DNA of 64,000 bases from Protula sp. h YS-2021 (Eukaryota > Annelida > Polychaeta > Sabellida > Serpulidae), in assembly GCA_949752745.1 (NCBI GenBank), contig OX457029.1:42534500-42598499 (forward strand), written 5' to 3'. Positions 1 to 64,000 of this stretch are shown here, piece by piece. A program made the position numbers and the translations under genes. The number at the start of each line of letters is the position of its first letter. The first letter of the stretch is position 1. A model generated the notes under the pieces. It had not been told where the DNA came from and searched no databases. It worked only from the letters and a program-made list of their open reading frames with translations.

Positions 1-299
1 ATAATGGTCACTTTCCGGTTTCTGACTTTGACCATGTTCAAGGAAGTCAAGGTCACCGAGGTACCTCTTAACTACGATCTGTTAGGCCCAAAGCGTCGAA
101 AATAAGCCCCAAATCGCTATATCTGTAACTGTTTCGAAATAATGGCCCATTTCCGGTTTTTGACTTTGACCATGACCGAGGAGTTCAAGGTCACCAAGGA
201 CCCCTTACATAAGGTCTTTTAGGCGCAAAGGGTCGAAAATAAGCTCAAAATCGCTCCATCTCTAACCGTTTTCGAAATAATGGTCAACTTCCGTTTTTT
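1..299 (+). repeat. AGGTCA-rich tandem repeat, left part
   Basis: About two monomers of a roughly 140-bp repeat. Each reads: ATAATGG, an ACTTCCGG-like stretch, TTTGACC, then TCAAGGTCACC, a run resembling TAGGCCCAAAGCGTCGAAAATAAG, and ATCGCTCTATCTCTAACCG. The array breaks at base 299 inside the CCGTTTTT stretch and resumes at 6863 with ACTTTGACCATGG, so the 6.6 kb between is an insertion. The same family recurs at 6863-7440, 24890-24990 and 60131-60880. Confidence 0.8.
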
Positions 300-399
300 A
301 GCCCAGCTTACGTACACGTAAGCTGGGGTATTCCTATCGGTCTGCGGGTGGCGTCCGTTAGTTTGTTAGTTAGTTAGTTGTTTATTTAGTAAACTTTGT

Positions 400-640
400 T
401 TCAAAATGCATCTCCTCCTACAATTTTGATCTGATATCATTTATTTATTGTGTGAGGCATCCCTAAGGGGTCGTGCATACGGCTTGTGCTTTTCTAGTCG
501 ATCGGGTGATTTTTGAATTTTTGGCGAATTTTTGAAGAAAAAAATTTAAAATGTATCTCCTCCTACATTTTTGACCCGATGTCATTTATTTTTGGCATGA
601 GGCACCCCTAAAGGGTCGTGCATACGGCTTGTGCTTTTTT
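400..640 (+). repeat. 150-bp satellite of element A, first block
   Basis: About 1.6 monomers of a roughly 150-bp unit. Recognisable parts are AAAATGCATCTCCTCCTAC, TTTTGATCTGATATCATTTA, GAGGCATCCCTAAGGGGTCG and TGCATACGGCTTGTGCTTTT. It is cut at 640 within the T run of TGCTTTTTT by element B and resumes at 3761 with GTCGATCGG, the expected continuation. Confidence 0.75.
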
Positions 641-739
641 AGACCAGCCGACTATGTCGGGATGGTCTTATCTTATCAATAGAGGGGTATCCGTCGTCCG
701 TATGTACGTATGTACGTATGTACGTGTGTATGTACGTGT

Positions 740-3119
740 GTAAACTTTTACTTAAAATGCTTCTTCTCCTTCAGTTTTGATCGGATCCCTCTCAAATTTT
801 ACACGAATGTTTTCTAGGTATACCTCTCTTTAAAAATTATTTTTTTTGGCGCTCCGCCAAAAATTGGCCAAATGGGGGGCATTTCAAATTTTTCGGTTGC
901 CAATTTTCAAAATGCTTCTTCTCCTTCAGTTTTGATCGGATTCCTCTAAAATTTTACACGAATATGCCCTAGGTAGACCTCTTTTGAAAAATTACTCATT
1001 TTGGCGATCCGCCAAAAATTGGCCAAATGGGGGACATTTTTTAATTTTTTGGTGTCAAATTTTCAAATTGCTTCTTCTCCCACAATTTTGATCGGATTCC
1101 TTTCCAATTTTGGATAGTTGTTCTCAGGGTAGACCTGTCTTGAAAAATTACTCTTTTTGGCGATCCGTAAAAAATTGGCCAAATGGGGGACATTTGTAAT
1201 TTTGTGGTTGCCAATTTTCAAAATGCTTCTTCTCCCACAATTTTGATCAGATTTTCTTCAAATTTTGCACCCATATTCCCTAGGTAGACCTATTTTGAAA
1301 AATTACTTATTTTGGCGATCCGCCAAAAATTGGCCAAATGGGGGACATTTTCAAATTTTTTGGTCTACAATTTTCAAATTGCTTCTTCTCGCACAATTTT
1401 GATCGGATTCCTTTCCAATTTTTGATAGTTGTTCTCAAGGTAGATCTCTCTCGAAAAATTACTTTTTTTGGCAATCCGCCAAAAATTGGCCAAATGGGGG
1501 ACATTTGTAATTTTATGGTTGCCAATTTTCAAAATGCTTCTTCTCCCACAATTTTGATCAGATTTTCATCAAATTTTACACGAATGTTATCTAGGTATAC
1601 CTCTCTTTAAAAATTATTTTTTTTGGCGCTCCGCAAAAAATTGGCCAAATGGGGGGCATTTCAAATTTTTCGGTTGCCAATTTTCAAAAGGCTTCTTTTC
1701 CTTCAGTTTTGATCGGATTCCTCTCAAATATTACCCGAATATGCCCTAGGTAGACCTCTTTTGAAAAATTACTCATTTTGGCGATACGCCAAAAATTGGC
1801 AAAATAGGGGACATTTTTTTATTTTTTGGTGTCAAATTTTCAAATTGCTTCTTCTCCCACAATTTTGATCGGATTCCTTTCCAATTTTGGATAGTTGTTC
1901 TCAAGGTAGACCTGTCTTGAAAAATTACTCTTTTTGGCGATCCGCCAAAAATTGGCCAAATGGGGGACATTTGTAATTTTGTGGTTGCCAATTTTCAAAA
2001 TGCTTCTTCTCCCACAATTTTGATCAGATTTTCTTCAAATTTTGCACACATATCCCCAAGGTAGACCTATTTTGAAAAATTACTTATTTTGGTGATCCGC
2101 CAAAAATTGGCCAAATGGGGGACATTTTCAAATTTTTTGGTCTACAATTTTCAAATTGCTTGTTCTCGCACAATTTTGATCGGATTCCTTTCCAATTTTT
2201 GATCGTTGTTCTCAAGGTAGATCTCTCTTGAAAAATTACTTTTTTTGGCAATCCGCCAAAAATTGGCCAAATGGGGGACATTTGTAATTTTGTGGTTGCC
2301 AATTTTCAAAATGCTTCTTCTCCCACAATTTTGATCAGATTTTCACCAAATTTGACACGAATGTTCTCTAGGTATACCTCTCTTAAAAATTATTTTTTTT
2401 GGCGCTCCGCCAAAAATTGGCTAAATGGGGGGCATTTCAAATTTTTCGGTTGCCAATTTTCAAAAGGCTTTTTTTCCTTCAGTTTTGATCGGATTCCTCT
2501 CAAATTTTACCCGAATATGCCCTAGGTAGACCTCTTTTGAAAGATTACTCATTTTGGCGATCCGCCAAAAATTGGCCAAAAAGGGGACATTTTTTAATTT
2601 TTTGGTGTCAAATTGTTAAATTGCTTCTTCTCCCACAATTTTGATCGGATTCCTTTCCAATTTTTGATCGTTGTTCTCAAGGTAGATCTCTCTTGAAAAA
2701 TTACTTATTTTGGCGATCTGCCAAAATTTGGCCAAATGAAGGACATTTTTTAATTTTTTGGTGTCAAAGTTTCAAATTGCTTCATCTCCCACAATTTTGA
2801 TCGGATTCCTTTCCAATGTTTGATAGTTGTTCTCAAGGTAGACCTCTCTTGAAAAATTGTTTTTTTTTTTTTTTGGGCGATCCGCCAAAAATTGGCCAAA
2901 TGGGGGACATTTGTAATTTTGTGGTTGCCAATTTTCAAAATGCTTCTTCTCCCACAGTTTTGATCAAATTTTCTTCAAATTTTTCACGAATACTCCCTAG
3001 GTAGGCCTCTTTGGAAAAATTACTCATTTTGGCGATCCGAAAAAAATTGACCAAATGGGGGACACTTTTTTATTCTTTTGTGTCTAATTTTCAAATTGCT
3101 TCTTCTCATACAATTTTGA
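740..3119 (+). repeat. 155-bp satellite array (about 15 copies)
   Basis: Monomers of 154-156 bp measured between successive TTGGCCAAATGGGGG motifs (865, 1019, 1175, 1330, 1486, 1641). Each has CTTCTTCTCC, TTTTGATCGGATTCC, a GGTAGACCTCT box and the short inverted repeat around GGCGATCCGCCAAAAATTGGCC. Two- and three-monomer higher-order patterns are visible, with alternating CGCTCCGCC and CGATCCGCC variants. Small reading frames in it are repeat shadows. Confidence 0.85.
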
Positions 3120-3121
3120 GT

Positions 3122-3420
3122 ATGGCCGCTCATTTTGATTTGGTACGCTGTGATGACAACTATCTTGCGTGTGACATTATCGCATTGGCTGAAAGCCGTT
3201 TAACAGCCGACGATGATAACAAAAAATTTTTAATAGATGGCTTTCATCCCATACTGAGATGTGGCCAGTTCGTTTCAACAGAATGTCGACGACCTCCGCA
3301 TGGCCTTGCATACATGAAGTGTTGTCCAAGGAGTTCATTTCAACTGCACTCTTTGAGTGTTTACACATTAGAGTAATTTTCAAAGTAATTTTCTTTAAGT
3401 GTTTACACATTAGAGTATTT
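3122..3420 (+). pseudogene. Endonuclease-like (EEP) fragment inside element B
   Basis: About 85 codons follow directly after the satellite. The translation includes ACDIIALAESRL, NKKFLIDGFHPILRC and RRPPHGLA. These resemble the apurinic-type endonuclease domain (EEP fold) of retroelements and of Helentron proteins: an ALAESRL-type strand, a DGFH turn and an RPPHGLAVYVK-type segment. After about 3315 the frame is lost; KEFISTALFECLHIR continues in another frame, so there is at least one frameshift. A 24-bp direct repeat (GTGTTTACACATTAGAGTA) follows at 3357-3420. Recognition is from memory of the family, not a search. 3421-3720 shows nothing recognisable. Confidence 0.4.
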
Positions 3421-3760
3421 TCCTTCAACTAATCAGATTGTATGTAATCCCACCACACACTCTTAACACGACATTAGATCTTGCATTTGCCTCTCCTACC
3501 ACTGCTTTTCCCGAAATTATTCCCTGTCTTTGGTCTTTTCACCACACGCTTGGCATTCTTGTCCCCTTATGAAAGAATTGAAAGAATGACTCCTCATCAG
3601 CCACAACTACACCGAGCAAGTGAGCGAATATTTTCTCCATTCAGTTACGGCTTTTTTCGTAACCGCTGTCTGCCAATTTGATCATGATTTTGTCTGTGAT
3701 TCTTGGGTATATATTCTGTAGGTCACGGCTGGTCACCATGTCCCTGGACATGCTTGTTTA

Positions 3761-4767
3761 GTCGATCGGACATTTTTATATTTTTGGGAAATTTTTTAAG
3801 CGGCTTGTGCTTTCTTAGTCGATCGGACAATTTTTGTATTTTTGGGCAATTTTTTAAGCAAAAATTTCAAAAGTAATTCAAAATGCATCTACTCCTACAA
3901 TTTTGATTCGATGTCATTTATTTTTGGCTTGAGGCATCCCTAAGCGGTCGTGCATACGGCTTGTGCTTTTTTTAGTCGATCGAGTGATTTTTGAATTTTT
4001 GGAGAATTTTTGAAGAAAAAATTTTAAAATGTATCTCCTCATACATTTTTGATCTGATATCATTTTTTTTTTTTGGTATGAAGGATCCTAAAGGGTCGTG
4101 CATACGGCTTGTGCTTTTTAGTCGATCGGACAATTTTTGTATTTTTAGAAAAAAAAACTTCAAAATGCATTTCCCCTTCAGTTTTGAATCGATGTCTTTT
4201 TTTTTTTCTTTTATTTATTTTTTTTTTTGTTTGAGGCATCCCTAAGGAGTTAAGCATACGGCTTGTGCTTTTTTAGTCGATCCGACAATTTCTGTATTTT
4301 TAGGGAATTTTTGAAGAAAAACTTCAAGATGCATTTCCGCCTACAGTTTTTATCCGATTTCATTTATTTTTGGTATGAGGCATCCTTAGGTGGGTGGGGC
4401 ATACAGCTTGAGCTATTTGACTCGACTTGGCAATTTTTGATTTCGGAGGGAATTTTTGATGAAAATACCTCAAAATGCATCTTCTCCTGCAGTTTTGACC
4501 AGACATCATTTATTTTGGGGCTGAGGCGTGTTTAGGGTGTCGTGAATACGGCCTGTGCTTTTCGAGGCGATCATAGAATTTTTGGGGAATTTTCGAAGAA
4601 AAAATTCAAAATGCATTTCCTCCTAGAGTTTTTATCAGATTTCATTTGTTTTTGATACGAGCCGTCTCTAGGGGGTCATGCAAACGGCTTGTGCTTTTTG
4701 AGTGAATTGAAAAGCTTTTTAATTTTTTCGGAATTTTTGAAAAAAAATTAAGTGAATCTCCTCCTAC
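3761..4767 (+). repeat. 150-bp satellite of element A, second block
   Basis: About seven diverged monomers. The marker GGCTTGTGCTTT recurs near 3803, 3958, 4108, 4260, 4551 and 4686, with a changed copy near 4407. Units contain AGTCGATCGGACAATTTTTG and AAAATGCATCTCCTCCTAC-like blocks. Divergence between copies is higher than in the 155-bp array, so this block is older than the nested element B. Confidence 0.75.
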
Positions 4768-6600
4768 AGCGCACATTCGCAGTAGTCCAAATTAAGCACT
4801 GCGCATCGATTCGAGTTAAATAAACATGCGCATTGGTCCGAAATGGGAACCGCGTATCGACGGAAGATAAATAAACAAGTGAACTGGTCCAAAATAAGCG
4901 CCTCGCATCAACGCAAGTTAAATGAACATGCGCACTGGCCCGGAAAAAGAACTACGCATCGACGCAAGTTGAATAGATATGCGCAGTTGTCCGAAATGCG
5001 AACTGCGCATCAACGCAACCTAAAGAAACATGCGCACTGGTCCGAAATGCGAACTGCACAATCACGCAAGTTAAATAAATAAATATGCGCACTGGTCCGA
5101 AAAAAAGAACCGCACATCAACGCAACCCAAAGAAACATGCGCACTGGTCTGAAATGAGAACCACGCATCGACGCAAGTTGAATAGACATACGCAGTGGTC
5201 TGAAATGAGAACCGCGCATCAACGCAAGTTAAATAAACATGCGCAGTGGTCGGAAGAAAGAACCACGAATCGACGTAAGTTGAATAGACATAAGAGTCGG
5301 GCATCGACGGGACTTGAATAAACTTGCATTCTGATCCGCAATGCAAATCGCGTGTCAACGCAAGTTAAATGAACCTGCGCACCGGTCCGAAATGCGAACC
5401 GCGCACCAACGTAACCTAAAGAAACAGGTACACTGGTCCGAAATGCGAACCCGATATCAACGCAAATTAAATAAACATGCACACTGGTCCGAATTGCGAA
5501 TCGCACATCAGCGCAGGTTAAATAAACATTTGCACGGGTCCAAAATAAGTACCGCGCATCAACACAAGTTAAATAAATATGCGCACTGGTCCAAAATGCG
5601 AACCACGCATCAACACAGGTTAAATAAACATGCGCACTTGCGGAAACTGCGAACCGCTCATCAATGCAAGCTAAATAAACAAACACACTGGTCAGAAATG
5701 GGAACCGAGCATTAACGCAAGCTAAATAAGCAAGCAAACTGGACCAAAATAAGCACCGTGAATCAACGCAAGTTAAATAAACATGCGCACTGGTTCGAAG
5801 TGCGAACTGCGCATTAACGCAACTTAAACAACATGCGCACTGTTCAAAATAAGAACCGCGTATCAACTCAGAGAAATTTGCGCATTGGCCTGAAATAAGA
5901 ACCGCGCATCGACGCACGTTAAATAAACATGCGCAGTGGTTCGAAATGCGAACCACGCGCCAACGCAATTTAAACAAACATTTGCACTGGTCCAAAATAA
6001 GCCTCGCGCATCAACGCAAGTTAAATAAACATGCGCACTGGTTCGAAATTCGAACCGCGCATCAACGCAAATTAAATAAACATGCGCACTGGTCCAAAAT
6101 GCAAACCGCGCACCAACGCAAGTTAAATAAATATATGCAGACGTCCAAAATAAGCACCATGAATCACCGCAAGTTAAATATACATGCAAACTGGTCTGAA
6201 ATGCTCACCGAGCAACCTAAGGAAACTTGCGCACTTGTCCAAAATAAGTACCGCTCATTAACGCAAGTAAAATAAACATGCGCATTGGTCTGGAGTAAGA
6301 ACCGCGCATCGATGCAAGTTAAATAAGCATGCACACTGGTACGAAATAAGAACCGCACATCAACACAAGGTAAATAAACATGCGCACTAATCCGAAATAA
6401 CCGCATATCAACACAAGGTAAAAACATGGGCGCTGATCCGAAATAAGAACCGCACATCAACGCAAGTTTAATAAACATGTGCACTGTTCCAAAATGAGAG
6501 CCGCGCATCAACGCAAATTAAATAAACATGCGCACTTGCCTGAACAAGAACCGTGCATCGAGGCAAGCTACATAAATATGCGCACTGGTCCGAAATGCGA
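4768..6600 (+). repeat. 51-bp minisatellite array (about 36 copies)
   Basis: Unit reads roughly CATGCGCACTGGTCCGAAAT, GCGAACCGCGCATCAACGCA, AGTTAAATAAA. At 51 bp (17 codons) it keeps frame, so long open frames appear on both strands, for example 5219-5995 on the minus strand and 5341-5715 on the plus strand. The plus-strand period is HAHWSEMRTAHQRKLNK, the minus-strand period is TSAHVYLTCVDARFAFR. The open frames have no start context, splice sites or domain, and in-frame stops occur between blocks. A second short array of the same unit lies at 59070-59390. Confidence 0.9.
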
Positions 6601-6862
6601 GCGTTATTTGAAGGTATCTATGCAGACTATCCAGTCTACCAGAGATACAAAAAAATCTGTTTCCCATTTTTCTGGGAAAGAAATCTTTGTATGCATTTAT
6701 CGGTCTATGTTCTGGTCCGGTGCTTAATTAATTATTCAGCTAGCTCTTTGCCGTCTCATCTTTTGAAGCCCAATTTTTCAGGGAAATTCCCTTGCTCATG
6801 TACGCTGGAATTGGTCTTTTGCTTTTCGTAAGCTGGGCCTTTGTCCTTGGACAAACTTGTTT

Positions 6863-7440
6863 ACTTTGACCATGGCCGAGGAGGTCCAGGTCACCGAGGT
6901 ACCTCCTACATATCGTCTTTTAGGCCCAAAGCGTCGAAAATAAGCTCAAAATCGCTCTGTCTAACTGTTTTCGAGATAATGCCCCACTTTCGGTTTTGGA
7001 ATTTGATCATGTCCGAGCTGGTCAATTTCACCGAGGACCCCGTACATATGGTCTTTTAGGCCAAAAGAATGGCAAATAAGCTTAAAATCGCTCTATCTCT
7101 AACCGTTTTTGAGGTAATGGTCAGCTTCCGGTTTCTGACTTTGGCCATGGCCGAGGAGGTCAAGGTCAAGGTCACTTACATATGTTCTTTTAGGCCCAAA
7201 GCGTTGAAAATAAGCTCAAAATCGCACTATCTATACCGTTTTCGAGATAATGGCTCACTTCCGGTTTTTAACTTTGACCATGGCCGAGGAGGTCAAGGTC
7301 ACCGCGGTACCTCCTACATATCGTCCTTTAGGCCCAAGGGCTCGAAAATAAGATCAAAATCTAACCGTTTTCGAGATAATGGCCCACTTCCAGTTTTTAC
7401 TTTGAGGATGGCAGAGGATGTCAATCGTTCTCGAAGGTCA
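6863..7440 (+). repeat. AGGTCA-rich tandem repeat, right part
   Basis: About four monomers of the family seen at 1-299, restarting with ACTTTGACCATGG after element A. It carries TCAAGGTCA-type sites, including a doubled one near 7158-7172 and one near 7290. Confidence 0.8.
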
Positions 7441-8752
7441 TGGTTAAAAAAATGCGGATGTTACAGCGTCTAGTCACCCTCTATCAGTGAGCCAGATTTC
7501 ATCACTGTTTAACAATTGGGAAAAACCAAAACGCTGCAGCCAACTTGACGATGGACGACTCTAGTCTTACGTCCCGAATTCACTTAGATGTTCAACCACA
7601 ATTTATATGTACTCGACATATTCTTACTCGAAAAAATAGGATGTTTAGAGCAAATTCTTGTTACTTTGAACCGGCCAAAGTACTTAGGGATTATTTTGGG
7701 TCTTAATGATTTATAAAACGTTGGCTAAAAACCGTAAATGGCAGTTAAATCAAATTGAGGTGCGCTGTCAGGATAATTCGGATCAAAGTTTCGTATGGTG
7801 CTCAGTGACCTATTTTGTTTTGACTAATTCTAATAGGTATTAACAGATTTAAGCGAGAACAAAATCGCACGGTCCATTCTTGGCGTCATTTCGCAATATT
7901 GCGAAAGTTTTATGGCACTCGCTGGGGTAAAATTAAAGATAAAAATCTAAATCGAGATCAATATAAGTGCGACTAAATAAACTGTGTTGTTTCAGTATTT
8001 AACAGTAAAAAATAGTTTTATGATAAATTTATTTATTTTTGCTAAAAGGTTGAACGTTTTCCCGTGGTAGTTATGGAAACCTCGAGGCGTACTTGAGATA
8101 ACCCAGTTCTGGTACACAGCTGGTGCAGCAGCTTGCCGATCTGTTCACACAGAGCAAGTTCTACCACATGTTATCATTTGCATTGTTTAGTTTTAGAACA
8201 CTAATTCCAGCACTCGCGTTTTTTTTCTTTTTTGTTCCTCATGGTGTAAATCATTGGCTTCGATATCAGCATTCACTATCAGGATCTCGCCCATGTTTTA
8301 TCGCCTGATATTTGGGGAGTGTTAAAAGTCTGCGTGCGTGCATTGATGCAAAAATGTTTCTCCTCATTAGCATACAAATTAATTTGTCTGCACAGTGAAT
8401 AGGCATAAATGTGGATCACCCAGATGGTGGGTGCGAGTGTTTTTAGCGCTCCGTGTTCAGTTGCCTGGTAGCCGACCGTAAATCGCACGAAGTAATCAGG
8501 ATATGACGTCATAATGACTCACGCATATCGTGTTATCGAACAACGACTAATAACTGGGCCGGTTTTATAAGGTCCCAGTTCTTTGTACACGTATTTGCCT
8601 TTATATATTGATCATGACTTCCTTGTTTTTCGTTCTAACTGTCTTGTGAAAGAGAGGGGGAGGGGGGGAGGGCGTGTATTTGTTTGAGGAGTCGATGGTG
8701 CGGTGAGCAGCAGTTTTTGCGTACTCACCACGTGGTGTTTCTCCCCCTGCAG
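7441..8752. other. No gene recognised upstream of the receptor exon
   Basis: AT-rich unique-looking sequence. I looked for an exon encoding the N-terminal half of the receptor ectodomain (the CxC-x4-C cysteine pattern) and found none. The first coding exons are probably upstream of the window, so this stretch and the repeats before it may be intronic. Confidence 0.5.
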
Positions 8753-9091
8753 TGTTTCGCGTCGGTGGTGACGGACGACGGCCAGATCGCTGTGCGCCGC
8801 AAGGGCTGTCTGGGCAGGCGCGGCCAGGGCGAGATCTCGTGCCGCACGGGAGCCGGTCCAAGGGTCACCATCCAGTGCTGTAACAGCGGCGACTTCTGTA
8901 ACAGCGACCTGCAGCCCAGTCTAGTACCGCTCCCCACGACAGACATATTGCCACGTGAGTGCATATTGGCTTGGATTTGATCATGTTCCAATTCGCTCGA
9001 GAGAGGTGTGTTTAAAATAAAATAAAAATAAACAATAATAAAAAATAAACGTAGATAACGTCAAATTTCAGTCAGAGGGTCAAAATACTAG

Positions 9092-9129
<38 letters not shown>

Positions 9130-12100
9130 TACTGCCGATTATTTATGTGGTATGGTTGAAAAAGAGGCGGTGGAGGGGGAGGGATCAGAGAGCACTGAGA
9201 TATAATTTATAAGGACGGCTTTGTTGGTGCTTCTAGACAATGATTCTGCTGAAGCCGCACCTGTACAACTAGCCTTAGCCATTCTGCTGCCAGTGGCTCT
9301 ACTCGTCATTGCTTTACCGCTCGTGCTGCTCGCATGCAGGTAAGCTCTCTCTTCATCCAATCACATGCTGAAAAAAAATCACGTGATAGCTCTGACCGTC
9401 CTGCTGCCCGTGGCGCCGCTCATGATTGATTTACCAATCTCTGACCCAATCACGTGCTCGTAACATCAAGCCTCAATAGTTCACGACGTCATGGAACTAA
9501 CGTAACAAGTTCTAAATTGGCAACTTAATATTAAAAGCCGTTGGACAGCAGCAGATGCAGTGTTCTGCAAATATTCTGAAATATGTTTCGAAAACCCTGT
9601 ACAACCGGGAAAACTCTAAAAAAACTAGTTTTTTTTAAGATTTTCAAATATAGTCTTCAATTATTTTGAGATATGTTTTGCGAAATAACTTTATGAGTCA
9701 CATGTCCACAAAATCTCGCAAATTCACAGAAATGGCGGAAGAAAAGTATGTTGGACTATGGTTGCGGATACGGCTCGTATATTTTTGTTTTGTTCTCGTT
9801 GCAGGTACCGACACCACCGGCGCATGCGTCGCTTGGAAAGTCGCCACAGGAGGGTGCTAGAAGAGGATCACTTCCAGTGTCAGCAGCCCACACACAACCC
9901 CCTCAACGTAAGACCTCGTGACCTCTCAAAGTGTTACCCCTACATGAGACCTCATTTCCCTCACAACGCCATTCCAGTGCCAGTAACACGCTCATAACTC
10001 ACTCCTCGTAAGGCCTCATTCCTTCTGAAAGTCCTCCGTTTTCCAGCAGGTGTCCCACAGCCCTGTCTACGTAATGCCTCATTCCCTTTCAAACCATTTC
10101 CAGTGCCATCCCGCCCGCTCGTAACCCGCTGCTCGTAAGGCTTTATCTCCTCGAAAAACCCTCTCAGTTGCAGCAGCTCGCACACAACCCGCTCAACGTA
10201 AGGCCCCATTACCTGTCAAAACCTTTCCTTTTCCAGCAGCTGTCGCACAACCCTCTACGTAAGCCTCATTCCCACTCAAAGCCTTCCAAGTGCCAACAGC
10301 CCACCGACAACTCACTTAGCGTAAGGCCTCATGGTCTCTTGAAGCCAGGAATACATTAACTGTACTGAAAAAAAAAATACTTTTAGCATGTTATCTAGGA
10401 AAAAAATTCAATCAGTAAGAAGTGAAAAATTTAAACAAGAAATCTTTCTGATAATATTTGTGAGTTGTTTGATGTGTAAGTTAAAAATCCAGCCTGTTAA
10501 CAGTGTATGTGCGATGAGGGCCGTTGTTGTGGTTGGCAGGGCCTGATTGAAGGCACACAGAGCAGCGGCAGCGGGTCGGGTGTGCCCTTACTGGTGCAGA
10601 GAACCGTCGCCAGACAGGTGTCCCTCGTCGAGCTCATAGGCAAAGGAAGGTAAGGCGCCGTGTTGCTCACGGGGGAGGGGGGGCGGGAGGGGCGGGGGAT
10701 GGCTGTTCTTGTTTCAATTTATTGTCATCCTTTGTCACTATAATGATCCATTGGCGACATGTTAATGTGTATATAAAAACGTCAGAAGTGTTTTAATATT
10801 GAAAAAGACTTGCTGGATGCAGCAAGTACACTTGGCGAGAATGTACTGGAATGTGAAATATTGATTCTGTAAAAATTGCCCATTTCTGGATGGTATTCAA
10901 AAAGGCTTGAGATCTGTTGCTAATATGACAGGCTACGTCAGTGAGTTTTGTGGCGGTTGTCTGCAGGTACGGCGAGGTCTGGCGCGGGACCTACCATGGT
11001 GAGAGCGTGGCTGTCAAGATCTTCACCTCTCGTGACGAAGCCTCGTGGCGGCGAGAGTCGGAAATCTACAACACAGTGCTGCTGCGCCACGAGAACATCC
11101 TCGGCTTTATCGCATCGGATATGACGTCACGCAACTCGTGCACGCAGCTTTGGCTCATCGTGCACTGCCATCCGCTGGGATCGCTCTACGACTATCTCAA
11201 TACTCACCGGCTGGATAAAAGCAGTCTGTTGCAGCTGGCTCACAGCGCGGCCGCGGGCCTCGTACATCTTCATACAGAGATCTTTGGTATGCAGGGCAAG
11301 CCGGCCATTGCGCACCGTGACGTCAAGTCCAAAAACATTCTGGTGAAAAAGAACGGCCAGTGCTGTATAGCGGACCTTGGCCTAGCCGTGATACACTCGC
11401 GGACCAATAATCTGCTAGATGTAGGCCAGAACAATAAGGTGAGTTCTTAACTAAAGTGGTTGCATTCACAAGAATTACCTGTACCGTTAACAGGTTCCTT
11501 TTACGACGCTCTCAGCAAACAGAACTTTCTGAAGTTTCTGAATTTATAAAATTTGACCTTTTCAGGGAAGAAAAGCCACCTAAAAGTGGCTTGGCGAGAT
11601 CAGGTGATTCCCGTTGTTGGTAGTGCAGTTAACCAATGTGAATACGGCGGCAGACGTCCCTGGTTCTTTTTCAAGTTTTTTTTTTTTTGTGAAACTCAGC
11701 CTGTACTTTTTGTTGACCGGTTTTTTTCGATTTCTAGACAAAATCATAATCCATAATAATGGAAAAGGGAACAAAGTAATTGTTTAATCACGGATGGTCG
11801 ACTATTTTTCTGTGGTCTTCATGGCTTTGTTATTGTTTTCGTTATTCTGCCTCTAAGGTAATATATGACGAGTGGGACCAAAAATCAATCAGTACCCGGA
11901 TACGGTGCTGGGGGAGCAAGAATTTAATCCGATTTGCCGAAGTGATTGTAAGAAAAAACTGGCCGTTAGGACAGCAAAGATATTTCACATTATCCAAATG
12001 TTAAGCGTCTTCAGATTTGTGTGCATGCCGGTGATACAGTGTGGTGTACGAGGACGTTGTGTTGCAGGTGGGAACGAAGCGGTACATGGCACCGGAGCTC

Positions 12101-13563
12101 CTAGACGGCACTATGATCGCCAGCAACTTCGAGTCATACAAGCAGCTCGATGTCTATTCCTTCAGCCTTGTGCTGTGGGAGCTAATTCGGGTCTGCCTCA
12201 TCGATGGTGAGCCAATCCCCCCCCCCTGCTAAAAAGAAGAAAATTCGAGAAATGCAAAAGACTTTGATACCTGCACCTATTTTATCTTGTGTGGAAGTTG
12301 ATTAGACCTCGTTAAATTTGATCTATAAAATCGCAAAATTTTAAAATGAAAGAAAAGAAAGAAAAATAAGAAGAATAAGAAAGAAAGAAAAGTTACGATA
12401 TCTACGTTAATTTGATATTTCTGAAATTGCGTGCCAACTTCGTGATAAAATGATTGAAATAAATACAGATCGATTGTTGCATACAGTTGTTAGCTTCTCA
12501 GACAGTGAAAGTCTTTGTTTTCTGTTTAACTTCTCTGTCTGTTATACGCTAGCTTAATGATAAACATTTTTAAATATGAGTTGATCATTATTTGGCACTG
12601 CACAAATTATTAGGGGCTTTAAAGCATAGAAGGTATCTGAATAATAAAATATCCTTCTCAGTCCGGATGTGCGCAACTAGCAGTTGCAGGAAGAACTTTT
12701 CACTGAAAAGAACGGAACTCTAAATACTAAGGATGAACAACTTTCAGGCGTTTGTGAGGAGTACAGGATTCCCTTCTACGATCGTGTAGCTGCGGATCCG
12801 AGCTTTGAAGACATGCGCAAAGTGGTTTGCGAGGAAAACTGGCGGCCAGCGCTGTCAAACCGATTCTCTTCGGACGAGGTGGTGAAAATGACGTCATCTT
12901 GTTTTGACCTTTTGTTATTTTCTCTTTCTTAGAATGTTTGCAGTGAGCCAAAAAGGTCTGTGTTCTCAATCCTCCCCCCCCCCCCCCCCCTGCCAAAGCA
13001 CTTTATATCGGATTCAGAATTTGAACAGCATTACGTATTGGTTTCACGCGGACTTGGGATGCCTTTGGGGGGTGGCGAGCCTCTGACAGGACACTCTATT
13101 AGGGGCACAATTTTTTTTCAATCTGTATAGATCCACAATTCCAGTGTGGGTTAGTTGAGGCTAGTCAGGCTGCTCAGACTTAGTACTATAAATGCTGTGA
13201 GATGAATGGCTTCGCCTTCTAGTCCCAAACTCCAGCAGGGTACTAACAAGTACTCGTAATAAGTTTGAAGGATTTGAGTAAATATCAAGTTAAAAGTTTA
13301 CAAAAACAGAAAAAGAAGAGATGTGCTGCCTTTGTTGGAAAGTGTCTTTACGCCGCGCTGATGATATTACGTAGGGAGTATGTTGTATGAGAATGTGTTG
13401 TTTGCAGGCATTGAAGAAACTGACCCAGACGATACGCGAGTGTTGGAACGCCAAGCCCGGCGCAAGGCTTACCATGCTGCGGGTGAAGAAAACCTTGTCG
13501 CAGCTCAAGCGCCACTCCCTGCTGAACAACACCCGCCCAAACCACAGCAAACTACTCGTGTAG
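8753..13563 (+). CDS. ACVR1-like: TGF-beta superfamily type I receptor, ALK1/ALK2 (Saxophone) class, 5'-partial
   Basis: Membrane serine/threonine kinase that is phosphorylated by a type II receptor on its GS box and phosphorylates R-SMADs. Exons: 8753-8954, 9237-9339, 9805-9907, 10540-10649, 10967-11438, 12068-12206, 12748-12878, 13408-13563. All junctions are GT-AG with matching phase, 472 codons including stop TAG. Order: ectodomain end with [11 protein letters not shown]; membrane helix ([19 protein letters not shown]) in exon 2; GS box [15 protein letters not shown] in exon 4; glycine loop [11 protein letters not shown] across exons 4/5; VAVKIF lysine; [17 protein letters not shown]. The L45 loop [11 protein letters not shown] is of ALK1/2 type, which points to SMAD1/5/8 signalling. 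Kinase ends with [20 protein letters not shown] and a longer C-tail. About 60 N-terminal residues with the signal peptide are missing from view. The exon 7 donor (GAG|gtggtg) was chosen because it keeps family length; a site 3 bases later is possible. Confidence 0.93.
9096..9128 (+). repeat. AAT trinucleotide microsatellite
   Basis: About ten AAT repeats in the intron between receptor exons 1 and 2 of this window. Confidence 0.85.
9880..10345 (+). repeat. Tandem copies of the receptor exon 3 donor junction (about 7)
   Basis: The last 27 bases of exon 3 (CAGCAGCCCACACACAACCC, CCTCAAC) plus the donor gtaag and following intron recur downstream. Donor-like starts are at 9908 (real), 10008, 10071, 10135, 10198, 10259 and 10321; spacing after the first is 61-64 bp. 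Several copies also have an acceptor-like ccttttccag before the exon-like part, so each resembles a 22-27 nt micro-exon. Copies are diverged but keep GTAAG or GTAATG. Confidence 0.8.
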
Positions 13564-13628
13564 CGCTTTAGCCTCCCCCCAACCCCCCCCCCCCCTACTC
13601 CCGCTCCCCGCCACCCTGCCCCTGCCCT

Positions 13629-13706
13629 TCCTCGTGAAGAAACCGTGTCGCGGCTCAAACGCCACCCGCCCGCACCGCCGCAAACCGTTAGTGTAGTGCT
13701 TCCGCT
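13629..13706 (+). pseudogene. Decayed tandem copy of the receptor's last exon
   Basis: GTGAAGAAACCGTGTCG, CGGCTCAAACGCCACCCG and GTGTAGTGCTT match the exon segment at about 13483-13575 (GTGAAGAAAACCTTGTCG, CAGCTCAAGCGCCACTCC, GTGTAGCGCTT), including the stop codon region. The copy lies about 150 bp downstream in the 3' UTR and has internal deletions. Confidence 0.7.
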
Positions 13707-14712
13707 CAACCCTGTCTTATTCTTATCATCTATCTCACCCCCTCCCTATCCCCCTCCCCGCCCCCCCCCCCACTTGTTATTTTCCTTTTGTCACGCCGTA
13801 GCGTTAGAGCAGAAATGGAGCTATAATTATGTGTCTAAACAGTGTGTAGATAGTGATTTGAATATTGTGTATTTGACTTGTTATGTATCCTTATAATGTT
13901 AACGCTGTTATGAAAACAACTGAGTATTCCAATGAAGAAATGTAATCTCGGGAGAGGGGTAAAAAAGGAGTGGAATTTATGTCAAGTAGTGTACAACTCA
14001 AGAACGTTACAGCTGCGGCCGTGTCTACATAAATGTGCTGCGTGTTATTGCCTGAAAAATCATGCATGATTTTGTTTGTGGAAATTCAGATCTGAAGGCA
14101 TTTTTTTTTTCAAATCTGCTGGCGTTTTTCGTCATTGTTTTAAATTGTTATATTTTTGTGTGGCAATTATCGCCCGGTGCCATGGCTTTAGACTGTCGTG
14201 TTGATAACGCTTGCCATACCTCAGTGTACTTATATTGTACTGGGGCTGTACTTGTATACGGTTAGGTACTTGCTGTTCATTGATGTTACATTGGAGTTTT
14301 ACATATCTAGTCGTAGTGGTGACGTAACCTCGCTGGAGTTTTTTTGTTGTTGTAGACTTACTGCATAGTGTCGTATTTATCTCTTTGTTGTTCCCTATGT
14401 CCTGCCTGCATTTACACCTTGAAAGAAAAGCTCCGGTATCTTTATATTTTTCGCATTTTTTTTTTGCTTACCCATACAATGGGGGTATTTTATTTGTAGC
14501 CAAGTGTTCTGTTTGAAGTGAGATCTGAATTTTTGTTCTGTTTAATTCTGTTGTCCTGCAGTTGGCTGTAGTCTTTTGGGCATTGTCTCCCTCATCGTGA
14601 GACAATGGTCGTAGAGCTGTCGCTTGGATATATGTCCGGTTGCTTATTTTGTTTATTTGTTTTTATTGTTATTTTCTGGTCACAATTTTCTTTGATGTAT
14701 TTTTTTTGTTGA

Positions 14713-14718
14713 AATAAA
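14713..14718 (+). promoter_or_regulatory. Candidate polyadenylation signal of the receptor gene
   Basis: AATAAA followed within about 20 bases by an A-rich stretch, at the end of a T-rich region downstream of the stop codon. Confidence 0.4.
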
Positions 14719-14735
14719 GTGAGACATTCACACAT

Positions 14736-17392
14736 TTAGAAAAAAAAGCTGGGAAGGGATGGAGGGGGGGGATAAGGGGGTATTTTTGAAATCGTATGAT
14801 GCCACAGACCTGAAAGTGAACTTGTGTAAAATTGCACTAATACCTTCATGAGATCAAGGCGTAATGTTCCGTTATACATGCATGTGAAAGCTGTGTTACT
14901 CCTAGCGTTCGCGTGCTTTTGTGTAGCATTAGCAATACTAGTGCAAACTGCGATACGTAAATAAAATGTGCAGTTTGTAAGAAGACGAAATTGGATTAGT
15001 AACGCACGAGGTGTGTTTAGCTGAGGCTGATAGAAAGCGCTATTGTGGGACAGAGGGGACGGAGGAGGGGGGGGGGCGGGGGGCGGGGGGGGGGGAGAGG
15101 GGTGTGCACGGGTTCATGTTGATACATTGACAGCTAAACTTGGGGATGTTGTGGCTAAAAGAAAATGTCGGCTGAGCTATAATGAACTGCACAAACTGAA
15201 ATTTTGTCAAATGTAGTTGATAGAAAATCGATTTATTTTTATGTTTTTGAATTAAATTGGGTTATTGTAGTGGCCTGAATATGACTGAATATAACTTGAT
15301 TCCTTGAACAAATATTCGTTCAGCAGCACGCGCTGACACATATCTGTTATTTCCAAAGAATGGTAGATACGTCTACACATATGAAATGTACTGAGATACC
15401 TCAAGCCATGAATAGATTGTAAACAGAAAGACACGTGTTCATGGGCACGAGTTCATGTGCACGTATTCGTACACACGTGCTCATAGACATATGTTCATAG
15501 AATGACTTACAGGTGGCGTCTGCAGAATTAAACTACGCAAATCTCACTCTCCAATCCTCTTCCATAACCTCAGTGAATTACATTTTGGAAGTTTTCTCTT
15601 GAAACCTATTTTCTTCGTCGAAGCTCAGTTCGTTGTTGAGCCAGAGCAGCAGTAAGTGTTCTGTGGTATGACGTATTTATTTGTCTGTGTGCTGTTATGT
15701 GATGAGTTTTAATACAGTTACTGCTATGCAATGTTCACAGCACTGCCAATGTGAGCCAGTTTTGTTACAGTCAATGCTACGTTTTGCTATGCATGTTTAT
15801 TATACTAATTTACGTTGTATGGAATTGTAATTATCAAGATAAAACGTATTAAAACTTGAAATTAGCTTCCGTTCTTTTTTTTCTGAGTGTCTGAGAGTAG
15901 ACAGGAGCTACCAATTACCAATGTATGCCTTGATTGATCTATACTTATATGAATAAGCCTGACTACGCGTGGCATTTGTGTGGTACGTCCATGTGTGTGT
16001 TCACACACTCTATCAAGCTATACCTTATTCAATTAAATGGTGAAAAAATTGATTTGAAAACAACCCAAAAACCTGTATACGACTAATATATAATGAAGAG
16101 GTGCACCTCTTCTTGTGGAAGCTTTTCGTCCGTCTGCCTGTCCGTCAGGCAGACGTATTTTTCTAGTAATCGCCCGCACTGCTTTGTCTAAGAGAACTCG
16201 TGCATCATAATGACACAGTGTTGGTCATTCGGCATTACTTACAAATTTCTCGTATGTGGTGACGTCAGTTATGGACGTTGTTGTGACGCCGGTTATTAAT
16301 GTTTATCACATGGTGCTTGGTTTCATGGCGGGCTGGGTGGGCATGTGCTTACGTTTGCGGATTGGCATGTGATCGAGTTTACGGGTATTATTGAAAAGGC
16401 GAAAAACTCCTACAAACATTGCACTATCGCTCACAGGAAGTGGAAAGCATTTTGGAGAAATGTTGGAAAATGGGAGACATTTTGGTCGAAAAGTTTAATT
16501 AAATCAGAGCTGTGTCGGTTTTCCAAAGCCGGAGATCAGTCTGTTATTAACGCGACAACTGCGTGGGATAATTTCTCGTATGTGAAATTATCCAAATAAC
16601 CAACATTGAAAAGAAGTTTTTATGAATAGAATAAATAATGAAAGACAATTTTCCCGCTGAAAAAAAAACAGGTCGAAGGTTAATCTCTCAGGGCAATTGA
16701 ACAATTTATTTTCGCATAACCAACATTGAAAAGAAGTTTTTATGAATAGAATAAATAATGAAAGACAATTTTCCCGCTGAAAAAAATAGGTCGAAGGTTA
16801 ATCTCTCAGGGCAATTGAACAATTTATTTTCGCAGAACACAAGCTTGGATGTATGTATTCTGTTTAGAACTGCCAAACAATTTCAATACATGTCACAACC
16901 ACCTGTTTCCCCACCTGAAATGCTGGAATTTAACCTTGAAGAAAAGCTCGGTTTTCAACGAGTTCACGTGAGTAGCTAAAACATCCACTTCTCCCGATTA
17001 CTTTGTGCATCTTCCTAGCACTAGCTCCCGACCCCCAAAAAATTCTCTCCCAGAAATACAGTCACGCATAGCGGACCTTACGAAAGTAACACTGTGCCGG
17101 TATTGGGTGAAAAAATAATACCCGTGAAAAAATTAATCCATTCCCTTTTTTTTTTTTGATGCACTCATCGCATTTAAAAAGTAATACCGTGAAAAATAAT
17201 ACCATGCGTCAACTTTTTTTTTTGAGCAACGGATTTTATTTAGTGGAAATGCATTTTTTAATGCACCGACTGCATTAAAAAAATAATACCGAGAAAAAAA
17301 AATACCTAAACAAGGTCAGTCATGATTGTTTTATTCAAATAACGGGAAAATGAAACTACTCTCCCCATTTTGTTTTACCAAGTCGCTTTAAG
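14736..17392. other. Intergenic, no gene recognised
   Basis: Contains a very G-rich tract (15060-15101), an 18-bp perfect palindrome GAAGAGGTGCACCTCTTC near 16094-16111 followed by CGTCCGTC and a 10-bp-stem hairpin CGTCTGCCTG/CAGGCAGACG (an isolated piece with the plan of the hairpin elements), a 120-bp tandem duplication (16597-16836), and AT-rich sequence with short dispersed ACCGTGAAAAAATAATACC-like repeats (17100-17300). A 73-codon frame at 16758-16979 ending at a donor-like CAC|gtgagt is not recognisable. Confidence 0.5.
16597..16836 (+). repeat. 120-bp tandem duplication
   Basis: CAACATTGAAAAGAAGTTTT at 16601 and again at 16721, exactly 120 bp apart. Both copies run through GGTCGAAGGTTAATCTCTCA and CAATTTATTTTCGCA, with a 3-base difference in an A run. 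Recent by its near identity. Confidence 0.9.
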
Positions 17393-17480
17393 TGCATAAA
17401 AGACCAAAGTTTGTCTGCATTTACAATCAGCGCACAACCAGCTGAAAATTCAACTAATCTGCGTATTCTTTACCAAGACG
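17393..17480 (+). repeat. Direct repeat flanking a TIR element, left copy
   Basis: Contains TTTGTCTGCATTTACAATCA, CACAACCAGCTGAAAATT and CTGCGTATTC; matched at 18796-18890 on the far side of the TIR element and partly again at 18896-18945. Confidence 0.75.
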
Positions 17481-17488
17481 TTTTCGCT

Positions 17489-18747
17489 ACATAACGCCGG
17501 GCGACATAACACCCGACGACATATCGTCCGAAAAAGTGAAGGTTGCGACATTTGGATCAATTTTTTGCCCCCCCCCCTTTTTTTTGCTTTAATATATTGC
17601 TCCAAACTTCAAACAGCGCCACTCTGTTTAAAACGGGAACAGGACAATTCCCCCCAGACAATTTCCCCCCCGACAATCCCCCCCCCCCCGAACAATTCCT
17701 CTGGTAGGACAATTCCCCCCGAGGACTATTCCCCCCCACCCCTCATATTCATTTTAATTTTTCTTTGTATTTTTTTGTCTGTCTGTCTCTCTCTCTTTTT
17801 TTATTTTTACAAATTATTGCCCTTTTATCGTCTAATTGGAGACCGTGTAATTGTTCTTTCAACATTGTCGCAATTGCAATTTACATGCCTTATCCAAACC
17901 AATGAACTTCAAGTTGGCCACCTCAGGGCCAGCAAAAACGAATCAGAGCTGGAAATTCCGGAGTCATTGGTTTTTTACGTGTACATCGGTCGGATCCGCG
18001 GCAATGTTCGCTGTGCACCTGGTCAAATTATGGGCGGCCACTTGCCCGAGCCACCACCAAATAGTCCGCGACTTCGATAACCGACAGATTGTTGACTTTT
18101 GCGTTGAATTGCCCACAACATCAGGTTTTAAATGGCAGAAAAGACTCTCGTTCCAGACAGAAGAATTTTGCATTTTTGATTTTAAGGTATTTTACAAATA
18201 AAAAAAAATGAGATCTGGTTGTTTTATTTTTATTTGGCATTGAAAGTGAAATAAAAATAAAAATTAAGTGAGGGGGGGGGGTAGTTCTCGGGGGGAATTG
18301 TTCGGGGGGAATTGTCGGGGGGGGATTGTCGGGGGGAGTTGTCTTGGGGGAGAATTGTCCTAGACCCGTTCAAAACAATTAAAAGCCTCTCCTTTTAATG
18401 CCAGCTCCAAACGCTCCATCATGCTGACTCAGATCAAAAAGATATCCGCTTAACGTCAGCCAGTGTCTAATCTGCGGACTCAGTGTGCCTACCACGCGAC
18501 TGCGGTTACGCGAATCGCCAATAATCTCCTACTTAATCCCTTGATGTTTCTATGTCAAAACTTTCGCATATAATGGGAGCTGTTTTTGCTAAAACATCAC
18601 ATTTCAACTACAAGATGGAAATCATAGAAAGTAGTAAGGGAAAACCAAATTGTAATAAAAAAGTTGAATAAAAATCGGGCAAAATGTCTCGCCCTGCACT
18701 TTTTTCTGACATTGTGTCGTCGGGCGTTATGTCATCCTGTGTTATGT
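17489..18747. mobile_element. TIR element (1.26 kb) with an internal TIR element
   Basis: The left end (from ACATAACGCCGGGCGACATA at 17489) and the inverted right end (to about 18747; inverse reads GACATAACGCCCGACGACAC) align over about 70 bp, including GAAAAAGTG and GACATTT. The TIR itself repeats a CGACATAACRCC-like unit. No transposase found. No clear target duplication at these boundaries. It lies between ~90-bp direct repeats, so it may have entered one copy of a local tandem repeat. Confidence 0.6.
17635..18367. mobile_element. MULE-like non-autonomous TIR element (733 bp), nested
   Basis: Ends read GGGAACAGGACAATTCCCCC (left) and, inverted, GGGTCTAGGACAATTCTCCC (right). The arms, over 120 bp each, are built from a short tandem unit GGACAATTCCCCC, which causes the poly-C/poly-G look. 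Flanks GTTTAAAAC (17626-17634) and GTTCAAAAC (18368-18376) form a 9-bp target duplication with one mismatch, the size typical of Mutator-like elements. No transposase inside. Confidence 0.7.
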
Positions 18748-18795
18748 CTAACAAAACATATAAAGTCCATTAAAATACCAAAGTTCCTCAAAGTA

Positions 18796-18945
18796 CATGA
18801 AAAGTACCAAAATTTGTCTGCATTTACACTCAGTACACAACTAGCTGAAAAGCTGAAAATTTAACTGCTCTGCGTATTCCATACCAAAACACCAAAAGTC
18901 CATTAAAATACCAAATTTTGTCAGCATTTACATTCAACACACGCC
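18796..18945 (+). repeat. Direct repeat flanking a TIR element, right copies
   Basis: TTTGTCTGCATTTACACTCA, CACAACTAGCTGAAAA and CTGCGTATTC match 17393-17480; a shorter copy (ACCAAATTTTGTCAGCATTT) follows at 18910. Indicates a local tandem repeat interrupted by the TIR element. Confidence 0.7.
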
Positions 18946-19739
18946 AAGGCATTCTGGATGAAAACTTTCACCACACTGCATGCAAACGACACATGCGTCC
19001 CAGCCGTTCAGTTGCCGATACTTGCAAATTAGTTTGACCCCATGGATTAACACTTCAACAGTGGGATCAGCAAGGGTATTTATTAATTGACATTTCAAAT
19101 TGTCGGAGATTTGTTCATTATAATAAATTGCTCTGACCCAACGACGAGTTACACACTTTTTGAAATGTAGATGAATATGGACATACAGAGTAACTTTACA
19201 TTCCAGCGAAGTGAGATTTCAATGTGTTGGGTGTAGGAAAAAATGGCAACGGAAAGAATGGTAATGGAAAAATGGCACAAGAAAAAAATGGCACAGTACA
19301 AAAAACGAAAAAAAAAGGCAATTCCTTTTTAGGTCTAACTTGCAACTGCTCCAGACTTCAGACATTACTTCGGAGCTCAATCAAGCTCAATACCATCAAG
19401 ACATGTGTCTTGCAGTCCGACTCAAGACCAAAGAAAAATCCTTTCAGTGCCCCTGCCTGTCTGAAAGTACGACACTTATCTTAATCCTAATTCCCATATA
19501 TACATTATTTTAAGGTAAATTTCGAGTGTTTGCAGCTAAACCCTGTTTGTATAAAAAATTACTCCGGCTGCGTTTAGTGGAAACCTGATGCTTCAGATGC
19601 CCTATATATGACCGGATTTTTGACAAAACTGCTCAAATATTTACGCAGCACATGAGCGAGATCGACGTCGATTCCAGGACGGAACTTGGCAAAGAAGAAT
19701 CAGTCAAACGGACTTTGCGAAATCAACGTCTTGAAGTGT

Positions 19740-21450
19740 CCAGACGGAAACGGACAGTCTTCATGACCTGGTTCTGGATAATGAATGGACCCGAACGGCT
19801 TGCCCAGACCTGAACAGTTTTTGATGTATGACAACGGTCCAGATGCAGCTGCCAGAGTGATAATATTTGCAACCAGCGAGACGCTAGATCATTTATCCTC
19901 TGCAACCACATGGTACATGGATGGCAATCATGCTGTGGCGCCACATGGATTTTGCCAGTTGTAAGTCATACGCTCGCCACAGGGAAATACTGCAGTTTCA
20001 TGGGTGTATGCCCTCCTCCAGTGGAAGACCAAAGAGACCTACCAGGAACTTTTACGCGCGATCGTCGTCAAGTGCGTCAACTGCACCAAGAGCCGGATCC
20101 TATGACCACAGTCATGGACTTTGGGTTAGTCATGAAAAGCGCGATAAAGGAGACTTTAGGATAGGGCATTGCTATTCAAGGATACTTCTATCGGGGTCTA
20201 GGACAAAAGCCAACGAGACAGAAGCCATCGGGCAAAAACCACCGGGTCAAAACCCACCCTAGGACAACAACCACCGAAACAAAATCCACTCAAATGATTT
20301 TTTTCTTTTTTGTTTTTGTGTTTTTTTTTTGCTTCTCTTCCAAAGTAAAATAAGTAAAATGCAATTGTTCAAAGCACCTCAGTATTGCTCACATCTTTAT
20401 TTACTTCTCAAATGTAAAATTACAAGCTTTGAACTCTCGATTACAGACTTTGTAGTACACAACAAATTGCAATTAAATTGGTAATCCCGTACCCTTTGCA
20501 ATGTACTTTCAATAAACTTGTAATGCAATAACAAATTGCAATTTAACTATTAATACAATAATATGAATTGGCAATCCAGTACCCTTTGCAAGATTTGAAC
20601 TCTCGATTGCAGAACTTGTAATTAAATAACAGATTGCAATTCAATCAGTAATCCAATACCCCGTACAGGCTTTTAATTCTTGATTACACAACTTGTAAGA
20701 ACATAACAAATTGCAATTAAAACGGTAGCCCAATACCTGTTGCGTCGGCGCGGGCGACCTATGTAAGTGTCCTCGAAGACTCCAAATGCAATTAATGTAA
20801 TTGCGCAAGTTCGATTTATTTCTTAAATTAAAAAAAATCATTTGGGTGGATTTTGACTCGGTGGTTTTTGTCCTAGGGTGGGTTTTGTCCCGGTGGTTTT
20901 TGTCCGGTGGCTTTTGTCCCGGGGGCTTCTGTCCTGTTACCCTTCTATCACATTACTCAAGCTACGTTCAGAAAGATCCAGGAGCTCGGTTTACTCAACT
21001 GTACAAGAAATCAGAAGTCAAACTTTTTTGTGGCATGATGGATACCCTTGCGTTGCTATTCATTGCTGATCTCGACGATGACATCGCGTATCTCCGTGCC
21101 TACACACCAGAGGACCTCATTACACTTCTGGATTACTTTGTGCGCACATACTGTTTTGGGGCATACCGACGAATCCAATGCCACGGAAATGATGGACAAG
21201 ACATGATTACGCTGCTCCGCCTACCAGTACTTTTTCCACCAGAAATGTGACACGTTCACGAAGTTACCTACCATCGAACACCTGGTTGGCATTCTCCACC
21301 CCACCGTCTGGAAACTGATCCACTGGCTTAAAGCCGGCGCCACCCAAGTCAGTGCTGTTTTGCTGAATGCCGAGCTTGGGGAACCTCCAAGAAAGCGCGT
21401 AAACGTGCTTACGTACAACTACAGGCGCAACTTCTTCAGTTGTGTTTGGA
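19740..21450 (+). pseudogene. MULE transposase, multiply frameshifted and interrupted
   Basis: Pieces in changing frames: FLMYDNGPDAAARVIIFATS and TTWYMDGNHAVAPHGFCQL (19815-19964), then YALLQWKTKETYQELLRAI and MDFGLVMKSAIKET (to about 20160). After the inserted element come RKIQELGLL-like sequence (about 20960) and LPTIEHLVGILHPTVWKLI with EPPRKR (about 21265-21400). The pattern W-x-DG...P..F.QL, Y.LL..K..ETY..LL, DF, and late PTIW.FI..L is that of Mutator-like (MULE-type DDE) transposases. At least three frame changes and stops, so it is not functional. Confidence 0.75.
20193..20941. mobile_element. Non-autonomous TIR element (about 750 bp) inside the MULE
   Basis: Left arm starts GGGGTCTAGGACAAAAGCC; inverted right arm reads GGTAACAGGACAGAAGCC. 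Each arm is about 100 bp of GGACAAAAACCACCGG-like units. CTTCTATC occurs at 20185-20192 and 20942-20949 as an 8-bp target duplication. It interrupts the transposase pseudogene. The middle is AT-rich with repeated TTGCAATTAAA motifs and codes for nothing. Confidence 0.75.
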
Positions 21451-22048
21451 CCGACAGCAGGGCACAAAGACCGTAGAACAGTTCCTTTGAGGTGCAGGCC
21501 ACAATATTCGATGGATGCCGTGCAGAAATCAGCCTGGGTTGGAGTAGTGTTGTGCATCGACAAAAACAGTTTTCATACTGACTCTAGTGTCTATTTTAAT
21601 TTCGGGAAACGTAGATCTTCGGTATTTCAGACTTTGGCTAGTTTTCATTAAATGTACCTTTTTTGAATGTGAATTCATTTTGGGAATTTTTTAGTGAAAT
21701 CGATTTGCAAGTAAACCCAATCAAAACTTATTTTAATATTCGTTTTCGGTTTTTTAATATAAATAAAAAATGAAATGTTGATGCTGCCATTTTTTTCCGA
21801 TTTGCACTGTGTCATTATTTCCTTGTGCCATTTTTTCCATGTGCCATTTTTGTCGTTGTCATTTTCCCGTACCCCCAATGTCTTGCAGGACTCATCTATT
21901 TTAATAGTATCAATCTCACTGGATGCTAATCTGTAAAATAAATCAAAATCAAAACTGGACTAGGGGGTAGCGAAAATTCCACTTGTGGCTTCAAAAAATA
22001 CCATTCCAAACTCTTAAAATTTAGAATTAACCATGACTGAAACAACGA

Positions 22049-22915
22049 CTGACTTTTCTTGGTGTTCTTATTGACACCATCAACTGTAAGCTATCGATCC
22101 CAACCGAGAAACTAGAAGATACGCAAACAACTCTGCATGAACGGGCCAATTCTGATCAGAAACGTGTGTCCAAACGGGACATACAAAGTCTGCTTGGTAA
22201 ATTAAGCTGGATCGCCCGGGTAGTACGTGTAGTACGCCCAGCCATGCGCCGCCTCATCTCGCTAATGACGTCACTGCGCCGCCCCCACTTCCGCGTCCGT
22301 ATCTCCGCCGATACGCGCCGCGATATTGCTACGCTCAATCGACTATGCAGTTCCTTCAACGGCACGTGCCATTTCGCTCTCGAAAGGACTTCGCCCGATC
22401 CTGCATATATCGTGACGGACAGCAGCTCGGCCGCTGCTGGAGCAGCCTTGGTCCGCGGGCCACTCGCCATGGACTGGCTGTACTGCAATTGGCATATCGA
22501 TGCCCCGCCCCTTGAAGCACAACACATCAATGTCAAGGAACTGGCCGCCGTACATCTCGCCCTGGAACGGTGGAAAACCCTATATGCGGGTCGGAAAATG
22601 AGGGTACTGACTGACAATACGGCCACGCTCCACGCCCTGAATACTGGTTCTATACGGAGCATCACTGCATCAGACATTCTCGTTGATATAATGTTGATAT
22701 GCGTTCAGTATAATATTTGTATTACTGCCTCATTCATACCCACACGTCAAAATATGTTGGCTGATAGTTTATCGAGACTATGCAATTTATCGCATGCCAC
22801 CTACGCCTTCGCACACGTACCAGTATCGGACCTACACAACCATATGTCTCACGCCTCAGTAGTTTACCTGTTTCAGGAGTGGTCCGGCAAACAGCGATAC
22901 TGGATATGGAAGTGA
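22049..22915 (+). pseudogene. Reverse transcriptase C-terminus plus RNase H (5'-truncated)
   Basis: Open frame from the A1 border to TGA at 22913. RLTFLGVLIDT is the conserved segment after the RT palm; SLLGKLSWIARVVR is the thumb-like segment. RNase H follows: IVTDSSSAAAGAAL (first Asp), INVKELAAVHLALERW (Glu), VLTDNTATLHALN (second Asp), and FIPTRQNMLADSLSR (last Asp). The catalytic RT palm with its YXDD box is missing. Its end overlaps the recombinase start by 10 bases in another frame. Codon use is GC-rich compared with the surroundings. Confidence 0.85.
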
Positions 22916-23871
22916 AACAGCTGCGTTCGGCTGCCTATTCCGACAATACCATCGCCGCATACAACACCCACATCAAGGCATTCGTTTCGTTTTGTGCCTA
23001 TTTCCGCTGTCGCCCTGTCCCCGCAGACACTGACACCCTGCTACGTTATGCTTGTTTCCTCGGTCGCACCCTCAAGCCCCAGTCCGTGAGGTGCTATCTG
23101 TCCGCGATCCGGTTTTTGCACTTGGAGCACGACCACCCTAATCCCACGGAAGACAACTATCGCCTAAAGACACTGCTCAAAGGGCTGGAGACCAAGCATG
23201 CCACCCCACCTAAGCAAAAACTCGCGCTATCTCTGGACATCCTAGTACGTTTACTTCAAGTGCTGGATCTCGACAGGTCAATAGATATGTGTTTTTGGGC
23301 GGCATGCCTAGTGGGTTTCTTTACGTTTTTCAGAAAATCCACCCTGTTAACACGTTCACAGGATAGTCATGACTGTTGCAGAGACTTATGCCGCCGTGAC
23401 GTGACGTTCCTGGCAGATGGAGCCATAATTCGTGTGAAACAGACGAAGACCATGCGCAACTTCACTCGACAACTTGTCGTCCCCCTCCCTCGCATCCCAG
23501 ACTCTGACCTGTGTCCGGTCTATGCCCTCGGCCGCCTCCTGACCACGACTCAATCCCCCCCTGATTCCGCCCTGTTTTCCTTCAAACGTGACGGCGCCCT
23601 CATTACCCTGTCCCACGCAATTTTCGGCGCGATGCTGAAACAGAGGCTTCAGAGTATAGGGCTGGACGACAGTTACTACAGCGGTCACAGCCTCCGTCGG
23701 GCAGGGGCAAGTTTTGCCCTGGCATGCGGTCTCCCCCCTGAGGTGATAAAATCGCAAGGAGACTGGAAATCAGACGCCTACCTCCGATACACAGACGTCC
23801 CCTTCGACATGCGCATGAGGTGTTCTCGAGTCCTCGGTAGGAACGCCGCAAAGATCACAACTAAACTCTAA
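22906..23871 (+). CDS. Tyrosine recombinase of the DIRS-like element
   Basis: About 321 aa from ATG 22906 to TAA. The N-terminal SAM-like part (SDNTIAAYNTHIKAFVSFCA, SVRCYLSAIRFLH) is followed by a catalytic domain: Arg in GFFTFFRKSTLL, HSLRRAGAS as the H-x-x-R box, GDWKSDAYLRYTD with the nucleophile Tyr. All key YR residues are visible and the frame is intact, so this ORF could still encode an active integrase, although the RT of this copy is lost. It inserts the circular DNA intermediate of the element in the nucleus. Confidence 0.88.
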   Translation: MEVKQLRSAAYSDNTIAAYNTHIKAFVSFCAYFRCRPVPADTDTLLRYACFLGRTLKPQSVRCYLSAIRFLHLEHDHPNPTEDNYRLKTLLKGLETKHATPPKQKLALSLDILVRLLQVLDLDRSIDMCFWAACLVGFFTFFRKSTLLTRSQDSHDCCRDLCRRDVTFLADGAIIRVKQTKTMRNFTRQLVVPLPRIPDSDLCPVYALGRLLTTTQSPPDSALFSFKRDGALITLSHAIFGAMLKQRLQSIGLDDSYYSGHSLRRAGASFALACGLPPEVIKSQGDWKSDAYLRYTDVPFDMRMRCSRVLGRNAAKITTKL

Positions 23872-23911
23872 AGACACAGAGTCTACACTACATCCGGTTT
23901 GGGTAGTTTGG

Positions 23912-24750
23912 GACAAAGTTATGTTGAAAGCTATATAAGTTCTAATAATGTTCTATGTGTTGCCACGTTATTGCTGGAGTCTATTAAAGAAACACTACCC
24001 AAACCGCTTCTTTTTATTATTTCGCAGCGTGTTAGAGACCGATGGAAAAGACTGAGCATTCTCTCATCTTAACGAACTAAGACATTTAGCGTTTACACAG
24101 ACACGCGCTGAATAGAGTTTTAATGCTATAAATAATGTATGATTATTTACTTTTAAAACGGTGCAAGTGACGTGAAACTGCGGGGCTCTTTTGCGCCCCG
24201 CCTATCCTGTAATCTTTGTTTAAATATCAAGCGTTTTCAGCCGGCAAAAGATGTTTGCAAAGTGTCACTATGTGTGTTCTTGTGTTGCTTCAGGGATTTA
24301 AAAATCCGGCGCGATGGCGCCTCAATCCATAAGGGATGTTTGCGAAGTGTCACTCGCTATCTGTTCAGTTTTGCTATAGGGATTAAAATCTGGCTTTAAA
24401 AGGGGGGCCTTTTTTCTACCACCTCATTCGCAATCTGCAAGCGCAGAAACAGCAGCTCGTTAGCAAAGAAAACCCGCCGTCCCACCCAATGCTCTTTAAA
24501 GTATGTTATAAAATTTTAAATTATCAGTGGTATGTGTAGTTGACAAAGTTATGTTGAAAGCTATATAAGTTCTAATAATGTTCTATGTGTTGCCACGTTA
24601 TTGCTGGAGTCTATTAAAGAAACACTACCCAAACCGCTTCTTTTTATTATTTCGCAGCGTGTTAGAGACCGATGGAAAAGACTGAGCATTCTCTCATCTT
24701 AACGAACTAAGACATTTAGCGTTTACACAGACACGCGCTGAATAGAGTTT
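23912..24750 (+). repeat. Pair of 209-bp direct repeats of the DIRS-like element
   Basis: GACAAAGTTATGTTGAAAGC starts at 23912 and 24542; both end AATAGAGTTT. The 421 bp between them include a hairpin GCGGGGC/GCCCCGC near 24179-24200 and an imperfect internal duplication of a GATGTTTGCAAAGTGTCACT segment (near 24249 and 24338). Confidence 0.9.
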
Positions 24751-24889
24751 AAATAGTATCAATCTCACTGGATGCTAATCTGTAAAATAAATCAAAATCA
24801 AAACTGGACTAGGGGGTAGCGAAAATTCCACTTGTGGCTTCAAAAAATACCATTCCAAACTCTTAAAATTTAGAATTAACCATGACTGA

Positions 24890-25365
24890 GGAGGTCAAGG
24901 TCACCGAAGTACCTCTTACATTTCGTCCTTTAGGTCCAAAGGGTCGAAAATAAGTTTAAAATCTGTAACCGTTTCGAGATAATGACCAAAAATATACGAA
25001 TACTAATTTTAACCAAATTTCAAAATATTGTCATTTTTTATTTTTTTTATGAATCGGAATAAAAAAACAATTTTGTACACCTTCAATATGTACTCTACCT
25101 AGATATGAAATTTTGAAATATCTACTTGATAGTTTTGAAGATCTAACCTGAATAAGACGTCGAAAATACACCAAGCTCATAAGACGTTGAAAATACACTA
25201 AGTTCCAAAAATCGACGTCGCACAACTTCAATATGTTCTATCCGTGTGTGAAATTTCAAAACAGTCTGAAGTATAGTTTTGGAGATTAAGAAAGGACACA
25301 CATGCGGACGGACACACGGGCGAGCTCATAACTACATTCCTCCGTTACACGGAAAATAATAAAAC
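24890..25365 (-). repeat. AGGTCA repeat remnant and a hairpin-element fragment
   Basis: 24890-24990 is one monomer of the AGGTCA-rich family (GAGGTCAAGGTCACCGAAG). From about 25000 to 25365 lies sequence that, read on the minus strand, begins with a small hairpin TCCGT/ACGGA, then about 25 bases, then GTGTGTCCGTCCGCATGTG and short imperfect repeats (ATTTTGAAATATCT, GACGTCGAAAATACACYAAG). That is the same order as elements A-C, but no 3' end was found. Confidence 0.5.
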
Positions 25366-26025
25366 GCGGATATGGTCTGGCATGTCCCTATTTAAAAATT
25401 CCGGGATTTCCGACAACTGGTGGAGTGAATCCTAAAAATCTTTAATAGTATATTATATATCCTGCTGCTTAAAATTCAACATGTTCAAATATACAATTAT
25501 AAATTGTTTAATGAGTTTACCTATAACAAAAGTATTTTCCAGTAATTTAGACTTAATTCATGTGTTTGTTTAACAGTTATGTTCTTCATCACTTTCATTT
25601 GTGCGACCGAATAAAATACTTATATTTTAATTGTTTAACATTGCTTATTGGAATAATTTGCAAATGATATCGACAGTCAATAATGGATAATCGTAAATAA
25701 CCTGTATACACAACAATAGAACAAGGAGTTAAAAATAAAAGTGTTGCTGTATTATCTTTTTGTGACATTTTTAACATTTACCAACCCCAAGTTATTAGTT
25801 CTCTCTTTTAACTCTTAGGAAAGAAAGAAAAGTCGGTTTATGCAATCTTCTTAATTTATTAAAAGTTTCAAATATTTTGTTACAGGAAAATAAACAGCTT
25901 TTTGTTATTTCTTAGTACATATTAGAACTTTTCAAATGTCTCACATCTTTTGACCTCATCGACTAAAAATACGAAAACTGAATGTTTTATCAATATATGG
26001 CAAATGAAATGTTGTTTGCAGTTAC
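25366..26025. other. AT-rich intergenic stretch, nothing recognised
   Basis: No domain, repeat array or splice-linked frame seen; it lies downstream of the TenA-like gene. Confidence 0.5.
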
Positions 26026-26031
26026 TTTATT
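26026..26031 (-). promoter_or_regulatory. Polyadenylation signal of the TenA-like gene
   Basis: AATAAA on the minus strand (TTTATT on plus), 25 bases after the stop codon. Confidence 0.65.
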
Positions 26032-26055
26032 AAAAGGATTTCCCCTTTAATCACT

Positions 26056-28355
26056 CTAGTTATCTTTGGGCTTCTCGGGATCTTGGACTGACGCAAAGAA
26101 AGATGCTTCTCCATCCATACACCTGCTAAACACCTGCAACGCTTCTTCCTTCGTTATGTGACCCAGTTCGTAAGCGTCATTGATTATCTCGTCGAACTCT
26201 TTGTATCCTTCATAGCTAGGGTTAAGGTTGTCGTTCACCCAGTTAGTGTACACGCCATGGTTCGACTATTCAAACGAACCAAACAGAGAATCATTTGAAA
26301 TCTGATGTAACAGGATGTCGTACGAAGTAGAGCGATTTAAAATGACTAATTACTGAATTATCTAAGTATTTTACAATACTAAGTATTTGACAATACTAAG
26401 TATTTTACAACACTTTCTTCATAAGTAAGTTGATGTAATGTAAACTTTAAGCTGTAAACTTTAACTAATAATTAATTAATATTCACAAACAAACAAAATC
26501 GTGAATCAATGGTTTTGGAAGCATCTCGCGTAGTTATAGCTGGAATCAGCGAAAAGCTGTATAATTATTGGGATTAGTGGAGTGTAGAAAGAAATTTACA
26601 TACGCCTTCTATTTTTTTCCCAAGCCATGGCCAAAGCTTCAAGCAAGGAATCATTGAGAGCAGGAAGTAATACTCCGATTTGGTTGATGCCACGTATTTC
26701 TCGTAATTCATATAAGCTAGTGCTGCCTCCCCGAGAACTATGCCATCCCAATTGCTGATATGCCAGTCATCAAACATATCTTTGTAGTAGCTGCAGTTCG
26801 TGAAAGTAAACTACTTTATATAGGAATGACATAACAAAACTAGAAAATCACAGAAGAACTAATACAACATAAAAATAGTGATTAAAAACGTAAAATAATA
26901 TTACTAAGACAAAAAAAACATTATAAACCTGAGAAATATTAAGAGAGAAGAAACTAGAATCATCCTGCTGGTTGGAAATAAGATGGATATTTTCTTCTTT
27001 TTACCTGTACTTTACATGATTGCTATAGCACTATAAATAAACAGATAACATATTTTTGTTACCCCGAATAACTAACAGCTTTTTCTGCAAAAATGCTGAT
27101 CAGCTGTGTGTCTGTAGCCCTTGTCAGTGCCACGTCAATGGAAGTTTTTGCTTTGTACAGATACACCGCATCTTGTACCTGATACTGGCCTATTGACAAG
27201 TGATATTTATCTGTCATTTATTTCTTGTTATTTAGTAATCATTCACATCCCTCTTTGGTTATGATATATGGAGTTACCAACAAGAGTTATCGACGTATTA
27301 GTCGTTGCTATTGGTCAACAAGTAAATGAAGCTTACTTGTGATTGCTGTAGACATGTAAAAAATGATATCGATTTTACATTATTGGCAATTGACAAGTAA
27401 TTTCGTACGCTCTATTGTTATGAAAACGAATACCTTATCAGAGTGAAATTTTTGTGATTTTGAGAGTTATAGGGTGTCGATGGTAAATTAGACCACTATG
27501 TGCAAGTAGAATCAAGAAATTTGCATTGTAAGTCCTCGCAGAGCCCATTATAATGTTATTACCGAAGGCCATAGGATCCAACTGCCCTGTCTTGATGCTC
27601 TGGATAAAGTAGCTGTTTAAAGCCATGTTCTGTTGTGCTGTTGTTTGTTCCCATAAATAGACTGACAACTTCTGCTCTTCTTCTACTTTCTAAATACGAA
27701 AAGCGAACTGTTCTTTGGCCACTGCTGCATTAAAATCGGCCCAACAATTGGGAACATATTAATTGATGTCCTTATTTTATAAACGTTATAAATATACACA
27801 AAGTTGCTTTATTCGACAATAGTTTCCCCTGGTATATCACACCACGGTATCTAAAAAAGCAAAGTATTGTCACCTTTCTGGTTTGGATAACAGCGTTGAT
27901 TTTCAAAAGTAAATAGCTTTGTCATGCTCAGAGCAATTCATTGCATTGCGTATATGGTAATTTGTGATTTACCAACAGTTAGTTACTTTAAAAAATAATA
28001 TTGATGTCATATCATCTCAAACTGAAACATTTGTGGCTTAAAAAAAAACTCAACTAATGCTCCTTATTGAATGGTTAAAATATCAAATACAGTGACAGAA
28101 AAAGTACTCAAAGGTTATTGCAATTGCATATAAGATGGATGAAAGCGAACCACGCTTGTTTTCTTGCTGTCCACTCTATCATCCTTCCGTCCAGACATAA
28201 CAGCTATGGTAATTGAAAATATTTGAATGAACTTTTGTAAAAAGAATATATACCTCAGCAGCAGGTTTTATCAATGATCTCCAATGGTTTAAAATTGTCT
28301 TTTCTAGCCGAGGAGCGATTAGGTCTGCTCTTCGTGGATTCTGTCGTCTTGCCAT
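26056..28355 (-). CDS. TenA/THI-4 family protein (thiaminase II-like), complete
   Basis: Five exons on the minus strand: 28355-28254, 27689-27563, 27189-27063, 26790-26604, 26265-26056. GT-AG introns with matching phases give 250 aa from ATG 28355 to TAG. The family (haem-oxygenase-like all-helical fold) hydrolyses aminopyrimidine compounds in thiamin salvage. Landmarks: SIKTGQLDPMAFGQYQVQDA carries the active-site Asp (VQD); YLYKAKTSIDVAL; DDWHISNWDGI; LLSMIPCLKLWPWLG carries the catalytic Cys in the usual MLPC position; YTNWVNDNLNPSYEGY; CMDGEASFFAS carries the C-terminal Glu. Length is near the usual 220-250 aa, with a basic N-terminus (MARRQNPRR) and no signal peptide. Activity is inferred; some TenA relatives have lost it. 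Exon joins are predicted by eye. Confidence 0.85.
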
Positions 28356-28406
28356 TTTCTATGTAAGATAATCCTGATATTCAGTTCGAGGTGTTATCGA
28401 ATGGTC

Positions 28407-28414
28407 TTTTATAC
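28407..28414 (-). promoter_or_regulatory. TATA box of the TenA-like gene
   Basis: TATAAAAG on the minus strand, 52-59 bases before the start codon, leaving room for a 5' UTR of roughly 25 bases. Confidence 0.45.
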
Positions 28415-28439
28415 ACTGCATTTATATAACTCCAGTTCT

Positions 28440-31400
28440 CAGAAATATAAAAAGTGACCAAAACTCAAACTAAACTTTTTTATTAGAATATTTGTTACAT
28501 AAAGTATGATGGCATATATTTGCCACTTGTATTTTAGTTCAAGAAACATTCGGCTCATTCAAAACTGCCCATTTATACATTTTCTATTTATCTTACTTTT
28601 ATAATTCTTGCCTTGTGAGTCGAGGTGGCACTAAGGCTGTTGTACATTCAGTTGATGTATGTTTACTCTGGAAATGCAGCAGTGAAAATAGTAAAACATG
28701 TGAAGAAGACTAATGCGTGTACGAATTTCAAAATATAAACCAAAAAGGTATTATTCACACAATAATAATATATTTTGACAATATACAATATCAGAATATA
28801 GTCGCAATGTATCGATAGAACGTTTTTTAATTCAAAAGCAGCAACAAACGCTTTAAAATTTTACCAGTATTGCCATACTGTACTCCCACTTTCTCCACAA
28901 GTATCTGCATAATAAAATTATGTACTCTTGTTTTTTTATAATTTAGCATTTGTCTGTATAAACCAAAGATTGATCTATTTTAGATACTGCACCGTAGACA
29001 CAATTAATGGTATCGATGTGCCACATCATCTAAAACATGATCAGTTTTGTTGATAATTTTATGCAATTGATCTATGATAATACGTCACCTGTTGCCAGGT
29101 ACTTTTAGTTGTATTTTAGTTGTGATTTCAGTCGGGTCTTTCGGTCAAATACCCATTTACCAATGAGCTGTCATAGATAGTCTTGAGCGCCCTTGTTTTG
29201 GTCAAACATTTTATTATACGATATTTGAACAGCCCTATTTTCGCAGAAGCCAGTCGGGCTACATCCATTCATCCTGTGCCTTTCCGGCAAATAACGAACA
29301 CAGGGTGTGTTGCATATATGTCCCAATATGAGATTTGCACTCGCGTTTGTTCCAACTTGAGTTGAATCTATTCACAAGCAGGACAACAAGACTATATCGA
29401 TAGAAAATTTGGGCACGGATTAGGGACTTGTGGCAGTTGTGTGCCACCGTATTGCATCAACTGTTTTTGAGGCTTTGGGTGTTCAAACCAAAATAGCATG
29501 AAGCAATGTGTTTAACTGATTGTTTTCGTAAGAATTTTTTGTCAGGGTACCGCAGTAAATGCATTAAGGATGGTGAAAGCCGAATGTAAACTAAAATGCG
29601 TAGGCTAGAGAAAAGTCCCCTGGTTTTCATCTCCAGTCAGGGCACAAAAATCACAAATATAATAAATTAGAAATACCGGAAATCCATCTGCCGGATTTAA
29701 ACAAATTCTTAAGTAAAACACTGTTACCTTTGTGGTAAAATACTTTCCAAGCTGAAACTTCCATCTTTCTGAGAATAAATTTGTCATAAAATTTAGCACT
29801 TATGCCATTCTGTGTAAATAGATGAAACAAGAATTTTAGCAAATGCCTGATCCGCAAAAAATTTTAAAACAAGAAAAAATGGGGGGGGGGGGGGTTAATT
29901 GTTAAAAGAAAATAAAAAAGATATCAGACCTACCTGCTCTGTTTTTGTCAAATCGGAGATGAGAAACAGGACTGGTTTTGTCCTGGCCTTGGCGTTCGCT
30001 GCATTTTACAGTCAAACGAAAAACTTAATTTAAAAAGGCACACTCATCTTAACAGTTGTCTGTACGGTAAAAACTGTTTTATGGGAAATCTAGCAAACAT
30101 AAACGCTATTCGCTTCCGCCGGAATGTATAATAACATGGTCATTTTGAACGGAAAAATAACAGAATAATTTCAAATTGCCAATAAACAGCCACTAAATTT
30201 TCTTAAAACCGTTTAAATAGAGCAAAACGTAAACGTATGAATAAAACTACTACAGCACGTATACAGCACATACTTTCGAAATGTGAAAGAACTTTCGAGG
30301 GAAAAATCAATTATGGTTGGCGATTAGAAATCAACGACTTGGATCTTTGCACATTTTAACTAACTTAAAGTTATATATGCACATGTGTCATCTAATTATT
30401 CTTTTAAATATCTGAAAAATGAATAAGTTATTCACAAAAATTGTCTCTTTCGTAGGCTTTGATCATCAACTGAGGTATCAGCTAATGCGTGTGTGTTATT
30501 TTGTAACTAATTGTAATTTGTAATTAAGCAATGTTAAATAGAAACAGAGTGATCATGTGAATTACAGCATGATCAAAACTGAATTTTCTAAACTGTATTT
30601 TTCTATTTTTTTTTTATTGTCGACAGTTATCCAATATTTGGAAATGTCGTTTTGTTTTAGTTTGGTAAAAGACAAAAATGCGAGAAAGTTACATTTTGGT
30701 TGAATGACTCCTCACTTTAAACTCTGTTAGAAGTCCGCTTGACAGTTGAACGTTGGACTGTTAATTAATATGATGTATTTAAGTATCCTGGACAGGTGTT
30801 CATTGAAAAATAAATTTTCAATAAACAACTGTCTGAGGGGCTTAGATGAATTACATCATGGTGTTAAATAATGTCATATCTATAAAAATATATATTTGTA
30901 GGAGGAGGGGGGGGGGGGGGACAGATCGTGAATTTGATAGATAAATGCGCGTGCTTTATACTTTTACATTTTTCACATATAATTAACCTCGGGAGTAGGA
31001 ACTCCAGTACGTGGGATTGTTTTTAAGTGATTCGATTTCCGGGATGGTCCTGTTTGTGGGGTCTTGATAATTGAGCTTCTTTTCAAAAATAATGAACGAG
31101 ATTGCTGAAAACTGGTCTTATTTGTTAGGTTGTATTTGTGGGGTGATGTTATCCCGGTTAACCCTGCATTCTTTGACGTCCTTTGATTTTTCAACACATT
31201 AAATAGGATTCCGATCTAGCAAAAATCTTAGATCTTAGATGTTCCTTCGTAATATAAAATAATTACTCTCTCCAATATTATCAATGCATTCATGAATATG
31301 CATACTTTTACGGTATTATCCCAGAGGAGGGATCAATCAAGGTATGAAAATGGAACACCTATCCTAACAAAAGTGAACAGATATCTATAGATGAAATCTG

Positions 31401-31635
31401 TAGGCTAGATAAATGCAGGGTACCGTGTTTGTTCTACACTTTCAATTCGGATTATAAAATAGAAAAGTGTGAATAATTAAATTGCAGTTTTTTTCTTTTT
31501 AACAAACCTTCATTTTTTCGATGAGGCATGTAATTTATTAAAAGGGAAAAAGGGAATTTTAGTCAGGCTGGTCGCTTAGGGTGAACATTCCCAAACGCTG
31601 CAAAGACGTTTAATTACGCCATTACAAATGTCAAT
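28440..31635. other. AT-rich intergenic stretch, nothing recognised
   Basis: Contains poly-G tracts at about 29881-29894 and 30907-30920 and many short frames without domain, splice or start support. I see no gene. Confidence 0.5.
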
Positions 31636-31725
31636 GGGATTGACGATTAGCTCATTTGTTTAAGGGCACTGACCTGGCACTGACAATCATTAGGTTCCGG
31701 GATCGAGATCTGGCTCGAGGCAGTC
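31636..31725 (+). mobile_element. tRNA-derived SINE head (candidate)
   Basis: GGGATTGACGATTAGCTCAT (A-box-like TTAGCTCA) followed by GGGCACTGACCTGGCA and a B-box-like GGGATCGAGATCTGGC, ending GGCTCGAGGCAGTC and a T run. The order and spacing are those of tRNA-derived SINEs whose tRNA part has lost strict pairing. Only one copy is in the window, so family membership cannot be shown here. Confidence 0.45.
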
Positions 31726-34700
31726 TTTTTTTTTCGTTTTCCTCTCTCTTTGTCCACACAACATCGAAATTAAAACCTCTGTTGAACGTCTATTTGTGCA
31801 GAGGCGTAAGTAAACGTTTCCTGAAATTTTGTCAGAAAATACTGTATAGGTGTTTGAAAAAGAGGTAGAAAGACGGATCACAAGCATTTGTATTTCAGTC
31901 TTTCAGCCAGTCTGGCAACTTTCGAGGATTAGATGCCATGCAATACTCCGATATCTCTGACATTCAGTGACTCTGATCGGACTACTCTTTGAATGCAAGA
32001 CCCAGCAACGGAAGCATTTCTTTGTTTTGCTCTTCTTCCTTTGTAGAATAAAATATATAACAAGCATCTTGGCGTAGAAAAAATGAGCAAAAATGTCAGA
32101 AAAAATGGAAAAACAGTACGAGCAAAAATTCAGAAATAGGGAGTTTGTACGAGTGAGGCGTTTTTGTCGCACTTTATATTTTGAGGCGTTTTGGTCGCGA
32201 GCCTTATGTCGCGAGGCGTTTTGTCGCGAGGCTTTTTGTCGTGATACCACTGCAGACACAACAAAAAAGTTTTAAAAAAATAACCTACTTCATGACTCAA
32301 ACGGTGCATAAATGCGTGTCTACGACTCTAGCTAACAGCGAATAGAATACATGCTGAACAAATACCACTTGAAATTAAAGCACTGGAAAGCTTTTGTGAA
32401 GTGAGGCATAAAACAAAGACAGTGTATTTGTTTATGCTCTTTGCTTAAAACCAGGTGAACGCAACGATTAAGCGAAACAATTTCGTTTCAAATGGATCAA
32501 ATCCGAATTTCGATTAGATCGGCTCTAGAGTGGGAACCAATTTAAATTCCGCCTTTTAAATAATAAGTACCTAAGAAATGACCAATGTCAACATATATAC
32601 AAAAGTGTAGGATTAGAAAATGTACCGAAAAGTCGAAAAAGTGAGAAAAAAATATACGGCCCCTCTGAGGAACGTTGGTCTACTTGAATTTGGACCTGTT
32701 AAGAGCGTCTATGACAACCCACACAGATGTATGTAAAACCCAGTTTAGGCGATTTATTTTGGTAGGTGAAAGTAGAGCGAGAGTGGAATCTATGTGTAAA
32801 ATCCTTTTTTTTTTTGGGGGGGGGGGTACATCTAATAAAAACAATCCAATGTTTAGTCACCACAGATATAGACATGTATAACCTAGATGAAATCGAGTGG
32901 TCGTTCGACAGAAATTTAAACTTGTGGTTTCATGTGTTTTCCTTGTTCTTCAGCTTTCGCGAAAGCTTGATTTAAATAAAAACTGATATTTTATAGTCGC
33001 CAAACATACAATACGGAATCTTGTAGGCCGATTACATTGATCCCACGTCGCTTGATGACAAGTAAAGCTGTAATTTTGGTTGTAGAAGTTAGTCTATACA
33101 TTGTCGTAGTAACGTAGAAACGTCTCCTTGGTGTCAAAGAAGCGATATCATTATTGCGATCTGAAAGTGAAATAGTTGGAGGTCTTAACAGAGAACAAGA
33201 CAATGCTACGAAGCTGTGGCAATGTTACTAAAACGATGTCACTAGAGAGCGAAAACCGACCTGAAACACGATGCAGTCGCTTCACTTAACGAAGTCAATA
33301 ACATTTTGACTTTAGCTCCGATTGCCTTAGTTAGGCGAATGCAATGCGTCAGATCACCTATCACGGAATTCAAAATTATTGCTTAATTGGTTCTTTTAAA
33401 AAAAATACAAGAAAGTTTAATAAAACGCAAATAAAAAGGAAGTGAATCGGTAGAAATCGATGTTTGGAAAGGTGACTCAAGTTTGGTTCACAGCGGAATT
33501 CATTATTTATGGTCTCACACTTTAGCTACAAGAGGAAACTTTAACGTATGTAATGGAATGTATTATCGAAAATTTTTTCCTGCCCCAATCCCCCCCCCCC
33601 CAAAAAAAAAAAAATTCCAGATATATGAAGCGTACAATATTTTCAGACAGCTCGATAATTGTTTGTAAAGAGTGGGACTGTTCCTTGGACAATTTGCAGG
33701 ACTTAGTTTTTTTTTGCCGCATTTTTGGTAAATTTTCCGAGTAAGCGCGCATTGTGTCTCAATCTAGATCGTATTGCACCCTGGGATATTTGCAACTCGG
33801 TATGCTACACGTTTTAGCACACTTCAAATGATGGAAATTATAACTGTTTCGGCAAAAAGTTTTGAAAAGTGCAATCCAACGTCCGCTGTGCTATTAATGA
33901 CGTCGAAATATAACCAACATTTGAGCAGATAACTGAATACGAGTCCTTAATGTATACGCTCCGAAATATCAGAAACAGCTCACTTGCCACGAATTGTTAC
34001 GGACTGCGCAAACTTGCGTACGCCTGCATGTAAAGTGGTATTGTAGAAACCACATTTTTGCGACAGTTTAGCATAGTATTTTCGTAAAGCTTAGAACAGT
34101 CAGTTAGGAGATGTCATGTTTACATGTCCATGTCTTAGTGAGATCATTTTGTGGGCATGTAGTTACTATTGGCATTGCTGTAGCATTTGTCAAATGTGCT
34201 TGTAATTTTAGTGGCGATTTTTCTTGAAATAAAGACATGAATGACAAATTTGTACTGTCTCATTTCTCTTTGAAGTTGGGTATTGTCAAGTAGGGTACTG
34301 CCTTATGTCGGAAATTCTCCAATCAAATACTGTCATGCCGGTCACTCCCAGGCCCCATTGTCACGGAGATATTTTCATCCTGGTGTTTTTATTCTTTCGG
34401 TACAGGAATGGCTTTAATACACCTGTACACACTTCCGTTCTCGGGGGGGGGGGGAGGAGGGGGCGGGGGGGGGGGGGGGTAGTTGTTCAGGACAGACGAT
34501 AACACTTCACTGGCATATGGAAGCGACCGACTTTGCGAGCAGTTTTAAATGTTCTTTTTCTTTTGCGATTGACTCACTTTCATTAAAACTGTTATCTGTT
34601 CTTTTTACGATTCTGAGTGCAGTATAGAATAAGGCATACAGCAAATTTATATCTATGGTACGAGTAACCGTAAGAGTGATGCACAAGCGAGCTTGTTTTT
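31726..34700. other. AT-rich intergenic stretch with one short tandem repeat
   Basis: At 32140-32255 a short tandem unit like GCGTTTTGTCGCGAG occurs about six times. It resembles one arm of the tandem-repeat TIRs at 17-21 kb, but I found no inverted partner. Poly-G/poly-C tracts at about 32816, 33591 and 34443-34479. No gene recognised. Confidence 0.5.
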
Positions 34701-34799
34701 AGCCCAGTTGGCTTTTCAGCCAACAGGGCTATACAGATGGGGGCAAGTGTCGTCCGTCCGTCCGTCCATCCGACCGTCTGTTCGTCCCGCGACCGTTAA

Positions 34800-35490
34800 A
34801 AGTGGAATAACTTTTTTACTTTTTATCTGATTCTTACCAAATTTTAAACACGAGTTCCTAACCCTTTATTGCATTAGGAAATTTTTTTATTTTTTGGTTT
34901 AAACCATTTTTGGCGATTTTATTGCCAATTTGGGCAAAATACGAAAAAACCTATGTAGTCCCTCATTTTTCATCGGAAGATTCCGAAATTTTTTATGAAG
35001 AAACTAGAACTAAGGGGTCAAAAAAGTACTTTTTTTGATTTTTGATTTTTGAATTTCGCCTTATTTTTTAATCTACTGAGCTTCAAAGTTTGCAACTTCT
35101 AAAAATTGGCAAATTTCCAATTTTTTTTAAACAAAGTAGTTAAAGTGGAATATCTTTTTTATTTTTTATCCGATTCGTACCAAATTTTAAACACGAGTTT
35201 TTAACCTTCTACTGCATTAGGATTTTTTTTAATTTTTTGGTTTAAACCATTTTTGGCGATTTTATTGCCAATTTGGGCAAAGTACGAAAAAACCTATGTA
35301 GTCCCTCATTTTTCATCGGAAGATTCCGAAATTTTTTATGAAGAAACTAGAACTAAGGGGTCAAAAAAGTACTTTTTTCGATTTTTGAATTTCGCCTTAT
35401 TTTTGAATCTACTGAGCTTCGAAGTTTGCAGCTTTTAAAAAATTGGAAATTTCCATTTTTCTTCTTAAAATAGCAAAGTTTCAATTTGCA
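34800..35490 (+). repeat. 345-bp tandem repeat, two copies
   Basis: GTGGAATAACTTTTTTAC at 34802 and GTGGAATATCTTTTTTAT at about 35147. Both copies contain TTTTTGGCGATTTTATTGCC and CATCGGAAGATTCCGAAATT and end TTGGAAATTTCC. Confidence 0.85.
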
Positions 35491-35574
35491 GAGGGGCAGA
35501 ATATGTTACATGCAAGTACTTCTGGTTGGACTTTTCAGTAATTTTGTTGTCAGTGGGTCATTTCTATGATATTT

Positions 35575-36600
35575 TCAAGTGGGCGATAATAGGGAACATT
35601 GGGCGATAAAGCAACAAAGTTGTAATTTTCGCTTTAAAAGTGCAGGAATCAATTCTATGACCCGAAAATATGATAAATGTGATATTTTTCGCGTGGGCGA
35701 TAACAGGGAATATTGGGCAATAATGCAAGAAAGTTGTAATTTTCGCTTTAAAAGTGCAGGAATGAATTGTATGACCCGAAAATATGCTAAATATGATATT
35801 TTTCGGGTGGGCATTAATAGGGAACATTGGGCGATAATGCAAGAAAGCTGTAATTTTCGCTTTAAAAGTGCAAGAATCAATTCTATGACCCGAAAATATG
35901 ATAAATATGATATTTTTCGTGTGGGCGATAATAGGGAATATTGGGCGATAATGCAAAAAAGTTGTAATTTTCGCTTTTAAAGTGCAGGAATCAATTCTAT
36001 GACCCGAAAATATGATATTTTTCGTGTGGGCGATAATAGGGAACATTGGGCGATAATGCAAGAAAGTTGTAATTTTCGCTTTAAAAGTACAGGGATCAAT
36101 TCTATGACCTGAAAATATGATAAATGTGATATTTTTCGGGTAGGCGATAATAGGGAATATTGGGCGATAATGTAAGAAAGTTGTAATTTTCGCTTTAAAA
36201 GTGCAGGAATCAACTCTATGTCCCGAAAATATGATAAATATGATATTTTTCGGATGGGCGATAATCGGGAACATTGGGCGATAATGCAAGAAAGTTGTAA
36301 TTTTCACTTTTAAAGTGCAGGTATCAATTCTGTGACTCGAAAATATGATAAATATGATATTTTTCGGGTGGGTGATAATAGGGAACATTGGGCGATAATG
36401 TAAGAAAGTTCTAATTTTCGCTTTGAAAGTGCAGGAATCATTTGTATTACCCGAAAATATGATAAATATGATATATTTCGGGTGGACGGTAATAGGTAAT
36501 ATTGAGCATAATGCAAGAAAGTTGTAATTTTTATTTTAAAGGTGCAGGAAGCAATTATATGACCCGACAATATGATAAATGTGATATTTTTCGGGTGGTG
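35575..36600 (+). repeat. 114-bp tandem array (about 9 copies)
   Basis: Unit of 114-115 bp: GGCGATAATAGGGAACATTG, GGCGATAATGCAAGAAAGTT, GTAATTTTCGCTTTAAAAGT, GCAGGAATCAATTCTATG, then an inverted repeat ACCCGAAAA and TTTTTCGGGT around ATATGATAAATATGATA. As 38 codons it stays open on the minus strand across 274 codons (35564-36388) and on the plus strand for 133. One copy lacks 12 bases yet stays in frame. No domain seen. Confidence 0.9.
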
Positions 36601-37029
36601 GATAGCCTCTTTTTCATTTTTCCCACGCAAATTAGAATTAATTAGGGTCCATATATTTTTGACGAAACCCCCGCTTTGAAGTTTACCAGGGCATTTGAAG
36701 TACGCCTGTCAGGGTAGACTATCCAGGGTCTGGATATTCCTCACCCGATCATTTATCGATTAAACGCTGGCCTAGTACCACCCTGGATAGGAATCCACGT
36801 TTAAACTAGAGCGGCCAGTGCACACAAAACATAAGAGTGCAGGCTTATATTACAAACTTTCAATCGATACCTACTTAAGTTTCTTGTTTTTGTGAACAAA
36901 AACAAATGTCTCCCCGACAAAACCCATGACCCCCCCCCCCCTCCCCCCCAAACTGAAACAAAATATTCATTTCTGCAAACATAACCTTCATTCATTGTAA
37001 AAATCTTAAAATAAACCAAACAGATGGTT

Positions 37030-37310
37030 GTCACTAAAACAGATATAAATGAGCATCTTTTTTCATCGGAGTCTGAAAGGTGGTCGCTAAAACGGGTTTT
37101 ACTGTAGGCCCCTCTTATCCAGATCTGAAGTTGGTCACTATAGCAGTTTTACTGTACGTTACATTTTTATCCGGGTCTGGAAGGTGGTCAAGACAGGCAG
37201 GTTTTACCGTACGTCTTTTTACCTGAATGTGGAAGGGGTCACGACAAACGGTTCTTACCTTACATCTTTTTATCCGGGTCTTGAAGATGGTCGGGATTTT
37301 TTTTTTGTAA
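37030..37310 (+). repeat. About 60-bp imperfect tandem repeat
   Basis: Four to five units around GGTTTTACTGTACGTCTTTT, TATCCGGGTCTGGAAGGTGG and TCACGACAAACG-like blocks. Diverged. Confidence 0.65.
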
Positions 37311-38140
37311 CCATCATCCTCCACCCCCCCCCCCACCCCCGCCCCCCAGCTATTTACTGTAGGTCCGACTATAAACACAACCCTAACCCTTTTACCCAAG
37401 GCAACGGTAACAGTCTGTACCCTAACTGTAGTTATAGCATGATAGACTACCTTGTCTTCGCACATTCCCATCGGCCAAATAGCACTAGGAAGGCATTCTT
37501 CATAACTGCGCATCAGAGATGACGCACCTCGGTGGGAGAAGGGGGAGGCATTTCGTAGGCAAAATGGTGAGCTGCTCCTCATAACACAAGATATCAGACG
37601 ACCCAATTTATAGCGAAAAATGCTTCTGCACACAATGCTAATCGATACAGCATGGCTCCTATATATAGCACATCTTCGCAAGCTAATCAAGTATGCGGCG
37701 AAAAAAAAATCAATAGCTAGAGCTGCTTAGAGCTATAATACGACAATAGCATTCCATGACCTCGTAGATAACGACTCCATCATGCACCGCAACTGACACT
37801 GACCCCTGACTGAGTGGTATGTTACGTAACAACCACAGATGAGAAATGCACAAAAAGCTCAATTTCAGGCAATAACAAATAGCAATGGACCGACAATAAT
37901 GCTGTTACTGTTTTTAAAGCTTTCTGAAGAATGCAGGAACACTAGAAAATCTTCGGAAAAATCTTCCGAAATCCCCAGCGCAGTTAACACCCATGCATAG
38001 ATAACACAGCAGCCAAAAATGGGGAGGTTGGGGTGGGGGGGGGGGGGGGAGGCTGTTGACGTTATGCACCTTCTTGATTTTCTATACGAATTCAATAATG
38101 TTTAATAAAACCGTGTGACCTATCCGAGGAATAAATACAC
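37311..38140. other. Non-coding part of element D
   Basis: Poly-C tract at about 37325-37345 and poly-G tract at about 38033-38050; a 191-codon minus-strand frame (37115-37690) crosses repeat and unique sequence and has no recognisable domain. Nothing else seen. Confidence 0.4.
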
Positions 38141-38149
38141 CGAATTTAA

Positions 38150-39540
38150 AGTCGATCCGACTTTCCGATGTCGAGATATTTTGCTTAAGAACAGATAACT
38201 TTTTACCTGTCAAAAGTTGAAACAGTCGTCTGACTGAACCAAGGAATATCCATATAAAATTTTAAGTCGATATGACTCTCCGCTATCGAGATATTATGCA
38301 TAAAAGATCTGGTTCAAAATATACACATTTTACGCGGTGACGTCATACGCCGCTTTCGTTCGTTCTACTCGTGAAAAATATTTAGAGTTTCTTTCGGACC
38401 TACCAAGCAATAATCCATAGTTTCAGTTTTCTCCGGCGTCCAGCAGCTGAGAAATTTCGCACACAAGATTTTTACAAAATGACGTCATACACCCGCCCTA
38501 ATCACGTGACACGCCAAAAATTGATGGAACAGTCCGGCTGACCTAAGGAATATTCATATAAAATTTGAAGTCGATAGAACTTTCCGTTATCGAGATATTT
38601 TGCACACAAGACCTTGTTTATAAAATAAAACCTATTTTACGTGATGACGTCATACGCCGCATTCGTTCGTTCTACTTGCAAAAAAATTCTATAGAGTCTT
38701 TCGGACCTAACAAGCAACAATCCTACCAAGTTTCAACTTTCTCCGATGTTCAGCAGCTGAGAAATTTGGCACATAAGATTTTTACGTAATGACGTCATGC
38801 ACCTGCCCTAATCAGGTGACATGCGTAAAAAGTTGACAAAACCGTCCGACTGACCCAAAGAATATCTATGTAAAATTTGAAGTCGATAGAACTTTCCGTT
38901 ATCGAGATATTTTGCACACAAGACCTTGTTTATAATATATACATATTTTACGTGATGACGTCATACGCCGCATTCGTTCGTTCTACTCGCGAAAAAAATA
39001 TATAGAGTTTTTCGGACCAACCAAGCAACAATCCCACCACGTTTCAACTTTCTCCGATGTTCAGCGGCTGAGAAATTTCGCACACAAGATTTTTACGTAA
39101 TGACGTCATACGCCTGCCTTAATCCCCTGACATGCGCTAAAAATTGATAGAACCCGCCGACTGACCCAAGGAATATTGATATAAAATTTGAAGTCGATAG
39201 GACTTTCCGTTATCGAGATATTTTGCACACAAGATCTTGTTCAAAATATATACATATTCTGCGTGATGACGTCATACGCCGCATTCGTTCGTTCTACTCG
39301 CGAAAAAAAATCTACAGAGTCTTTCGGACCAACCAAGCAACAATCCCACCAAGTTTCAACTTTCTCCGATGTTCAGCGGCTGAGAAATTTCGCACACAAG
39401 ATTTTTACGTAATGACGTCATACGCTTGCCCTAATCACGTGACATGCGTCAAAAGTTGATAGAACCGTCCGACCTTACCAAGGAATAATTCGATCAAGTT
39501 TGAAGTCGATCCGACGTTTCGTTCTCGAGATATCTTGCAC
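38150..39540 (-). repeat. 311-bp satellite with palindromic CRE sites
   Basis: CTTTCCGTTATCGAGATATT recurs at about 38580, 38891 and 39204 (period about 311), with older copies before and a changed one after. Each unit has two TGACGTCA palindromes. The eight perfect copies are at 38338, 38480, 38645, 38790, 38956, 39101, 39267 and 39413, alternately about 145 and 165 bp apart. CACGTGAC-like sites follow some of them. Ends in the CA/GT microsatellite at 39562-39630. Confidence 0.9.
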
Positions 39541-40144
39541 ACAACACTTTGTTCACAACAGACTGACACACACACACACACACACGCACACAGACACACA
39601 CACACACGTACACACATACACACACACAGAACGTACAAACACTATATGTCTCCCCTTGGTCGGGGAGACATAATAATCGTATGCAACAAAAGGCTCGAAA
39701 TAAGTGCATATAAGAAAGGACGTTATTTAAATTTTGGAGTTCCACTTCTCTTTGATATCAAAAACAAAAAAAATGGAGAAAAATTCCTGTTTTTACATAT
39801 ATATTTTTATTTGACAAATATCGTACCGTGTTCTGGATAGGATGTTCCAAAACTGTATGCACATTTTTATACTCACTTGAAACAAGGCCCAAGATAAGTA
39901 ATAAAAGAAAGGACTTTATTTTAATTTTTACATCCGACTTCTGTTTGAATTTAATAACAAATTGCAGTAAAATTCCTGTGTCTGCATTTTTCCCATATAT
40001 TACAAATATTCAGAAATTTTCATAATTTCAGCATAATTTAATATAAAAAAAAAAACATTCAACCAGATCAGACTGTCTTACCATTTTCCAAGAGGAACAA
40101 GACTGAATCTTCAACTGGGCCACTGTCACTTGACAGTCTTGTTA

Positions 40145-41397
40145 TTTTATAACGTCATTTATCAGTACATAAGCTGTAAGAAAACCGAGGATATGAGAAC
40201 GATAGGAGTTACTTAATCAAATAGATACTGAACCTGTGATTATGATGGGGTTGGGAAGCAATCAGCCCGTCATATTACCCCACCCCCGCCCTCACCCTTC
40301 CCATTTCATTTAACTTCTTATTATTAAGAGTAAAGAGCTTATATTCTATTTTGCACACATTTTTCAAGTAGCTTATTCAAAATCCAAAATCTTGAACCCA
40401 CCCTTCTACCCCCTCCCTCCCCCCACCCAAAATTCTTCCGCCTCAAACCAGTGGAATAAACATGGCCTCAAGATACACAAACACGTACGTCATCCGAATT
40501 CACACCTTGCCCATGTGACAACCGGCACAGTTACAGGACAGTTTGTATACTTAATGTCAATGAGAAAAAAAAAAAAAAACAACAACACATCAGAATAACG
40601 TATTTATTGATCAATTCTCATGAGGATAACCATTAGCAATAACAGAAAGCTACTCACATTAACAGCACTCACAACTAGAATAACGTTTTAGTTAATCTTT
40701 CCGCAGATCAACAGGTTATATCATTACAACATGTTATACCATTACAAAACAACCTAATTAACCATAACCGTGCAAACACCAGTAAATGTCCCAATACTGA
40801 GTTTAAATAAGGCATCCAAAAACAGTGCGTATTCCATACTCGGTACTTGAATAAATACCCACGATACTGATCATGACAGATTTGAAGCGAAAAGGGTTGA
40901 GGTGTTATTTGCAGCGACATGACAAAACCCTCCAAAAGTGTCTCCATTTCTGCACAAAACACATGTTTTTATTATTTCACATTTTTATGCCATCATACAA
41001 TAGTTTTAATCAATTTATCCTGCGATTTTACACCGGTATAACTGAGAGCCTGGATAAATGCTATTCAACTCTACTCAAAAAGAACACAAACATTTCCACA
41101 CATGAACCAAACAAATTATAGAGGTTTGCTTCAGCCCCAGGGGCACTTTATCTCAATAATATGCGATATGAACATGTGTTCTAACCTGCTTCTGCTGTCA
41201 GAGCATTCCCGGAAATGCGGGTGCCCCCTCCCCGATTTCCAAATAAATTTTCGATCCCTCTGTTCAACGAAATCCCGCCCTGAATTCAATTCTTGAAACA
41301 AACTTTAAGATCGGGTTACCAACCCACAAATCTTTTGTTCTTTCTATCACTATCACAGATAATGTGCAAGTTACGGGTCAGGCTAGCTTTCCAACCC
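40145..41397. other. Intergenic, nothing recognised
   Basis: AT-rich sequence with a short poly-A tract at about 40565-40580. No gene or repeat family identified. Confidence 0.45.
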
Positions 41398-41562
41398 ACT
41401 TCACTCATGGACCCGCGCCATTCATGAACCCACCCCACTCATGGGTCCGCACCACTCATGGACCCGCACCATTCATGGGTCCGCACCACTCACGGGTCCG
41501 CGTCATTCATGAGTCCGCACCACTCATGGAGTTGCATCATTCATGAGTCCGCACCATTCATG
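41398..41562 (+). repeat. 17-18-bp minisatellite
   Basis: About nine units of CACTCATGGACCCGCAC and CATTCATGGGTCCGCAC, imperfect. Confidence 0.85.
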
Positions 41563-41820
41563 ATCTGATAAATCTCGGTACTGTTTACTGAGTAATGCTG
41601 TTTGACAACATACTATAGGAACACCAAACGGTAACACACACACACATAAAAAAAATCAAGCAAAGTAGGTAATTACAGAACAATCCTTCCCTCATATCAC
41701 GGGATGACCTTCTACACTGGATCTACCCCGGATAAGTGCCGCATCAGCACGATTGCACAATACCGCAGAAAAAATATAAATAAATATTACGCCATTATAC
41801 TAGGTGGATTTGTACACAGT

Positions 41821-41830
41821 TTTATTTATT
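41821..41830 (-). promoter_or_regulatory. Polyadenylation signals of PI4K2
   Basis: Two overlapping AATAAA on the minus strand (TTTATTTATT on plus), 30-39 bases after the stop codon. Confidence 0.6.
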
Positions 41831-41859
41831 TTTAACTCTGACCGGATCCTGAGCAATGG

Positions 41860-50840
<8,981 letters not shown>

Positions 50841-53800
50841 ATGTCGACCCAAATACACTACAAAACTTTTCTGGATCTTCCGGACGATATCTTGTATCTG
50901 TTCTTTTCTTATTGCGATATACGCTCAGTTGCACGCCTGGCGTGCTGTTGTAAGCGTCTCAACTGTTTGATACAAAACGACTGCCTGTGGGTACGGTGGA
51001 GAGACAAATTTATTGTTGTTACCGGAAATCCGTGAGTTACTATTTTATTGGTGATCAAGCAAAAGTATGCTCCTCGATGCTAAATGAAATAATCATGTCA
51101 GTAGGACCAGCTCACAATTTTGTTCGCCATATTGGCAGCTGATTATATTTCTGACCACAAGGTAGTCCTAGATGACTCTTGCGGTCTGCCTATGACGACA
51201 AGAGTCGTAGTTCCTACAATAGGAAATGTCATTGATGTCAATTTTCAAATCTACTCGCACGACTTGGACCAACGGCGTTATTTTAGAAAGGGCGCATCGT
51301 ATAAACGGCCCAATTATAACTTACGGCGCACAAGTTTTATGGACAGATAACAATTTTCTACTGAGCAAAATATGTGTTTTCTTGAGATCATGATATCAAA
51401 TCCCTCATTATCGCCCGCAGCAACAGTGAATACACAGTTCAGGGTTGAGATTTCGCGGTCTCCCTTGGCGACCAACTTTTGGCTCGGGCGACCATCTTTT
51501 TCGAGTTGTTCGCCCGAGTGGCGACTAACTCTTTTTCTGAGCATTTTCAGGTAAATACTGACGATTATTTTAAACACCATTTTGTTGTTGTTTTTCATGT
51601 GAGGCCGGTTAGACAAATTTTGCAAAAATTGCGCCGGGCGACTAACTTTTGTGCCGGGCGACTAATTTTTTAAAGCTTTTACGAAGTCTCAACCCTGCAG
51701 TTGCATAACCACACTTTACTCTACTTTGGGATTTTCGCTGAGTTCGAAAATAATGCGCCAGGGTACTTCTCAGTGTGCTTTTAAAGAAAAAGCCTGTCAA
51801 TTCGAGCCTCGGTATCCTGGAACGTGCACCGAAAGATCCAGAGCCTCGAAAATTGAGATCAATGGCCATTTGTATTGCAGGAACTGTGACCCTTTCTGTC
51901 TTAGGAAGATAGAAAGGGTCCGCTGGGACTAACCACAAGGTAATCCCAGTGGACCCTTTCTTCCTAGGTCAGAGCAAGAGTCATCTGGGAGTAACCACAA
52001 GGTAGCTCCGAGTCAGCTCTGACTTAAATAAGTTCGTATGTCTCTGCGCCAAACCTCAGTAGCGGGCCGCTTCTTGGAGCTAATCACATGGGAGAGGAGA
52101 ACGAATGGTTACAATATAATAATAATAAATTTTATACAATTCTTTCGATATATAATTTGATTTACACTGAATGAAGAGACAGAACAATTCACCACATAGT
52201 ATGTGACGTGTTTAACATCTGAACATACCAGAATGGATAGACAAATCTTAAAGCTATTAGGCTTATCAGGTGATTTCCATCTTACCACATTTATAAAGAC
52301 CATTCACCAATTGACCTGACAATTTAAAATATAAATGGATATTAATACTGGTATGTTTATAACATGAATTAAAATATGTGGAAATTTCACAAATGCAGCA
52401 CAAGTTTCATGGGTTCAGTTTTTCAAGACAGGTTTTGTTACCAAATAAACAACATTATTAACTACTCTCTATGAAGATTCCATGATTTCTCATCAGAATC
52501 TAAAAAATGTTCGAAGTTTCTTTGTACATTTCAAAAAGATGTATTTTATACGCTCTTTTAAAGGCTGCTACTGAGCCTGGGCGGACCCTTATATTATTTA
52601 CAGTGGGATCAACACTTTACCGGATATAAGGGGGTAGAAATTAAACAATTTTATATGCCCTTCATGGATAGCCCCTTAAAAAAGTTAAGTGTGCTTAATG
52701 AGCAGTCGTAAATGTTTGCCCGGTTTGGGGGGCTCCTTATTTTTACTTGTCATTCGGGTTCCATGTCTGTTTAGTTTTCAAACAAAAGTCTTTCCCGGGA
52801 AGAAATATAAGCAAATAATTGCAAGTGGGATATAGGGGTTTGTCATAGAAATACTCGGAAACCAGTTAAAATATGCCCAAATTCCAATATTGTTTTGTCA
52901 TTTTTGGCCCCAAACTTAAAAAATACTTTTTGTGGACTGGTTTTCAGTTTTCATTTTATTCTTATTCAGACGATGCAGTGTGAAGGAGCTGTGTAGAAAA
53001 GGCAACAATTGGCAGCATGGTGTTTATTCCGACATCAGAGTCGTTAATCACAGAACGAAGTAAGCTTTTGGGGGTCTAGGGGAGTTGCCAGGAGGTGATT
53101 TGCCACGCTTTTTTTAAAATTTTTCTGTTATATAGTATTTTTACATAAATAATGCCAACAAGTTATATTAAGCAACTATTTTATGGCATTTATACAAAAG
53201 TAACAATGTAAGATGAAGCAACATACTATTAAACATTTTAATGCTGAGATCACTACTACGTAAATAGTAAGAATACCTTCTTAAGATTCGATTACAGAGC
53301 ATTATTCTGATTTACCTGATCAATTAATTACAAAAAATTGTAATTTGACTGATGCTGGCTATAACGCCAAAATTAAACTTATTGCAATCATACAATAAAA
53401 GAGGTGATTATTCATTGCCTTTTTAAGTTTTGATTATAGATCACTGTTCGGAGGTAACTGATCACAGGAGTTACTGAATCAATGTCAGTTGCAATTATAA
53501 ATGACATGTACACAACACAACCTTAAAACTCAGTTGCAGTGGTTACTTCTCTGAAGTGTGATTGATAAGGTAGCCAAAGTAATATACATTAATGCTCCTG
53601 AGCAGATGTAATTTAAATTGTGGAGAGCCCAGTGGAAAGAAATAACAAATAAAACAGAATAATTTTATATAAAGACAGATAAACTCAAGAAATAAGATCA
53701 TTCTATAAAAAGCGTGGCAACTCACCGCGTAGGAAATCACCGCTTGGCAAATCACCTCGTGGCAACCCCCCGGATACCGCTTTTAGGGTAAAAATAAACC

Positions 53801-56800
53801 GTCTATATCTATATTATATCCATATTCAAGTGGCGGGAAAAGGGGGATGGGAGTTGTTGTGGGAGAAATGGTAAATAGCATCAGAATTCTGCGTGAGCCT
53901 TTCTGAAATTGACTTCTGAAGACACCTCATTACAAGTGATCAAACTGAACGTTACGCATCGTTTTCAGTTGATCCTTGTCTCTGTCTTGTAGAGGTGTGC
54001 TCCTAGAACGGGGAAGCTTCATACATGTGGAGGTATGTTCCGCGGGAAAGCCCCACGCATTCAGGGATGTGTTCCTCGGGAAATATTCCTCGGGAAATGT
54101 TCACGCATATAAAGGTGTGTTTCATGGGAAAGTAGAACATATATAAACATTTGTTCCAGGGGAAAGCCTTACATATGTAGAGGTGTGTTCCTCTGGAAAG
54201 TCTCATACATGTGGAGGTGTGTTCCTTTGGGAAAACGTCACACATGTAGCGGTGTGTTCCGCGGGGGAAAACCGCACAGATGTGGAGATTGTTCCGCAGG
54301 ATGGCCTCAAAGATGTAGAGGTGTGTTCCGGGGTGGGGGGGATGGGGGTGTCACACATGTAGAGGTGTGTTTTGCGGGAAAGCTTCACAGAAAGGGAGCT
54401 TAGGTTTTCGATATTATACATTCAGAACAGTTCATCGTATTTCTTTTTTTATGCTTCAGGCAGTTGCCATGGATACAGGTCGAGAATGACTGTGTGTGGA
54501 TATCAGATAAGAACCTCATCAAATGTTACAGACCTTACAGACAACAAAGATTAGACAGACTAAACCGAAAAACTTTGGATGCTGCTCCAGGCAAGGAAGA
54601 CGTCTGTCGCTTCCGCTGCAAAGACAGGAAAGTCGTCTGTGGAAGCAGGTGGGCACACACGGATCGAAATTAGCGGTATGCAAATCACTCCGGACATTTC
54701 CGTTTCCAGGGTGTGAATTTGTTACCTGCGTTTTTATGTTTTATTTTGGGTGTGGCATATCATATTTTGACCACTTTCAAATAGATAATTTAAGATTTGG
54801 TGAAATCGAACTGGATCAAAGAAATCTGTGTCAAGATATATTTTTGGAAAAATAATAAATTCCAAATTTTGTGGATAGTGTAAACTGTGCTGTACACGAC
54901 AAAAAATAAAATAAATAAATAACTAATGAAAAAAAATGAAAGAAATTCTAACATGAGTGCACCAGAATATTTGCAAATTTTGCCATATACCAGTCAATTT
55001 TACCCCCTAAAACGAAAAAAAAAATGCCTGGGTTCGAACCTAACTAGGAAGCGGATCGCATACACGCTGTGTGTTGTGATCTTACCTGTGTGTTCTCGTG
55101 TAAGTGTGTGCAATAATCCAGGGAGTTGTAATTATAGGTGATATGTGTATGCATCTGAGGGCTTTTGCCGTTGGTTTTACCAGCAAGGAATTATAACTAA
55201 TGCATTTTTATGAATCATTGTGTGTGTGATTGGCCATGTTATAAATGTCCATAAATTATCCTTGACTGTGATCTGTGTTGTTCATGGATGTCTTTGGATT
55301 GATACACATATTAAGCTTCCATCATCATTGGATCAGGGTGTTTGAGTGCCAGTTATGATTATCAGGAGGAAAGTGTCACGTGATTCTTCGTACTTACAGA
55401 GCCGGAGCCGTGAGCGTATATGACAGCAGGAGATGTGTGCTGCTGGCCAGGCGACAGGACTGTCACGATGGTGACGTACACGATGTCGACATCACCGACG
55501 ACGTCATAGTGACGGGCTCGCGAGACGCTACAGCAAAGGTTTCTCCCATCTCCCCCCCCAACCTTCCCGGGCAGATTTGCGTTGTTTGGCAAGTTGTTGT
55601 CGGAACATTTACTTATGTTTCGACTGGACTTAATGTCACAGGACAAGGTTCTAAAAACTGTTGTGAAGGACAATATTCTGCATCCAAGTATCACCCAGAG
55701 GCTGTCAAAGCAAGACTTAAGATTCAAATAAAACATACTTCGCTATTCCCCAAAAAATATACTTGGCTATTGTACAATTAAACAACCAGCCCTGTTAGTT
55801 GCACAGTCGTTCTCTAACCCTCTTATATATTGTAGACAAAAAGTAAATACAGGGTAGTCAAGAATTTTCTCTATAAAACTTGAATTTTTTTTCTCAACGC
55901 CAGGTGTGGTCATTGCGAGATTCTGACACCAATGGCAGCATTGAACCGCGCTACACCACAGACTTACAAGACAGAGTGTGGTCTGTGGCTATGCACCCAA
56001 ATGGAGAGTACGTTTTATGCCTTCTCGGGCGGGGTGGGGGGGGGGGGGTTGCGGAGGGGTGATGGTTCTCAGATGAACTTCAGGTGGTGCTGTTGCTATT
56101 TTGGTTATATAGAGACTACAGGTTTTGCTTCACGTTTTGATGTGACAGCCTGGATAAGCCAAATCGCACTTTGACTAAAATGCCTAAGAATTTTGAATTT
56201 CGACTGCGAGGGAACCGGGTAGAAAATTAAAGAAATGATAGAAAAATATAGAAGAAATATCGCAAAAAACAGCTCATATATTGAACCTAAAAGAAATTGA
56301 AACTGGAAACTATTTGTTAAAACTTTCAATTAATTGTTGAAATAGCATACGGGTTGTTAAAAACCCGATTGCCCTTTGGTGCAAGAGAAAGTTGATATTT
56401 AGGCGAAATCTCTCTATCATTTCTTTCATTTTCTACGTGGTTATTTTATTTAAAACTCAGAATTCTTGTAGATATTTATTGGGAACGCCCAAAGTGTAAT
56501 TTGGCTTATTGTCCATTGTTAACGGGCACGTCTGTATATGCCTGGGGTGGGGGGGGGGGGGGTTGGGTATAGTATGGCTGACAAGAAATGTATTTTAAAA
56601 AACCTCTAAAAATAACGAAAGAATGCAGTGGATAAATCTTCTTCAAAAAATCTTCAAAGATCTTGAATTATCGCTTTTCTTAACACATTATGCCCTTTTC
56701 TGCACCATCTGGCACGTGACTACCAAGGTTCTGTTGCACTGTGTAATCACGAAAATATCGTAATTAACGGGGGAAGGCGATTTCGCATGTGATCTCGTGG

Positions 56801-58009
56801 TTTCTAAGTTAATGTTAAGTAAAATGAATGAAATTATAATTGTTGCGTAATTTTTTTTTTTTGCTTTTTAGTTCGTTTGCCATTGGCACTGCCGGGGTGA
56901 AAGAAGGCGGGGCCTTGTCAGTCTGGGACCTGGAGAGGTAAGGGATCCGACTATGATCCAGTTAAGACTATTGTCAACGTGATGTGGCCTCCCTATTTCG
57001 GGATCAGTTAATTCTCCCTTCTCCCTCAGTTTGTGGTTTTTGATGTGTTGTGGTTATGGTGAATGTTGGAAAATATACAAGATACTGTGTTGACTGAATG
57101 AAAAAAAGGAGGGGGGGGGGGGGGGGGTGTGTTAAAAAAGAAATGTTTTTTTTTTCACTTTAAGGGAAGGACTGGAAGCTTTCTAAAGCATTAAGTTTCA
57201 TGCGAACTTGGCGAATTCAGTGCTGTTAGCGGGTATTTTCAGGGGCGAGGAGGTGCGGCGGTACGGGGAAGAGCACCGTCGCGGGGCGGGCGTTCTTGAT
57301 CTGCAGTATGAGAGCGGTCACATGCTGTTCAGCTGCGGCTATGATACGGCCATCCGGGCGTGGGATCTCCGCAGCTCGTCTTCTCATTGGTTGGTTTCTC
57401 AGTCTCCGAGCTGAATACATTATGCAAGAGATATCCATAAATTCAAATATCGTTAACTCAAGCCATGCTTTGCTGCAACCATGCTGTTAAAGTACTGTAT
57501 ATCCACAGCTTTTCTTTGTGCGGCCTATGCAAGAAAGAACCTGACATGTCGCACACCACAGCTGATGCAGATAGCCCCTTATTGTTTACAGTTACTGCAT
57601 TTGTTTCGTGCTCTGTTTTCTCAATTTGTAGAAGCAATGTTTATTTTGTAAATTAACACAAACAGTAGTTCGAGTAGAATAATGAAAAAAAAAAGAAAAA
57701 AAAAATGATAATCTTCTGTTTTTGGTTGGGATATTTGACAGTGTGCTGGAGTGGGAAGATCCATTCGACTCCACCGTCTACTGCGTGCGTTCTGACGGTG
57801 CGAACAGCGTTCTGAGTGGCACGGATCGCTACGGCGTGGTGCGGCTATGGGACAAGCGGCACACGGCGCCAGTGCAGATGTACTACACGGGCCGCTCGCA
57901 CTACTGTAACAGCCCCGTCTACTCACTGGCATTTGATTCTTCTCATCTCTACGTGGCGCTGGATATGGGCATTAATGTTCTGGACTTTTCTGTCTATAAA
58001 ACTTCATAA
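50841..58009 (+). CDS. FBXW4: F-box/WD40 repeat protein 4 (FBXW4/dactylin), complete
   Basis: Eight exons: 50841-51031, 52970-53059, 54460-54648, 55400-55538, 55904-56007, 56872-56937, 57243-57389, 57742-58009. GT-AG and phases consistent, 397 aa (human about 412). The F-box is near residues 9-55 (FLDLPDDILYLFFSYCDIRS, CLWVRWRDKF) and would bind SKP1 in an SCF ubiquitin ligase. It is followed by QLPWIQVENDCVWISDKNLI and WD-like blades: VTGSRDATAKVW, DRVWSVAMHPNGDSFAIGTA, GALSVWDLERG, GAGVLDLQYESGHMLFSCGY, DTAIRAWDLR, DRYGVVRLWDKRH, and the end SSHLYVALDMGINVLDF. These blocks run in the same order as FBXW4 and not as FBXW7 or FBXW9. Substrate unknown. The start is the first ATG of the F-box frame. 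The donor of exon 4 is a weak gtttct. Confidence 0.93.
51440..51690 (+). repeat. Short GGCGACTAACTTTT-type repeats in FBXW4 intron 1
   Basis: GGCGACCAACTTTTGGC, GGGCGACCATCTTTTTC, GTGGCGACTAACTCTTTTTC, GGGCGACTAACTTTTGTGCC and GGGCGACTAATTTTT occur within 250 bp. Likely an eroded repeat; nature unknown. Confidence 0.6.
51904..52023. repeat. Two adjacent long hairpins with a common loop
   Basis: Hairpin 1 (51904-51966): GGAAGATAGAAAGGGTCCG and CTGGGACTAACC pair, through loop ACAA, with GGTAATCCCAG and TGGACCCTTTCTTCC. Hairpin 2 (51969-52023): GTCAGAGC, GAGTCATCTGGGAGTAACC, loop ACAA, GGTAGCTCCGAGTCAGCTCTGAC. The apical AACC-ACAA-GGTA part is shared; the lower stems differ in sequence but stay paired. 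In FBXW4 intron 1. Confidence 0.75.
53993..54390 (+). repeat. About 36-bp minisatellite in FBXW4 intron 2
   Basis: About eleven units of GAGGTGTGTTCCGCGGGAAA and GCCTCACACATGTA, imperfect, ending 70 bases before exon 3. Open frames over it on both strands are repeat shadows. Confidence 0.85.
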
Positions 58010-58641
58010 CATTGCAGGGATACAGGAAAGCTCAGATTTTTTTCACTTCCTTGTTTTGATTTTAATCCATGTAGGTTTGTACCTTGTTATTGTATTCGTT
58101 GGAATTTCTCAGCTAGTGATATATTTATTCTTGTAGCAAGTGCATCTGAATCTCTTTGAAACGCCTAAGCTTAAACTTGAAGTGACTTTGGATGGCTCCG
58201 AAGTGTCCACGAGTTGTTACTGCCTGTTTGAAATTTGTTGTGGGACATTTCAAGTCAGTATTTTCCTCGGTTCTTGTGACATTGTGTGGTTACAATGACA
58301 TGCTGTGAATGATGCAGAAATGACGTCATAGGTGGTCTGTAATTCAAGCGGTAGTGGTGGGTGTTATATCTGTGCGCGTAGCGTGCTGGTCGCGCTGTGT
58401 AAACGACAAGTGTTATTTGCCTTTGAAAAAGAAGTCCTTCATAAAACTTATTGACTGTGATAATTAAATACAGTGGCACGATTTGAGAAGTGGGTGGGGG
58501 TGGGGGGGGGAGGGGGGTTGGCTGAGCGGAGGATTAAGTGACGGGTTGAGGAATTGGAACAGTGAGGGTGAGATGGTCGGAGCGACAGCATTTTGTTGTT
58601 ATGTGATTGTGTGATACACGTAGGGTTACTGTTTATAACAA

Positions 58642-58647
58642 AATAAA
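58642..58647 (+). promoter_or_regulatory. Candidate polyadenylation signal of FBXW4
   Basis: AATAAA about 630 bases after the stop codon, followed by a GT-rich stretch (TTAGTGTGATGCG). No earlier AATAAA seen after 58010. Confidence 0.45.
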
Positions 58648-58649
58648 TG

Positions 58650-59069
58650 GAATTTACACCTTAGTGTGATGCGTTTCTCGTCTGTTGTTCGACGTCACAT
58701 TTTGTTCCAAAATGAGTAGAACTTGTCATACAAAGGAGTATCGAGTTTTGCATAACCATGAACTTCAGTCTTTCTTGAGGCACGGAATTTTCTCAGCAGC
58801 AATTTGTTTTGCGTTTTATTGGTCTCATATGGCCACGTCACGCCAAAATTACTTTTTGGTGTGGACAAAAATATTTAAAGAAAACTGCAAGTACTTGGGC
58901 TTCGTGACAATTGGGCCCTAACCCTTCGGGTTCAAACCCTATTTTTCACAAAGCCCGCACCTGTAACACGTTTTCATTATACCTTCGTGCAATATTTCTA
59001 GTTTAATGTTGTTTTCAGGAATAGCGAGTATATCCGCCAAAAATTGGAAGTTGAATAAGTTGGAAGTTG
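58650..59069. other. Nothing recognised downstream of FBXW4
   Basis: A 78-codon frame (58685-58921) has no domain or splice support. Confidence 0.4.
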
Positions 59070-59390
59070 CATTGGTTCGAAATGCGGACCGCGCATCGCG
59101 CAAGTTAAATAAACATGCGCACTGATTCGAAATGCGAACCGCACATCAAGGCAAGTTGAATAAACATGTGCATTGGTCCGAAATGCCAACTGCGCAGCAA
59201 TGCATGGTAAATAAAATGCACACTGGTTCGAATTCCGAACCACACATCAGTGCAGGCTAAATAAACATGCGCACTGGTCCGAAATGCGAACAGAGCATAA
59301 CGGCAAGTTTAATAAACATCGCATTGGTCAGAAATGCAAACCGCGCATTGACGCAAGTTAAAATTAACACGAGCACTGGTCCGAAATGCA
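59070..59390 (+). repeat. 51-bp minisatellite, second locus (about 6 copies)
   Basis: Same unit as 4768-6600: CATGCGCACTGGTCCGAAAT, GCGAACCGCGCATC, AAGTTAAATAAA. No element-A ends are visible around it, so this is a fragment or an independent array. Confidence 0.85.
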
Positions 59391-60130
59391 AACCCAACAA
59401 AATAATACATACCAAAACATGAAAACTTAAGTAATACTGTTTTAGTTTTCTTCTTGTCAAAATGCAAGTGCAAACGTAATCACATGTGTTTGGTCATATC
59501 TTCATTCACTGGTCGTTTCTGTCTCCCGGTTCCGTCCTTCACCCTTACCACTAGCTGCGAATGATCTGTACGCGATTTTAACGTCTTTGATTTTTCAACG
59601 CATTTCATGCACACCGAGTTCCCAATATTTAAAGTAACGTTAATACACACCAATTATTTTGATAATGAATACCGTTTATTGAAGTGAAAGAACACATGCC
59701 ATTTTGTAAAACTTGAAATGAAATGAAGTGTTACCTTGATTTCTGAAAACGTTTTGTACACAGCAGAGGATACATATGCATATGCAGAGGATATAGCAAA
59801 CAACTCAGTGGGGGGGGGGGGGGTACCCCGGATCGGACCACAAGGCAAATGAAACCACCCCACAGGCAGGACCCCACCTGACTGTCCCGTTCTATGTGCT
59901 TTTCCTTCTAATCGGACCACTTTAGCTGCAGGTAGTCCTGTTTTCAGTGCAAGACTGTATTACAAAAAAAAATCACCTAATTTCGATTCCAATACTAGTC
60001 ATGTCGCCTGAAAATTGCAACCATATTCCAGTATAAATTCAAATTTTCAAACCAGACAGAATTCTGCTAGCGGAATAGACCCACTTGCAGAAACCACTAA
60101 AGATAATATTTGTATTAAATTATGACCAAG
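59391..60130. other. Nothing recognised
   Basis: Unique-looking AT-rich sequence with a poly-G tract at about 59811-59823. Confidence 0.4.
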
Positions 60131-60880
60131 AAGAAAGTCACGCAGTACCAATTTTTTGTCGTCGTTTTGCCCAAAGGCTTAAAAATGAGCTCAAAATGGC
60201 TATCTGGAACCGTTTTCAATATAATACTCAACTTCCGGTTTTTCACCTTGACCGTGAGCAAAAAGGTCAAGATCATCGATGTACCTCTGTTATCTAAGCT
60301 CAAAGGGTCGAAAATGAGCTCAGATTCGCTCTATCTCTATATGTTTTCGAGATAATGGTCAATTTCCGGTTTTTGACCTTGACCGTGACCAAGGTCAGGG
60401 TCGCCGAGGTACCTCTTATGTGACGCTGTTTATGCCCAAAGCGTCGCAGATGAGCTCAAAATCGCTCTATCTCTAACCGTTTTCGAGATAAGTCGGCCTA
60501 TCGTTAACGGCACATGAAGTCATATGACCTTTGACATTGACTCTCAAGGTCAAATTCAGGATGGAAGATTACCCCTTACTGAGTACGTTTTATATGTTCA
60601 AACTGGGATTTGAGCACTTTTTTTGGCCATTTTTCGTGATTAATAGCGTTTTAAGAAAGATTTTAACCTCACTTTGACCTTGAACTTTGAGGTCAAGAGG
60701 TACCTCGGTCAGGGTAAAAAATATTTGCGGTTTCACCGACCCCTGATAATTATCTATAAGTGCACAAGTGGCTCAAATGCTACGAGTTTTTTTGGAAACC
60801 ATTTTAGGGAAAAAATAACTTTGACTTCAATTTGACCTTGACCTGGACCTCTAAGGTAAAAAATTGCGGATTCACCGAGA
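60131..60880 (+). repeat. AGGTCA-rich tandem repeat, eroding to the right
   Basis: Three clear monomers (ACTTCCGGTTTTT, TTGACCTTGACCGTGACCAA, GTCGCCGAGGTACCTCTTA, CTCTATCTCTAACCGTTTTC) to about 60490. More diverged sequence follows, rich in TTTGACCTTGAACTTTGAGG and AAGGTCAA-like words. Confidence 0.75.
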
Positions 60881-61594
60881 TCTCGTCACCCCCTACATGT
60901 GTGTCAAATTAATCTCCCTCTGCCGAAAATTGTAGGAGTTTTCTGAAAACCAACCAAACGAAAAAAAGAGAAGAAAAAAAGGAGCAGAAACTTCCAGAAA
61001 AACTGCAAACTTAGGTAAGGTGGGGCAAGACGCCCATGCGGGGTAAAAGGCCCACACAACGTCCTCGTGAAATGTATTACTTTTTTAATCAAATATCAAT
61101 ACAGATGGAAGCGCCACCTCGCGAAAGTATAAGTAATCTAAAAAACACACAGCTTTGGCGCAACTTGGTAAGTAGTGTCATTTTTTTTTATTTTAGGGGC
61201 TCAATATTGTAAGAATGAACAATTTTTCGGCGGTCATAGAATTTATAATAGGTTATAGATTTTGATGTTTCATCGTGGATTTCATCAATGAGCCTTGTTA
61301 TCTCTAAAAACGACACAGAATGTGAGCGATAATAAATGATAGTATTTCTTTAAATGATATTTGCACAGTACCGTTATGGGGCAAAACGCCCACTCCCTCC
61401 TCGGGGCAAAAAGCCCAGGGTGGGCTTCTTACCCCTCACTTTAAATGTTTATTAATTTATTTCCTCTACATTCATCCCAGTGTAACATAGCAGTATATAT
61501 TTTCAATAAATGTATAGCAATGAATATTGTGTAATGAAATAAACTTCGAAACTGTCAATTAAAAAAAAATATTGAATTGTTTACAGGTTTTGGC

Positions 61595-63402
61595 ATGGCT
61601 CGTAATCGCAAAAGAATTTCTGAAAGGTCGAATTACGACGAGAAAACACTTCAAGATGCCTTGAAGTTAATTCAAAAGGGCATGTCACTCAAAGGGGCAT
61701 CCAAACAATTCAATATTCCTCGAAGAACTTTAAGGAGACATCGCGATGGTAAAGTTGCAAACCCAGGAAAAATTAACATGGGCCGTTACACACCAATTCT
61801 GTCCAAGGAACTTGAGGAGGCAATTAAAAATCACGTGTTATTCATGGAAAAAAGATTATACGGACTAACCACAAAGGATTTACGGAAATTAGCTTACGAC
61901 ATGGCAGAAAAATGCGGAATTTTACATCAGTTCAACAAAAACATAAAAATGGCCGGAAAGGATTGGCTAGCTGGATTTCTGAAGAGAAATCAGGAACTGA
62001 GCATTCGTGAACCAACCCCAACAAATCTCTCGATGCATGGGGTTTAATAAAGTCAAAGTCAACCAATTTTTTGAAGTCTACCGAGAGGCATTAGCTCTAG
62101 AAAACTTTTCTGCTCGTGCAATATGGAACATGGATGAAACCGGAATCACTACAGTGCAAAAGCCAGGCAAAGTTATATCAATGAAAGGGCAGAGATCTGT
62201 TGGAAAGATGACAAGTGCGGAGCGTGGTAAGAATGTAACGGTTATTTGTGCAATGAGCGCGTCAGGGAGCTTCATAAATCCGATGTTCATTTTCCCAAGA
62301 AAGCGCATGTCTGACACGCTGATGAATGGTACCCCACCCGGTTCTGTTGGATACCCAAATCCGAGTAGTTGGATTGATTCCGAACTTTTTGTTAAGTGGT
62401 TGGAACATTTTTCTAACTTCACCACTGCGTCTAAAAACTCTCCGCAGTTGCTAATTTTAGATGGGCACCACAGCCATAAAACACTGGCAGCCATTGAGTT
62501 TGCACGGGAGAAGGGGATACACATTATCACCCTTCCACCTCACTGCACGCACAAGCTACAGCCCTTGGACAAAACATATTTCGGGCCGTTGAAAAAAGCA
62601 TACAGCCAGGAGATCGACAGCTGGATGGTGTCTAATCCCGGAAAACGCATCGACATGTTCAACGTCGGGGCACTTTTGGGGAAAGCATTTTTGAGATTTT
62701 CAACTGTGGATAAAGCTGTAACAGGTTTCAGAACCTGCGGATTGTGGCCTTTTGATCCCAATGTATTTCGCGATGAGGACTTCGATGCTGCGGCATTCAT
62801 ACAAGATGCAGGTCCCTGTACCAATGAAGATGAAGGTAAAAATAATTTGATTGAAATTCTGAATGACAAATAAATAACATGGCTACTTTGAATTGACTAT
62901 TGTAACAAAAAATTGTGAAGTCAAAGATGAATAGGGCAACAGCTATATTTTTAAAAATAATGTAATTTCGATACAAAACTTTGCACTGTTTTTTATATTG
63001 TGTTATTTAAGGCAGCGCTGCGAATCCACCTCACAACGCCTCATTAAACCAACCAGGGCCCTCCGAAATCGAAAAGGCACAACCAGGGCCCTCCGGAATT
63101 CAAGAATCACAACTAGGGCCCTCCGGAGTTGAAGAAGCACAACCAGGGCCCTCTGGAATTGGAGTAAATCCCGTCGCAAACAAGGAAATACCTAATATAA
63201 ATCCCGAGGTTCATTATCACCGACCGCAGACCAAAGACCACAAAAGGCTAGAAAGCGAAAACAAGAAAAAGCGGCACTAATAACAGCGTCTCCATACAAA
63301 CGGGCGATGATGGAAAAGACTTCGAAATGGACGGGAATTGGGAAAGGAAAAGGGAAGGGAAAAGTTAAGGGGAAGGGAAGAGGCAGGGGAAAATGTGCCT
63401 GA
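61595..63402 (+). pseudogene. Pogo-like DDE transposase, two frameshifts
   Basis: ATG 61595. An N-terminal HTH (psq/CENP-B type: LQDALKLIQKGMSLKGASKQ, IPRRTLRRHRDG) and a second DNA-binding part (MAGKDWLAGFLKRN) are followed by a frameshift near 62036 (overlapping frames at 62007-62047). The DDE domain follows: WNMDETGITTVQKP (first D), LLILDGHHSHKTL (second D), LPPHCTHKLQPLDKTYFGPL (third D), FRTCGLWPFDPNVF. A predicted intron 62836-63011 (GAAG|gtaaaa ... tttaag|GC) joins to a tail with four QPGPSGI-type repeats. After another frame change near 63220 come ARKRKQEKAALITASPYKRA and a lysine/glycine-rich end. Two frameshifts make it non-functional as read. All three catalytic acids survive. Substrate is the element's own ends, in the nucleus. 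Confidence 0.85.
63045..63165 (+). repeat. 36-bp coding repeat in the transposase tail
   Basis: Four units of CAACCAGGGCCCTCCGGAAT and TGAAGAAGCA; in frame they give QPGPSGIEEA-type 12-residue repeats. Confidence 0.85.
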
Positions 63403-63850
63403 TCTTTTGATAAAACCTAACCAATTTGATGAAGACAGTGATGGCAGTGTGCCACTGATGGATTTCCTTTTTGAAATTTGAACTAAGAATATGGGCGATG
63501 TTCTGTGAGGACATTTTTACTCCTTATCACGTTTTTTAGGTGACAGAATGATAAATGTTACCAAAGAGATGTTTGAAGAATTAGATAAGATTTAATTTAT
63601 ATCCAAGTGAAATTTAAAAAATAATTAACAAAGACAAACTATAAAAATAATTTGCATTGTTTTTGCGGATATTTTTTGCCAATAAAGGTTTTCGTTAGTT
63701 AAATTGATTTGTTTAGTTTCATTAGCAGAATTTAGACGGCGCAAAATTTAAAGAATTATTGATTTAAACGACATTAAAGTCTGGGGTAAAAACGCCCACC
63801 CCCTGGGCTTTTTGCCCCTTGTATGGGGCAAGAGGCCCACCAAGAGCAAA

Positions 63851-64000
63851 TTTTTCTAATTCAGTTTTTAAAGAAAAGTAAAAAAAATAATAACTGAGTA
63901 TATGTTGTGGAGGTTGAAGGGCATGGGGCCTAATGCTAAGCAAAAGATGAGGATCGTATCTCAACTAAGTAAAAAGTTTCAGCGCATTCCGCTTAAGGGG
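63851..64000. other. Window end, nothing recognised
   Basis: No feature seen after the last GCCCACC motif. Confidence 0.4.

Follow-up and report, generated by a model that had tools for sequence, protein, structure and literature searches.

The three hairpin-ended elements A, B and C, located within the window (the whole 64,000-nt stretch of DNA analysed here), are very probably HINEs (non-autonomous Helentrons) falling into three terminal types. A rolling-circle Rep/helicase/endonuclease likely copies them, for which Helentrons elsewhere in the genome would be the source. This assignment follows from the structural marks they carry, a genome-wide end signature and the presence in the same genome of a Rep match with an in-frame endonuclease, bearing out the Helentron affinity suggested in the initial annotation. 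All three have a palindrome at the 3′ end, a complementary inverted repeat next to the 5′ subTIR (folds with z -5.1 to -6.9) and a core of microsatellite plus satellite-like array, with TT/T-rich insertion without target duplication read from the empty sites of A and B only. The marks of canonical Helitrons (5′-TC, CTRR-3′ and an AT target) are absent, the ends being AG…CTTG within T-runs, and AG…CTTG with Ts on both sides gives the better element limits (Table 1). The host sequence of A is a 138-bp satellite, with B nested inside A at a place within the 146-bp repeat of A itself, and L053 is a candidate sibling of A.

Table 1. Positions of elements A, B and C and of their parts in the window
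Feature	Positions	Strand	Basis or parts
Element A, non-autonomous Helentron/HINE (very probable)	300..6859	+	ends, empty site, 3′ end with 2140 genome matches
A 5′ arm AGCCCAGCTTACG with adjacent complement, strong 5′ hairpin	300..327	+	DNA fold z -6.2
A microsatellite-like GTCC/GTTA stretch	352..380	+	direct reading
A core tandem repeats, ~146 bp	3880..4768; further part 399-640, left of B	+	
A core tandem repeats, 51 bp	4773..6602	+	
A 3′ region	6827..6861	+	subTIR 6827-6838, palindrome 6840-6855, CTTGTT 6856-6861
Element B, HINE (very probable)	641..3756	+	empty sites, siblings
B 5′ arm with complement, 5′ hairpin	641..668	+	DNA fold z -5.1
B tetranucleotide microsatellite GTCC/GTAT/GTAC	691..740	+	
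B core tandem repeats, ~155 bp x 15	754..3119	+	
B remnant, likely Helentron-type endonuclease domain	3119..3373	+	alignment to L056 endonuclease
B 3′ region	3726..3758	+	subTIR 3726-3734, palindrome 3737-3752, CTTGTT 3753-3758
Element C, HINE (very probable)	34701..40141	+	ends; siblings L043, L044
C 5′ arm with complement, 5′ hairpin	34700..34731	+	DNA fold z -6.9
C GTCC microsatellite	34751..34788	+	direct reading
C core tandem repeats, ~343 bp then 114 bp	34790..36604	+	
C 3′ region	40112..40143	+	subTIR 40112-40120, palindrome 40122-40137, CTTGTT 40138-40143

The 3′ ends of A, B and C have the sequence originally described, a perfect 7-nt palindrome with a 2-nt spacer followed by CTTGTT, and the inverse of each element's own 5′ arm ends, as also described, just before the palindrome, at 1 (A), 2 (B) and 1 (C) nt, with exact subterminal inverted repeats at both ends of 12 nt in A and 9 nt in B and in C. 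Across the three stems, both partners differ in 3 of the 7 pairs and the other 4 are invariant. Of the hairpin first proposed the perfect palindrome stands, but by prediction a loop of 2 nt does not close, and the DNA fold has 6 bp and a 4-nt loop, with a stability no greater than that of shuffles (z -0.23, -0.34 and -0.82). A covariance model built from these same three 3′ ends scored them at E values of 1.3e-11 to 3.1e-10 with the next match in the window at E 0.29, and detected no fourth end there.

That such ends are chance palindromes within low-complexity repeats is in keeping with the 15 palindromes of this kind on each strand of the window, but the 6-nt tail is common to three of the 15 on the + strand (7-nt arms, 2-nt spacer), while the largest tail-sharing number in 200 shuffles was 1 in 198 and 2 in two. 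Likewise, 2000 dinucleotide shuffles, both strands included, yielded 10 cases of stem plus tail and 2 that also had the arm, whereas the window itself has 3 of each. In the 863-Mb genome to which the window belongs, exact matches number 1650 (840+810) for the B/C-type end pattern and 2140 (1044+1096) for the A-type 3′ end, together 3790 against 0 in the backward controls of both, and chance is thereby refuted, being left with a negligible probability. All 7 pairs are present in 68 of the 100 first-listed ends of the 1650, in agreement with the earlier proposal that structure is what is kept. The strict end pattern gave 0 matches in viral and 0 in bacterial/archaeal contigs. A looser pattern picked out three places in the bacterial collection and one in the viral; these were treated as chance since the letters at all four show no 7-pair stem.

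Nine sibling copies, selected for an exact inverse arm upstream and with the TT after CTTG forming part of the query, keep both ends while their flanks are unrelated, and at least two Ts precede AG in 9 of 9. Aligning empty sites, the route to exact ends put forward in the initial annotation, yielded paralogous sites for A and B, both showing insertion into T-rich runs with limits at AG…CTTG; no empty site was found for C. The CTTG directly left of C, considered as a possible head-to-tail junction, is not preceded by such a stem. The inverted arms at both ends could also be those of MITE-like/TIR DNA transposons moved by cut and paste with a DDE transposase, the arms then being terminal inverted repeats, and DINE-1 was formerly read that way (PMC2374699). 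This is very improbable here, as the arm at the 3′ end is subterminal, neither empty site shows target duplication beyond ambiguous Ts, and the constant CTTG tail and an endonuclease-like remnant in B argue against it.

The 5′ hairpins of all three elements, which the initial annotation does not mention, are more stable than shuffles (Table 1). The type-specific arm is present three times, once directly at the 5′ end and twice as its complement, within the neighbouring 5′ hairpin and before the 3′ palindrome. The types differ in arm and in outer stem pairs, set on a constant core. The arm is, however, less private than first described, since a T-run with AGNCCAG is common to the 5′ ends of A, B and C and together with CTTG plus TT at the 3′ end makes up the constant outer signals. 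The description of the bodies as unrelated was too strong, since one block of monomer sequence is common to A and B (37 nt, 89%, E 1e-8) and a weaker block links B with C (34 nt, E 1e-4); comparison of A with C gave nothing below E 0.05.

Neither A, B nor C contains the Rep/helicase/endonuclease ORF of an autonomous Helentron, profiles for Rep, PIF1 helicase and endonuclease finding no match among their 56 ORFs of at least 60 aa. Against Pfam these ORFs gave weak matches, with E no higher than 0.1, to 14 families, DUF7664 scoring best (6.5e-5), and one ORF matched the SWI2/SNF2 ATPase weakly (E 0.024). Elsewhere in the genome the Helitron-type Rep family PF14214 has 27 matches, C8:41619339 and C2:24290586 among them, with 0 in 14 control genomes; around one match, at C8, the open frame runs to 2347 aa. 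The L056 frame, which begins ~2.5 kb downstream of the C8 Rep match and by distance is the same frame (2862 nt = 3 x 954 from the first base), carries PF14529/PF03372 (E 7e-10 and 6e-8) and is preceded by a PIF1-like C-terminal sequence recognised by eye, with no profile match. The remnant in B, of which there are 150 scored copies in the genome, aligns with the L056 endonuclease (39% over 31 aa, E 1e-4; 1 in 2000 shuffles) and on this alignment is likely what remains of a Helentron-type endonuclease domain. Protein searches with the remnant returned nothing and Pfam and PDB nothing relevant, an ADK match (E 0.25) and two PDB rows (E 0.3-1) being discarded, and no related locus was confirmed in viral contigs. 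A second piece of B (3420-3569), compared as an endonuclease C-terminus, did not rise above shuffles (159/2000). In L047, however, a stretch related to this piece (48% over 33 aa) is present upstream of the 3′ end. As to the autonomous partner sought from the outset, no copy bearing A, B or C ends was found; the 4.9 kb past the C8 endonuclease ORF has no palindrome before CTTGTT, and in it an imperfect palindrome (8 pairs around a 5-nt loop, with one mismatch permitted) precedes CTTGAC.

In a fourth type, D, 6 of 8 loci carry an A-type 3′ end that lies 14-65 nt inward of their D end, and L049 runs from a B-like 5′ end to the D 3′ end despite an internal A-type end. The D copies with an internal foreign end signal were likely copied past that signal, and the A-type end inside them hints that ends may be matched. 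It is possible, although we do not favour it, that the Rep complex, once it has started at a given 5′ arm, recognises as its stop only a 3′ end with the inverse of that arm, each arm being an address and the palindrome and CTTG generic. In keeping with this, among 23 3′ ends in 20 ten-kb stretches, 13 have a 5′ signature upstream, the nearest being by eye of the end's own kind in nine (6 B, 1 C and 2 D, the last two of the B-like variant), but three of the other four are of the non-matching A type and one is unclassable, and 10 of the 23 ends have none in reach. Against such matching also stand the common flank of L017 and L029, which leaves five distinct flanks among the six D loci with an internal A-type end, the GACCAG core common to the B- and D-type arms, and the internal A tails, which are CTTGTACA or CTTGTGCA and not CTTGTT; with several arms or stems mutated as well, these ends may be dead terminators. 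Terminator bypass is moreover already reported for Helraiser (PMC4778049). The A-type end inside D is compatible with the recognition code raised in the initial annotation, and also with plain bypass or a dead terminator.

For the HINEs as assigned here, an enzyme would nick the 5′ junction between T and AG and peel off one strand, the 3′ palindrome with CTTG would be the place of stop and rejoining, and the peeled strand would then enter a TT site. With less confidence, the arm common to both ends might let the machinery distinguish its own 3′ end from that of another type. It is a tentative and somewhat unlikely extension that a constant nick signal (between T and AG, and between CTTG and T) acts with the thrice-present arm as lock and key, the Rep complex ignoring foreign terminators, such that elements could nest and yet copy whole, as the D-type copies appear to show.

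HINE anatomy is known, compensatory stem changes included, for flies, mites and oysters (PMC4067079; PMC7492417; PMC2374699), the stem changes of DINE-1 having been read as compensatory in 2008 (PMC2374699). Here the ends within one genome run to thousands, belong to several types and include nested and composite cases, such that genome-wide counts of 5′/3′ pairing could answer whether the 3′ hairpin of a Helentron signals a stop in general or has to match the 5′ end. Copies with another family's internal end signal would help in testing how such elements recognise the stop point, and the findings bear on the relation of such HINEs to autonomous Helentrons, which was left unresolved for the oyster (PMC7492417, in the part available).

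Cg_HINE of Crassostrea gigas and the pearl/CvA/DTC84 group (Vojvoda Zeljko et al., 2020; PMC7492417) are alike in the 5′ subTIR, adjacent complementary inverted repeat, GTCC-type microsatellite, core of satellite-like arrays, 3′ subTIR followed by a palindrome and T-rich insertion without target duplication, the comparison being one of anatomy, with Cg_HINE subTIRs usually of 11-12 nt as against 9 nt in B and C. DINE-1 of Drosophila (PMC2374699; PMC4067079) shares the subTIR, partial inverted repeat, GTCY microsatellite, TT preference and, a few nt past the 3′ subTIR, a 7-11 nt stem whose changes have been interpreted as compensatory, whereas its arms and core differ and several types occur here within one genome. 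In the mite Metaseiulus, HINE-Mo (PMC4067079) shares the palindromic 5′ subTIR region, the 3′ palindrome and Ts at both borders, and is a deletion derivative of Helentrons, as those here would likewise be, its 3′ palindrome lying ~8-35 bp from the terminus whereas here it stands directly before CTTG. Canonical Helitrons such as Helraiser (PMC4778049) share the 3′ hairpin near the end and terminator bypass, but have the TC…CTAG-type ends and AT target that are both absent from A, B and C.

The three elements A, B and C, HINE-type (non-autonomous Helentron) sequences located as in the initial annotation, share one layout. Each begins with a run of T followed by AGNCCAG and a type-specific arm, with the complement of the arm immediately 3′ forming a 5′ hairpin (DNA fold z of -6.2, -5.1 and -6.9 for A, B and C, respectively), after which come a short GTCC/GTAC/GTTA microsatellite and then tandem arrays. 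The 3′ ends proved to be as described initially, with two 7-nt arms forming a perfect palindrome around a 2-nt spacer, CTTGTT directly after it, and the inverse of the element's own 5′ arm lying 1, 2 and 1 nt upstream of the palindrome. The final 60 bases are 59–62% identical between pairs, below the 80% identity given as the subfamily threshold in PMC4067079.

Features of the window, with readings where offered
Position	Feature	Reading
300-6859 (+)	Element A	HINE-type
641-3756 (+)	Element B, nested in A	HINE-type
3119-3373	Segment of B aligned with genome locus L056
34701-40141 (+)	Element C	HINE-type
34680-34700	CTTG and T-run just upstream of the 5′ end of C, within 6-bp palindrome ACAAGC GA GCTTGT
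36906-39671	Inside C: 13-nt inverted ends, ATGTCTCCCCGAC ... GTCGGGGAGACAT; 311-bp repeats within	May be a further mobile element, nested within C
40096-40143	Final 10 nt of C, CAGTCTTGTT, perfectly complementary to AACAAGACTG 28 nt upstream; no such complement of at least 7 nt in the 100 nt searched for A and B
1-299, 6857-7424, 24876-24987, 60169-60491	138-bp satellite hosting A, scattered
59064-59400	Second occurrence of the 51-bp array of A, without recognisable HINE ends
22037-23871	RNase H-like and integrase-like ORFs (weak Pfam matches)	Presumably a DIRS-type retroelement
61538-62873	pogo/Tigger-like transposase split over two frames (HTH_psq, DDE_1); the first relative with a species name is from the gastropod Gigantopelta aegis (54%)	A molluscan host is plausible
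10929-11450, 48429-48839 and adjacent ORFs	Activin-receptor, kinase, PI3/PI4-kinase and WD40 domain matches	Likely host gene exons, from the matches; activin-receptor and PI4-kinase exons suggest that the host is an animal

Three of the 15 such palindromes on the + strand of the window carry the CTTGTT tail. When the window was dinucleotide-shuffled 2000 times and both strands were scanned, stem and tail came together 10 times, twice with an inverse arm; a separate set of 20 shuffles gave none. The suggestion that the 3′ stems differ by compensatory changes held, with three of the seven pairs altered on both sides among A, B and C and four invariant. Thermodynamic support for the 3′ hairpin is weak, the predicted DNA fold having 6 bp and a 4-nt loop with z close to shuffled sequence (-0.23, -0.34 and -0.82), such that the claim rests on symmetry and covariation rather than stability.

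The B and C ends, among others, fall under CTGGNCN{3,4}TGTCNNNNGACANNCTTGTT, a pattern with 840 + 810 exact matches in the 863-Mb assembly containing the window. The A end, TTTGTCCNNGGACAAACTTGTT, has 1044 + 1096, and neither pattern has any match when read backwards. Among the 100 ends heading the list of 1650, 68 have seven stem pairs, 25 six and 7 five, the query having left only three of the seven pairs free to vary; these 100 comprise 45 distinct strings, many being copies of a few families, so that the 68 fully paired ends are not 68 independent events. Ten-kb stretches around 20 genome places held 23 pattern matches, with a 5′ signature of any arm within reach of 13 ends, the nearest being of the end's own kind in nine (judged by eye), and missing for 10. 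Nine copies have both ends, six B-type (905–4358 bp), two C-type (5224 and 5684 bp) and one of a fourth terminal type, D (1971 bp), although having been chosen by an exact inverse arm upstream they are no proof of 5′/3′ pairing. Their common sequence runs up to AG and CTTG, with unlike flanks.

At the insertion sites, uninterrupted monomers of the satellite hosting A read, for example, GGTTTTT(A/G)ACTTTG, while B lies in the 146-bp repeat of A itself, the uninterrupted monomers of which are mostly GC, a T-rich run and AGTCGATCG; B therefore inserted later than A. No duplication of flanks beyond ambiguous Ts was seen at either empty site, and no empty site joining the flanks of C was found within the window.

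The D-type end (CTGGTCACAATGTC[CT]CTGGACA...) occurred in eight of 30 3-kb genome loci, six of which also contain the last 196–237 bp of A (80–87% identical; split in two pieces in L022), spanning the A-type subterminal inverted repeat, palindrome and CTTGT, with mismatches in some. The A tail stops 61–65 nt short of the D end, and the spacer is homologous in five of the six; in the sixth, L028, it is mostly deleted, leaving 14 nt. The composites have unlike flanks, save L017 and L029, which share one. Of the two D ends lacking the A tail, L034 has an unrelated spacer and L005 a related one with TTTTT immediately upstream, making L005 a candidate empty site for the tail. In L049, the full-length 1971-bp copy, a B-like end stands at the 5′ side and the D end closes the element, with an A-type 3′ end lying inside. 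As the A-type end is internal in these copies, copying likely ran through it. Either the A end there is no longer recognised, in keeping with its tail of CTTGTACA or CTTGTGCA and changes in the arm, or the transposition machinery demands a matching arm and hence passes it. The literature surveyed, of partial coverage, described no HINE in which a terminator of foreign origin is bypassed.

No Rep, PIF1 helicase or endonuclease match was found among 56 ORFs of at least 60 aa in A, B and C. The tabulated B segment has 150 scored places out of 459 candidates in the genome, its own included, and aligns with the endonuclease part of L056, a locus encoding PF14529/PF03372, over 31 aa, 39% of them identical (E 1e-4; score reached by 1 of 2000 shuffles). 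L056 starts ~2.5 kb downstream of one of the 27 PF14214 (Helitron_like_N) matches in this genome, in the identical reading frame and with that match inside a 2347-aa open frame; frame and length suggest one continuous Rep...endonuclease ORF.

The layout of A, B and C is already known from published accounts. DINE-1 shows a preference for TT and has a subterminal inverted repeat, a partial inverted repeat and a GTCY microsatellite, with compensatory-looking changes in its 3′ stem (PMC2374699), while HINEs were named and linked to Rep/helicase/endonuclease Helentrons in PMC4067079. Oyster elements have the same layout with satellite-like cores, and none of 10 autonomous elements was relatable to them (PMC7492417). 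In Helraiser the 3′ hairpin is the terminator, with bypass possible (PMC4778049). On these published features A, B and C join an already known group.
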